Origin: Micractinium sp. NFX-FRZ
Taxonomy: Eukaryota > Chlorophyta > Trebouxiophyceae > Chlorellales > Chlorellaceae
Direction of reading: 5' to 3'
DNA length: 64,000 bases
Assembly (NCBI GenBank): GCA_029339195.1
Contig: JAPTJF010000303.1
Location: 1-64,000 of the forward strand
Each line of letters begins with the position of its first letter. The stretch's first letter is position 1. The notes under the pieces were generated by a model. The model was given only the letters and a program-made list of their open reading frames with translations. It was not told the origin of the DNA and searched no databases. A program made the position numbers and the translations under genes. Below, piece by piece: positions 1-64,000 of this stretch.

Positions 1-220
1 CATACAATAGCGGGAGTAGTACCGGAGGTATACAGGGTACAGGGCAGGGGAGCGCGGCCTCAGGACCAGGCAGGCCGTGCCGGGCGGGGTGCAACGCGCT
101 GAAGGAGGAGTGGCGAGCCCGAGCAAAGACATGCGCCACAACTTGAGGCCTGCTTGAAAGCCGCAGCAGCGGGAGGTGCATGGGATCAGGCGCCGGCCTC
201 CAGCAGAAGGGCAAGGCTCC
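1..220. other. 3' flank of the DEG1 gene
   Basis: Short GC-rich stretch downstream of the DEG1 stop codon. No TTACA (reverse TGTAA) signal is visible, so the transcript end probably lies outside the window. No gene is seen. Confidence 0.5.
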
Positions 221-3200
221 TCATGCGCTGGCCTCCAGAGTGATTGTCACGTGGTCCTTGCTGTCTGCCCGCAGCACCTCCACATCCAGCTGCAGTGGGG
301 AGGAAGGGGAGACATGGGGTGAGGAAGGAAAAGAAGCAATTAAACAACCACACGCAGGCAGGCAGGCAGGCAGGCAGGCAAGCGGGTCGAGGAGGCAGCA
401 GCAGCCGCAGCACCCCCGCCGCCGCCGCTGCCGCAACAGCTGCTGCAGCAGCTGCCATAGCAGCCGGCTCCAGTGGGGGCCGGGGCTAGACACGCAAGCG
501 CTGGTGGCACCACTGGGATAGTGTTCACAACAACTAAAGCCGCCACCGCTTGTGGTGGGATGTAGGGTCCTGGTGCACTGCTTTTGGCCCCCCAAATACG
601 TTCTTGCCCAGCAGGCGTCTGCTTCTCCGCCTGCTGCTGCTGCTGCTGCTGCTGCCGCCGCCGCGCATCTGCTGTGTGCTGCAGACTAAGGGCTGAGGCC
701 GACTTTGTGTGCTCCCTGTGTGCTCCCCGCCAGTTCCTTCCCGCCCCGCCCCCTGCAGCCCCACTGAACCAAACACTGCGCTCTGCCTCCACCCTGCCCA
801 TCCCCTCGACACCCATCAACCCTCCACCCTCGCACACACCCTACCCCCCGTGCACCTTGTCCCCCACACCCTGCCCCCCGTGCACCTCGTGCCCCACACC
901 CCGCGCCTCAGTGCACCTTGTGCCCCCGCCCCGCCCCCCAGCACACCTTGTCCCCCACATCGCTCTTGTCCAGGATGCGGTACAGGTCGGAGGCGGTGTT
1001 GATGCGCTTGCCGTTGATGCTGAGGATGATGTCACCCAGCACCAGCCTGCGCAGCATGGCACAGCACGGCACGGCACAGCATGGCCAGCATTGCAGGGGG
1101 GAGTGTGTGCATGCCATCGACCGCACGTGGACCGAGCCTCTTTTGCCTGCAGGTTACTCATGCCGCACATCCAGCAAGGCGAGGCGGCAGGTGAGCTGCG
1201 CAGGGCACATCCAGGCAGCAGCAAGTTACTAACCAAGCACAGCAGCTGCTCAGGCAAAGCAGGCCAGCTCACCGGCCGTACTCGTCGCGCGACGAGCCCC
1301 GGATACCGGCCTTGGCTGCGGGCCCGCCGTCGCGCGCGTTCAGCACCAGCACGCCATTCACGCCCAGCTGCTCAACTGCAGGCCAGTCAAGGGTTGAGCG
1401 GTGGAGGGCTGGGGTGAGATCCTAGGCTGGGGTGAGAACCTAGGCGGGCTGCGCTAGCGCACCCAGCCAGAGCGCACAGGGCGGGCTGGGGGGTGTCTCG
1501 CCCAGCGGTCCGGTAAGGCGAGGGGTGGCAACAAGCTTCCTGCGTACGTTGCTGTATGCACGGGGAAAGAGGCTGCCTGTGGAGGGCGGCACCTGCACCC
1601 CGCCACAGCCCACGCTTCATATGCCACGCCCGCCCCAACACCCGACTGGACCCGAAAGAATCCTTCCACCCACCCACGCACCCGACTGGTCGGGCGCAAA
1701 GCTGATGCCCATGATGGGCCGCACCACCTTGCCGTACTTGATGATCTGCAGCGGGGGAGCGGAAGTGCAGCAATGTGCTTTCATTAGATACTGATACTCA
1801 AGTGCATCACGGGCCGCACCACCTTGCCCTAGATCTTGATGATGCGCGGCGGGGGGCACAAGAATAGGTAGCAACAGACTCACTCTGTCCACTCAATCGT
1901 ACAACGCACATGTCCATACCGGCTGTGCCAGCCAGCTGGCAAGTCCGGCCAGCCAGCCAGCCAGCCAACAAGGCAGCCACAGCCAGGCCACATGGCCAGG
2001 CCAGGCAGCATGGCCCGAACCGCAAGGGTGTGAGCAGCCGTTTTTTCAAAACCTCCGCACCTGCTCCACGCTGCTCTTGACCACATCCACTGGGATGGCA
2101 AATCCCACGCCCGAGCTGGCGCCCGAAGGGGAGTAGATAGCTGCGGGGAGTGCAGGGCGGCGGCGGCGGCAGCAGGAGGGCGGTTGGGCAGGCGGTTGGG
2201 CACAGGGCGCCAGGGAACAACACACCAAGGAATAGTGTAGCTGGGAAGCAGGCAGGCTGAAGGGGCGGGGCAGGGGCAGGGCGGCGAGGCTGTGCTTACC
2301 ACCGTGGCAGCAGCAAGCCACACCCACCCACCCACCCACCCACCCGTGTTGATGCCAATCATGCTGCCGCCGCTGTCCAGCAGAGGGCCGCCGCTGTTGC
2401 CTGCGAGCGGGGGGCGGCGTGCACGAGGGCGGCGAGGCAGGGTGCGTGATTTGACGTGCTGTGGCTCATGCTGTGGTTGCCACGCTGTGCTCCTGGGGCA
2501 GTGTTATGTGGCTCTATCCATATGCTGAGTACCCACCAAGACGCGTCCCACCAAATTACCTGGGTTGATGGCCGCGTCGGTTTGAATGACGTCCTGGATG
2601 GGCCGCCCCGTGCTGCTGGAGCCGATCTCACGTCCCGTGCCGCTGATCACGCCTGCGGCGGGGGCACGGCAGAGGGGCAGAGGGCTGGTTGTCGGGGGCA
2701 GCACTGTGTGGTGGTGGAGGTGGTGGAGGTGGAGGGGGCAGCACCGTGTGCAACAAGCAGCGCCCAGTGGCCAGAGCGCTTTCCCAACCACCCGGTTCCG
2801 CTGCGCGAATGCCAGGGGGCATTGGGCTGGCTCAGCCTGGCCCAGCCCAGGCCTGGTCCAGGACCCACACCATCCACAACACCCAAGCTCACCCACGATC
2901 AGCATGCTGTGGCCCCCCAGGCCAAACGGCACATACACCTGTTGCACCTCTGGCAAGGCGGCAGGCCAGCATGCCGACACGGTGTATGAGACCTGCAGCA
3001 CACCACTGTTACAGAGCTCACCCACGGTCAGTGTGTGGTCCAGGCCGAAAGGGTTGCCGATTGCGTACACCTTCTGCCCCACCTCCAGGTCGCTCGAGCT
3101 GCCCAGCCGCAGCGGCGTCAGGTCCTGCAGAGCGGGCAGCAGGCAGCCGGGGGACACCACAGTCAGGCGGGCAGAACCATTGCGCACCGTTTTCGTTGGA

Positions 3201-5328
3201 CGCCCATGGCAAGCAGGCAAGGAGGCAAAGTGGGAAGGGCAGGCAGGGCTGGGCCGTGCACGAGACGAGAAGGTCATTTGTTGCAGGAGCTCACAGTGGG
3301 TTTTGGCAAGAGCTCACAATGCCCAGAGGATCCATCTTCAGCACTGCCACACATTTACCGCCGTATCCCCCCGCAACTCTCGGGACCCATACACCACGCA
3401 AGTGCCGAGCTCGCCATGCCCTTGGGGTCCAGCTTCAGCACCGCCACATTTCCTGGTGCCACACATTTCCTGGCCTCATCACGCCAACACCTCTCAAGCT
3501 CATACCCCTGCCAAAGGCACTCACCATGCCCTTGGGGTCCAGCTTGAGCACCGCCACATCCTTGTCCTTGTCATAACCAACCACCTTGGCAGGCTGACCC
3601 TCGCCCGCCGACAGCGTCACCTGCAGCGAAGCGAGGGGGAGGGGAAGGCGGGCTTCAGAGGGTGATGCGGGGCGGCGCTGGCAGGGCGGAAGGGGAATGG
3701 GCACCACTGCCCATGGCACCCGGTCTTATGAGATGAGTGCTCACTCGCAGCAGCGCCTGGGCTGCCAGTGCCCTGCCTGTGCACAGACGCCGCTGGCATC
3801 CCGAACTTGGATGCCCCATTTGGTTGGATGGTTGGAAGAGGGTGGGCGCTGGCCCAGAGTGGCAGGGGCAGGACCGCCGTCCCGCTTCCCGAACGTGCGG
3901 CCCCGTCGTGCGCGCGTGCCCGCCCGCCTCTCAACCGGCCCCCGCAGTGCAACTGGCAGGCGGGCGGGTGGAAGGCCGGTGTGTGGCAGCCCAGGATCCG
4001 CTGACCCATGCGTGTTGCTGCGCTCTGCCTGTACTTGCCAGCACTCTTAACCCCCTACCCCACCCCACCCCACCACCACCACCACAACTAGTGGGTAAAT
4101 GGCAGGCGAGCAACCAGAGTGGTGCAGGCTACCATAGTTCGACCCTCTCCAGCGCACACACTCACCAGCACGTCGGACGCCCCCCGGATCACATGATAGT
4201 TGGTCACAATGTGGCCCTGGGAGTCCCACACAAACCCTGAGCCAGGAAGGGAGGGAGGAGGCGAAGGGAGAAAGAAACGGGGATGAAGGAGGGAGGTGGC
4301 TGGCCGTCACGGTGTAACCCTGGGAGTCCCACACAAACCCTGGGCCAGGGGTAAGAAAGAATGGAGGCGAAAATAATGGGGCACGTAGCTGGTTGTCACG
4401 GCGAAACACTAGGAGTCTCATACACAGCGTGCAAGAAACAGACGGGCAGGGCGCTGGGACCCACGCCTGACTGGGTGGGGCACACGGGCCCGGCCAATTG
4501 GGAAGCCGTGTACACACAACACACACTGCGCAGTTATTAGGTTGTAAGGGGAGGCGCCTGCCGGCGGTACCGCAGGGCCTCACCTGACCCCTCCCCCTGC
4601 GGTATCTCCAGCATGTCCAAAGTGAAGGCATCCCGCCTGCGGCAGGGGCAACACGGGAGGCGGGTGGTGACACAGTGTGCGTGGGCAGGCAGGGGCGAAG
4701 GGAGTGGGCAGCAGGAGGGGTCCAGCCAACAGCGCAGTGGTGCGCAACAGCAGGGCTCGAGTGCGGGATCACTCCAGAGGCTGTTGCAGCAAGACGCCCT
4801 CTCCCGCCTTCCCCTCCCCGGCGGCTCGTGAGTGGGCATCAAATAGCTGGCAGGCATGACAGCCGGGCCGGAGCGCGCGCCACGCCGCACAGGCACGAGG
4901 CAGGCAGGCGGGCAGGCGGGCAGGGGGAGGGCGGCGGCGCACCGTGTGGTGAGGCTGGTGATGTAGACAACAGCGTTGCGGCTGCGCTGGAACAGCTGTA
5001 TGGTGTTCTTCTCATCCTGGGTCAGCACAGCACGCGCCTGCGCCACGTCCAGCGGCGTCCCCAGCAGCAGCGGCGCGGCTGCGAGCGCGGCCAGGGCCGC
5101 TGCCAGGGGCCGCTGTGCATGGCGGCGCCACCATGGCTCCTCAGGGGGCTTCCGCCCCTGCTGCGGCTGCTGCTGCTGCTGCTGTGGTTGCTGCTCGGAC
5201 CCCGGCCGCTGTTGGCAGCGCGTCACGAGGCGCTGGCGCGGGCGTGGGGCGCTGTCGGTGCTAGGTGTGCGGGGCAGGGAGCTCAGGCTGGCAGCGCCTG
5301 CAGGGGAGCCGAAGAGCAGGCTGGGCAA
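221..5328 (-). CDS. DEG1: Chloroplast DEG1/HtrA-type serine protease
   Basis: Trypsin-like ATP-independent protease with one PDZ domain, predicted in the thylakoid lumen, where the DEG1 family degrades damaged photosystem proteins. Exons chained by phase (minus): 5328-4943, 4636-4584, 4236-4166, 3620-3525, 3124-3022, 2652-2560, 2400-2344, 2140-2061, 1745-1682, 1375-1273, 1046-947, 289-221; 1275 nt, 424 aa, close to Arabidopsis DEG1. The first ~105 residues look like a bipartite transit peptide: a Q-rich stretch, then an arginine pair, a hydrophobic Ala/Leu segment and an AQARA cleavage-like site. The triad is visible: His in NYHVI, Asp in DKDVAVLKL, Ser in GNSGGP (the codon before N spans an intron). 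The family signatures [25 protein letters not shown] and [16 protein letters not shown] follow, then PDZ ([15 protein letters not shown]). Several introns contain decayed exon-edge copies. Divergent from the UGPase gene. Identity is very secure. Confidence 0.95.
1799..1850 (-). repeat. Decayed copy of a DEG1 exon 5' edge
   Basis: Resembles the start of exon 1745-1682 ([13 protein letters not shown]) but carries a stop in place of the tyrosine region; it lies upstream of the real exon. Confidence 0.75.
3305..3452 (-). repeat. Two decayed copies of a DEG1 exon 3' edge
   Basis: The end of exon 3620-3525 encodes [10 protein letters not shown] followed by GTGAGT. Recognisable copies of this edge occur downstream in the intron at about 3408-3452 (near-identical) and 3305-3350 (more decayed). 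Confidence 0.85.
4296..4437 (-). repeat. Two decayed copies of a DEG1 exon 5' edge
   Basis: The start of exon 4236-4166 ([16 protein letters not shown]) recurs upstream at about 4296-4347 ([14 protein letters not shown]) and more weakly at 4383-4437. Confidence 0.85.
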
Positions 5329-5977
5329 GCTGCACTTGATAGACGATTCACATCAACTGTCGAAGCACAGCTTGCTGCTGGTTGGAGGCAGTGCTACCCA
5401 CTGGAACCGCCGACGGACGGGCGAGCGCGCGTGCGGGAGGGCGGCACGGGAGGTGGGCAGGCAGGCTGGGTTGTAGGGTTGTGCCGCTTGCTGCGAGCCG
5501 CCAATCGCCACCGCGATGCCGGGTCTGTGAGACCGGTCTGCACTGCTGCAGGCCTTGCACGCGGCTCACCTGTGAGGGCACCAGCACAAAAACTCGGCAT
5601 GGTGCGACAGACGTCTGGGCGCTGTTGAAAGACTGCAGGACCTTCGTTGGATCGTTTGCGGGCGGAAGGACTGGTGAATTCCAGGCCTTGTGGTGGCAGC
5701 CAAACAAGGGTCGCGCGCTGGAGTGCGGGGTGTCGACAGCAGCCTGCGGCAATGTCAGGGCAATGCGTGGCTTGCTCTGAGCGGTTGAGAAAGCGTGGAT
5801 CGGCTTCCGAAGCGCCCGTGTCCATTACTGCTGAGCTGGCGGCTCGAAGGTGGCGAGAACCGTCGAAACGCGGAGGCCCACAGGGCCCGCACTTATAGCC
5901 TGCCCACCCACACGCACATTGATTGATCCAGCCTTCCTGAACCACCACTGCCAGCCTCAGATCGCCCCTAAAACACC
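5329..5977. promoter_or_regulatory. Divergent intergenic region, DEG1 (-) and UGPase (+)
   Basis: About 650 bp between two start codons pointing apart, so it must hold both promoters and 5' UTRs. I see no convincing TATA box; a CTTATAGCC near 5890 could be a weak one for UGPase. No coding potential stands out. Confidence 0.5.
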
Positions 5978-8900
5978 ATGGCCGCGCTAGCACCAGCACC
6001 CGCAGCTCCCGCCCAGGAGGTCATCGTGAGTGCCCAGGGCGCCGATCCGAGGCGTGTGGTCTGCTTCGCGATGCGCCAGGACTCACGCGCCTGGACTCTG
6101 CCGCTGGCTGAACCGCCGCCAGCGGCGGCGCTGGGCGCGCCGCCACCCTCCTGCCTCACCCGGCTCCCCTGCCTCCCCTTGCCTCCCTCTACCTCCCCAC
6201 CCAGCCCTGGGAGCTGTTTACCGAGAAGATGACCAAGGCGGGGCTGAGCCAGGCTGCGCAGGATGCCTTCAAGATGAACTATGAGCAGCTGGTGGCGGGC
6301 GTGACTGGGCTGGTGAGGAGCAGCAGCAGCCGCACTTTGCACCTCTGGGCTCCTGCATGGCTGTGCCCTGATGCCGCCCTGTGTGGAAGCCACAATGCGC
6401 CACGCCCGTGCGGTCGGTGGGAGCAGGAGCCTGGCTTCGCACCGGGTGTGCTGCTGTGAGGAGCGGCCGCACTGCTGCTGGCAGGCGCCCGGGGCGGCAC
6501 TCGTACTGCCACTTTCCTGCGGGCCGCCCAGCCCGGAGCGCAGCCCAAACCTGGCGAGCTGCCCAAATTTTCCCAGGGCAGCGCCGCCTTGCCTTGTGTG
6601 CCGTCTGCGGTGCCCGCATGCTTGCCTCCATGCATGTGCTTTCACATCCCCAGCCAGTTCTCGGGCCCCCGCAAAACACTCGGCCAGCACGTTGTGCTGC
6701 TGCTGCAGTCTGTGCTGGCTTGGCTGGGCTGCAAGTGCTCTCAATGACATTCTTCTTTACTAGTGCAGGTGCTGGAAGCTGACATGGGCTTGGCACAGCA
6801 GCCTTCTGACATCGGTTTGCATGCCTGTTATTGTTTTCCCTGGCCCTTTTGTTGCAGGTGCCAGATGCCGACATCGGCCCGGTGCAGGAGCTGCCTTGTT
6901 TTTTCCACCTCCCTTGCATGATATGCACTGTTTTCCTTACCCTTGTGTGCAGGTGCCGGACGCCGACATCGACCCCGTGCAGGAGCTGCCGCGCCTGGAG
7001 GAGCTGCACACCAAAGAGGGCGCCGACATCAAGGCAGGCGACTGATGAGAGGGCTTGGGCTGTGACATGCTGTGTGTGTGCTGCGGCGGGGTAGGATGGT
7101 GGGATGGGCAGGCGCGGGCTTGGGCGGCTGGCTGCGGGTCGCGGTGCTGGCGGGCATGCCCCAGCCTGGCATGGCCTGTACATGGGCTGCCCCCTTGTGT
7201 GCCTCATCACACAGAGAGGAACCGCGTCACTCCTGCAGGAAGGGCTGTGCCAGCCTGCTGTGCTGAAGCTGAACTTTGAAACGTTTGCTGTTGGTCCTGG
7301 CTGATTACTGTGTTCTGCTGCCGTGCCCCCCCTGCAGGAGCTGCTGCGGCAGACGGCCGTGCTGAAGCTGAATGGCGGGCTGGGCACCAGCATGGGTCTG
7401 GAGCGTGCCAAGTCGCTGCTGGAGGTGGGTGGGCTGCTGAAGGTTTGTTAAGTTGCCACCTGTTTGAGGAGGTAGTGATCAAGAAGCAAGGGGGTGGCCA
7501 GGATCAGCAGCAGCAGTGGGGCAGCAGGGTTGTCTGCTTGCCACTGGAGCACCTCCCCACACACACATGTTGCGCTGCAGGTCAAGAACGGCAAGACGTT
7601 CCTGGACCTGATTGCCGAGCAGATCAAGCACACGCGGCAGAAGTATGGTGAGCATCCACGCGTGTGTTGTGATCAACAGGGCGCAGGACTGAGCAGGAGG
7701 GCCGCTGTGCATGTGGGCATTCAGCCAGGACACACACCCCCCACCCATCACACAACCTTATCACTGCTGCCCCCCTGCAGGCTCCAAGGTCCGCTTCATC
7801 CTCATGAACTCCTTCTCCACCAGCCAGGACACCAAGGACTACCTGAGGAAGGCGCACGGGGGTGAGCGGGGGGGGCGAAGAGGGGGTGTGCAGGGAGGGG
7901 TGACAGAGAGGGGTGACAGCGGGGCGACAGGGGGGCGTGACAGAGAGGGGTGATAGGGAGGCGGAGAAGGGTCAAAGAGAGGGCAAGGGTTCGGCATGGG
8001 ATGAGGGGGTGGGGCATGGGGCAGCGCCGCCCCGTCCCCCTCCTGCCATGAAGCCTTTCCATGGATGTGTTGCAAAGCGTTTTGGAGCCTTCAGCAGTGT
8101 GCTTCACAGGCTCAGGCGACCTGATCTCCTTTGCTGTGGGTTCTCCTTTGCTCCGCTGCTCTCCTTTACCCTGTGTTATCCCTTGCTTTGTGGTCTGTTC
8201 CTGCAGACCTGCTGGACGAGCCGGACGTGGAGCTGGTGCAGAACCTGCATATGATTGTAACCAGCTTGTATGTTGAATTAACTTATACTCTATGTTCCTG
8301 CAGACCTGCTGGACGAGCCGGACGTGGAGCTGGTGCAGAACATGAGCTGCAAGGTGGATGCAGGCACCATGAAGCCTGCCAGCTACGAGGCCAACCCAGA
8401 CATGGAGTGGTGCGGGGGCGGGCGGTGGGTGTTAGGGCGGGTGCAAGGGCGGGTGCAAGGGCGGGCAGTGCGTGCAAGGGCGGGTGCAACGGCGGGTGGT
8501 GCATGCAGGTGGTGCGTGCAAGGGCAGGTGCAAGGGCGGGTGGTCCGTGTAAGGGTATGGAAGAACACACCAGCCCTGCGGCTCCGCTCTGGGATGGTGC
8601 AGCTCGGCAGCGGAAGCGGCCCAGGCGCGGGGCGCCCGCCAGTGTGCATGCCCTGGCCCCATGCCTCCCACATTTCCCGTGCCTCTGTGCCGCGCACTGC
8701 TGTGCCGCGGCATGCATCACTGCAAGGCTCTCACACTGCAACTTACAATGCCGCCGCCTCATGGCGCAGGTGCCCCCCCGGCCACGGCGACATCTACCCC
8801 TCACTGCTGGGCAGCGGCATGCTGGACCGCCTGATTGCAGGTGGGCGGGGGAGGGGGACGGCATCTAAGGGGTGGGCACACGGGGAGGGTCCTTTAAAGG

Positions 8901-9620
8901 GGTGATGTATAGTGGTGGGCAGGAGGCAAACGTTGTCGAGGGGTGGGCAGGGCGATCGGGGCTGGGCACAGGCGACCACACGGCATCTTGCTGAGGACCT
9001 GCCCCGCTTCGTCTCCGCACATGCGCAGCGCTGCTGCACGTCTGCTGGGAATGCGCCTGCCCTGCTCTCCCTGTGCCTGACAAAAACCAAGGCACACTTT
9101 CCACGCCCTCCCCTGCAGAGGGCATCAACTTCCTGTTTTGTCAGAGCCTCTACATGACAGATGCAACAATCTCTCTGCCAATATCCGTCCCTCCCCCGCA
9201 GGCAGATCACCTACCTTTTGGTGACCAACACCCTGAAAACCTGGGTCTCTACAATCAACTCACTGTTACCACGCTCTTCCCCTCCCCCCACCCCCCACCC
9301 CCCCAGACGGCATCACCTACCTGTTTGTGAGCAACAGCGACAACCTGGGGGCCACGCTGGACCTGGACCTGCTGGCCTACTTTGCTGGCTCCGGCAAGGG
9401 CTTCCTCATGGAGGTGGGTTCTTAAGAGGGGGGGGAGGGTTTCCTTCTAGGTTTTCTGAAGAGTGGCAGGGCTACTCTTGCGGGGTTGGGCAAGAGCTTC
9501 ATGGGTGCAACGGGAAGGGGGCTAACAGGTGGGGAGGTTGCTTGTCAGGAGAAATCAGAGTTGTGGGGCGCCAACCTGCCAGCACACGTCGCCGGCTGCG
9601 GCAAAGGCTTCCTCAGGGGG

Positions 9621-9675
<55 letters not shown>

Positions 9676-9703
9676 GGGGGGCGGGGGGGGAAAAGGGTTC
9701 CTC

Positions 9704-9734
<31 letters not shown>

Positions 9735-9866
9735 GTGCGGAGGGTTGGAGGTGGGGAGGGTTTCTTGGGTTGTCTAAAGGGTGGCAGGGCTACTCTGGCT
9801 GGGCTGTACTCTGGCTGGGCTGTACTCTGGCTTGTACTCTGGCTGGGCTGCGGCAAGGGCTTCCTC

Positions 9867-9906
<40 letters not shown>

Positions 9907-12622
9907 TGGGGGGGGGGGGGGGGGGGGGGGGGGGGTGGGGACGGCTTCTTGGGGGTTGTCTACGGTGAAACAGGGCACCGTAGTTTGCTGGGAACCGGCA
10001 AGTGGTTCCTCATGGAGGTGGGTGGGGTGCGGGGAGGGTGGGAGAGGTGAACAGGTTTCCTGCTTAGTTGGGTGCACTTGACCTGCTGCCATGCTTGCCG
10101 GCTCCGGGCAGGGCTTCCTCATGGAGGTGCGTGGGGGCAGAGGAGGTGGGGAGGTGTGCAGGGTTTTGGGCCGAAGGGGAGGGGTTCTCGTGTGTAGGTG
10201 CCAGGCGCCAGGAGCAGGAGCGTGTGCACTTCTGTGAGCACTACTGCCACATTGCCCAGTTGCTTCAGCGCCTGCCCCGGCTGTCCCACGCACGTGCAGG
10301 TGTGCGAGCGGGAGCCGAGCGACAAGAAGGGCGGCCACCTGGCACGGCGCAAGGCGGACGGGCGGCTCATGTGAGTGCCACAGCGGTGGTGGGGGTGGTG
10401 CATGGGGCGGCTGCTGGGTAGCCAGCGGAGGGGGACATGCCTCGTCTCGCTACTTACCTCTACTTGTAACTTGCAACTTGTAACTTGTAAGTTTTATCCC
10501 CCCCGCAGGCTGCGTGAGAGCGCGATGTGCCCCGACGGCGACAAGGACAAGTTTGAGGACATCGCGCTGTGAGTGCTGCGCTGTGCTGTGCCGTGCTGTG
10601 CCGTGCGGTGCGGTGCAGTGTTGTTGCCTCCTATTTGACCTTCATTCCATTGCAATAGGCAGTCAAGTCATCTGCGGGTCAGACATTCATCCAGCCCCAT
10701 GCATGTGTGAGCCTTACCTGCTGCTTTCCTTTCCCCATCCCCCCTGACTGGCTGCAGCCACAAGTTCTTCAACACCAACAACCTGTGGGTCAACCTGAAG
10801 CAGCTCAAGGACACCCTGGCCGCCAGCGGTGAGTGCCGCCCTGCTGCCGCCCGCCCTGCTGCCTGCGTGGGCCGCGTGTGCGGGTATGTGCTGCGCAGCC
10901 ATGCCTCACTTGCTTCTGCCCTCTCGCCGTGGCTGAGATTGCGCCGCCCGCCATTGCCTGGCCCTCCTGCAGGCGGCGTGCTGAGGCTGCCGCTCATCAA
11001 GAACAAGAAGACAGTCAACCCGCGCGACTCGTCCACGCCCCCCGTCTTCCAGCTGGTGAGCTCGCCCTGCCTGTCTGTCGTATGGTGATTTGCGTAGCCC
11101 CTTGCTCACCCTGCCTGTCATGTTGGTGGAACTGAGTAGCTGCCTGCTCAACAGCTCCTCCAGCCTGCAACCTGTGGTGAAACTGTGCAACTTGTCACTC
11201 TTGAGCTCAGCTCACCCTGTCTCTTGCGAAACTGCGCAACCTGTTGCGTGCGGCTCTGGGCTCCACTCCTAACAACCCCCATGCGTCCTGCTGCCCGTAG
11301 CCACCCGGAAAGCAATCTTATTTCTAAGTGTCCTGCTGCCCTTGTGCTGTGGCTGCAGGAGACGGCCATGGGCAGCGCCATCGAGTGCTTTGACGCGGCA
11401 GGCGCGGTGGTGGTGCCCCGCTCACGCTTCGCCCCCGTCAAGACCTGCAACGACCTGTTTGCGCTGCGCTCGGGTGCGTGGCATGCCAGCGGGCAGGGGG
11501 ACGCAACACAGGGGGCAACAGGGCTGAGCTAGAAGGCCTGTTTGCGCTGCACTCGGGTGCGTGGCGTGCCAGCGGGCAGGGGGACGCTACACAGGGGGCA
11601 GGGGGCAGAGCTATCAGGGGAGGAGCAGGGCCGGCCGCTTGGCAGGCCACATTGATTGGGCCACTTATTTATAAGGCGGCAAGGGTCTATATGTGTGCGC
11701 ACCATTTCCGTTGGTTACACTGAACCAACCGTCAACAACCCACGGCACCCCTGCAGATGCGTACAAGGTGACTGAGGAGAGCACGATCGTGCTGGCAGCC
11801 CCCGCCCCCCCGCTCATCAAGCTGGACGACAAGCACTACAAGTGAGTGTACTGCAGATCGGCGGCGCCCCTTGGGGATGGGGTGTACTGCCTGGGGCCAG
11901 GGCGTACCGCCTGAGCGTGCTCATCAAGCTGGACGACAGGCACTACACACGCTTTGAGCGGCAGTGTACGGCTGGTTGGGCCAGTGGCGCACTACCATAG
12001 TGCGGGGGTGGGGTGGCACTGCCTTTGTTCACATGTGGGCCACCCGTCCCCCGTCTCCTCCCACCCCGCCTTGCCCATCACGCCTTCCCGCCTCCCACAC
12101 TACACCTCAACCCTCTCCCACCCCACCCCTCTCTGGCAGGCTGGTCGACCAGCTGGAGGCCCTGGCCCCCGAGGTGCCCTCCCTCTTCCACTGCAAGTCG
12201 CTCACCGTCAAGGGGCCCGTTCGCTTTGACGCCGGCGTGGCAATCCGCGGCGCCGTCACCCTCGTCAACAGTGAGTTGTTGTTACGCATTGTGTTTTTCA
12301 CACGAAGGAGCTAACAGGACGTGGTTGGGCTGGTAAACGTGCCTCTAGTGGCCAGCGGGCAGAACTGTGAGTGGCAGCAGATGTGCGGGAAGCGTGCCAG
12401 GCACAGCACAAGCAGTGCATTGTCTCCTTCCCCATCACCCCCTACTCACCGCCCTCGTGCCAGCCTGACCTCACGCCCTTACGCCAGCCTACCCTCCAGC
12501 CCAGCCTCCGCCCCTGCCCTCTGCGCCTTCGCCCCCCCGCAGGCGGCGACAAGCCGGTGGCTGTGCGCGGCCGCACATTTGAGGACGTGGAGCTCGACGT
12601 GGAGCTCGACCTGAGTGCCTGA
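5978..12622 (+). CDS. UGP: UDP-glucose pyrophosphorylase (UTP-glucose-1-phosphate uridylyltransferase)
   Basis: Makes UDP-glucose from UTP and glucose-1-phosphate for sucrose, cell-wall and glycolipid synthesis. Seventeen exons fit by phase: 5978-6025, 6205-6312, 6953-7033, 7338-7424, 7581-7647, 7781-7861, 8304-8409, 8770-8840, 9307-9413, 10300-10370, 10509-10568, 10758-10828, 10973-11055, 11359-11473, 11757-11841, 12140-12270, 12543-12622; 1452 nt, 483 aa, normal for the family. The nucleotide-binding loop is AVLKLNGGLGTSMG; other hallmarks are FILMNSFSTSQDT, PPGHGDIYPSL, VSNSDNLGATLDL, FFNTNNLWVNL and a C-terminal left-handed beta-helix tail (SLTVKGPVRFDAGV). The N-terminus is short and shows no clear transit peptide, suggesting a cytosolic enzyme. 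The intron after 7033 must use a GC donor because an in-frame TGA follows. Introns hold many exon-edge copies and long poly-G. Confidence 0.95.
8199..8260 (+). repeat. Near-perfect copy of a UGPase exon 5' edge with its acceptor
   Basis: The acceptor CTGCAG plus about 43 nt encoding DLLDEPDVELVQN repeats at 8304, where the real exon begins. It is the least decayed copy in the UGPase gene. Confidence 0.9.
9616..9731 (+). repeat. Very long poly-G tract in a UGPase intron
   Basis: More than 100 bases that are almost all G, with a few interruptions. A second tract lies at 9869-9940. Length is likely to be uncertain in any assembly. Confidence 0.9.
9869..9940 (+). repeat. Second poly-G tract in the same intron
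   Basis: About 70 nearly uninterrupted G residues, following a copy of the exon edge in the same way as the first tract. Confidence 0.9.
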
Positions 12623-13287
12623 GCATCGATGATTTGATATCGTCATCCACTGCGACATCCACGGTGGATGATTACATGGCGCCGCCAGTGGAGCCGGCCT
12701 GGTGTCGCATCATGTGGGCCTCATCCTGGGATGCTTTCTGAGGGAGCAGTCCTTGAGCAGGGGACAGAGCGTTCTCTGCCAAGCCCCTTGTACAACGAAT
12801 CCCCAACCCCTGGCCGCTTCCAGAGGCAGCCCGCTTCCCAGCACCTGCCTGCCTCCCCCCCTGCAGCAGCGCCAGCGCTGGCAGGGCCAGCCCTGTTCCG
12901 TTTTGTTCGTTGTTCCTTGCACCATTCTCTCCACGCTCAACACTTGTTCCGCTGTCTTTCTCACCAAGCTGGCCATGCTGCGGCCTGCTCAGGTGCCCGC
13001 TCTCACTCACCCCTCCTCCGACACTCTGACTGCACCAGCACTGCTGCTTTTCCCTGTGACTGCTCTTCTGTGCTTTTTGGGCCCTACATTTTGTTGACCT
13101 GTGACGCTTGTATAGAAGCTTGTAAAGAGAGGCGCGCAGCAAGGCATGTACAGCACAGCCAGGCAGTGCATCACAGCCAGGCAGGAGGGAAGCAGAGGAA
13201 AGGCAGGGAGGAGAGGAGGCAAGGGGAGCAGGGAAGCGGAGGGCAGGAAGGCAGGCAGGAGGGGTGCCAGATAAAAGGCAGAGCCGC
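12623..13287. other. Convergent 3' region, UGPase and Tim17-like gene
   Basis: Holds the two 3' UTRs. It includes a TGTAA signal for UGPase and purine-rich GGCAGGAAGG repeats near 13190-13260. No gene is seen. Confidence 0.5.
13121..13125 (+). terminator. TGTAA polyadenylation signal for UGPase
   Basis: TGTAA, the usual green-algal polyadenylation signal, about 500 nt after the UGPase stop and before the convergent neighbour ends. Confidence 0.45.
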
Positions 13288-15413
13288 TTACTGCCCCCTC
13301 CACCACCGCAGCCTCTCTCTTGACAGCCCTTCCAGCACAGAGGCCGCACCCACCGGCGCACCCGCGGGCTGCTGCTGCTGCTGCCCTGCCTGCCCCGCCT
13401 GCTGTGCCTGCTGTTGTGCCTGTCCGCTGGACAGCTGCGCCTCCAACTGCGCCAGCAGCACGGATGCCGCATCCTGCCGCCGGCCCTCTGCCCGCTCCGC
13501 CCGTATGCGCTCCTCCTCGGCTGCGGCAGCGTGGGTTGTGTGGGCACACAGTGTGAAGAGATGCCGGGTCGTGTGGGCGCACAGTTTAAGGAGATGCCGG
13601 GTTGTGTGGGCACACAGTGTGGGCAGACGACAGGGTGCAGCCCATCGGGTGCAGTAGGCAGGGTGAGGAGCAGCAGGCGGAGCAAAGCAAGGTTTTAACA
13701 CGAGAGCGGGTGTACAGGGCGGCAGAAAGCGGCCGCTAGCAAAGCAGGGGCACAGGCCAGGCAGCAGGCAGCGCGTCGGCAATCACTTCCCCCCCAGCCC
13801 ACCTGCAACAGCTGCTGCTGCCTCCTTCTCGAGCCCATCGTAGTACAGCTTCTGCAGCCCGCCCTGCACAGCACAGCAGGCGCAGCACAGCACAGCACAG
13901 TAGAGCACAGAGCGTCCTTGTATAGGTAAGCAGCAGGGCTCCAAGGGCGGAGTCAGGCAGCGCAGCAGCTTCAGCGGCACATGCAGTATTGCTGCCCGCC
14001 CCACCCCCGGCCAGCGGGCGTGCTGCGACATTGTCAGCACAGCACAGCATAGCACAGCACAGCACAGCGCAGCGCACCAGCCCCAGGCCTACAACAAGTC
14101 GCTACCGAAATGCCAGGTTGGGCAGCACAGCGCACCTCAGCACAAGCACAGCACAGCACAGCGCAGCACAGCAAGCGCAGCACAGCGCACCTGCACCAGG
14201 CCCAGCCCCACGATTGTGGCCACCCCGAATGCCAGGTTGGGGGGCGGCCAGGTGGTGGTGCGGATGCATTGGTGTGCTGCACGCAACGCGGTAGGTTGTG
14301 GGCGGGCGGCAAGGGGGAGCAAGAGACGGTGTGATGCTTTATAGGCAGGTGGGCAAGCAGCAGACAGTCCGTCAGGGACACGGGCCTTCTGCCCTGGCAA
14401 AGTGAGCGGAAGATAAGAGGTCCATGCAAGTGCACCCAGCTCCCTGCCCACCCGCGCAGCCCTCCCTTCCACCTGCCCGCCCGCCCCGCCCCACCCCGCC
14501 CCACCTGCAAACACGCCGCCCACTGCCAGCCCTCCTGCCGCCGAGTCGATCAGGAAGCTGCGGTGCCCGCGGTACACGCCTGTCATCACTTCCACTGAAA
14601 AGAAGAGAAGGGCCAGCCCGCCCAGGGCCAGCCCCCGACGGTTTGCCGAGTCTAGCACCCGAAAGGCGCGCTGCAGAGTGAAGGAGTGGGATGCGCCGGG
14701 GGCTGCATCCGCAGGGTGATGAGGGAGGGCGGGCAGGGTCAGGGGCACAGGCAGGGGTGAGAACGGGCAGGGCAAGGGCAAGGTTTCATGTTCGGGTGAA
14801 AGCAGAGCATGGATGCAATCACATACATGCTGGAAGGTTTGTGAACCATGTTCCTCCACAAACAATAATGCATGCAAAGGCGCAGACGAGGAAACGCGCA
14901 GGCCGTGCCTGCCGGTCTACCCTGCATCAGCAAACCTGTGCGTACCCTGCCACACACCGCCCAGCACTGCGCTCACCCAGCCGCTCTCCCGCCAGATCCG
15001 AGTATTGAGACACGCCGCCGTGCACCGCCCCCGCGGCAAAGCCAGGCAGCACAACAAGCGGCCAGTCGGCCAGCCCTTCGGGCATCGGTGGCGGCTGCAG
15101 GCAGGGGGCGCACGGCGTGGAAACAAGGGCATGTCACGCGGGCCAGGCAATTGACTACGCCAGTGGCTCTGCACTTGTGGTGGGCGGGCACCGGCAGGCG
15201 GCAACAGCAGCAGGAGCAGGCAGCGGAGGCGGCGGCGGCAGCAGCGGCGGCGGCGGCGGCAGCAGTGCAGTGGAGCGCACGGCGATCCGCGCTCACAATT
15301 ACCTCTTCCCCCTTCTCCAGCATGCCGACCACATAGCGCAGCACGCGGGAGACGGCCGCCCAGCCACGCTCAGGCTCGGCGTCTGCTGCAGGCGGCGACC
15401 CTTTGCTGCTCAT
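13288..15413 (-). CDS. Tim17/22/23-family membrane protein, TIMMDC1-like
   Basis: Exons (minus): 15413-15297, 15094-14977, 14702-14505, 14276-14191, 13863-13803, 13520-13288; 813 nt, 270 aa, with phases matching at every junction. The middle holds glycine-rich hydrophobic segments typical of the Tim17 fold: PGFAAGAVHGGVSQYSDL, then GLALGGLALLFFSVEVMTG followed by VYRGHRSFLIDSAAGG, then NLAFGVATIVGLGLVQGG and KLYYDGLEKE. The order and the VYR..ID..AGG pattern resemble TIMMDC1 and its plant relatives, which help assemble the membrane arm of mitochondrial complex I; this is inference from motif layout, not a proven orthology. The C-terminus (from AAEEERIRAERAEG) is a charged, then Gln/Ala-rich coiled-coil-like tail of about 90 residues. 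Convergent with UGPase. An import translocase subunit is the alternative. Confidence 0.65.
13535..13625 (-). repeat. Tandem ~33-bp repeat in the Tim17-like gene
   Basis: Three imperfect units containing GTGTGGGCACACAGTGTG and GAGATGCCGGGT, located in the last intron just upstream of the last exon. Confidence 0.8.
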
Positions 15414-16271
15414 GTCTTAGACTTGCGTGGAGGTCGAGGAGGGCTTCACAGGACCGAGAGACAAATGCTGAGCGGCAGGTGCTCACGAGCGGGCTTGTTG
15501 CACGCGCAAACTCGAACAAATTATTCAGTGAAATTGCATCAGTGGACAGAACAAACCGCACTCAATGAGGAGCCCGCCATATGCTCATGCCGGCGCCGCT
15601 GCCGCCGCCACCCTGGCAGGCGGGGATCCCCCAAGGTCTTAAATGCACTAGGCTCAAGCGAAGGAAAGATGAGCCACTCCTTGTCAAGGGTATTGAACTC
15701 CTGCCAGAAGATGGAAGGCAGAAAATGGGCCCTTTCGCCTTGCTGCACACCACCATAGCCTGTCGCACCCTGGCACAGCCAAAGTGCGCACAGAGTGTGC
15801 GTGCCACTGCGCCCTGCATGCCTACCTTCCTCGATCATCTCCTACACTGCCACTGGATGACTTCGAAAATGGAGTGCACAGTGGAAAAGTGCACATCCAT
15901 GCCTGTGGTGCCTGGCGGGCACCGTCACAAGCCCAGGTTGCTTGAAAGCAATGGCACGCAACGGCAAGCGACGGGAGGGGGCGGGGTATCCCAGACTTCC
16001 TGTTGCGCAAAGCAATTCACTGGCCCACAAGTCCCTCCCCAACGAACTTGGCTACAACCGACAAGTTCCAATTTTCTTAGAGCCACGAAGTTGCGGTGGA
16101 ATTGCGCGGGAATCAAAGGGAAGGGCCTTGCACTGGCGGCGTTTGGCGCCGCGCCAAACTCACACTGCGTTTGGTTCTCGTTATTTTGTTCACCCTGATA
16201 CACAGCCAACACAAGCTTGTGTTCCCCCAACAGCCAGCCCTGAGCAGGGCCCAACGCGCCCAACCTCAAGA
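15414..16271. promoter_or_regulatory. Divergent region, Tim17-like gene (-) and Cys-pair gene (+)
   Basis: About 860 bp upstream of both genes. It is slightly less GC-rich than the genes. The missing first exon(s) of the Cys-pair gene may begin here. No other gene is seen. Confidence 0.4.
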
Positions 16272-18120
16272 ATGGGAGCCTGCGCATCCTCCACCGCAGG
16301 GGTGGGCGTGCAGCATGACAATGGAGCTGAGCAGGTGCGCAGCCGGAGACTGCTTGAGCACCTCCCGCCAACTGGCGGCACGCTGCTCAGCACGTGCTCG
16401 GCAGTGGCGGCGCTGCGCTCGTTTCGAATGTCTTTCGGGATGCTGGTGGTGCGTGTTCAGAGGCATCAAACGCAAGTGTTGCTACGGTGGGCGCGCCTGG
16501 CCGCACAGGGGCTGCCGCCGCCGCCGCCGCTCTAGGCCCTAGCCAAGCGGGTGTGAGGGGAAGAGGTGCACCGCTGCATCACCTGCTGGTGCTGCATTTC
16601 TCTCACCTTTCGGCATCTGATGTCTGCCCGAACTGTCGTGCAAGAGATATCGTGAGTACTGCTGTCTGAAATGCAGCCCCGCCTCCACCCCGCCGCCCGC
16701 TGCAGGCATCGCTGCCGCACTGCACGCTCTGCGGCGAGTCCTCGGCCCGACCGCTGCGTAAGCTGACCAAGGAGGAACGGGAGGAGTGGGTGGAGGTGGA
16801 GGGCCGCCCCTGCCACCGCCGCTGCCTCGTCTCCCGGAAGCTCGAGGAGGCTCGGTACCAGCGGGAGCGTGTCAGCTATGCGCGGGCCAAGCACGAGGTG
16901 TACCCATTGCCCACCGCGCAGCTGCACAGTCAGCATGGGGGGGAGCTGCACCGCGTGGAGTCGGAGCAGGAGTGGGCCTTCTCGGGTGAGCGCGCGGCAT
17001 AATGCATGGTTTTCTGAAACAGCTAGGAAAATTTATCTACCAAGACATTGTCTTTAGACAGCTGGGAGAGCGCTTGCGTGCGGCACTCTGTGTGGGTCGG
17101 CCTGCTGTGGTCAGCCTGGTCTGGACAGCTGCTGGCATGCGCTGACCGCCACTGTGGTCAGAGCCGGGGCTCATGCAAACAAGCACACCCACAGTTTGAA
17201 CACTCGCTAGCATATATGACTCCCTTGCCGCTTGCTGCAACACTCACAGCCCAGCCTGGTCCCCCTGCCGCCTGCAGACAGCTTCCGCCTGCCGTACCAC
17301 CCCTCTGAAGAGCTGGCTGCCAAGGAGCGGTGCTGGCAGGAGCAGCAGGAGCGGCAGCAGGCAGCAGACCTTGCAGCAGACCTTGCGGCAGCGCTTCACA
17401 GGCAGCTGGCTCGGCAGCAGCCGGCAGGGCAGCAGAAGCAGCATCATCAGCAGGAGGAGGTGCGGTGCGAGGAGGACCAGCAGAGCGACGTGACCCCGCC
17501 CGGCGTGGTGGGACCCGGGCCGGGTGAGAGCTCTCGGTCCAGCCTGAGCAGCGCCGTAGCAGCCCTCACCAGCAGCAGCAGCAGCAGCAGCGGCTTCAGC
17601 CTTGGGGCGCCCGGCCAGGGGTCCATCAGAAGCCAGGCCAGCGGAAGCGCGCAGCCGCCGCGCCGCGTCTCGCTGCGCCGCCTGTCGCCTGTGCACTATC
17701 CAGCGCTGCTGGAGGCAAAGACGCACCGCCGCCTGGCGGGGCCGCACCCCTCGTTCGACAGGTGTGCAGCATGTGGCAGTGTGCTGCATTCTGGGGTGCT
17801 CCTGCCAGCACTGCACTTGGCGGCACCCATGCCGCCTGTCTTTCTTGCAAGCATCCATGGCACCGGGTGTGCAGCCTGCCCCACACGTAGTAGTGCAGTT
17901 GCCCGTGCCTGCTTGAGAGTGCCTGGGGCGCGCCGAATTGACTGAATGCTGCGCCTGCTGTGCCCGCCTCCTCCCATGCTGCAGTCAAGCCCTGCAGGCG
18001 GATGCAGACGGCAGGGACGATGGCAAGGCGTGGCGTGCCCAGTGCAAGGCAGAGGCTGCAGAGGCAGCAGCGCGTGCCGCACGCGCTGCTGCCCAGGCAG
18101 CTGAACGCAACGGCTTCTGA
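16272..18120 (+). CDS. Cysteine-pair (zinc-ribbon-like) protein, 5' end unresolved
   Basis: Not recognised as a named family. Exons 16706-16985, 17278-17761 and 17985-18120 join in phase, and an upstream exon ends at 16651 (phase 0). The junction reads DVCPNCRARDI then ASLPHCTLCGES, giving two CxxC pairs that could bind one zinc; GRPCHRRC adds a third Cys pair. A basic, charged helical stretch follows (KLTKEEREEWVEVEG, KLEEARYQRER), then a Gln-rich coiled coil, a Ser-rich disordered region and an Ala-rich C-terminal helix ending ERNGF. No ATG lies in the frame of the CPNC exon after the stop ending near 16357, so an earlier exon is needed. An ATG at 16272 opens MGACASST, an N-myristoylation-type start, but lies in another frame, so it would need an intron. 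Treat the start as provisional; the 3' half is better supported. Confidence 0.55.
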
Positions 18121-18303
18121 TGCACCACCATCCCCCTCGCCTGCTCCCCGGCTCATTCATGCCGCCAGCCTGTCAGCCTGTTACTGCAATTGGTGCTTGT
18201 CCGCCTTGTTGGCCCCCCGCCGAGCACCAACAATACGTGCAAACCTGCACCGTCCAGTTCAGCAAATAATTCCTTCCCTTGCATTTCACCTTCATGCCGC
18301 CTG

Positions 18304-18308
18304 TGTAA
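18304..18308 (+). terminator. TGTAA polyadenylation signal for the Cys-pair gene
   Basis: TGTAA 184 nt after the stop at 18120. Confidence 0.5.
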
Positions 18309-18412
18309 CAGGCATACTGCCAGCATGGACTCCTAATCCAGCACTGCAATCTCTGACTCTGATGCCCTCCGCTGCGTCCGCAATTGTGCAAGCCACATGA
18401 ATTTTGCATGTA

Positions 18413-18417
18413 TTACA
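18413..18417 (-). terminator. TGTAA polyadenylation signal for the F-box/LRR gene
   Basis: TTACA on the plus strand (TGTAA on minus), about 230 nt beyond the stop at 18645. Confidence 0.5.
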
Positions 18418-18644
18418 TTCTTGAAGAACGCCACACGCACTGTACATACTTTTGCGGTATAGAAGATGAGTACGAAGCGAGGGGAGGGCGCAACGGGGTG
18501 CAAGCCAAGCAAAGTCACACGGGGCAGGAGGAGCAAATGCGAGGAAGAGCTGGACGGCACGCATGCATTGCAAAGAATGGGTGGAGAGCCGAAAGACGTG
18601 GGACCAAGTGAGAGGGCATGCAGGTGCAGTGGGCAGCGTGCGGA

Positions 18645-20423
18645 CTACCAGAATGGTTCCCCTGTCCCAGATATCAGGGAATCGTAGTGCCTGGCCTCAA
18701 ACTCCACAAAATGCATCTGCAAAGTTTGCGCAGCCTCCACGATTGCTTGCATCACAGGCAGCGGGGCACTAAACCTGCGATCGCAGGACAAGTCGAGTCG
18801 GCGCAGCGGGGGATGCTGGCCTGCCCACCGCAGCACTGCAGCCTGGCCACTGCCCATCCACTCGAAGCCGCCCAAGCTCAGGCGCTCCAAGTTGGGAAGG
18901 CTGGACAACTCGAGCTGGTAATCAGCTGCCACGTCTGTGGGTACCATCACCCACTCCAGGCTCGCAGGGAGCACGCCTGGCAGCACGCCTTCGCCCGCAC
19001 GGACTTGGAAAAAGCAGGCAAGCCGCCGCAGCCGGGTGAGGCCCGCCAGCGAGTGTGGGACGTACGGCATGGTGGCGATCTCATCCAGCACCAGCATCGT
19101 GAGCTGCGTGAGGGAGTGCAGTGCTGCATGCAGCGGGAGGCTGTTGTTGGGCCCCTGGTCGTGACCCTCGCTCAGATGCAGCGCTTGCAGGCTGGTCAGC
19201 AGGGACAGCGACGCCGGCAGCGTGCTGTAATACGTCAGCACCAGCCGGGTCAGGCGGGTGAGCGGCGCCAGCGCTTCCAGGGAGTGGGAGGTTGACGTGA
19301 AGACGTAGGACAGCTCCCGCAGGCGGGTCAGCGCCGACAGCTGCAGGCAGGCGGGCGGGTTTAAAGCAGGGGCAGGGGCGTTTTGTGAGGAAGGATGCTG
19401 GGATCATGCTGTGCGGGCATCATGCGTGTGCACTTGGCAGGGTTGTGCAGGCGGGCCGCACAGGAACCGAGCATCTCAGGCGGGCAGGCGGGCAGGCATG
19501 CCAGCATACTTGCACCCAGAGCGAGGCAGGTGGAGGGCACCCCGCTGGCAAGGCAGCAAGCGGTGGAGCCAATTCTGGTGTGAAGACTCGCCCTGGGAAG
19601 TGGCAGGCGCTGCACACACGGTTCTCACCTGGGCAGGCACGCGGCTGCCCCCAACTGTCTGCATCTCCAGCTTGGTCAGCGAGGCAGGCAGGCGTGCCGA
19701 CTCCAGCAGGGCCACCGAGTTGTTGCTGCTGAGCTTGAGAGCCTCCAGAGCAGTCAGCCCGTGCAACGGCGCTGCGACGGTCAACGCCTCCCCCCTCAGG
19801 TTCCACGCGTTGCAGACCACCTCCAAGTGCCGCAGGCTGCCACCCAGGGCCGCCGCCCAGCCGCCCAGGCAAAAGGCCAGAGGCATCTGACTCAATTCGA
19901 GCCGCACCTCGTGCAGCCCGCCGCCCGCGCCGCACCCAACAAGCAGGCCGGCAATCTCAGCCGCGAAATCGCCGGCCGCGTTCTTCACCACGGGGTCCAC
20001 GCTTATGACATAGATTCTAGGCAGGTGCAGTGCCAGCTGCAGCTGCTGCACGTGGCCTGATGCACGAGACAGCACCCACCGGCTGAAGGCACGGAGGCGT
20101 GGCAGGAAGCTGCGGTCTTGATCGCCCGCACAAGCCAGGCTGGCATCTAACATGTGCAGCAGCTGGGGTGTGTTGGCAAGCTGGTGCCAGCGCCGGCACA
20201 CCAGTGCGGCACCAGCATGCCTGCAAGTGCAATGGAGAGTCAGGTGGCGGGTCAGGGAAGGAGGCGGGGCGGCATCATGGGCGGCATTGGGCAGCACGGC
20301 GCGGGTCTTCGATTCGGCGGCAGCCATACAGTTCAGCACCCACCTGTCCTTCAGATGCAAGAGGCCGAGTATGTTGATCAGAACCTCATCAGGAAGCGAG
20401 CCACATGAAGATGCCTGGTTCAT
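18645..20423 (-). CDS. F-box/leucine-rich-repeat protein
   Basis: Exons (minus) 20423-20344, 20220-19629 and 19340-18645; 1368 nt, 455 aa, in phase. The N-terminus is F-box-like and split by intron 1: LPDEVLINILGLLHLKDR joined to HAGAALVCRRWHQL. The rest is leucine-rich repeats of plant/algal type, such as LTALEALKLSSNNSVALL, LTRLRELSYVF, LTRLTRLVLTYY and LPNLERLSLGGFEW. F-box/LRR proteins act as substrate receptors of SCF ubiquitin ligases, so the expected role is recognition of an unknown target; the substrate cannot be read from sequence. The start at 20423 is chosen because the F-box begins 9 residues later; an upstream in-frame start at 20666 would add 81 residues without recognisable features. 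Convergent with the Cys-pair gene; the two poly(A) signals are about 105 bp apart. Confidence 0.8.
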
Positions 20424-21268
20424 GGCGACGCTCGCTGCCTGCACAAGGCGCAGCCGCAAAGCGGGAGACGGGGGTCGGTGGGCGCACTGGCGCTGGCAAT
20501 GCCGTTCCGATTGTATGGCGCTAGCGACGCAGTGGCTTGCCAGTTCTGCTACACTGCGGTGGCCGTGGGAGAAGCGAGCGGCGTGCCCCGATGCCGACTC
20601 GCCTGCAACACTTGCAGGAGTGGCCTGCAGCGCAAAGCCTCGTGCGGCGCGCAGCGAGCGTCCCAATTATCACAGCGCGCCGCGGATGGCCAGGGGATGT
20701 GACCATAAAGGGCGGTGGAGCGGCGGCATGGCGGGCGGCAGGGCAGCACAGCGCAGGCAAAGCTAGCATGCGGGCCAACTATCAGCTGTGTGTCGACCTC
20801 GTCATTGCATTCATGTTGCTATTGCATGATGTGATAGTTGTGTCCGTTTCGTAGCCAACATAATGCATGTGGTGGAGGCATCCTGCGGCACCTAGTGCCG
20901 CCTGGCGGTGCCTACGTCTTGCCGCGAGTTTGCAGCCCCGGAGAATGAGGACCAGTATTACTGAATGGGGAAGCAGTGATGTATGCATATCAGAGGACGT
21001 GCTGTGCAGGCCAGGCAGGAGTCGCAGCAAAACTGATGCGTGCTGGCGCAGTGGCGGCGCCCTGGCGGCACCCCTCCGCCCCGCTGGCGCTGGCATTACA
21101 TCATGACCTTGGGCTAGCATGTGGTCTTCGCAATGCATCGCTTCGTTATTGCTACATAAGACGACCATTTCAACGCGGTAAGACAAGCGCCAGTGCCGGC
21201 CGGTGGGACCAGCTCTCGGCAGTTTCGCTCGGCGCAGGCCATCGGCCCCAGCCCAGTGTCGGTTCGCG
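20424..21268. promoter_or_regulatory. Divergent region, F-box/LRR (-) and LctP permease (+)
   Basis: About 845 bp serving as upstream region of both genes. The middle (20780-21000) is notably AT-richer than its flanks, with short direct repeats of a TTGCAT/ATTGCA type. No gene is seen. Confidence 0.45.
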
Positions 21269-24200
21269 ATGGAGGCAGGCGGGGTTGATGAGGCCGTAGC
21301 GGCCGCCGGCCTGCTGAGCTCCGGCGGCAGGGAGCTTCTGACAGTGGCGGCAGCGGCGCCGGCGCTCCTACCGCTGGGCGGACCTGCGGGTGCCGGCTGG
21401 GACGTTGCGCTTTGCCTGGTGCCGGTGGCCTTCCTACTGGTGGTTACGCTCTCACGACGCCTTTTCATGCCCACGGCCCAGAGCCTGCCCTGGGCGGCCT
21501 TTTTCATGTGGACGATCAAGGTGGGTGCTGCCTGCAAGGCCGCAGGGCGCTGGTGCTGCAGCCACCGGGCAGATGCCCTTACACTCCTCCACGATATGAT
21601 TGCAGATGTGCTGGATTGGAGAGGACCCAATTCACATCACAGGTGCGTGGATGTGCATATGCGGTCGGCCGGCAGCAGTTTGCACATGTGTGAGCCCTGC
21701 CCAACTTGGCTTGAAGCTCGTCTGCTGTGCAGCACCCAACGCGCCCTTCCCCTGCCCCAACCCCTGCCCCCAGCCACCATCATGCAAGGTGGCCTGCTGG
21801 CGCTGACACCGCTGTCCATCCTCTTCTCGGCCTTTGTTTTCTTCAACGCTCTCACCACAACAGGGGTAGGTCTCCAACCTTCCTTGCCGCCCCTCGGCGT
21901 TTTCCCACTCCGAGCAGGGCTGGCAGCACTTCATCAATTTATTTGATTGATTGAATGATCAGTACACTGGTGGGCGCATGCTGCGCACTTGTGAGCTACC
22001 ACTGACCCTCTCTCCTGCCTGCACCAACCCCTTGCATCAGACACTGGCCTACATGGCTGCCCTGGTGCGCGCCACCTGCCGCAACCACCCAGTGGCGGAG
22101 ACGATGCTGGTGCTGTGGGCGATAGGGCACCTGATTGAGGGCGCCGCCGGATTTGGCACGGGGCCCGCCATGCTGCCTCGTGAGTGCACACTGCCATCGG
22201 CCACTGCTGCCGCTGCTCGTGCCGGCACAGTGCATGTGGTGCACGCAGCTGCCACGCACTGTCCCTCATCCCCCGAAGTGAGTGTAGATGCTGACCCCTC
22301 AAGAATACATGCCCTCCCCCCTTTTGTCCCCTGCCACACAATTCCACACCCACCACACCACCCTCCCCGCAGCTATCATGGTGGCTCTCGGCCACCCACC
22401 CTTTGAGAGCCTCGTGTGCCTGCTCATCATGACGACAGCCATTGGGCCGTTTGGCTCCAGCGGCATCGGCCTGTGGTTCGGGCTCTCAGGTGGGGCGCAA
22501 CCGTCGTGCGTGTCGGGTGGGCGCAGTGCTGTACCGGGCGGGCACGCCAGGAGGCTGGCTAGGCTGATCTGGTCACACTGCTGTTGTTGGCTCTTGCTGC
22601 TGTGCAGCCTGATCGTGCCTGCGAGAAACTGGCTGGCGAGCTACCACTGTCCCCGATGACTTGCAGCATTGGACTGGGACCGGGCGCAGCTGGTGCGCTG
22701 CACCTTCCTGACGGCGGTGTGCATGACCATCATGTCATTCCCCATCTGCTGGCTGGGGGCCCGCTTCCTGCTGTCCTGGCAGGACGTGCGCGGGTGCTGG
22801 GTGTTTGTGACGCTCTCAGTCACGGCGTGCGCGCTGCCCACGCTGCTGGCCTCGCTGTTCAGGTGAGGTTGACTTCACATGCCGCATGCACTGCGCTGCA
22901 TCGCACTGCGCAGCACCGACGCTGTGCCCTGCTGGTTCCCTCGCGTTCAAAGCATTGTGCATCGCGCTGCCCATGGCGCTGTGCGCTCACCAACACCGCG
23001 GCCGTGCGCACCCCCCTTACCCTGGCCTCTCCAGCTTTGAGGCGCCCGGCCTGCTGAGCGGCATCTTAGGCACCCTGTTCACCGCACTGCTGGCACGCAA
23101 GGGGTTGGGGCTCAGCCAGGATGTGCCCTGTGTGGCCAGCAGGAGGCTGCGGGACCTGGAGGGCGGCGCAGCGTCAGTGGCTGCGGCAGACGCAGCAGCA
23201 CCAGGAGAGGGGCCAGCCAGCACGCAGCAGCTGCTGGCGGGGGGAGGCCAGGGGGCACCCCTCTTGCCGCCGCCCTTGGCCCTGGCGCCTGAGCGCCTCA
23301 TCCCGGCGGTGCACCCCGCTGGCGCCAGCGAGGATAAGCCACCAGAGGTGGGCGCTCGGCAGGTGATAGAGCTGTCTGCAGTCGCCTGCACTCCCCGGGA
23401 TGCTGCAGGGGTGGCGCTGGCTGCCCTGGAGCAGCAGCAGCGGCAGCAGGGGCAGCCTGCACAGCGGCGGGCCAGCGAGGAGCGCACAGCAGCAGCGCAG
23501 GACCTGCTCCAGTCGCTGGCAGCAGCAGCAGCAGCAGCACCTGCAGCAGGCGGTGCTGGTGCCTGGCAGGGCAACCGCAGGAGCAGCAGCGCGCTGGCCG
23601 TGCTGGAGTCGTCGTCAGCGGAGGGCTCTGCTGACCAGGAGGGGCCCTGGGGGGCAGAGGGGGAGCTGCTGCCGGCACGGGCGGTGCGTTCGCACCACAA
23701 CCTGGGAACCCACCCCCCGCTGCACCGCTCGTCAGAGGCTGCAGAGCAGCGCCGGGTGCGTGGCGCCCCCGCCAGCTCTGCACCTGGCACAGATGGCGTC
23801 GGGCCGGAGGATGCGGGCACGGCAGCATACCTGAGCGACCGGCGCCAGCTGGCGCTGCGCCTGCTGCCCTGGGCCGCCATGCTGGTGGTGGTGGCCGGCA
23901 CGCGTGTGCCCGCCCTGCAGCACACCAACGGGCACCAGGTGACGCTGCACCTGCGCTCCCTGGGCAACGCCAGCATCAGCAGCAACCTGGTGGTCTCGAT
24001 CCACGACCTGTGCAGGTGGGGGGTGGCCCGGCTGACTTGTGACCTGCAGGCAATGAGCCGGAGGCAATGGGAGGTTGTTTCACAACCAAGTTGGCAGAGG
24101 ACGCGAGGGATGGGTGGGGCGGGTGCAGTGACTTACTTACTTTTAGTGATGTGCGGTGGGTGGGCGAGCGAGCGGAATGAAAGAAAGGATGCGTCAAATT

Positions 24201-25985
24201 CAGGGGGGGTCTAGCATCAGCGTCCGCCGGGGCAGGCTCCTGAGCAGCCCCTGCCCGCCCTTGACGCCCACCTGCAGGATCGGTGTGAACTGGAGCTATG
24301 CGCTGCTGTGAGTGAAAGGGCGGCGCCTGCCGACAGTGTCAGCTGATGCTGTGTGTTGCCTGGTGCTGTCCTCCTGGGGGCCTGCTGCTGTGCTGGCTGG
24401 ATCCTGTTGGGCCTGCCACCCTGCCAAGCACCCATGCCGGCTGAGGCAGCCGGCTTTCCGCACCGTCTGCTGCCTGCTTGCAGGTACGTCCCTGCGTTGC
24501 TGCCCTTCATCTGCACTGCCTGCGCCACGCTGGTGGCCTTCCGTGGCAGCATCCCAGCAGAAAAGAGCTGGCGCGACCCCTTTTACGCCGCAGTCACCAA
24601 GTGCAAGAGTGGGTGGCCAGCTGTTAGCTGCTGGCAGGCGGGCACGGGGGCAGGCTGAATGTTTTGCTGAGGCAGAGCTGCATTTACGTTTTATTTTTTG
24701 TGTGGCGCAAGTTGAAGCTGACATGCTGGGCTGGGCTGCTGGGCTGGCAGTTGCCGGCCTGCTTGAAAGCACTCCCATCCTGCCTGCCCCTCCCCACAAG
24801 CAGGCGTGGCGCCCGCCATCATTGGGGCGCTGGTGCTGGTGGCCCTCATGGTGCAGGGCGGACGGCAGGTGGGTGGGCCTCACCCGGGGCACCACATGGC
24901 TGGGGGCGCCCTCTGCCCCCTGCCTGTCTCCCTGCCCGTCTCCCTGCCTGCCTGCCGCTTGCCTGCCTGCCTGCCTGCCTGCCTGCCCGCCTGCCTGCCT
25001 GCCTCACCTGTGCTTGCCCACCACCTCCTCAACGTCCGCATCCCTGCCTGTGCTTTCCCACTCCACCCCTCCTTCAACGAATCACTCCACATGCGCCGCA
25101 CCGCTTCTTCACCTGTGTGTGTGCCTGCTTCACCCCCCGCCTGCCCCCACCCCTCAGGCCCCCTCCTACATCATCGGCTACTATCTGTCCGAGTGGCTGG
25201 GCATGGGCTACATCGCCGTCTCTCAGCTGCTGGGCTGTATCGGGTCATTCTTCTCGGGTAGTGTGGCAACCTCAAACATGACCTTTGGCCTGCTGCAGCA
25301 GGTGGGTGCGGGGCACTACTGGCGTTGTGTGTAGCTGGGGCGGCAGCTTTCCACCTTCACTGCTCATCCTCAGCAGTGGCATGCAATTGTATGCCGCGGC
25401 AGGTGGGCCCGCCAGGCTGGGCCTGCTATTGGGAGGTGCCTGGCCTAGGCAGGCAGAAGGCGGGGCCGGGCCGGCAGAGGGGACAGGCACGCACCCATGA
25501 AGGTCACTGCCCCCCTCCCTCCCTCCTTCACCCACCTCCACCCACCTGTTCCTTCCCCTCCCTGCCCTGCGCAGGTGGCTGCCCAGAAGCTGGGGCTCAA
25601 CGCCACCGCCATGGTGATGCTGCAGATCATCGGGGGGGCGGCCGGGCAGATGATCTCCATCTCCAACATCCTGGGTGAGCCTGGGGCAGGCTGGGGGCGG
25701 GACCAGTTGGTGCGGTGTGTTATGCACGGCATGGTGCAAACGGCCGCTGCCAGCCCACCTGGCACGATGTGCACATGCACCTTGACACACATCTGCCCTG
25801 GCTGCCTGCCTCACACCCTCCCTGCCTCGCACCGGTCCTGCGTTGCCTGCCTTGCCGCAGGCGGGCGAGCGGTGTTGGGGCTGCAGCACGTGCCCGAGGG
25901 CAAGTTTGTGCGGGCAGCGCTGCCTGCCTGCCTGGCCTATTACGTGGCAGGCACGCTGCTGGCACTGCCCTTCCTGTTTTCTTGA
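21269..25985 (+). CDS. LctP-family L-lactate/glycolate permease
   Basis: Polytopic transporter of the bacterial LctP/GlcA type, which carries lactate and glycolate with protons. Exons: 21269-21524, 21774-21865, 22041-22179, 22373-22489, 22667-22862, 23035-24015, 24278-24307, 24484-24608, 24804-24868, 25158-25301, 25575-25674, 25861-25985; 2370 nt, 789 aa. Family signatures are HLIEGAAGFGTGPAML, GPFGSSGIGLWFGLS, SVATSNMTFGLLQQ and IIGGAAGQMISISN, inside about 12 hydrophobic segments. Bacterial members are about 550 aa; the excess is a hydrophilic Gln/Ser/Ala-rich insert encoded within the 981-nt exon 23035-24015, between transmembrane blocks. The first donor (21525, GTGCTG) is the only weak one, chosen because it alone restores phase. 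No clear plastid transit peptide. Glycolate export during photorespiration is a plausible role in an alga but is inferred. Confidence 0.88.
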
Positions 25986-27032
25986 GCGCCGTAACCCACA
26001 CGTGGCCATGGGCGTACTGATAAAGCTGCCCGAGTCGGTTCGCCAGTGCCCGCTGCAGAGCTGCCCGACTTCCTTGCTGTGCGCATTGCAACCATGCGAG
26101 ATGTACTTAGATTATGTACTGCTCTTTACTTCCCCATTCTTTCCCGAGTTCCAACGTAGTCTCAGTCAAGAACACCTCTTAACCAACGTAGCACATCCGC
26201 CCAGCTTCTGACAGGCAGGAAGCGGCAGCAGTGGGTGCATGTTGGGAGTGCAGGCAGGGCAGGGAACTCCTGGCACCCCAAACACACGTGCTTGCTTGCT
26301 TGCGTGTCGACATCAGCTACAATTCATTTACACAGGCAAGCATGTATTAATCACAATCTGAGATGGTGTGTGTGGTAAAACTACTGGAGCTGAGCTGAGA
26401 CACGCAGACAGGTTTGAGAGACGCTTGTTTGGGACCATCGATAGAGCTGAGAGATTCAGGTGGGCGCAGGAAGAGGGCATGATCAACGGGGAATTAGGGC
26501 TGGTGAGGGCGCGGGCAAGCATGCAATACATATGGTGCAGACAAAGAGGAGCGGTGAGGCGGGGAGGGTACCAAACAGAGGTGGGACAGGGGTGAGGGGC
26601 AAGCAGCAAGGGGCGCAGCAAGGCAATGCAGGTTAACAGGGGAGGGGGGCGCGGGGGCCACAATCAATCGAGCAGGGGTCAAGGGAGTCGCTAAGAGGTA
26701 GGGAGGGGTTCACAATATGGCACAATAAGTCTCGATGAAGGACAGAGCGCATGGCGCTGGCTCACACAGCGGGACATGCGGGGTGTGCAGGGCGATAGCG
26801 GCAGCAGTGGCGGCAAACTGCTGGCTGGATGACAGAGAATGTAGGTCATGGAGGAACGAGGGGGCCACGAGAGGGCACGAGGGGTTGGCAGGTAGCGGGG
26901 AAAGTACCCGCGTTCTTGAACAGCAGAGGGGCAGGGCTTGCTAGTGCAAGTGTGGCGGGTGTGCGGCGCAGCGCGGCCGCGGTGCAGCAGCCGATGCAGC
27001 AGCGTGCGCTTCTGGGTCTGCCCGGGCGCCGC
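25986..27032. other. Convergent 3' region, LctP permease and Gly/Ser/His protein
   Basis: About 1.05 kb with no supported coding exon. A reverse TGTAA lies at 26328-26332, a candidate end for the minus-strand gene with a ~700-nt 3' UTR. Otherwise GA-rich low-complexity sequence. Confidence 0.45.
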
Positions 27033-28203
27033 TCAGAGGAGCAAGATAAACAGGGCGTAGAAGGCCGAGATCTCAAGGATGATCAAGGCCCCAAACAACA
27101 CGATGTCCACATCAGCCACCTCATCAGCAGCCGACGTCTCGTCTGCAGGCACAGGCAGGGGTGGGAGGCAGGGGCGGGGGCAGGTTGACAGAGGCGGTGT
27201 TTGAGAGGCTCGTTCGCACGGCAGCCTGTGGCACAAAATGTTCGGGCATGCCGGGCCCCTGGGTTGGTGGGGCGACAGCTAGCAGCGCCGGAGGCAGCCC
27301 AGAGCATGGGCAGGCAGCCAGGGCAGCGGCAGAGGCAGCGCCAGCGGCACGCTCTGCTCCGTCAGACCGCGCACCAGCATCGTAGACGGCACCGGTAGAG
27401 ATGGCAGGGGCGGGGGTGTAGTGGTAAGCGCTCCCATACCAGGGCTGGTAGTACGGGCTGGGACGCTCAATTATCAGGGTGCTGCTGCTGCTGCCGCCGC
27501 CGCCGCCGCCGCCGCCAGTGCCGGGGCGTGCTTTCTTGCCGCCACCGCTTTTGCGGGCGCTCCCAAAGAGGCTGCCGCCCATGCTGCGGCCAGTGCCGGC
27601 ACCACTGCTGCGGCTGGCACCCCCGCCGCCGCGGCTGCTGCTGCCATGGCTCGAGCTAGCAGAAGCATGGGAGCTTGAGCTGCCATGGGAGCTTGAGCTG
27701 ACGTGGCTAGAGCTGCCATGGCTTGAGCTGGAGTGGGAGCTGGCGTGGCCGCCGCCATGACCGCCGCCGTGGCCACCACCGCCGCCGCGTGCGTGTGCAG
27801 GCGCAGCGGTTCCGAGAACCAGCACAGCAGCCAGCCCAGCAATGGTGGTTGCCTTGGCCAGGCAGAGCCCCAACGCCCTCAGCGAGTGTGGGGGCGCGAC
27901 GGCCTGCCGCAGCAGCGGCGCCGGCACCACAGCCACCTCACTGTCCTCGGCCATCATCCCTGGTGCGCCGCCGTGATCAGCACGTGCGGCCGGGAGGCGT
28001 GTGACAGCTACGGCCGCCAGGCGCGCGCGTCTGGCGGGGTGGCTCCAGCCATAGGGTTTCGGAAGAAGCGTCTGGGCACCAGGGCTGAAGCTCCCGACGT
28101 TCTGCGCCGCCCGGAGGCCGCACTGGCGGCGTTGAGACGAAGGAGCAGCCGCAGTGGAGCCCCCGCGGCTTGAAGCGGATAGGGTGGCGAGACAGCGCTG
28201 CAT
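27033..28203 (-). CDS. Gly/Ser/His-rich plastid-targeted protein with C-terminal membrane helix
   Basis: Not a family I can name. Exons (minus) 28203-27375 and 27142-27033; 939 nt, 312 aa. The N-terminus (MQRCLATLSASSRGGST) is Ser/Ala/Arg-rich and acid-free, like a chloroplast transit peptide. Near residue 115 a hydrophobic stretch (AGLAAVLVLGTAAPAHA) ends in an AxA site, like a thylakoid-lumen or inner-envelope sorting signal. After it comes a low-complexity HGGGHGGG and SSSHGSSSH region with many histidines, then MGGSLFGSARKSGGGKK, a long Gly run and an aromatic patch (PSPYYQPWYGSAYHY). Exon 2 adds an acidic linker (DETSAADEVADVD) and one hydrophobic helix ending FYALFILLL at the stop. His clusters suggest metal binding, but this is speculation. 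Low-complexity coding makes the central region hard to judge; the clean two-exon phase and ordered targeting signals argue that the gene is real. Confidence 0.65.
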
Positions 28204-29649
28204 AGTTGCAGTGGGGCGCTCGTTGGTGCTTCAAAGGCAGACAGTAGTGGTTGTTCGCTTGGAATCAGCGCAGGGGAAGAGTTGCCACTGGACACCCCAT
28301 TTACCCCTCACTTCCCCTGCGCGCCCCACTCAGCGGCTGAGAATCTTGCAGATCGCCCTGCAGTGCTCGTCTGCACCGCAGCAAACTGAAGGTTGCCTCA
28401 AACCCATTCCCCCAGCCTGATCTGCAAAACCTTTGCAGGCTGCAGCCCTTGCATGCACGGCGTGGGGTGCACGGCTGGCACATGCCGTCGCCTGCCGTGT
28501 CACCCACCACCTGCCACCTGCACAGGCCAGCCGAGGCAGCAGCATCGCCGGTATCGGAGAACTGCTTGCCTGCTGGCTGCTGGCTGCTGGAAAGCATGCC
28601 ATGCGCCTGGACTGGGCTGCTGCTGCATCGCGCCCCTCAGCAACAGACTGCAATGGAACAAGCCCTACATCAGAGTGCCGGGCTGGGAGCGCCCCCCCGA
28701 GCGGGCGCTGGGCGCCAACCCAGCTGCGCCTGGCCGCCACCCTGCCTGCGCCTGGCCCACCCTGCATGGCAGCCTGTTGCTGCCTACCGCCTGGTCAGGT
28801 CGCGGAGGGTGCAAGGCAATGGGGCCTTCCAACTGCACACATCCACCACACCTGCTGTCAACCACACCTTCTGGTCATCAACCACGCTGAGTGCCGTGGC
28901 GCCGCTGTTCGAACCAGCAGCACTGCCCTGCTAGCGCACAGCCTGGCATTCAAGTGCGGCCACGTGGTTGGAAGAGTGCCCCGGACTTCTGCGGGCAATG
29001 CCGGCGGGCCAGGGCCGCCCCACAGCACTGCCACACGCTGCTTGCGTGGCCAGCTACGGATCAGCCGCCCACCCCGTCCACTCGTGCCGCCCGCTCGTCA
29101 GCTGCTGATCGCATCATGCGGTGTAGGTTAAAGGATGGAGGGTTGCAATGGTCGACAAAACCAAACAAGCAGAAATGAAGGAATCAGGTGGGTACAGGGT
29201 GATGTTCACCGCTGCACAGAAGCAGCGGGCAAGAGGGGCGGGTGAACCGGGGTGCCAAGCATCACGTAATCTGCAGGCATGAATGAAGGGCAGCAAAGCG
29301 GGGGGCAAAGCGGGCAGCAAAGCAGGCGAACCTGTTGTTATGGGCAGGCGGCGCGGGCACAGTCATGCAACGGAGGGAGGACTTGGTAGAGGGGCGGTTT
29401 GAGGCGCTGAAGGCCTAAAATGGGTGGGTGTCAGGGAAATCGTTGAAAACAGGAAAGGGGGGTACAGGATGTGCGCGCACATGCGTTTAGATGGTTGGTG
29501 AAGGCACTGGGGGCGCGGCGCGCGGTCGGCGGCAGCGAGCGGTGTTGAGCCACAAGGGCGGGGGTGTATCAGGCCACACCACGTGGGCCAGCGTCTATCG
29601 TGCAGCCCCCGCCCTGTGTGTTATGATGTCGCCTGCTGCCAGACAGCCG
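28204..29649. other. Region between two minus-strand genes; possible unassigned plus-strand exon
   Basis: Contains the promoter of the Gly/Ser/His gene and the 3' UTR of the P/Q-rich gene. Plus-strand frames at 28640-28930 read protein-like (WNKPYIRVPGWERPP in one frame, AYRLVRSRRVQGNGAFQLH in another), but I cannot chain them into a gene or find a family. Confidence 0.3.
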
Positions 29650-30651
29650 TTAGCTTCTTGGGTGCGAAGCGGCGCGCTGTGGGGCACTTGCCGGCCGCCC
29701 CACGGGAGGCGCCGCACCTGCCCCTGCTGCCGTCGCCGCCGCCAGCGCCTGCTGCTGCTGCAGCAGCAAGTATTGCTGCATAGCCAGCGCGCTGTGCTGC
29801 TGCTGCAGCGGCGCCTGCTGCTGAAACGGCGACTGAAAGGGTGACGGCTGCAGCGGTGCCTGCTGCTGAAACGGCGACTGAAAGGGTGACGGCTGCTGCG
29901 GCGCCTGCTGCTGATAGGGCGACGGCTGCACTGATGCCTGCTGCTGATAGGGCGATGGCTGCAATGACGCCTGCTGCTGGAAAGGCGACGACTGAACGTG
30001 TGACGGCAGCAGCGCGCCGCCGGGTGGCGGCAAGGCGTGCGGCGAGCCCGCTGCGTCTGCACTCGGCTGCCCGTCCTGCGGCTGCCCGCTCAGCTGCTCT
30101 GCTAGTGTTGCCTCCCCGTTGGGTTGCAACACCACTATAGGGGGCTTGTAGGGGTGCAGGCCGAGGGCAGCTAGGCGAGCCAGCTCGAGTGCCTCGGCCT
30201 CTCGAAGCGCCGCCAGGCGGGCCTCACGCTCCGCCGCCAGCACGGCTTGGTTGCGCCGGTGCTTGCGCCTCAGGAGGCAGGCCAGGGCTGCCAAGCACAG
30301 CGCCACTGCTACCATGAGGCAGATGCCGACAATGTAGGTGACTGCACGGTGAGGGGCGCGGAGAGGGAGGGGAGAGCGTGAGCAGGAGGCGGCGGTGGCG
30401 GTGGCGACAGTTCAAGCGGCGGCGGGTGGCACCTGCGAAGGGGTGCCAGGACTGCAGGCCTCCCGGGAGCTCCCCGCTCCCTGCCCTCCGCACGCGACAC
30501 CGCTCCACTTACTTGTGCCCGGGCCTGAGGAAGTGGTGACGGGCTCAGGAGCAAACGGGACAACTTGAGGCTCCGGTGGCGCGGGCGGTGAGGGCCCGGC
30601 TGGAGCTGGCGCGGCCCCATCAAATGGATTGGCGGCGAGTGGCCCAGACAT
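29650..30651 (-). CDS. Single-pass membrane protein with Pro/Gln-rich repeat tail
   Basis: Function unknown. Exons (minus) 30651-30513 and 30341-29650; 831 nt, 276 aa, phase-consistent. The N-terminal ~46 residues are Pro/Ala-rich (MSGPLAANPFDGAAPAPAG). A single transmembrane helix opens exon 2 (ITYIVGICLMVAVALCLAAL), followed immediately by basic residues (RRKHRRN), which predicts the C-terminal part is cytosolic or stromal. A charged helix (EREARLAALREAEALELAR) leads to a tail of imperfect repeats built on QPSPYQQQA and QPSPFQSPFQQQ. Such tails are common in scaffold or endocytic adaptors, but no conserved domain is visible. Head-to-head with the tetraspan gene at 31096, about 440 bp apart. 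Confidence 0.65.
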
Positions 30652-31095
30652 GGCCCGTCGGACTGCTTTTCCTGCCGCACCGCCAGCGGTCGCTTTGGGC
30701 GGACACTAGCGTTGCGCAGCCAGCATGTGCGAGCGGGTGGATTTCGCAGCAGGTGTAAAGGATTTAATATGTGCAGTCTGCTTTGGGTCTGCTGCCTGAC
30801 AGAGGTACACTTCATGGGTCCTTTCCTTGATCGCCCTTGACCGGAACGCTTCACTCTCGCTGCAGAGCCGCCATTATTTGCAAAAGATTTTCTGCTTCTC
30901 ACCAGCAGCAAGGTGCGCAACCGACCAGCCACACACCCGAGCGCTGACCTGCGGCCGCAGGCGGGCAGGCGGCTGAGTGCCACGCGCATGCACCGCCCCG
31001 GCACGCCTTGCAGCACCTTGTGCAGTGTGACCTGCAGCGAACGCCTGCCAAGGCCGGGCCCAGAACTCTTGCCCTCCATGTTGACATGCCCGCAG
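30652..31095. promoter_or_regulatory. Divergent region, P/Q-rich membrane protein (-) and tetraspan (+)
   Basis: 444 bp between opposite start codons. An AT-rich patch near 30750-30780 (TTTAATATG) may be promoter-related. No gene is seen. Confidence 0.4.
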
Positions 31096-32843
31096 ATGGC
31101 GCTCCCTTCCAACCTCGTGTGCCACGGCACCACCTTTGTCTTCCTGCTGAACTGCTGTGCCACCGTCTTGGTGATGTGCGGCCTGGCGAGCCTGACAAAC
31201 CTGTGCCACACCAGTGAGTGCGCTCCCGCCCCGCCCTTTGACCGGTCGGCGCCACGCCTGCCCCTTGGCCTCCCACCGCCGGTGGTACCACCGGCGGCAG
31301 CTCTCTGCTATTTGCCCCTGCAGCCCACCATCCCTGCTGGGCGCGGCACAGTCTAATCATAACTTCACCGAGCACAGGCCACCCCTTCCCCGCTTTCCTG
31401 CCACCCTGCCATCCCCAAACCCCTCTCACCCATCCACCGCCGGCTCGCTGCCCTCTGTGACCACCTCTCCGGCCCCGCCGGCTCTGCTTGCTGCAGACGG
31501 TGTTGTGGCCAGCAACGACCGCAAGCTGCTGCTGTCCTACGCCGCCCCCACCTCATCCTGCGCCGCCGTGTTCCATTTCGAGGCAAGGCCGCCCGCACAT
31601 GTATCCTGCAGCGCTGGGGCTGCTCCCCCGCCATCTGCCGCCGTCGGCCTGCCTGCCTTGCTTCCCCGCCCCTCCTTGGCATGCGGGGTGGCTTGCGGCC
31701 GCCCCCTGGGGATGCAGCATACCCTGTGCGGCGCACTCGCATGCATGCGTGTCACCACTCAGCCTCACCTGCGCCCCGCCCCGCCCCGCCCCGCCCTCCT
31801 CCGTACCGTGCCTCCCCTGCTGCAGTGGTGGGGCTGGGCCCTGCAGGTCGCCTTCCTCGTTCTGCTGGGCGCCCACTGGGCAGCCAAGTGCAAGACTGCC
31901 GGCGTCATGGTCATTGGAGGCACCAGGTGAGGAACCAGGGTTCAGGGGATCATGGTCAGGGGGTGGGGTCCTCTTTTGGGTGTGGCGGCGTGTATAGGAA
32001 AGGGAAGGCTGGATGAGGCAGGGAGACAGGCGGGGAGATGGGCCCAGCAGGGAATGAGCAGCAGGTGCGACCAGCGGCGTGCTGTGGGTGCTGTGCTCCC
32101 AACGAGCCAGCCCGCGGCAGGGGTGCTGGTAGGGGGTGCGTCTAGAAGGGCGCCCACGAGTGGTACCATGGGAGGTCTCGGTAGGGGGTGGCGCTGACAG
32201 CAGCGGGTGGTCATTCGAGAAGAGCACGTTCACCCAATCGAGCAAGCCTTGGTCTGAATGCCCCTCCCCCATCCCAACTTGGGTGCAGCACCGTGCTGTC
32301 CATGCTGTTTGCCAACGAGCAGCGCCAGGTGTACCCCGACCTCGCCGGCAAGGCCTTCAGGTGGGGAACCTTGACAGACGACAGTCGGTGCCGGTACTGC
32401 CTGCTGGGGCGCTGTGCGCGCTGTGCGGGGAGCGCCAGGTGGCCAGGGAGCGCCACATTTCTTATATCATCTGGCTCCATCACAAAGCAATGCCGAACCC
32501 AGGGCACGCCCCGCGCCCCGCTGTGAAATCCTGCTGGCTCCCTGACGCCCCCTGCACCGCCTGCCTGTCGCCCTCTGTCTGCCTCCCGCCCTGCAGCCGC
32601 AGCACCCTGCTATTTGTGGGCTGGCTCCTGGTCGCCACCTTCAACTACCTGCTCTTCATTATTGCGGGCTACCAAGAGACGAGCAGCTGCCACACCAGCT
32701 GCGCCGCCCCTTGCGCCACCGCCGCCACTGGCGCTGCTGCGAGCGGCAAGAAGCCTGCTGCTGCGGCTGCGGGCGGTGAAGTTGTGATGGTTAGCACGGG
32801 CAGCGCCACCGCTGGCACCGCCACGCCTGCCGAGACTGCTTGA
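31096..32843 (+). CDS. Four-helix membrane protein of unknown function
   Basis: Exons 31096-31213, 31497-31582, 31826-31926, 32289-32360 and 32597-32843; 624 nt, 207 aa. Four hydrophobic segments are visible: TTFVFLLNCCATVLVMCGLA, WWGWALQVAFLVLLGAHWAA, VMVIGGTSTVLSMLF and LLFVGWLLVATFNYLLFIIA. The C-terminal ~55 residues are Cys/Ala/Thr-rich and low in complexity (SCHTSCAAPCATAATG). Intron 2 has two phase-compatible donors: a GC donor after GAG at 31582, or a GT donor 18 nt further on that would add ARPPAH; transcripts would decide. The topology recalls MARVEL or tetraspan proteins, but no diagnostic motif is present, so no function is assigned. A TGTAA signal lies at 33147. Confidence 0.6.
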
Positions 32844-33146
32844 AGGGAGCAGGGTTGTGAACCGAGCTGCTCCGTCTGAACAGATGCATGGCCGCACGGG
32901 TAAGCCAACCCATGGCCAACCCCCACCGACCCACGCTCGTAGACCACGCAATGAAGAAGGAGAAGATAGCCGTCATCTGATACCATCCTCTGCAGCAGCC
33001 CCCTTACATCCCCCAAATCCTTGCTCCTTCCACGCAGCCCCTTCTTCTTGTCGCATGCAGCCCTGTCCAGCCTGCCTTTTCCAAGCCGGGCTCGCCCAAG
33101 CAGCTCAACACCACACGGGCATTCCTGCCTGTTACTGACCATGATG

Positions 33147-33151
33147 TGTAA
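33147..33151 (+). terminator. TGTAA polyadenylation signal for the tetraspan gene
   Basis: TGTAA about 300 nt after the stop at 32843. Confidence 0.45.
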
Positions 33152-33300
33152 GGCTCCTACTGACAACGACTTGTTAAGGCGCCAGCTCCACCGATCGGAA
33201 AACAACTCCACTTGTCCAGCAGCCCTTCAAGCATCCTCTTTCTTCCTCTCTCTTTCTCAGCTTCCTCGCAGCTTTCTCGCACCTTCCCAGCAGCGGCAGC

Positions 33301-33305
33301 TTACA
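33301..33305 (-). terminator. TGTAA polyadenylation signal for TBL1
   Basis: Reverse TGTAA about 690 nt beyond the TBL1 stop; a long 3' UTR, so moderate confidence. Confidence 0.35.
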
Positions 33306-33997
33306 CACGGGCTGGGGTGACAGGCATGATTGCATCATGCATGTGCTGGGCCGCCCGCCTCTTGGCAGGCCGTGAAGAGGGGAAGAAGTGCCCCTGGGTG
33401 CACAGCACCGGGACGGCAGGGTGGGAGGGTGGCATAGTGGACAAGCAAAGGCGGTACCTTGGGTCATGGTCGGAGCAGGGTGTGGTGTGGAAAAGGACGG
33501 GTCGGTCAGTGGGTCGGTCAAGTGGGTGTTGGGTCGGTCGGTCGGTCGGGGCGAGAGGGTGTGCAGGGGAACGGAAGGCACACGTGCGCGCGTGAGGTGA
33601 GGCTGAGAAATTTTGGCTGGCTGCCAGTGGCAAGTGGAAGAGCCAGGGGCCCCAGAGAGGAGGTGTGGGAGAGCACGGGTTGGGGGGCAGGGAGTGGTAC
33701 ATACAAGCGGAGAGATGTGAGCGACAGCAAGAGAGGCAGCGGGCGGAAAGGCAGGCAAAGATGCGAGGAGCGGGGACTTGAAGGTCCATAGCAAGGGAGA
33801 GGAGGTTGGGGTCATCAAGGGGGAGGTGCAGCGGAGCATGCGGTGTCTGCGCTCCAACGCTGGGGCGGCCTAGTCAGCAATTGCAGCGACTAGATTGTGG
33901 GATACCCCCCAAGGCGCGGGTGCACGCAACGCCTGTCATCAGCCCAGTTGCCAGCGCTTGCTGCCGCCGGCGCACCTGCATCCAAACGTGGCCCGCC

Positions 33998-36900
33998 TCA
34001 CGCCTGCCGTTTGAGGTCTGCCACCAAAATGGGGCGTGCCTCGCTTGTGCAGCAGGCCAGGAGGGAGGAGTCCTTGTTGAATCGGAGGTCGTAGATGGTG
34101 GAGGGGGCCTGCATGCCGCGCACCACGCCGCCCGCACGCAGCGACCACACCAGCAGGCGCCCCGAGGCGTCGCCGGTGGCCAGGTACGTTGCGTCGGGGC
34201 TCCAGGCAACGATGCTGACCGCCTGCACATGAGGATTGCGAGAGGGGAGGTGAGGAGGCACGGGGACGGGGGAAAGGAGTAGGCGGGGTCAGCACTCCAG
34301 GCAGTGGTGCTGACCGCTTGCTGACCGCTTGCACAGCAGACAACGGGGCGGTACGAGGCAGGGGCAGGGCTGAGCGCGGCGTGGGAGGGGGGTGGGGGAG
34401 AGGGCAGGCGGGCAGATGGTCGGGTGCGAGGCGTGCAGCTGCAGCCGCTGCTGCTCAGCTGGGCACACCTCGGGTGCGCCGCCAGCGCTGGCAGGGGCAG
34501 AGTGCGGTACCGACGTTGTACACCTCTGCCTGTCGTGCATGCTGCCAAGTGAGCATCCCAGCTACCCAACCAATGATAACGCCAAATGCATGGTCAACTC
34601 ACCGCATCGTGCTCATTGAACACGTGCACCGCTGCGCCCGCCTCTGCATCCCACACGCGCACGCTGCCGTCGTCGCCGCACGACGCCAGCAGGCTCTTGC
34701 CGCTGCTGCTCTGGCCCCAGCGCACGGCGGTCACAGGACCCACGTGGCCTGAAGCAGGTGGGGGAGAGGGGCGGTGGGATCAGGTGGTGAGGAGACGAGG
34801 GAGTGGGGCGCAGGAGTGGGCAGCGGGAGGACGGCAGTGGGCTGGGCTGCCGACAGGAAGCGACTCGGCTCACACACCATGCCCAACCCGCTTGGCTGCT
34901 TGCCCCCCTGCCTGCACATCGGCCCTTCCGCACCGCCCACCCGGCAGCGACGCTCCCTGCACGGCGCCTCTGCTGCCCGTGCCCGCTGCTGCCCTCCTCC
35001 CGCCCGCCTGCCTGCCCGCCCGCCGCTGTGCCCCACGCACCCGTGAGCGTGTGCAGCGGCCGGTCCGAGGTTGCCTGCCAGATCTTGACGGTGCCGTCGT
35101 CGCTGCAGGAGGCCAGGAGCTTGCCAGACGGCTCCCATCGCAGGCTGTTGATGTCGGCGCCGTGAGCGTTCTGCAGGGGGCGGGTGGGCGAGCGCACAGA
35201 AGGGTGTGAGGGCTGGCAGGCGGGCGGTCAGGCGGCGCGACAGATGCGGCCAAGCCCTGCAGCAGCGGGAGCAAGCACTGCTGTGGCTCCTGACCAGCGC
35301 TGGCCGCCCCACCTACCCGCCCGGCCGGCACAGCACACCACACCAGCTGGTGCCTGCAATCGTGCTAACCCGCCCGCCTGGCACAGAACACCCACACCGG
35401 CTGGTGCCTGCAACCGTGCAAGCCAACCGCACGCAACCGCCGCCCCCCAAACCCGGGCTCGGCGGCAGCCGCCGCGCACCTGCCAGTGGCGCAGCGGCTT
35501 GCCGTCCGAGAGCTTGCATACGGCGATGGAGCCGTCTTGTGAGCAGGATGCAAACATTGTGTTGTTGCGCCAGTCGGCATCCACCACAGATGCGCTGTGG
35601 TGCGAGTACTGCTTGCTCAGCGCACCCGCCTTGGCGTCCCACACAATGACCGTGCCGTCCAGGGAGCCTGAGGGGCGGCCAACGGGTGTGTGTGGGGTGG
35701 GGGGCATGGGGGAGCGGAGCGTGGGAGGGAGGAAGGGTCAAGTCGTGGTGGGGAGAGAGTCGCGGATGGGGTGGTGTATGGGGCAGGTCAGCGGAGAGCG
35801 AGTGACTGGCAGGATGTGGGCAGCATAACAGAGCAGCCGCGCTCTGAGAATAGTCTGTACGTCGCCCAGGGCAGCGGCCCCGGCATCTCGCCCACCCCAG
35901 CCCCCAGCCGCAGGCAGCCAGCCGGCCAGCCAGCTTGGGAAGCACCCTCCGTGAAATGCACTCTTCTAAAACCTTTTCGACTCCCTGAAGCCGCCCGGCT
36001 GTGCATGCCTCGCGGTGAATGCTGTGAAGACTAGACAAGACCAGCCAGCCATCTCACCTGAGAGCAGGAGGTCCCCCTTGCGGTTCCACCTCACCGCCAT
36101 GATCATGCCGCGGTGCCCCTGCAGCGTCCACCGCAGCACGCCTGCAGGCAACCACGGCGGAGGGAGGCAGCGGCAGCAGCAGGGGCAGGGGCAGCGTGCG
36201 TGAGAGGCTTGGCATGCCAACGCGCGGAGGGGCGGGGCCCGGTGTGCACTGCCGACCCTCCCTGGTGCGTGGCACAGCTCCGATACTCTGCCCGCAGGCA
36301 ACAAGTGCTGTGCTGTGGTGTGCTGTGCTAAGAGCAGCAGGCCACACGCACCCAAGGCAGCGCATCCAGGCCCGGCAGCGCCTGCTTCTCAGCAGCACAG
36401 CGGTGCCCAGGTGCGCCCACCACCTCCTCACAACAGCACGCAGGCACGCCCCTTCTCGCTCGCTCACCTTCTCGCCCAAACAGCCGCACTGCATTGTCGG
36501 TCGCCCCGGTGGCCAGCAGCTGCCCATCCGGCGACCACTCGACGCACGTGAGGTCCACCGATGCCGCCCCGCCCTGCGGCGCGTGCCGGCACACGCACAC
36601 GCGCCCGCTGCCGCTGCTGCCCGTGTCTTGCAAGTCCCAGATGCGGGCGGTGCCGTCTGAGGAGGCGGATGCCAGCAGGTTGCTGGTGGGGCACCAGGCG
36701 AGGGAGATGACCTCTGCCCCGTGCCCCGCCAGCCGCCGCACTGCTGCATCTGGAATCTCCTTGGGCCCTGCAACGGAGGGGGCGGCAGAAGGGGGTACGA
36801 CGTGAGCTGTAAAAGCGCAAGCATGTGAACTGCCAGAGTGCTGGAGTATGAGAAGTTGCTGTGCAACAGAGAGCGGACAGCTGCCGCACAGAGGGCAGTG

Positions 36901-38137
36901 CACCCGGCGCCAGGGGGTGCTGCTGCTGTGCCCACCGCAGCAAGCACAGCACAGCGTGCACAGCGCAGCCCAACACATCGCAGCACAGCGCCCCGCCAGG
37001 AAGTCCTGCTGCTGTGCGCATCACAGCATGCACAGCACAGCACAGCACAGCATGCGCAGCGCACCCGCCGCCAGGAAGTCCTGCTGCTCCGCTTGTGCCG
37101 CCTCCTTCATCTCCCGCACAGTCAGCTGCACAAGCGGGGGTGGCAGGAGGCTGGGGTCAGGCGCCCGGCAGCCATGTGGCGGCCTTGAATCGTTCACCCC
37201 GTGAGGGCTGCTGCATGGCGCCCCACAAACCTCAGCACTGCTGTTAGCTCCCCATAATCAGCTCTTAACTGCTTCTTTGACCCCAGATCCTGCACGTCTG
37301 CACAAAACGGAGTCCACGTCCCCGCTTCCTTTCCATGAACCACCACACCTTGCCGCACCCAATGTAAACCCATCTGCACACGTAAGAGCAGCCCACCTTG
37401 AGCTCCTCGATGTCCTTGACCAGTATGTCGCGCGCGCTGAGCGGCGTGTACTCCCCATACACATCCGTCCCCTCCTCGTTCAGGTTGGCCTCCAGCTCCA
37501 TGTACTGGAAGCCCTGCAGTGGGAGGATGGTCCACAGCACAATACAATACAAAAGAAGTCACAATACAATACAGAGGAAGGGGGTGCGAAGAGGGGGTGT
37601 TGGCCTCCAGTTGTGCATGTGCTGGAAGCCTATCGTGGCTCCTACAGCACGGCCCAGGGCACCGCCCTGGCGCCAGTCCCCACTCTCTTCTCCACCCCGC
37701 CACACCTCCGCACCTTTTGTACAAAGCTGACCAGCGCTCCCACGGGCACCTCCTTGCCGTTGATCCCCGACTTGCTCACATTGCTCTCACAGCCAAACAC
37801 AAATGCGGCGTGTGTGAAGCCTGCAGCGGGCGGGCAGGGGGCAGGGGGAGGGCCGTTGGCGTGGGGGTGGGGATGGCTGGAAGCGAAGGTGACTGGCGGC
37901 CGGTACAGCAGGGAGGAGTCAGGCAGGCAGGTCAGGGAGGCAGGCAGTGGGGCAGACGTCCCGCAACGAGGCACAGCAGGCAAGCACAGGGCAGGGCGAG
38001 GGGCGGGGCCACCTCCCCCTTGTCTGGTTCTGGACCCAGCACCCCGGTTGCTGACGCCTGCTGCCAGCCCCCCACTTGCCTGCCTCCAGCAGGTATCTGT
38101 ACACCAGAAAGTTGACTTCATCGCTGGTCAGCGACAT
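33998..38137 (-). CDS. TBL1/HOS15-type LisH-WD40 transcriptional corepressor subunit
   Basis: Nuclear WD40 protein of the TBL1/TBL1XR1 (animal) and HOS15 (plant) family, which bridges histone deacetylases and ubiquitin-mediated exchange of corepressors. Exons (minus): 38137-38080, 37820-37714, 37513-37397, 37125-37065, 36767-36468, 36141-36058, 35667-35480, 35170-35041, 34748-34603, 34222-33998; 1416 nt, 471 aa, every phase matching. The LisH domain is at residues 1-35 (SDEVNFLVYRYLLEAGFTHA), an F-box-like segment follows, then about eight WD repeats from residue ~115, with WD signatures such as ASASSDGTARIWDL, ASCSDDGTVKIWQ and ASCGDDGSVRVWDA. Intron 1 uses a GC donor (G then GCAAGT), required by phase. 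Copies of the 3' edge of exon 4 lie in the following intron. Divergent from RPL12. Confidence 0.93.
36905..37020 (-). repeat. Two copies of a TBL1 exon 3' edge
   Basis: Exon 37125-37065 ends QQDFLAAG followed by GTGCGCTGC. Copies at about 36995-37018 and 36908-36930 lie downstream, within CAGCA-rich simple repeats. Confidence 0.75.
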
Positions 38138-38656
38138 GGCTGCCGGCTGACGGCGTTCCCGCCGCCGCCCCGCGTGCCGCCCGCTGTGCTGCCACCGCCT
38201 GCGCTAAGCACGGCTGGTGCTCCCTGCTCTGCTGCCGCTTCCCTGGGGCCGGCCTGGCCCGCTGAAGGGAGCGATCACGGCCGCTTGGCGCCTTGCGGAG
38301 GCCCTCCCGCACTCTTAATCGTTTTGTTGTGCGAGGCTGGCGGGTGCGCTGCCTGGTTTTCCCGCTCCCCACGATGTGTCGAGCCCTGCTAAAGGTCTGC
38401 TGGCGCCCGAGAGGCCCTGCTGAGACACCCTCTTGGTGCCGAGCGTCGCCTGCAGCTCCGTGGCGTGTTGCAAAAAGTGAACAAGCGAGCCAGCTACACG
38501 GACAGGCAGCTGAAACGTGATTTGGGGCGCACACCAAGTTTTCTTCTCCATGGTCACGGACAGCGTGGAGCATGGGCGCACACATGGCCGCCTCTCGCGC
38601 CTGCGCCGGTCCTTTGGACACCGGAGCATCGGAGGGGTGAAGGGCAGCTATTCAAG
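38138..38656. promoter_or_regulatory. Divergent region, TBL1 (-) and RPL12 (+)
   Basis: About 520 bp between start codons. It must drive a ribosomal protein gene in one direction and a corepressor gene in the other. No TATA box is apparent and no gene is seen. Confidence 0.45.
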
Positions 38657-41550
38657 ATGGCGCCCAAGTGAGCAAAGCGCCGGAATGTTGCTTGCGATGC
38701 GTGGGCGCCTGTGCGGGTCGCTGTTGACACCGCCCTGTTGCTGCCTGCAGGTTCGACCCCAATGACATCATCGAGGTGACTTGCGCTGCGGGGCGGCGCA
38801 CCAGGCCACGGGGCATGGCAGCGGGCAGGCGGAGCCTGGAGCAGCTCTGGGCGCGGCGCACGGATGGCAGGCAGCAGGGGGAGCTAAAGAGGGCCGCCAT
38901 GCCGCAGCCATGCAGAGCAGCGGCGGCAGACAGCAAGGGATGCGTCCTGTGGGGCTCAGCTCGCTTGTTTTGCTTGCCTGCAGGTGTATGTGCGTGCCAC
39001 CGGTGGAGAGGTGGGCGCCGCCTCCTCTCTGGCACCCAAGATTGGCCCCCTGGGCCTGTCCCCCAAGAAGGTGCGGGCCGCCGGCGGCGGCGGGCGGGTG
39101 GGCGGGCAGCGGCACAGTTGTTCTACGTACGCGGTGTGCGGCATGTTTGGTTTGCTCGCAGCGTGGTGTGGTCGGTGCAGGTGGCGGCTGCGGGATGCGG
39201 CGGCGCTGCAGCAGGCCAGACGGAGCTTAGCCGGAGCTTGGCCGGCGCCGTGCGCGGAGCCAAACACCGCAGCGGCGGGCAGCGACGGCATAGCAGCCGC
39301 CGCAGCAGCAGGACAGCCGAAGAGGGGATGCAATCGAGCACGCGACGCAGCGCACGCAACACACCTCTGCCCAGCTCAGCACAGTCAATTGGACCGCAGA
39401 CAGCCGTGGAATGGCGGCAGTGGCGACGGCAGCAGCAGGCCGCGCCGGGAGCCGGCGAATTGCTGCGCCGCTGCCCTCCAAGCTGCGCCGCTGCCTTCCT
39501 ACCTGCCGTCCCTCTCACCTGCCACCTTCCCCTCTGCTTTGTCCCTCTCACCCGCAGATTGGTGAGGACATTGCCAAGGAGACTGCCAAGGAGTGGAAGG
39601 GCCTGCGCGTGACGGTGAAGCTGACCGTGCAGAACCGCCAGGCCAAGTGCACCGTCATCCCCTCTGCGGCTGCCCTGGTGATCAAGGCGCTCAAGGAGCC
39701 CGTGCGCGACCGCAAGAAGGTGGGTGCCACACTTATCAGTTAGTAATGTGGGCAACGTGAGCACAAGTTCGGAGGGCGGGGAGCGGTGGCCGAAGCACTG
39801 CAGGATTGCCTTGCGCTACGAGCTGAATGTTTGAAGTGGAGTGCGGCGACGGCGGGTGCACTGTGGCTCTTGACACGGAGGGTGGCACAGCGCTGGTGTG
39901 CAGTACGCGGCAGCCTGCGGGGTGGCCGCATGCTGCTGCTGCCAGGGGGCATGCAGGTGTCGCACGGGGTATGAGCCCGCAGGCAGCGGCACTGGTAGCC
40001 ACGTCGCCCTGCCGTGGTGGAAGGGCCCCAAGCCAGCCCTTGCATTCAGCAGCGCGCACGCTAGGCTGGCGTTGGCAGCACGGGGCGCAGGCAGCACCTG
40101 CGGCTTAAAGCGGACTGAGCCTTTGGCCTGCAGGCAGCGGCAGCGGCAGCGGCAGCACAGGGAATGCAGGCTCGGCGGCGGGCACGCGGCATGGGGGCGG
40201 GCCAGCAGCGGCGCCTGGCCTCAGCCTAACCAAGGAATAAGACAGCGGCATGGCACTTGTGGGGCAGCATCGCATTCTTGGTGCGGCGTGCTGCCTCTTC
40301 AGACGGCGCAGCGGCGGTGCAGCCGGCAGCATGGCGTGCTGTGGACATGTGCAGCAGCCGCGTATGGGCTGCCCAGGCAAAGCTGTGAATCTCGGTCGCT
40401 CCAATACAGCAGTCCACGGCAGGGCCGTTCTGCGGAGCTGGGCCGTTGCTCCGCGGGGTCCCAGCCTGGCCGCCAGCAGCTGCGGCGGCGCACCAGCAGC
40501 AGCAGCAGCAGCAGAAATGGCTGCAGCTCAATAGCGGCCGCCCGGCAGCGCACTGGGCACGGCCCGCCCTGCCCACCCCACCTGTCCACCCACCACCCAC
40601 TTCTCACTCTGCTCATTTCACATCCACCACTGCTCGCCCTCTCCTCCCCCCCACCCACCTGTTCCCCTCCCTTGCCTCCCTCCTCCTCCCCATTGCAGGA
40701 GAAGAACATCCAGCACAACGGCAACCTGACGATGGACGACATTTACGAGGTGGCCCGCATCATGGCCGACCGCAGCTGCGCCGCCTCTTTTGCCGGCACC
40801 GTCAAGGAGATGCTGGGCACCTGCGTGTCTGGTGAGAGAGTTTGAGGGGCCTGGCAGGCAGCCGTGTGCGACCGCACGTTTTGTTGCTGCTGGTGGTGTG
40901 GGATTGTGTGAGCGGGGACTGGGCGAGGCATGAGAGGAGATGCTTGTGGCCAGTGGGTCGGGTTGAGCTGGCGCCATGTCGGCAGCGGGAGTACCACGCC
41001 CACCTGGCCGCCAGCAGGCTGCCTGCAGCGAGGGCAGGTGCACATGCAATCACACGGCTGCATTCAGGTTACACTGTGAATGACGTGCACGCTTGCACCA
41101 TGGACGTGGGCCAGCTCCGAGTGCCTCCTCTCCCCCTGACCCACCCCACCCTGCCCCTCCATTGCTGCCCCCATCCCCCCATGTGTGCAGTTGGGTGCAC
41201 CGTGGAACACGAGGACCCCCGCGACATCCAGAAGAAGATTGACGATGGCGAGATCGAGTGGTGAGCCTGCCCATGATCCTGCACTCGTGCATTGCGTGGG
41301 ATTCAAGTCAGGGTGGGGTAACAGAGGTTGAGCGGAGCAGGGCAGGGGTTCAGGCGACTGCTGCTTGCGCTTGGCGGGCAGCCCACGCTGGTGGCAGCGG
41401 CAGGCATTGGCGGCAGCGGCGGGCGGCGCAGAGTGAGGCAGCGGAGGCGCCTGGCTCAGGGAACGTATGCTGCCCCATTCGACTTGATTGGCTGACACCC
41501 CTGTGTTCCCCTCCCCCGCCCTGCCTCACCCATGCAGCCCCGAGGCGTGA
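38657..41550 (+). CDS. RPL12: 60S ribosomal protein L12 (uL11)
   Basis: Cytosolic ribosomal protein of the large-subunit stalk base. Exons: 38657-38667, 38751-38775, 38984-39070, 39558-39719, 40699-40831, 41191-41260, 41538-41550; 501 nt, 166 aa, exactly the plant length. It reads [68 protein letters not shown] and so on, nearly colinear with plant L12. The first coding exon is 11 nt and the last 13 nt. If the last intron were not spliced, translation would stop at 41262-41264 (GEIEW); splicing yields GEIECPEA, which matches the conserved Cys-Pro or Ile-Pro tail of this family, so I end the CDS at 41550. A TGTAA signal lies at 41604, about 55 nt after the stop. Confidence 0.97.
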
Positions 41551-42243
41551 GCCTTGGCACTCAGCAGCAGCAGCCGCGGCGGCAGCAGCAGTGTATGCTA
41601 GCATGTAACACACTCTGCTGCCCGAACCTTGGCACCAAGTGAAACAGGGAGGAAGGAGGGGCAGGGGACACAGTGCAGGGATCAGGGTTGGGAAAAGCCA
41701 GCAGTAGCGGTGCCAGGATCAGTGGAGGGGGATGACGAGCAAGATGCAGAGCCCGCCTTGTGCAAGCCTGCCCGCCTGGTGGCGAAGTCCACCGAGGGGC
41801 TGGATTGCCGTGGGTATGCGAGGGTAGTGGTGCAGAGGCGACATGGCATGGATGCTCCTGCTGCGTACAATGCCTGGCTGCTTGATCAGAAGTGCCCGGC
41901 CGGCTCCTGGCTCCCGGCCAGGCCACCAGCAAGCGGCACAAGAGTGTGCGGCGGCGGCACCGCCACGGGTGCGGCCCTTGGATGCGGGCAATGCAAAGGA
42001 GCCAGCAGGGGGAACATGGTGCTGCCTGGCACGCCATTGAGTCGACGCAAGGCTCGCTGGGCGGCGTATTGCGATGAGTCAAATCGTTTCGGCGCATGGC
42101 GCGCGCCAAGCTGGCCAAACCTGGGGCTGTGAGTAGCGGCGTCCTGCCGCTGCCATGCCAAGATCTCCTTCCGTCGATCGCTCCAGACAAAGGGTTGGCA
42201 GCAGACAGGCCTCCCAGAGTCCCGTGTTCCTTAGCCCTGCAAC
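41551..42243. other. RPL12 3' UTR and AGPase-like promoter region
   Basis: The two genes run in the same direction here. After the RPL12 poly(A) signal near 41604 the remaining ~600 bp should contain the AGPase-like promoter. No other gene is supported. Confidence 0.45.
41604..41608 (+). terminator. TGTAA polyadenylation signal for RPL12
   Basis: TGTAA 54 nt after the RPL12 stop; the position supports ending the CDS at the spliced 13-nt last exon. Confidence 0.6.
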
Positions 42244-45200
42244 ATGCAGTCGTCCATGCTGCAAACCCCCACAGCCCGGCCGCCATATTCGAGCGCCCGG
42301 GCTCCATACCGGCGTTCCATTGTTGCGGCAGCCCGCCCAGGCGACAGCAGCAGCGCTGCGGGGCAGTCTTCTCAGCAGCAGGGCGCCCAGGCTCCCAGGA
42401 GCCGTGTGGTGCCCTCTGCGCAGGCAACACCCAAGCAGGCTCCACAGGCGAGTCTCGTGGGGGCTCAGACAAGGTTTGGGTGTTCAGCTGCCCCACCGGC
42501 CCCGCAAATTTGCAAACCAGGCCTCCCGCCCCCCTTGATCGATGCAGGCTGCTCAGCCCGCTGTCAAGCCCGATGCGGAAGCCGCGCCGAGGTGAGCAAC
42601 AGGTTGGGTTGCTGGCGCCGCCGTCGCTCCCGCCAGAGCCGGGAAGCTGCCAGGTTGCTCCTTCTGCGCTGGAAAGCTGCCAGGTCTTGTCCCTCCCACG
42701 CATGCCTCATCAACTGGCCACGAAATCTCGTCGAATGATGCACTTGCAGCTCCAGGCACCCTCCCCTCCGTGGGGTGGGCGCATCGCTTGCTACCCGCGC
42801 CACACCAACCCGTCCCATCTGCTGCCGACCCGCCTGCCTCTCTTCTGCGCCTCTCATCTCCCCTGCCCTCGTGCCTGCAGCAAACCCCGGCTTGTGTCCA
42901 AGGAGGAAATGTCGCACAGCGTGCGGGGCGTCATTCTGGCGGGCGGCGAAACCAAGAACCCTTTGACCAAGTACCGAGCCATGCCGGCGGTGCCCCTGGG
43001 CTCTTCCCTGCTCATGGTGGACGTCCCGCTGAACAACTGCCTACAGGCGGGCGTGAACAAGATGTGAGCCTAGTGCGCATCCACCCCAGCTTGCTTTGGG
43101 CCGGGGCTGGGCCGTGGTGGCACAAGCAGGGTGATAGGGTTTGGGTTGGGGCGGGCAGGGGGCGGTACTGGAGGGTGCCCCCTGAGCTCCTCTCATCTCA
43201 GGGGTGCCCAGGTGGTGGGCATCCCGTCTGAACAAACGCCTCTAGGCGCGGGCGAACAAAGCTGCGAGTCTCAACAGTCTGTCGATGTATGGGGTTGGCA
43301 TTGCGAGGAGGAGGGCAGGATGGGAGGCAGGGAGGGGGCAGTGGGCGGGCGCTTGGGGTGGGCCAGCTGGGAGGGGCGGGCTGGGTGAGGGCACGCAGGG
43401 TCGGCGGGGCCTTGGGCATGGGGAGAGGACGCGTGGTATGTGGCAGCTGCCAGCTCAACGTATGGCACTAAAAATTGGGTTTGAAACTGGCACCCGCTCT
43501 TATCCCTGCCCTGATGCACCTTCCCTCCCCACAGCTATGTGCCGACCCAGTTCCAGCGCCACACGCTGAGCAGGCGCGGTGGTTCCGCTCCCCCTACCCG
43601 CCCTTACCCCTGCCTTCATTCAACTCTCCCTCCCCGCAGCTACGTGCTCACCCAGTTCCAGAGCCACACGCTGAACAGCCACATCGCGGCCTCCTACCCG
43701 CCCATGAAGTTTGGCGCGCCCGACGAGCAGGCGTGGGTGGACGTGCTGGCGGCGCAGCAGACGGTGACGGAGCGCGAGTGGTGAGTGTGTGGTGTGGCTT
43801 GGTGGGGGTGCACGGTAGGGTGATGTTTTTGCTGGGTGTGTGTCCGTATGCTGTGTGTTGTGTTGTGTTGTGTTGGGTTGGGTTGAGACCCTGGGTAGGG
43901 GCCTGTGCAGCAGTGGGCATTGCATGTGCCGGCAGGCTCAGCAGACTGGAAGGGAGCGCGAGGGGTGGGTGCGGTCTTTCCTCCTCACACGCGTGGGTGA
44001 GGTGGTGCAGCAGAGCGTGAAGAAGTGCGGGTTGGGCTGGTGAAAATGACCAAGGCGGCTGGAGCGTGTTTTGAGGCTCGGGGAATCCCAGTGTGCAAGC
44101 GCCACCGCCCTCACAAGTCAGTTTCCAGTCGTGGTTGTTTGGTTGACACCCCCCCAGCCTGCGACACAAGATGCGCATGGTAGCTTGCGCCCTGTGTTGG
44201 AGGGTCTGCACAAACCAACCAAGGCTGGGTCCTTTTCAGGGCGGCGGTGGCGGGCTCTTGGGGCGCCTGCTCCGGGCTGTGCCGTTACGCTTCTTGGCAC
44301 TGAGGGCGGTGCGGGGGGCAGGTCGGTTTGAAGTGGGGCAGCCTTGCCTGGTGCTGCAATCATCACAATCAGTACTCAACCAAGTTATGCATTCACAAGC
44401 CAGAGCATTTGTTGGAGCTCTGCCCCGATTAACCCAGACCCAGGGTGCATGTGCTGGGGAGCAGCTTTCGCAGCCCCACCGCCTGCAGAAGCGCTCAGCC
44501 GCGCATGCAGCCGGGCCTGGGGTTGTTGGGGCGAGGCTGCCGAGGGGCCATGCTGTGCCCCACCCCAGCAGCGTGCGGTGGGCAGCAAACACACGTGGTT
44601 GCGCTGGTTCTTCCTTGCCCGCAGGTACCAGGGGTGTGCCGACGCTGTGCGCCGAAACCCTGGGGAGCCCACCTGCACATATGGAACCCCTACAGACACT
44701 CATGCTTCCGACACCCCTCTTGCTTGCAGGTACCAGGGATCTGCCGATGCGGTGCGCAAGAATCTCGGGGAGTTGAAGGATGAGGGGCGGGGCATCACGC
44801 CCGCACGCGACTACATCATCCTCTCCGGCTCGGGTGAGTGTGGGGGGTACTGTGGCTGCGATTGAGGGTGCGGGCGTTGCAGGGGGGGACACGGCATGGC
44901 GCCAGGCTGCGACCACAGCACCCCGTCCGGCAGCGGTGCATACGCCAGGCAGCGGTGCTGGCACATGCCTTCCTTCTCCGCCACTATTTCGCTCCACTGC
45001 GCACCCACCCACACCCCAACTCTGCACACTCCCCCCCCCCCACCACGTCACACCCATTGCCCTGCAACCGCAACCCTGCACACCACTCTTGCACACCCGT
45101 CCCACTCTCCCCCACTCACCCCACCGCCCTGCAGCCGTCTACAACATGGACTTTGCCAAGCTGGTGTCTTTTCACCGGGAGAAGAACGCCGACGTGACGA

Positions 45201-48200
45201 TCGCGATGCACCAAGTGGGGGGGGAGGACGCGCTGAGCAAGGGCGTCGCGCAGGTGCACCCCTCCTCATGTGAGAGTCAAGCCACCATTCGCCTTTCCTT
45301 CCCTGGTTTTGAACGTGTGCATGCCGATGGATGGGGTGCGTAGCCGTGGCATCGGGCAGGTGTGAGCCAACTGGGTGAGCCTTGCCTCCTCGGTGAGCCA
45401 ACCTTTCATTTCTGTTCTTGGACTGCTCGTGTGCATATGCGCATGCGGTGGTGTGAGGTTGCGAGGGCGTCGCGCAGGTGCACCCCTCCTCGTGTGAGAG
45501 TCAAGCCAATCTGTTGCCACTCTTGTATGTGAATGCATGTGCGCGTGCGGCTGCTGGGATGTGCAGCCAGTATGGTGCGCACCGCCGCCTTTTCAAGTGT
45601 GGTTGGCTAGGGAGCTGAGGAGTTGTACTTGTGAGCGGGAGGGTGTATGGGGTGGTGTCGCATATGGCAAATGTGAAGGGAGGCGGCGCGCAGGTGCAAC
45701 CCTCCTGCGGGGAAGCATTTTCTGGACAACCTGACCAGCCTGACCCATCACTCCACCTGCCCACTTGCTTGGCAATGAAAACTGTGCTTCCTTGCGTCTT
45801 CTGCTATTGTTTCTCCGGTTGCAGGCAAGGTGATGAAGTTTGTGGAGAAGCCGGGGCCGGACGACCTGGGCAGCCTGCGGCGGGACGCGGACAAGGCGGC
45901 GCCTGGTCAGGAGTTCCTTGCCAACATGGGCATCTATGTGTTCAGGCGGGAGGCGCTGCTCAAGTGAGTGCACAGGGGTGCTGGCTTTGCGTGAGGCGCA
46001 GCAGAGAGTTGGATGCCACGGGCAGTGGTGGAAACACAGTGAAGCAGCGGGGCAGGGGGCGGGATGTTTGCTGGCGAGCTGGGGCATCTGCATGCTCGGG
46101 AGGTGGGGGCTGCCTAAGGCAGTCTCACTTAGGAGGTGGGGACTGCCTTAGTGAGACTGCCTTGAGCAGTGGGCATGGGCAGAGCTGAGTAGGCCTGCAT
46201 GCAGCGCGCGCCTTCCTCTTCTGACCATCGATTACCGCTCCTGTCTTCATGCAGGCTGATGGACCGCCCGCAGCTGGTGCACATTGGCCACCACGGTGGG
46301 TGGGCGGCTGGGTGGGTGGGTGGGTGGGTGGGTGGGTGGGTGAGGCTGGTCTGGGTGGGCACACATCTGTCGCCACGTTCGGTGGGTGGGCGGGCACACA
46401 TCTGTCGCCACGTTTGGTGAGTGGGTGGGCACAGATTCGTCACACGTGTGGTGGGTGGGCAGCCGCATCCCTGTGATTTGGTTGGCGGGGCTGGCAACGG
46501 CGGCGGACAGTGCCGGGCAGCCGCGGCAGCAGCCTGCGTCGCCACGCTGGCATGCAAGCCCCCCTCCGGCTGACGTTGACCCCCTGCATCCCTACACAAC
46601 ATGTGTGTGCCGCTGCAGTGGTGCCCAATGCGCTGGCCCAAGAGATGAAAGTGTATGCTTACCAGCACGAGGGGTACTGGCACGTGAGCGGGAGGTTGGG
46701 CAGCCAGACAGGTGTTGTTTGTTGGCTGCTTGGGGAAAGACAGGCGGAGGGCTGCTGCTGCTGCCAATGGCCAGCCGTAGCTTAGTGGTGCGGTCGGGTG
46801 CTGGCATGCCGGTTGTACAGCGTGCGGACCTGGCTCTTTTCTTCGACTGGATTGGCATCATCAACCCCTTGCTGGCCCCCTCTTGCAGGACCCGGGGACC
46901 TCTTGTCCTGTGACCCACACGCGCACCGCATTTTCAACCATGCATTTCTTGACTGCTGGTGTCCTTGCGTGTTGCTCCCGCAGGATGTGTCCAGCCTGAA
47001 GGACTTCTTTGAAGCCAATCTGGACCTGGCGGACCCAGACAAGCTCATGGGGGCGGTGAGGCGGGGCGGGGTGGGTGGGTGGGGGGAAGCACGCGGGGTG
47101 GAAGAGGGGGGCATGCTAACGGCGCCACTGCGGGGGGGGCCTGGAGGGATGCGTGGTGGGGCGCCAAGGGGCGCAGCCCTGCCTGCCTGCCTGCCTGCCC
47201 GCCCGCGTTATCCCCATCACCCACTGCACGTTCCTACTTAGCGCCGTCCGACCCTCACCGTTACCCACTGCATCTCCCCACTTGACGCTGTCCGCCCCGC
47301 TGGCTCCCCTGCCCTCCCGCAGATGGAGCACATGGTGGGGATTCAAGGCCCAGCCGTCCAAAGTCCGCTTTATCCACTGCAGATACGTACTCACCAACTT
47401 GCACTAACGCAAGTCACATATTTCCCCTCCCCCCCCACTCACCCACACACACGCAGATGGACCACATGGTGGGGCGCAAGGGCACCGCCCTGCCATCCCA
47501 CCCACTTTACCCACTGCAGATAGATACTCAGCAACTTGCACTCACGCATTTCCCCTCCCTCCCCACCCACCCACTCACCCACAGATGGACCACATGGTGG
47601 GGCGCAAGGGCACCGCGCTGCCGCCGGCGCTGATGCACAACGTGGAGCTGGACCGAGTGATTGTGGGGGACGGGTCGGGTGAGTGCTGCCCGCCAAGCTG
47701 TAGCAGTTGGGCGCATAGGTTGCGGGGGCAGGGGTTGGTGGGTGGAGGGGTGGGGAGGCGGGCAACACAAGATCCCGCTGCAGCGTGCCGGCACCTGTTG
47801 CGTCCTCCATGCCACCTTACAATCACCAATCATTGGCACCGCCATCCTCCTCTCCACCTCCTGCCCCCAGTGCTGGTGGTGTGCTGCACGATCAGCAGCA
47901 GCGTGCTGCGGAGGCTGCCCACATACATTTCTACCATGCTGCACACACTGAAGACAATCCCTATTCGTTTGCTCTTCCCCTCCTGCAGTGCTGGTGGGCT
48001 GCAAGGTCAGCAGCAGCGTGCTGGAGGAGGCAACCCACACATACATTTCTACCACTCAACACAGACAATCATGCTTGCTCTTCCCCTCCTGCAGTGCTGG
48101 TGGGCTGCAAGATCAGCAACAGCGTTCTGGGGGAGGCGTCCTACGTGGGGCGGGGCACCCACATTGAGAGCTCGCTGCTGCTGGGCAACGGGGCCTACAT

Positions 48201-49277
48201 GAGCGACGTGCAGCGCAAGGAGGCGCTGGAGAAGGGGGAGCCGGTGTACGGCGTGGGTGAGTGGCGGGGTGGGGGTGTTGCTGGGTGGGCATGACACTGT
48301 TGTGTGGAATGAAGCTTTCGTTGGGATGACACTCTGGGTGGGATGGAGCTTTGAGTGAAACGCAGCTCATCTTGGTGGCGTGAGGCTCCCGCAAGGGCCT
48401 GAAGCTCCTGGTGCAAGTGCTGCCTGCGGTGCTGTGCCGTGGCTCCACAACCCCCGCTCGACGAGGCCTCCCCAACATCATGCAACCCAACCCCATGGTA
48501 CCCCGCCCCTTTCGCCCCATGGCACCCATGCTTTGCTCCCCCATACCCACCCTTCCCCTCCCCTGCTACCAGCCTTCCCTCCCTGTCCCCCAGGCGACAA
48601 ACTGTCTCCTGCAGAACTGGGCAGCGGGTCCCATCCACCAGCGCTTCCACCCAACCCCATGGTTCCCTTTTTTCTCTCCCTGTCGCCCATCCTTTCTTCC
48701 CACTAACCAATCATTTCCCTCCCACTTCACCCGCCCTCTCCCCCCAGGGGAAAACTGCTTCCTGCGACGCTGCGTGGTGGACGAGAACGCGTCCATCGGC
48801 AACAACGTGCAAGTCATCAACAAGAATGGCGTCATGGAGGCCGACCGCTCCGCAGACAGTGAGTGCGGCGTTCCGGGAAGCCTCTGCCTGCATGGTGTGC
48901 CTGCTGTGGATGTGCCTGCTTGCTTGCTGCACGAGCGGGGCGGGGATGCCTGCTGCAAGAGTGGGTCTGTGGAGTCGAGCAGGCGAACTGTGAGCAGCTG
49001 CAGGGGCAGCGCTGGCGCAACTGCCTGCCGGACGTACAGCACATGGCGACGCATGCATGCTGTGCACGCTGTGCACGCTGGCTGCCTGGCCACGCATGCT
49101 GTGCACGCCTGCCAGCCTGGCCTGCCCCCTGCCTGCCTGATGTGGCACCCTGCCTTTGCCTTTTGACTGCACCGCTCGTGTACTGCTTGCTTGCCTCTTG
49201 CAGGCGGCTTCATGATCCAGGATGGCATCGTGGTGATCATGCGCAACGCACGCATCCCCGATGGAGTGGTCATCTGA
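42244..49277 (+). CDS. ADP-glucose pyrophosphorylase-like protein, catalytic motifs degenerate
   Basis: Homologue of plastid glucose-1-phosphate adenylyltransferase, the first committed step of starch synthesis. Exons: 42244-42456, 42548-42591, 42881-43063, 43640-43780, 44730-44833, 45135-45269, 45825-45963, 46255-46295, 46619-46683, 46984-47055, 47585-47678, 48095-48256, 48748-48858, 49204-49277; 1578 nt, 525 aa, with a ~80-residue transit peptide (MQSSMLQTPTARPPYSSARA). The overall fold is intact: RAMPAVPLGSSLLMVDVPLN, YVLTQFQSHTLNSHI, WYQGSADAVRKN, FVEKPGPDDLGSL, then a C-terminal beta-helix ending PDGVVI. The pyrophosphate loop GGGxGTRL is replaced by AGGETKNPL, the catalytic-Asp motif GDHLYRMDY by GSAVYNMDF, and WEDIGT by WHDVSS. 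It is therefore probably a regulatory, large-subunit-like or inactive paralogue. The start is chosen for transit-peptide composition and phase; the intron at 42457-42547 is inferred. Confidence 0.9.
43536..43582 (+). repeat. Copy of an AGPase-like exon 5' edge
   Basis: Acceptor CAG plus a copy of YVLTQFQSHTLN (here YVPTQFQRHTLS); the real exon starts at 43640. Confidence 0.85.
44622..44668 (+). repeat. Copy of an AGPase-like exon 5' edge
   Basis: Acceptor GCAG plus a copy of YQGSADAVRKNLG (here YQGCADAVRRNPG); the real exon starts at 44730. Confidence 0.85.
45465..45720 (+). repeat. Two copies of an AGPase-like exon 3' edge
   Basis: The real exon ends at 45269 with GVAQVHPSS and donor GTGAGA. 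Copies of GCGTCGCGCAGGTGCACCCC occur at about 45470 (near-identical) and 45685 (decayed), downstream. Confidence 0.85.
46296..46345 (+). repeat. GTGG simple repeat directly after an AGPase-like donor
   Basis: Tandem GGGT units beginning at the donor GT itself; potentially G-quadruplex forming in the pre-mRNA. Confidence 0.8.
47195..47584 (+). repeat. Tandem array spanning an AGPase-like acceptor
   Basis: Units of about 125-135 bp combine an exon edge (MDHMVGRKGTALP), a TTACCCACTGCAG segment and a pyrimidine-rich intron end. Exon-edge copies begin at 47323 and 47459; the real exon begins at 47585. Confidence 0.88.
47862..48035 (+). repeat. Two copies of an AGPase-like exon 5' edge
   Basis: CAG plus a copy of VLVGCKISNSVLGE at about 47869 and 47988; the real exon begins at 48095. 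Confidence 0.88.
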
Positions 49278-49420
49278 GCTGGCGACAGCTCAGGCCAGCC
49301 GGCGCCAGCTGGCGGCTCGGGTGGTCGGCTGAGCTGGCGACAGCTCAGGCCAGCCGGCGCCAGCTGGCGGCTTTCCGGGTGGCCGGCTGAGCTGGCACCA
49401 GCTGGCGTTTGTGCCATCTG
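49275..49420 (+). repeat. Tandem repeat starting at the AGPase-like stop codon
   Basis: Units starting TGAGCTGGCGACAGCTCAGG begin at 49275 (the stop itself) and 49330; a partial third begins at 49388. Confidence 0.88.
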
Positions 49421-51217
49421 CCCCTACCAGGCGGCGCGCAGGCCGGCCTTGAGTGCTGCTCAAGCACCCTTGCTTGCCAGCACAGTTGAGCCCACAGGCG
49501 GCCGCCCCCGCGCCGACTCCAGTACCCAGGTTGGGCCCCACGCACCCCAGGCTCTGCACTGCAAGCCCACCCTCACCCCCTACCCTTTTGTACCACCAGC
49601 GTGCCTCTCAACCATCAATTCGCGGCCCGGAAGCGCCTGATGTGCGCCCCCTGGCTGCCGCTCTGCCAAAAAGCGCTTGTTGCCACACAATACCCCGCCT
49701 ACTTTTACCCTTGCCTGCCCTGATTTTCCCGCCCCGGGCCAGGCCCCTGCACGATGGCGCAGCGGTCAGGCCACGTGCGCCTGTTGGTTGCCACACACTT
49801 TTCCTTGCAGAGAGACCTACCCCCAATACAAGGCAGCCCCCGTGCTGTGGTTGTCCGGGTGCACCCCCGCGCCTCCTTTTTCCTTCACCCTTTTTGTCAG
49901 CGAGTGTGGCGGGGCTTACGACCCCGCGCCCGCATCTCCTTTACCCAACGAATGAATGAGCGGTGACACCAGGCGCCCCCTTTTTGCCCCCCCGGATGCC
50001 TTTCATGCCAGCCACGCACACAAGACGCAAGCAACCCTAGCGAACCTCTCACCTCTAACTGCCAGTGCCACGCAACACGGACCCTCCCAGTAGCTAGCAA
50101 ATAGCAACCTGCCTGTGCCCCGCTCCTTTGATCGAGCGCTTTTGCACAGTGCGCCTCGCCCCTCCCATGGTGCGAGGCCTGCACCCCGCCCGCCAAATCC
50201 AGCGGCCCCGGGCCACATTTCATCATCCCGCGGGCACCGTGCGCGCGTGCCACCCTCCCCTGCGATTTCATGACGAGTACTCGCCCCTGCACTGTGTGAA
50301 AGAGCGGAAGGACAGGGTGGTCTGCCGAAGAAAGTGGGCAACAGGCGGGGTGTGACCTGGGGAATCTAATCTTTTCCTAATCTAATCTTTTGCTCTGCAG
50401 CCCGGCTGCAGCCCAGAGTGTGTGCTTCTTGAAAGGGCACCGCCAGGCACTCGCTCCCCCATTTGCACTCGTTAGAATGGTACCCAGTGGTGCAGCACGC
50501 ATGGGCATTGCATGTGATGCTAGCGCACCCGCTGTACACGTGCAGCAGATTTGCGGCACGTGTGTGTGCCTGGGCAGGAGGAGAGGAGTGGGCACCCTGG
50601 GCTGCTGGATATCCACTGTATGGCCCGAACGCATTATGTCCGCATCCCCGACAGCACCGCTGTGCTGACGTCACGTGCTGACAGGTCATGCCCACTTGGG
50701 CTCGCAAGCACATGTGGTGGCCAGCGCTCTGGGAGCTGCACACAGCATATGCATGTGGTGTGTGGTTCCACTTGGTGGCGGTGCTTCTCAAACAGTTTGG
50801 AACATACGGGGCAGGATGGGGAGGGCATACATCTAAGTACAATAACATCAGTGGGGAGTGCTCAGTACGGGCATGGGGGGTGAAGCCGGGGTGTGTGGCG
50901 CTCAGGTGCGTGTCAATAAGGGAATAGGCGCTCCAGTGCCTTGTGACAAATCTTGCAACACAGTCATAGCATGTGCTCGCAGGAGCCCTGCAGGCAATGC
51001 AGCACTTTTTAACTGCAGGAGCCCGCAGGCAGAGCAGCACTTTTAACTGCAGTGCACATGAGCGTGGGCTCAACTTGAAGCTCTGTCTCATTCGCTGTGC
51101 GTCGCACCTCCGGCTGGGCAGCATACAAGCTGGGGAGTGCTGCGCCGTGCGCTGAGAGTGTCTTTCAACCCGGCCTGCCCAACCCTGCCAGCTGTCGCTA
51201 GCTCAGCGTGGGGCTGC
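49278..51217. other. Long convergent gap, AGPase-like gene and ferredoxin
   Basis: 1.9 kb, the longest stretch without a supported gene. It begins with a tandem repeat that includes the AGPase stop codon. It also holds an AATCTAATCTTTT direct repeat near 50365-50393 and a two-copy ~36-bp repeat at about 50979-51052. A 759-nt minus-strand open frame at 50366-51124 is noted but has no recognisable domain. No TGTAA signal was found on either strand. Confidence 0.45.
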
Positions 51218-52657
51218 TCACATGCCCATCATCTCCTCCTCGGCGTGCGTGCGGATCGTGCAGTCGCTCTGGGGGTAGACCACGCAGGTCTGCAGGCAGG
51301 GTGGGCGTTTGAGTAGAAAGATCAAGGCAAAGAGCAGCCAGGGGGAGATAGATGTGGGCTGCTGTCGGCGGGAAGCAGCGGGCTCTGCCCCAGCAAAGAG
51401 CCAGCTCCTCACGCTGCACTGTCTGGCAACTTGGGGCAACAGCGCCGCGCCTGCCGCCTGCCAGCTGGTCACGCTGCTATGCGCACGCCGTGCTTACAAT
51501 GCACCACCCTGCCTGCTCTCCCGACCGGGCCCCCGCTTGCCGGCTTGCCCGCCCACCGCCCGTCCCCTGCCCCCCGGGGGCCCCTGCCCGCCCTCACCAG
51601 CACATATCCCGCTGCCAGCTGGTCGTCATCCAAAAAGGACTGCAGTGGGTGGGGCAAAATCTTTCAGTGCAATCATCACCATGCCCCGGCTGGCTGGCTG
51701 GCTGGCTCCGGTCTCTCAGTCCAACCGCTTCGTTCACATGGATACCTGCCTGCCATTGAGATACTGTGCATCATCACTTTGTTGCTGCGTGCAGTGAGTG
51801 CGAAGAGGCGGTACAGCAGGAGCGCAGCTGCGAGGCACAGAGGCACAGCGCGCGCGCTGCAGGAGGCGGGCACCTGGTCGCTCTGGTCGATGGCGCCTCC
51901 CTCCAGCTTGCCCGCGCATGAGGAGCAGGCGCCGGCGCGGCAGGAGTAGGGCAGGTCGATGCCTGGGGGGTGGGATGGATGAAGGATAGGGAGGGGGTGG
52001 GGGAGCATGCGTGGAGCAATGCATGCCCGCCCTGGCTTGACCCACTGCCTGGCTCACTCGCTCGTCAGCCTCCTCAGCTGCCACCTGCCCACCCCGCCCA
52101 CCCCGACCTGCCCACCCCTCGTTCAAAGCAACAAGCTCACCCGCCTCCTCGGCAGCCTCCAACAGATAGGTGTCCTCGTCGCACTCAATGACCTTATCTC
52201 CCTCGGGAGTTTTCAAAGTGACCTGCGTTTGTGTAGCAGAAGGCAACAGTTGGAAGGGTGGGCGGGTGTGCAGTGTGCCACACTGCACCGCAGTGCGGCG
52301 CCGCAGGCAGCCCTTGCAGGCGGTCAGCTGCCGGTGACCTTGCTGGGGTTGCGGGGCGCTACCCTGGATGTGCAGAGGCTGCCTCACCTTGTAGGCCATC
52401 ACCTTCAGGCTGCTGCTGGCGCGGACCTGCTGGGTGGGGCCAGGGGAGGGTGGCGGGGATGCTGACGATTGGCTCACTGGTCAGCGAGCCAGCAGCTGGT
52501 GGTTGCCAGCTGCCCAGGCTCTGCAGCGGTTCGGCGCTCATTCCAAAGTTGACACTACACTTCAAAAGGCTGCAATGCGTGCCTTCTGCGCCTTCCGGGC
52601 CCCGAAGACGGCGGTGGGGCGGCCGCCCACGCGAGTCCCAGCCAGAGCGCACTGCAT
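51218..52657 (-). CDS. PETF: Chloroplast [2Fe-2S] ferredoxin (PetF-type)
   Basis: Soluble electron carrier that accepts electrons from photosystem I. Well-defined exons (minus): 52426-52388, 52222-52141, 51962-51874, 51639-51598 and 51290-51218, all in phase. The mature protein starts near [18 protein letters not shown]; the cluster ligands are in [15 protein letters not shown] and the final Cys in [10 protein letters not shown], with conserved SFLDDDQL and C-terminal [10 protein letters not shown]. The transit peptide begins [19 protein letters not shown] at 52657, but that reading frame meets TGA 31 codons later, so an intron must start before it. Phase-0 donors are GTGGGC after the CGC codon at residue 9, or a GC donor after AAG near residue 25. 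The first exon end is therefore unresolved; the rest is secure. Confidence 0.93.
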
Positions 52658-54086
52658 GCTGTTGGACTCGATAGGTCGGAGGCTGAGACGAAAGAGGGAC
52701 GCGATGTAGACGACCCAAGGCTTTGGGTTGTCGTCAGGTTCGCTCGGCTGGGGCCACGCATCGCAGCACGATTACAAAACAGGCGCAGCGTGCACGCCGT
52801 GGCGCCGGCGCCACCAGGGGAGGGCAGTCCCCAGCGACCGCAACATCGTAGCGCTATTCCTCTCTTAATATATGCATTGGCGATGAGGTAGTCGCTATTC
52901 AAGCTGCCTGAGAACCGCCATCTCGCCAGTGTGCATGCGCACGCTGCACGCTGCCTTCCTGGAGCGACCACTGTGGCAACCCAGCAAGCAGGCTGATCTG
53001 TTGAGACTCGACAAGGATTAGAAGTACCGTGCATACAAACAGACATTTTGCATTGAAATCTATATAAAGACATGCAGCTTGCTGCAAGGTGACGTGGCAG
53101 GCAGTAATGTGATGGGAATGTGTGTGTGCTACAGGCAGTTTCGGCCCGGGCAAGCACAGCCGTGCGGCCCGGCGCGCTCCTGCCATCGAATGTTGCCAGG
53201 AGGTAGCGTGGTTGGCAGGGCGCCATTCATTCTGGTCGCCCTGTGCACTGTTTTGGGTGGATGGCTGGATGCCAGCTGGCGGGGCAAGTGTTGATGGGCG
53301 GACAAGGGGGGTGTAAGCAGGTTGGATGCGGCAAGGAGGGCCGGTGCTGACTGCAAAAGGAGCTGCCAGGGGCGGCGCTTGGTGGTGGTATGTTTGGAAA
53401 GGGTTGCGCCTCTCAGGGAAGGGGGCAGAAGGCAGGCTGTTGGGGCGGCCGGTGGCCAGTGGCCGGTGCGTGCGGCTCTGGCGCCCGTGGCACCGACGTG
53501 GCTGGTGCATGCGGCCACGAGTCACTCCTTCACAGCCTGGCAGCTGGCAGATGGTTGCCAGGCGGTGGGTGCGGCTGGGAGGCCTCACACAGCGGCAGCG
53601 GGGTAGCCAGCGGGCTGGGACTCTTGCACCACGGGCACCGCTCCCGGCAGGGGCTTCTCCGGGGCAGCACCAACCGCCCCGGCCTCGCTCCTGCAGGCGC
53701 CAGTTGTAGCAGGTTAGGAGACGGCGGCACGCTCAGCAGAGGGCGAGCAGCTGGCTGAAGCCCGTCCGCAGAGCAGCTGCCTGCCCTCCCCTGCCTTCCC
53801 TTCCATGTGTGCTGCCACGTCGGCGCCTACACAACAAGAGGAGCGGCAGCAGAAGAGCACGGAGGGCGGCAGCCGCGGCTGCGAGCACGCCTGTGCTTCA
53901 CTGCCCAGGCGGAAATCGCAGCTGTGCACCCCACCGCCCACTGCACCCCTTCCCCCAGTTGTGTCCCACCCACCACCCTTGCATCCCCGCTGCCCAACTC
54001 AAACCCCTGCGACTGCCCCTCTGCCAAAACCCAGCTCATGTGTGTTGCCTCCTCCTTATGATAGGATGAGGAGCAGCTCCTGTCAC
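52658..54086. other. Ferredoxin promoter side and MARVEL-like gene 3' region
   Basis: About 1.4 kb with no supported exon. The AT-rich part at 52850-53070 contains TATA-like sequences on both strands; the rest is GC-rich. A spliced plus-strand gene cannot be excluded, but I see none. Confidence 0.4.
52862..52876 (-). promoter_or_regulatory. Candidate TATA box for ferredoxin
   Basis: On the minus strand the sequence reads GCATATATTAAGAG about 210 nt upstream of the ferredoxin ATG. AT runs are rare in this window, so a TATA element is plausible; transcript starts would confirm it. Confidence 0.3.
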
Positions 54087-56520
54087 TCACTTCTTGATAG
54101 ACATGGCCAGGGGGATGGACACGAGGCTGAGGGCAAAGCAAGTCCAGCCCATGGCATAGACGTCACGGCGGTAGCCGCTGTGGTAGTCCTGCGGAACCAC
54201 AGGAGCACACAAACCGATAATTTCGAGAGAGAAAAATGAATAACCAGTGGGGGCAAGTTGCCGGCGGCACAAGCTTGAGGGAGCAGGCAGCAGGCTTTGA
54301 GCAGGCTGGCAGGCAGGTGGGGGACACTGGACTGATCTGCTGCGCTCAGGCATGCGCCCGCCGCGACGCTCACCCCGTCGACCCACCTGCCACCTCCACC
54401 CGCCCTTTCAGGGCTCACCCGCAGCGGGCAGGCCCACACAGCTCCTCATCTCCCTTGGTGCACACACGAACGTGCACACACGCACAAACTCCACGCATCC
54501 CTGCACCCTTCCCATTGCTCCCCCTGCCCTGGGGCACCCGCAGTGCTTGAGGCAGGGCATGGCCCCCCTCCAATGCGCGCACACACACACGCGCGTGCCA
54601 CTTCGCTACCCTCCTCCCCTCCCAATGAAGCTCACCCGCAAAGCATGGATCAGCTTGCCGCCCCCTCCAATGCACGCTGCACATGCACACCCACACACCC
54701 ACACAGACCACCACCCTCCCGCCCCTCCTGCGCTGGTGCCTCGCCACGGAAGGCGCCCTAAGCGCCCGCTGCCGCGTGCGATCCCCCGCATGCTCACACG
54801 CACCTCACGCAGCGCTGGGACCGCATGCGAGGTGCACCCTCGGCGCACTCAGTGCCCCCTTAGCGCCTGCGCCAGCCTCCCATGCCCCTCAAGCTTCCCA
54901 CGTCGGGCGCCTCACCCTGAGAGCCTGGGGCAGTGTGCTGTCGCCCTCAATGTTGTCAGAGTACACGGTAGCGGTGATGGACCAGGCCAGGAACCAGAGG
55001 GACTGAAAGGCGGCCATGAGCAGTGTGACCACGGCGGGGGCGCACTGCATCGGGGCAGGGGACGGGAGGGGAGGTGCACAGTGCATTGAAGGGTGGCATT
55101 GGGTGGAGACGGATGGAGGCCACCATGGGGAGGGTGGCGACAGAAGGGGCGCGGTGCAGCAGGGTTGGGAGGCAGGGGATGGCAGTGGGGTGGGCGCTGA
55201 TTTGGGTGGGAGGCCCGCGGGCCCGCTTAACCCCTGCAGCGTGATTCCTTGAAAAACTCGAGTTGCTCCCTTTCAAAACAAAACGCACACGAGTGGCACA
55301 ATGTTGCATCAACCACAACGGACGGCGCCCCGCCTTAGGGACCTCCTGCATTGGTGGCCAAAGTTTGGGCCGCTGCCCTGGAGGGCGTGTTGTCCACACT
55401 TGCACACACGAAAACACACACACACCCTACTCACCATGGCCATCATCATGACAATAGCAGCCAGAGCGCCGATGGCGCCCACGCTGTATCCGTAGCGGCA
55501 CACGTTGACCGAGTTATTGGTCATCAGGCAGGTGCCCTCTGCGGTGGGGGGCGGGGGCGGTGGCGGGTGTTCAATGGCAATTGCATGCCGCATTGCTTGA
55601 GCAGCTGAGGGCACCCATCTGATCGGGTGCGGCGACTGCGCATGCACTGCGGGCGGGGCCGCAGCAACTGTTCCTCACCCAACCCCGCCCCGGGGGTTGC
55701 TCACCCACTGTGAAGTAGGCATAGGTGCCAGTGGCGGGGTAGTACACTTGGTAGGTGCCCCGCCCGGGGTACAGCTGTTCCGCGATCAAGACGATTGTGG
55801 TGCTGCAGGCACGTCAAGAGGGTGGGTGGATGGGCAGGCAACTGGGCGTTGGTGCAGGTGGGAGGGTCAGGAGGGTACGATGGATGGGCGGGTGGGTTGA
55901 GTGCGGGCGCCGGCGGCGAGCGAGTGCAGCGCGTTAGGCTGCACACTGCAGTGGGATGCAACCTGTGCCTGTGGCTGCGGCTGTGCCATGCACTTGGTCC
56001 AGCTGCAGGCAGGCAGGAGCGGCGCCTGTGGTACTGCTGCGTGCCCAAACAACTGCAGGACTGCCGGAGCCGGCGGCTGGGTCGGCAGCGACTCACATGC
56101 TCAAGGCGCACTGATCCAAACCGCGCAGGGTGCAGGGAGGGAGAGGCAATAAGTAAAGGTGAGGCGCGCATGCCATGGACTCGTGAGGCAGCTTGAGGCT
56201 GGCACATGGCTGGCTCGAGTTGCCCAGGCGGCGGCAGCAGGCGCCTGCCGGGGGCGGGACCGCCTGCCCACCGCCCGCCACCCAGGAGCTGGCCCAGATG
56301 CCTTTAGCTGCATAACCCGTCGCAAATGTGCCCGCGTGAACATCCGCAGGCCAGTGAGAGCGATGCGACAGCGCAGCGGCGTGGGCGTGGGTCGCGTGCC
56401 ATGAAAGTGTTTACTCTTCCGAGACCCAACCTCACGCCCCTGTCGTCGTGTTTCACTCACCACCACAAGCCCGAAGAAGGCGACGACAGCGCCAAACTTC
56501 TTTTGTGAGGCGCTCGGCAT
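54087..56520 (-). CDS. Small tetraspan (MARVEL/synaptogyrin-like) membrane protein
   Basis: Exons (minus): 56520-56461, 56110-56097, 55802-55705, 55538-55435, 55044-54916, 54188-54087; 507 nt, 168 aa. Exon 2 is only 14 nt, flanked by CAG and GTGAGT, and joins in phase to give FFGLVVCALSITTIVLIAEQ, a continuous first transmembrane helix; without it the frame breaks. Three more helices follow: YSVGAIGALAAIVMMMAM, VVTLLMAAFQSLWFLAWSIT and YAMGWTCFALSLVSIPLAMS, ending in a KK-type C-terminus (SIKK). Between helices 1 and 2 lies a ~45-residue loop with two Cys (GTCLM...VNVC). Length, four helices and the loop pattern resemble MARVEL-domain vesicle proteins; assignment is tentative and no function is claimed. 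Confidence 0.7.
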
Positions 56521-57285
56521 GGCGGAAAGGAGGAGTGCTGCTGCAGAAGGGTGTCGGAGGCGGGAACAAGGCAGGAATAGGTGTCAATGGCTTGATGCGC
56601 AAGTTTTAGCCAGGAAACATACCAGGAACATCAGGGCCAGCTGCACCTGGAGATCTCTGGCAGCTGAGCTGGCTCGATATCCCAGCACCGGTATCCCAGC
56701 ATCTACAGCAAGGAGGCCCGCGGAGTAAAATCATCCGCGAGGTTTCCTTGAGCGGGGTGGTGTCGAGGGACACCGGTGGGGGTGTTTTGGGGGTGGGTGG
56801 AGGAGGGGGAGAGAGCATGCTCTCGGGGGGCCTGCAGGGGAGGGGAGCGGATCCCAGCCCCGATGCGGATCCCAGCATCGGGGCTGGGGCGGCACGCATA
56901 GGGGCCCTGTGCAGCCAGGCACACATTGTGGCGACATGGGCATCCCTCCAGATAGCAGCCTACAAAAGTGGCTGCAGACATATGTACTTTAACTGCATGC
57001 AACCAACTGCCGCTAGTGTGCGTGGGTGTCCAGCCCGCTCTTCCGCTTCCCTCCTCGGCGCCGCAGGCGGGCTGCCTGGCCTGGTCACAGCGCCTGGTGG
57101 GCTCATTACACACCGTCTGTGGGCATCACATGACCCTCAGCATACGCCCACGCCAGGCAGTCGTGCAATGCAATCAACCTCAAGCAAGCAGCTTCAAGGA
57201 AGGAAGGTAGGGGGTGATGCAGAGTTGGGGCACCTTTTAGGGGCGCAGCCCCCACCGCCCCCCCTGCTAATGATGCGGCACAGCA
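56521..57285. other. MARVEL-like promoter and RTEL1 3' UTR
   Basis: Both flanking genes are on the minus strand. Short repeats of a TATCCCAGCA/GATCCCAGC type occur at 56678-56710 and 56846-56885. The RTEL1 poly(A) signal lies at 57106. No gene is seen. Confidence 0.45.
57106..57110 (-). terminator. TGTAA polyadenylation signal for RTEL1
   Basis: Reverse TGTAA about 180 nt beyond the RTEL1 stop. Confidence 0.5.
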
Positions 57286-60200
57286 TCACGCAAAGTACTT
57301 TTTCTGCAGCTGGTTCTTGCGCACCCCCCGCCCGCAGGTGGGGCACTTGAACAGCGCCAGGGCCTTCATCCAGCACGCATAGCACGCCGTGTGGCCGCAC
57401 CCAGCTTCGTGAGGCGAGTCCATGGGGGCTTTGGAGCACACAGGGCAGGGCGGGCCGCGCGCCTTGCTGGCGCCAGCGCCGGCGCCGGCGCTGCCTGGCC
57501 GCGCGCCGAGGGCACCGCCGGGTGCTGCACCGCTGCCAGGCCGCGGCGGCTGCATTGCCTGCTGCATGCCGCGCGGTGGCATCAGTGCGGTGGTGGGAGC
57601 TGCGCCGGGGCGCGGCGGCTGCATCACTTGCTGCATCCCACGTGGCGGCATCAGCACGCTTTGCCCTCCACGGCTGACCAACTGCTGCTGCTGCTGCTGC
57701 TGGTGCGGTTGGAACACAGCGCCAGGCCGCCCGCCGCCCCCGCTGCCGCCGGCAGGCTGCTGACGCAGCGGCACTCCAGCCGCCAGCTGCTGCAGCTTTT
57801 TGAGCGGCTGCTTCTGCTGCTGCTTGGGCGGCGCCTGCTGCTGCTGCATAATCAGTGGCTGGCGCTGGAAGGCGGCAGGCAGGGCGGGCTGCCCCAACCG
57901 GCCCTGCTGCTGCTGCTGCTGCTGCACGCCTGCCCGGCCCGCAAGCCCAGCCGCAGCACGCTGCTGCAGCACAGTTGCCGCAGCTGCGCCCTGCTGCTGC
58001 CTCAACCCTGCCGCCAGTGGCGCCCCTCCTAGCTGCTGCCGCTGCCCTGCTGCCAGCTGCGCAGCCCCCGGCTGCTGCCGCTGTGCTGCCGCCACTGGCG
58101 CCGCTCCCGCCTGCTGCCTCGGCTGCGGTGCAGCCGCCTTATGCTGCACCTGCTGCGCCTGCTGCGCCTGCTGCTGCTGGGTGCGCAACTGCTCCAGCTG
58201 CTCCTGCATTGCTGGGCGTGCCGCCTTTGGGATGAACCCAGCAAAGCTCTCCAACAGAGCGGGCTGGGGCTGCAGCAGCGGCAGCACCGCCGCCAGCAGG
58301 CGGGGCACATCGCGTGACTGGCTGTAGGCACGCAGCTCGGCTCGGATGCCGTCAAAGTGCGCCTGCAAGAAGAGATGGACCAAGGGTGCGGGGGCAGGCA
58401 TGTGAGGGCATGCCGATTTGCCTAGTGACACTGAGGGAGCCCATGTGATAGGAGCAGGTGCATGTGTGCACAGGATGAGCTGCGGGCAAGGTGTTGTTAC
58501 AATGTGTGCCCAAGCAGAGGGGTGCAGGGGTGGGTACCCAGAGGGGGGAGGGGGCCTGGGAGGGAGCGCACCCGATGGGTGCATGCAGCGCGCGCTGTTG
58601 GGTGCATGCATACACATGTGCGGTTGCTGTGCAGCATGCACCTCCATGCTGCAAACCACCTGCCCACCTTTGGGAGGGTTGCCTTGAGCTGCGAAAGGAA
58701 AGTGTTTACGGTGTCCGCCCGCTGCCCGGCTTTGCCCTCCTTGCCGCCCTCCTTGCCGCCCTCCATGCCGCCAGCCTGCTGCGCCTGCTGCGCCTGTTGC
58801 CCTGCCTGCTGCTGCTGCTGCTGATGGCCATGCCCTGCTGCTGCCTCAGCAGCAGCTGCGTCAGGCACCACATGTGCAGCAGCGGCGGCGGCGGCGGCAG
58901 CCCCCTGCTGCTGGTCCCCAGCGGGTGCCGCCCCTGCCGCCTGCTGTGCGTGCTCTGGTTCCATACTGGCGCTGCGCGAGCGCTGCCGCTCTGCATGCTT
59001 GGCCACCAGGTGGGCCGGCCCCACAATGTTGCCTGCCGGCCCTGCCGCCGCTCCCAGCGCCGGTGCAGGCCGCGGCGGGCAGGGCCGAGCAGAGGCAGCC
59101 AGCGCGGCTCGCTCCCAGGGACGCGGCTCAAACAGCTGCCCACCCGCCCTGCTGCCCGCCTGCTGCTGTGCTGCTGCCGCCGCCACAAGAGGAGCGCCCT
59201 GCTGTTGCTGCTGCTGCTGCTGCTGTGGGGCTCCTGCCACCCCGAACTCGCCCAGCAGGCTATCGGCTGCCGCCGTGGCAGCCGCGGTGACGCCGCTGAC
59301 CTGGCGTGCCGCCGCCCCGCTGCCGCCGCCACCTCCGCTGCCCCCCAAGGCCGACATTAGACGAGAAGCACCTCCTGCTTGGCTGCCGCTGCCGCTGGCA
59401 CCCCCAGCAGAGGCACCCTCTGTGGGCTGCTCATAGCTCAGCTGCATGGGCTGCCGCTGCCGTGGCCCACCCTGCTGCTGCTGCTGCACAGACTGCTGCT
59501 GCTGCTGCTGCTGCACAGACTGCTGCTGCTGCTGCTGTTGCTGCTGCACCGGAGCGGCCGCAGCGGCAGCGGCGGCGGCGGCCACAGGCGCAAACAGCTC
59601 AGTCATTCCCACGGCATCAATGGCCGCCGGCGCCTGCTGCATCAGCGTACGCCCGCCGCCGCGGCCTGCGTGGCACCGAGGGCGCGGATCAGGCAGGGCG
59701 AGTTGGTACTCAGGGATGATGTAAAGACAGCTAGGTTGCAAGGACAGGCACATGCCCCAAGGGGACCCTGGCGCTGGTGCAAGATGACACCCAGAGGGGG
59801 CCCAGATAGCAACCATTTGGGCATGAGCAGCACGGGCACAAGCGCGTGCACCCCACTGCTCTCACCTGCCGCATCTCCGATGCCCAGGAAAGGCCCTGCG
59901 GCCCCCAGCCGCCCGCTGCCCGCCGCTGCCGCCCGCGCGGCTCCTGCCACCGGCGGCTGGCCGCCGGCGTCAACCAAGCCCTGAAAAGGAGTGGCCAGGG
60001 CAGGGTGGGCACATGGGCAGGACAGGGTCGGCAGGACAGGGTCGGCAGCAGTCACAAATTGGGTTTGCAGTCAGGGAGCCAGGCAGGCACAGGGTGCACC
60101 GAACACGGGCAGCTTGCCCAAATGCAAATGGAACGCGCAACCGCAGCACCCTTACGCCCCACACCCATCCACACCCACCCATCCAGACCCTAAGACCTTG

Positions 60201-63200
60201 GCACACGCAATTTCCAAGCCAGCGCAGCCACCCTCGCCCTCGCCACCTACAACATGATGCATTTCAAGCGTGTGTCCTCCCCCACCTTGCGTGCCGCCTC
60301 CGCCTGCTGCTTGAAGAACTGCACCAGCGATCCGTTGGCGGCCCCGTAGTTGGGGTAGACAACCACCTGGCCCCGCAGCCAGCAAGACAGCTGGCGCTGC
60401 ACGTTCTGCGGCAGAGGGGGCGAGGCAATGGCGGCAGTGCACAATGATGAGTGGGGTAGTCCAGACACACAACCGTCGGCTCTAGCAGCCAGCAGGGCAG
60501 CTGGCGCTGCACGTTCTGCGGCAGCGGGGAGTGGGAGAGCCATCGACAGGATAGCACAGGGTGAATGAGGTGGTTCAAACACACGCAACCACCTGGCACG
60601 GCAGCAGGAGCGGGAAGAGCAAGCTAACCACCCCTTCAGTGCACACTCACTGGGGCCTTGAACCGCTCGTCACACAGGATGATGGCGCCATAGTCCCGCC
60701 GGTGCCGGATGACGCGCCCCACAGCCTGCAGCCAGGGGCAGCCAGGGCAACCGAGGCCGGCAACAGTGTGTCAGCGGTGAGGGGTGGCAGGCAGTAATGC
60801 ACGTGGAAGGCTGCTCCTTGCGGTATGGCCCCAGCAGAATGCGGTGCACAGGCGTGCAAGCAGCGCAGCAGCGCAGCGCATGCGCGGCGCAAGAGGTTTT
60901 GTCCCAATGCCAGCTCAGCGCTGCGTCAGCTCAGCTCAGCGCGTTAGCTCAGCGCACCTGGTTCACCGCCCGCATCGCACTCTGGGAGTACCACTGGTCG
61001 CCGCTCATCCCCACCGGGGGGGCCGTGCCTGCTGAGCTCACTGCTGCGCCTGCTGCGCCAGCGGGGCGCTTCTTGCTGGCCAGGGATCGCGCCTCATTGA
61101 GCGACTCCTGCTTCAGCCGCACCTGCTCCGTTTTGGGCGGGAAAGGGCGGGACAGGCACAGCGGGGGTGCTGAAATACACAACTCCCACACAACCGGCCC
61201 GTGAGGATTGACAGCTCAAGTGCTTCCCTCCATCTCCGCCCAAGGGCCGCGCTTTTCCTTTTCCCTTCCTGTCGCCGCCGCTTACACCTCGGGCATTGCT
61301 CGCTCACCTTGGCGGTCCGCGTTCAAGGGACCAGAGGCTGCCAGCAAGCACCGCCCCGACCACACAGACAACAACCCACACCGTCCCCCACTCTAAATCG
61401 GGCATCACGGCCCAGCCTGCGCACCCTTTCTGCCTTATCATGCCCTCTCCTCCCCTGCCCCGCATCCCCCCACCTGTTCTGCATGACGATCACCGCCCCC
61501 TGCAGCACCACACAGCCTCCCTCCCCCCACTATGAACAAGGCACGGCTTGCCCACCTTGGGGTCCATCTTCATTGGATAGGGGATGCCTGTGAGCACCAC
61601 CGCCCGCCCCATGGTGTCGCTAAAGTCCAGCCCCTCGCTGGCCTTGCCGCTGCAGCAGGTGGGGCGGGAGGGCCAGGGAGGCGGGGGAGGTGTGAAACAA
61701 AGCAGGCGGGCGTGCGGGGCGGCAAGCTCCCATGTGTTCGGATGGTATTTGTGATGGGCAAGGGAGTGAAGTCTGCTGTATTTGCTGTCAACAGAGCCCC
61801 CTACTGCATGGCAATGCCCGCTGGGTCGCCATCAGCCCACGTGCCAGCAAGGTCGTCGGCGGCTGCACTGACCTAACACCCCTTCCCCCTGCAACAGGCT
61901 GTTGGCACACCCCCACCATGGCACACACATACCCTCACGGCCACGCACCGTGTGACAGCCAGGTGAAAGGCGGCTCCATTCAGCCAGCACCCCTTCCCCT
62001 GACAGAGCTTGGCAACACCGGCACACACCGGCATGCACATCGAGGCAAACACACACACGCAGCTCTCAACAGCCCACGCACCGTGTGACGGCAAAGAAGA
62101 CGGCCCCGTTGTATGCAGGGTTGGCCAGCTTGGCTTTGAAGTCCTCGGAGGCGGCGGCAAAGGCGGCCGACTCCCGAGGCTCCACCACTGGCTGCTTGCT
62201 CCTGCAGCAGGGGAGAAGGATGGTGCTTGGGCAGGGTGTGGGATGAAAGGTGGGGACCTGCCCTAGCGTTGCGGGAAGGGAGCCGTCTCCAACACACACA
62301 CACACACACACACCTGTCGCTGCAGTTCGCCCGAACCAACCCCGCCCCGCCCCGCCCCGCCCCCAACCCAGCCCCACCCCACCCCAGCTCACTTTGCAAT
62401 GCGCTCCCACACGCTGGGGCCGCCGGAAGCGGGCTGCTGCTTCCACACGTTGATGCAGCTCTGCAGGGGGGACACAGGCACCAGAGCGTGGTCGGCCCAG
62501 CACAGATCGGGTCGGGCGTCAACAACAACCCTGAAAACAGAAGGCTGCAGTTATGCTCACTCACGCTGCCCGCTCTTGCCGCCGGGATTCCTACCCACTG
62601 CCTGCTCACCCCCTCAGAGGCACACCACCCCTGCACCTCCCCTCTCTTCCCATGCCCCTCACTCAATGGCACATACCTTCAAGCCCTGGCCTCTCCCCGC
62701 CCCTCCCCGCCCCTCAAAGACTGCCGGCTCCCCTGGGAGGCTGCTCCCTCCCCTCCCCTGCCCTCCCCTCAGACCCTGCCCCCGCACCGTGAGCGCCGCG
62801 TATGATGTGAAGAAGACGAGGAGTCCGTCGGGGATGATGCGCGCAAAGTTGACCAGGGCCATGCCCAGGTCGGCCCTGGGGGCAGGGAGGGAGGGGGAGG
62901 GACGGGCGAGAGGGCGTCAGGCGAGGCAGGCGAGACGAGACGGCAGGGGAGCAGCGATGGGGGATGTGGCAGAAGGGAGATGGGCGGAGGTGGTGGAGGG
63001 GTTGGGGAAGTGGGGTCCCGTGGGGTCAGTGCTTGGGCAGGACGGTACCGCGGTACCCAAGCGAGCTTGCCCTGCCCAGGCCCTGCCCCTGTACTGCCTG
63101 CCTCCCCGTACCTGTACTGCATGTTGTCCCGGTTCTGGTAGCTGCTGTTGAGGGGCTGGCCACCGGGGCCCGCGGGCACCACACCCACCCAGACCTGCAG

Positions 63201-64000
63201 CAAAGAGGGGAGGGTGGGAAGGAGAGGCGGAATGGGAGCGGCGGCAGGGGCCACGCCCTTCAAAGCCCCAAACCAGTGCGATGACCGACAGGCAATGTTG
63301 CATGCCATGCCAAAATGAAACAATATATGACGACACAAAAACATTCAAGCGAAGGAACAAGGCACCCAACACCTCCCACGTGTGTGTGCACGTGAGGGTC
63401 CTCCAGCCTCACTGGGAAAGCCGCCTGCCTGCCCACCCCCGTACACCCAACCCACAGCCCTCCGGCGCCATCATACAAGGGCGAGCGTACCTGCTCTCGT
63501 GAGATGACGTGAGGGTTCTCCAGCCCCCACTGGGAACGCCACCTGCCTGCCCACCCCCCTACAACCAACCCACAACACTATCAGCAATATCCAATTGATC
63601 GTGCCCAAAGGGGGAGCGTACCTGCTCTCGCGAGATGACGTGAGGGTTCTCCAGCCTCACTGGGAAGGGGATGCCCAGCTCGTGGGCAAACGAGTCCAGC
63701 GGGGACAGCGTGCCGCTGGTGAGCAGGATGGAGTGGACCTGCGGGGGCGGGAGGGAGGCACAGTGTGAAGGGGTGGGTGGGTGGGGGAGGCCGGAGGGGT
63801 GGGAGGGGGAGAGGCAGATTGTGTGATTAAGGAGTGAAGGCATATGGCGATGGACCTGCGGGCAGGGGAGGGGCGTGGCTGGGTGGGTGGGAGGCAGGGG
63901 GCGTGTGCTGGGAGTGATGCGGTTGGCTTGGGTGGTAGGATGGCCAGAGGGGCTGCCGCTGGTGAGCAGGATGGAGTGGACCTGCGGGGGCGGGAGGGAG
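57286..64000 (-). CDS. RTEL1: RTEL1-type DNA helicase (XPD family) with harmonin-like domain and RING, 5' part outside window
   Basis: Iron-sulfur superfamily-2 helicase that resolves D-loops, telomeric T-loops and G-quadruplexes. Only the C-terminal 1039 residues are visible, in exons (minus) 63738-63622, 63194-63112, 62875-62788, 62460-62393, 62201-62082, 61649-61556, 61122-60958, 60725-60651, 60405-60286, 59980-59866, 59665-58668 and 58362-57286; 3120 nt, in phase. Helicase motifs: [56 protein letters not shown], then [18 protein letters not shown] (motif VI). The order and wording fit RTEL1 better than XPD or FANCJ. After the helicase comes a Gln/Ala-rich linker, a helical block matching the harmonin-N-like fold ([17 protein letters not shown]...[15 protein letters not shown]), another Q-rich linker and a C-terminal RING ([21 protein letters not shown]). 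The ATPase motifs lie upstream of the window. Confidence 0.92.
60478..60530 (-). repeat. Copy of an RTEL1 exon 5' edge
   Basis: Copy of the start of exon 60405-60286 ([10 protein letters not shown]) with its CGCAG acceptor, upstream in sense orientation. Confidence 0.85.
63375..63540 (-). repeat. Two copies of an RTEL1 exon 3' edge
   Basis: Exon 63738-63622 ends [13 protein letters not shown] and donor GTACGC. Copies with the same donor lie at about 63490-63535 and, more decayed, 63375-63425. Confidence 0.88.
63955..64000 (-). repeat. Copy of an RTEL1 exon 5' edge at the window edge
   Basis: Nearly identical to the start of exon 63738-63622 (VHSILLTSG) with its CCCGCAG acceptor, lying upstream. 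Confidence 0.85.

Follow-up and report, generated by a model that had tools for sequence, protein, structure and literature searches.

The question raised by this locus is why the introns of a green alga should contain sequences that resemble the edges of their own neighbouring exons, and what places copies of a 5′ exon edge with its acceptor upstream of the exon and copies of a 3′ exon edge with its donor downstream. To our knowledge, the change of intron length without transposons is little understood. In this study, we examine a window of 64 kb (the whole stretch of DNA analysed at this locus) together with a further 240 kb from elsewhere in the same assembly, 304 kb in total. We confirm that exon-edge copies and their side rule are real, both in the window and outside, and we find that the interpretation originally attached to them is partly supported.

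Sequence data, gene models and counting

A self-trained gene finder gave ab initio models of 51 genes with 433 introns in the 304 kb, and 854 splice boundaries were aligned against their flanking introns at score cut-offs of 20, 25 and 30. As controls, the same 854 boundaries were aligned against introns from other genes and against reverse-complemented introns. Predicted genes scoring below 12, exons shorter than 15 nt, introns no longer than 50 nt and alignments with a low-complexity score of at least 2 were left out before the count. Only alignments that cross the boundary were counted, the non-crossing ones (14 right-side and 3 wrong-side at score 20) being set aside. Two exons (exon 10 of window gene 2 and exon 7 of gene 37 on C240) were dropped as false, a status decided post hoc, after the result had been seen, and counts are given both ways; the distance statistic still includes both. 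Genes 30 and 32 of C150 are apparently one recent duplicate, so that the same event is counted twice. The names DEG1, TBL1, RTEL1 and F-box are those of the original prediction; the corresponding Pfam matches are trypsin-like and PDZ, WD40, helicase C-terminal and leucine-rich repeat domains, respectively, and the Tim17 match of the Tim17-like gene lies under the Pfam cut-off. The AGPase is 82% identical to the AGPases of Micractinium and Chlorella sorokiniana.

Exon-edge copies and the side rule

At a score of at least 20, the 854 boundaries yielded 82 boundary-crossing copies on the predicted side versus 11 on the wrong side, compared with 5 matches in introns of other genes and 5 in reverse-complemented introns. 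At score 25 there were 54 versus 5, with 1 and 0 in the controls. Without the two exons judged false the counts become 79 versus 6, and 33 versus 0 at score 30. The rule had been described as strict, which holds for the strong matches, but the claim that it has no exception fails at score 20. The wrong-side matches are, for their part, somewhat more numerous than those of either control. Copies are present at 67 of the 854 boundaries and in 63 of the 433 introns. When the exon part alone was aligned at score 20, the 5′ edge gave 19 matches upstream and 5 downstream, the 3′ edge 3 and 25, and both edges together 1 and 3, and there was no clear excess for exon interiors (20 upstream and 15 downstream, the two controls giving 12/14 and 14/13).

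The window accounts for 36 right-side copies at a score of at least 20, of which 19 belong to plus-strand and 17 to minus-strand genes; both strands are affected, as had been stated, and strand bias is rejected as the source. Its wrong-side copies number four: two at a predicted 15-nt exon (10112-10126) judged to be itself a copy, one at a 61-nt exon where donor-side copies are present, and one scoring exactly 20. Individual alignment added six right-side copies beyond the 36, three each in UGPase and RTEL1. Outside the window there are 46 right-side versus 7 wrong-side copies, three of the seven at one exon judged misannotated.

Copies in individual genes

All six genes named at the outset (DEG1, UGPase, Tim17-like, TBL1, AGPase-like and RTEL1) contain copies. 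On the minus strand, the 5′ edge of DEG1 exon 10 with its acceptor (1710-1765) has a copy in the upstream intron at 1805-1862 (distance 96 nt, identity 0.81), and that of exon 4 (4203-4265) has one at 4306-4371 (distance 104 nt). The 3′ edge of exon 5 with its donor (3501-3565) is followed downstream by two copies, at 3388-3457 (distance 110 nt) and 3313-3351 (distance 207 nt). The Tim17-like gene, also on the minus strand, has a downstream copy at 14042-14122 of the 3′ edge 14161-14241, at a distance of 119 nt.

UGPase, on the plus strand, is the richest in forms. Upstream of the exon at 6953 lies a copy of its edge at 6840-6905 (46 of 51 aligned bases identical), one of the individually aligned additions; within it, positions 6858-6881 were called an exon by the gene finder, a call that we reject: the protein without those residues aligns gap-free there to a solved UGPase. 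Further 5′ edges are copied upstream at 7222-7273 (original 7321-7372, distance 99 nt), at 8196-8247 (original 8293-8344, distance 97 nt, 98% identical) and twice, as the other two additions, at 9095-9250 before the exon at 9307. The copy and original of the 98% identical pair are separated by a 45-nt spacer (8248-8292, GC 0.29) in which no homology to either flank was detected and whose first 35 nt are found at a single place in the assembly when up to 3 mismatches are allowed. Downstream copies comprise four of the exon 9 3′ edge (original 9356-9440) at 9466-10039, one at 11526-11586 that follows the edge 11442-11503 head to tail without a spacer, and one at 11919-11979 of the edge 11812-11861.

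The TBL1-like gene (minus strand) has an upstream copy at 34255-34321 of the 5′ edge 34164-34226 (distance 93 nt) and two downstream copies at 36877-37013 of the 3′ edge of exon 4 (37035-37088). In the AGPase gene (plus strand), copies of 3′ edges lie downstream of exon 3 (43205-43271; original 43009-43071), exon 4 (43907-43971; original 43727-43787) and exon 6 (45461-45508; original 45237-45284, identity 0.96), with an additional exon 6 match at 45682-45706. Copies of 5′ edges lie upstream of exon 4 (43506-43599; original 43610-43699), exon 5 (44614-44667; original 44719-44772), exon 12 (47427-47494; original 47555-47622, identity 0.91) and exon 13, where the edge 48065-48144 has two copies at 47843-48038 (distances 108 and 224 nt). 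Altogether 9 of the 28 AGPase boundaries are affected (permutation p = 0.0005). A false predicted exon of four codons (47323-47334) falls on an outer copy of the exon 12 5′ edge, and its four residues form the sole gap against the AGPases of the two relatives; by this protein comparison, the copies are missing from both proteins.

In the RTEL1-like gene (minus strand), the 3′ edge 62052-62110 has a downstream copy at 61922-61980. The three individually aligned additions are an upstream copy at 60450-60535 of the 5′ edge of the exon 60286-60405 (62 of 69 aligned bases identical) and two copies at 63390-63536, downstream of a truncated exon whose original edge lies within 63595-63680 (56 of 59 and 28 of 29 aligned bases identical), the nearer of which retains the donor. 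Some genes have no copies, among them a 12-intron permease gene, and the same holds for 41 introns across 40 kb of contig 30. Three genes had been singled out as lacking obvious copies. Ferredoxin indeed has none at its exons; RPL12-like and F-box/LRR have a single match each, both near chance level, the former at a doubtful exon with a score of 20.0 and the latter with a score of 21.0.

Distance, repeat length and spacers

The nearest copy lies 80-130 nt away in 41 of 66 cases (a 67th, at 664 nt, was set aside), against a share of 0.258 expected when uniform distances are put through the same detection procedure (p = 6 × 10⁻¹⁰). The peak is present in the window (17/30, p = 4.5 × 10⁻⁴) and outside it (24/36, p = 3 × 10⁻⁷). 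Detection bias is rejected as its origin: 6,000 draws of uniform distances, searched in the same way, gave no peak. Exact 12-mer pairs have a second maximum at 80-120 nt for intron-intron and exon-intron pairs, which is weak for intergenic pairs. Since BLAST gave no intron-only pairs closer than 50 nt, the peak for intron-only pairs rests on this 12-mer histogram. Local repeat pairs at 30-1500 nt are direct in 198 cases versus inverted in 21; of the 198 direct pairs, 44 are entirely intronic and 27 entirely intergenic.

The repeat itself is 30-90 nt long in 65 of 75 direct pairs, and the homologous part makes up a median of 0.44 of the copy-to-exon distance (106 pairs). Only 7 of the 75 pairs, all at least 50 nt apart, abut, and the spacers have a modal length of 40-60 nt (23/75). 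Among pairs with a single spacer, 26 of 40 spacers have no homology to either flank and 14 have it; at an identity of at least 90%, 7 of 12 spacers are homologous to a flank, a tandem structure, several of them in arrays of three. Because homology makes up less than half of the distance, few pairs abut and many spacers are unmatched, it seems that not every step is a plain tandem unit.

The spacers have a GC content of 0.549 versus 0.638 in matched non-coding DNA, lower than all 200 controls; the flanks are likewise AT-richer than average, the difference between spacer and flank having p = 0.08. Intergenic pairs have AT-rich spacers and the same repeat-spacer pattern as the others. A branch-point effect is rejected as the cause of this composition, since 254 copy-free introns have a GC content of 0.65-0.66 near both splice sites, and since the intergenic spacers are AT-rich too. 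Filler of organelle origin is likewise rejected: two very AT-rich spacer stretches (35 and 43 nt) matched only their own place among the 838 contigs at up to 3 mismatches, though the assembly includes contigs with a plastid reaction-centre gene of the psbA/D type (C838) and mitochondrial COX1 (C837). Mobile elements are rejected as the source of the spacers, whose matches across genes are short and weak, the exceptions in this spacer-to-spacer comparison being pairs inside one array or one duplicated locus.

Decay of the copies

The copies diverge from their exons by up to about 35% plus indels, and identities among the matches listed form an unbroken range from 0.65 to 1.0. Boundary-crossing alignments, in which the true splice site itself is invariant, have a changed splice dinucleotide at 33 of 164 copy positions versus 80 of 565 adjacent intron bases (odds ratio 1.5, p = 0.067). 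At the first, second and third codon positions the mismatch rate is 0.170, 0.192 and 0.213, respectively, so that any coding constraint is slight at most. The copies thus decay in a neutral-looking fashion, their splice sites kept no better than adjacent bases. The expectation that nearer copies are better preserved is borne out as a weak trend (Spearman −0.24, p = 0.028, 82 copies): of 10 arrays, 8 have their highest identity in the nearest copy, counting two ties, but the order is reversed at UGPase exon 9. Introns with a copy have a median length of 369 nt (n = 63) versus 243.5 nt for those without (n = 370).

Discussion

It seems probable that the copies arise by short local duplication that is blind to exons, and that selection leaves only the splice-silent arrangements. 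Segments of roughly 30-80 nt would be duplicated in direct orientation with their starts about 100 nt apart, both in introns and between genes and regardless of exons. Where a splice boundary falls within such a segment, the mRNA would stay unaltered only if the edge joined to the exon continues to be spliced and the copy comes to sit in the intron; other placements would alter the exon and be lost. Under this requirement acceptor-edge copies survive upstream and donor-edge copies downstream, so that selection would produce the side rule. Each event would lengthen the intron by one step, and the copy would afterwards decay neutrally, splice signal included. For some exons the rule is not forced, since 42% of exons are shorter than 100 nt and a wrong-side copy could reach the next intron unharmed. 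The original prediction had proposed a directional intron-expansion process driven by tandem duplication. Short local duplication across splice boundaries, with the outer copy spliced out, does fit the side rule; however, plain head-to-tail duplication misfits most pairs and is weakened as the sole mechanism, and duplication also occurs away from boundaries. As repeat pairs lying wholly in introns or between genes exist, the direction can come from selection and no directional mechanism is needed. We suggest that the duplications are repair errors, by fill-in of staggered breaks or by synthesis-dependent capture of nearby DNA, and that the intron truly grew at each event. Paired nicks have been the subject of earlier work in plants.

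The alternative that deserves most weight, though we regard it as distinctly less probable, is insertion with filler, in which a staggered break of about 50 nt is filled and rejoined around some 50 nt of extra DNA, selection again giving the side rule. The result would be an unrelated spacer flanked by extended direct repeats that resemble a long target-site duplication, much as in the 98% identical UGPase pair, and both the 40-60 nt mode and the low GC content of the spacers agree with it. No donor was found, however, for the two spacer stretches compared with the assembly, organelle-gene contigs included; the flanks are AT-rich as well, and most of the pairs of at least 90% identity have a spacer homologous to a flank. 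It is unlikely that the process is coupled to exon edges, through transcription or splicing for example (by way of R-loops, nascent RNA or nicks made at splice junctions), with boundaries as its real target and the intronic and intergenic cases as a minor by-product. Edge duplications do outnumber purely intronic ones by 16:9 at 85% identity, 12:5 at 88% and 11:4 at 90%, against a ratio of 0.25-0.54 expected from blind placement, but these are small numbers from ab initio exons, with gene-end, exon-exon and mixed pairs left aside. The slowly changing exon arm partly accounts for the excess (p between 0.006 and 0.16 after a factor of 2), and the 27 wholly intergenic direct pairs speak against such coupling. 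Exon edges may nevertheless be over-represented, and the unevenness among genes, from AGPase to the copy-free ones, favours coupling and is contrary to a uniform process. A stricter proposal, that introns grow by quanta of about 100 nt with exon edges preferred, each comprising some 50 nt across the boundary and some 50 nt of AT-rich spacer, we hold to be rather doubtful.

Gene conversion between exon edge and copy, homogenising old tandem arrays, would explain why repeats can look young around unrelated and seemingly old spacers, as at UGPase 8196-8247. It is nonetheless improbable, given the same repeat-spacer pattern in intergenic pairs, where there is no exon to select on, and the continuous range of identities. 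That the copies are kept as decoy or regulatory splice sites, a role also raised originally, is very improbable: by simple boundary projection an AG is present in 10 of 19 acceptor-edge copies and a GT in 9 of 25 donor-edge copies, but the dinucleotide is lost at least as readily as its neighbours, and there is little if any codon-like constraint. Explanations by chance similarity, low complexity or assembly error have a negligible probability. The genome has a high GC content and contains many short simple repeats, and 11 wrong-side matches exceed the 5 and 5 of the controls, yet the 82 right-side copies and the 198:21 excess of direct pairs are of another order, and divergence of up to about 35% with indels is not readily made by assembly errors. 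Exon-blind duplication filtered by selection remains the reading that we prefer.

On this reading, 63 of 433 introns hold a visible record of duplication events that could be dated against one another; the side rule points to selection at the level of splicing, and the step size constrains the repair mechanism. There is also a warning for annotation, as the copies resemble exons and the self-trained gene finder called several of them as such.

Comparison with known systems

Among the matches listed in a literature search covering few subscription papers, no report of exon-edge copies building up in introns was found. Introners likewise represent pervasive intron change, reported above all from fast-evolving lineages, green algae among them; they are families of similar introns, some with target-site duplications of 3-9 bp or inverted ends (PNAS 2022, PMC9860276). 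In our alga, by contrast, the copy stems from its own neighbouring exon, the two spacer stretches searched are single-copy, near-identical inserts were not found among the spacers compared, and the 30-90 nt repeats are unlike short target-site duplications. In the potato RdRp gene (Ma, Lan and Niu 2016, PMC4974935), a duplication spans an intron end and the start of the next exon, including branch site, polypyrimidine tract and acceptor. It resembles ours in crossing a boundary, but there the duplicate made a new intron/exon structure, whereas here the copy is absorbed by an existing intron. Intron gain by tandem duplication (the AGGT model) also has exon sequence duplicated locally and concealed by splicing, but it creates an intron inside an exon, whereas the algal copies sit in existing introns, which are lengthened.

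Two further likenesses lie in repair. Small tandem duplications, made by filling in 3′ overhangs, are described as the commonest insertions in the human genome below 100 bp (Schimmel et al. 2021, PMC8355091). Ours are likewise small, direct and close by, but tandem copies are adjacent by definition and the algal pairs are mostly spaced. Repair-mediated duplications have been described together with "doublets"; the human proximal duplicons have a median of 147 bp and a mean separation of about 1.2 kb, with pairs within 50 bp excluded; they are attributed to double-strand break repair, and their sources include exons and splice sites (Pace et al. 2009, PMC2671141). Both are short local duplications with intervening DNA and a proximal donor and acceptor, the algal ones differing in their length of mostly 30-90 nt, their step near 100 nt and the prominence of exon edges. 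The kind of process is thus known, and its scale and step size in this alga look new.

Results

We show here that introns of Micractinium sp. NFX-FRZ carry copies of the adjacent exon edges, as the original prediction had claimed, and that the side on which these copies lie follows a rule. When direct and inverted local repeats were compared, with no gene models used, direct repeats prevailed by 33 to 1 in the window (at most 700 nt apart, alignment score of at least 24) and by 198 to 21 in all 304 kb examined (30–1500 nt apart, score 20). Moreover, the comparison of exon edges with flanking introns against control introns, which had been proposed as a check, was run on the 304 kb using 866 exon–intron pairs, the introns of other genes and the reverse-complemented own introns serving as controls. 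At score 20, matches upstream and downstream numbered 19 and 5 for 5′ edges, 3 and 25 for 3′ edges, 1 and 3 for both edges, and 20 and 15 for exon interiors. The corresponding counts were 0 and 2, 1 and 2, 0 and 0, and 12 and 14 in the introns of other genes, and 2 and 3, 4 and 3, 0 and 0, and 14 and 13 in the reverse-complemented introns; edge matches far exceed these controls, and interior matches show a slight excess (35 in total vs. 26 and 27).

Queries extending across the splice site at 854 boundaries, with the same two controls, found 82 copies on the right side (acceptor-edge copies upstream, donor-edge copies downstream), 11 on the wrong side, and 5 and 5 in the controls at score 20; at score 25 the counts were 54, 5, and 1 and 0. 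The 82 right-side copies are spread over 67 boundaries in 63 introns, which belong to 23 of 50 genes, with 36 right vs. 4 wrong in the window and 46 vs. 7 outside it, in sequence on which the prediction had not drawn. The original prediction had counted no exception, and this is borne out for strong matches alone. Five of the 11 come from two exons that are themselves probably copies; of the remaining six, five have identities of 0.60–0.73 and one (0.74) lies at a 61-nt exon with donor-side copies there. Leaving out the two suspect exons gives 79 right vs. 6 wrong, 52 vs. 1 at score 25, and 33 vs. 0 at score 30.

The assembly comprises 838 contigs and 66 Mb; the window covers the first 64 kb of its 78-kb contig 303 and has a GC content of 65% (65.4% over the 304 kb). 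A purpose-written, self-training exon–intron gene finder, given the window and 240 kb from five other contigs, predicted 51 genes, 433 introns and 90 kb of coding sequence. Predicted in the window are a trypsin/PDZ protease (named DEG1 in the original prediction), a WD40 protein (TBL1 there) and a helicase C-terminal domain (RTEL1 there), these domains being assigned by Pfam; UGPase; a Tim17-like protein under the Pfam cut-off; and an AGPase-like protein, an L11-domain ribosomal protein (RPL12), ferredoxin, a leucine-rich-repeat protein and a lactate-permease-like protein (21269–25985, 13 predicted exons). Alignments with known structures cover residues 35–469 of 469 in the AGPase model and 22–471 of 483 in the hand-corrected UGPase model. 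The predicted AGPase-like protein shares 82% identity with proteins of Micractinium sp. CCAP 211/92 and Chlorella sorokiniana. Against both, the alignment has a single gap, which corresponds to four residues encoded by a 12-nt exon that was predicted on a copy. Several copies were mistaken for exons by the gene finder, which also split the UGPase gene and fused the leucine-rich-repeat gene with Tim17 and RTEL1 with the genes after it. Elsewhere, the 577-kb contig C1 holds a piece of a COX1 domain (61076–61270, E 3e-15, open frame of 344 aa), which may be an insertion of mitochondrial DNA or part of a nuclear gene; COX1 has a full-length match on contig C837.

The nearest copies lie preferentially at 80–130 nt, start to start, from the original (41 of 66; expected share 0.258 when uniformly distributed distances were simulated on the real gene structures with identical detection), and this peak is present separately in the window (17/30) and outside it (24/36). 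Exact 12-mer pairs have a second maximum at 80–120 nt. Intron–intron pairs number 14 at 60–80 nt and then 30, 26 and 12, and in the same distance bins there are 1, 8, 11 and 1 intron–exon pairs, 0, 5, 6 and 2 exon–intron pairs, and 3, 6, 7 and 7 intergenic pairs, the last a weak maximum. Across the sample, then, local duplication is a general phenomenon.

Among 75 repeat pairs with identity of at least 78% and 50–260 nt apart, a set that leaves aside the tandem repeats of shorter period also present, 65 have repeats of 30–90 nt; the gap is most often 40–60 nt (23 pairs), and seven pairs adjoin or overlap. A tandem unit requires a spacer homologous to a flank. Such homology is detectable in 14 of 40 single-spacer pairs and not in the other 26; it is found in 7 of 12 pairs with at least 90% identity, several of them in arrays of three. 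The clearest young exception is a UGPase pair (52-nt repeats, 98% identity, 97 nt apart), whose 45-nt spacer (8248–8292, GC 0.29) matches neither flank and has no other match to its first 35 nt anywhere in the assembly. Near-identical repeats on contig C60 likewise enclose a spacer (48809–48866) with GC of 0.24 in surroundings of 65%, a 43-nt stretch of which occurred once in the assembly search. Spacers are AT-rich as a class (GC 0.549 vs. 0.638), the flanks also somewhat so (0.596); intron position does not account for spacer GC. One UGPase intron holds G runs of 116 and 72 nt (9616–9731 and 9869–9940; 88% and 94% matches), both adjoining exon-edge copies with the same exon words; these runs may be a sign of an error-prone assembly stretch. 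A 55-bp tandem repeat at 49266–49403, which begins in the final codons of the AGPase-like gene and continues beyond its stop codon, is among the few duplications that reach coding sequence.

Discussion

The side rule can be explained with no need for directional machinery. With a short step, a wrong-side copy of an acceptor edge would often fall within the exon (median 109 nt; 42% below 100 nt) and alter the protein, and one upstream of the exon would be removed by splicing; donor edges would be the mirror image. For short exons the rule is less forced, because a copy on the wrong side could land in the following intron. Of the directional intron-expansion process originally envisaged, the side rule is real and copy-bearing introns are longer (median 369 vs. 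243.5 nt, about one step, uncorrected for the greater match room in longer introns), but a directional machinery is unnecessary. There is little sign of coding constraint on the copies, because their mismatch rates at codon positions 1, 2 and 3 are 0.170, 0.192 and 0.213. The suggestion that they act as decoy splice sites found no support: since the true splice site is fixed, a neutral copy site compared with it should appear better kept, and the splice dinucleotide was changed at 33 of 164 copy sites vs. 80 of 565 neighbouring intron bases (p 0.067), which hints at removal of competing splice sites.

The peculiarity of exon edges may simply be what selection allows to survive. Edge and intron-only duplications stand at 16:9, against a ratio of 0.25–0.54 predicted by blind placement; since the exon arm is slow to change, some of this excess is to be expected, and with the expectation doubled p is 0.006–0.16. 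Boundaries with copies are very unevenly distributed among genes (permutation p 0.0005), with 9 of 28 in AGPase as against 0 of 24 in the permease gene. The latter (21269–25985), which at score 20 lacks edge copies although copy-rich genes share its window, is a cold spot, and on contig 30 none of 41 introns in six genes has copies. The edge excess and the between-gene differences fit blind duplication poorly and leave room for preferential action at exon edges. Contig C150 carries two gene predictions that agree in length and score (36.9–38.3 and 42.7–44.0 kb, offset 5,773 bp), apparently a recent duplicate, with a common exon-edge copy and, close by, an identical 67-nt spacer; copy divergence can be followed there.

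A tandem duplication across an intron–exon boundary created a new intron in a potato gene (PMC4974935), and tandem duplication within exons is accepted as a way in which introns are gained (PMC3443670). Among the matches listed in our literature search, neither exon-edge copies accumulating in introns nor a duplication step near 100 nt is reported. For small tandem duplications in mammalian cells an end-fill-in mechanism has been worked out (PMC8355091), and the short, proximal, repair-mediated duplications of vertebrates exceed the algal ones in size and spacing (PMC2671141).
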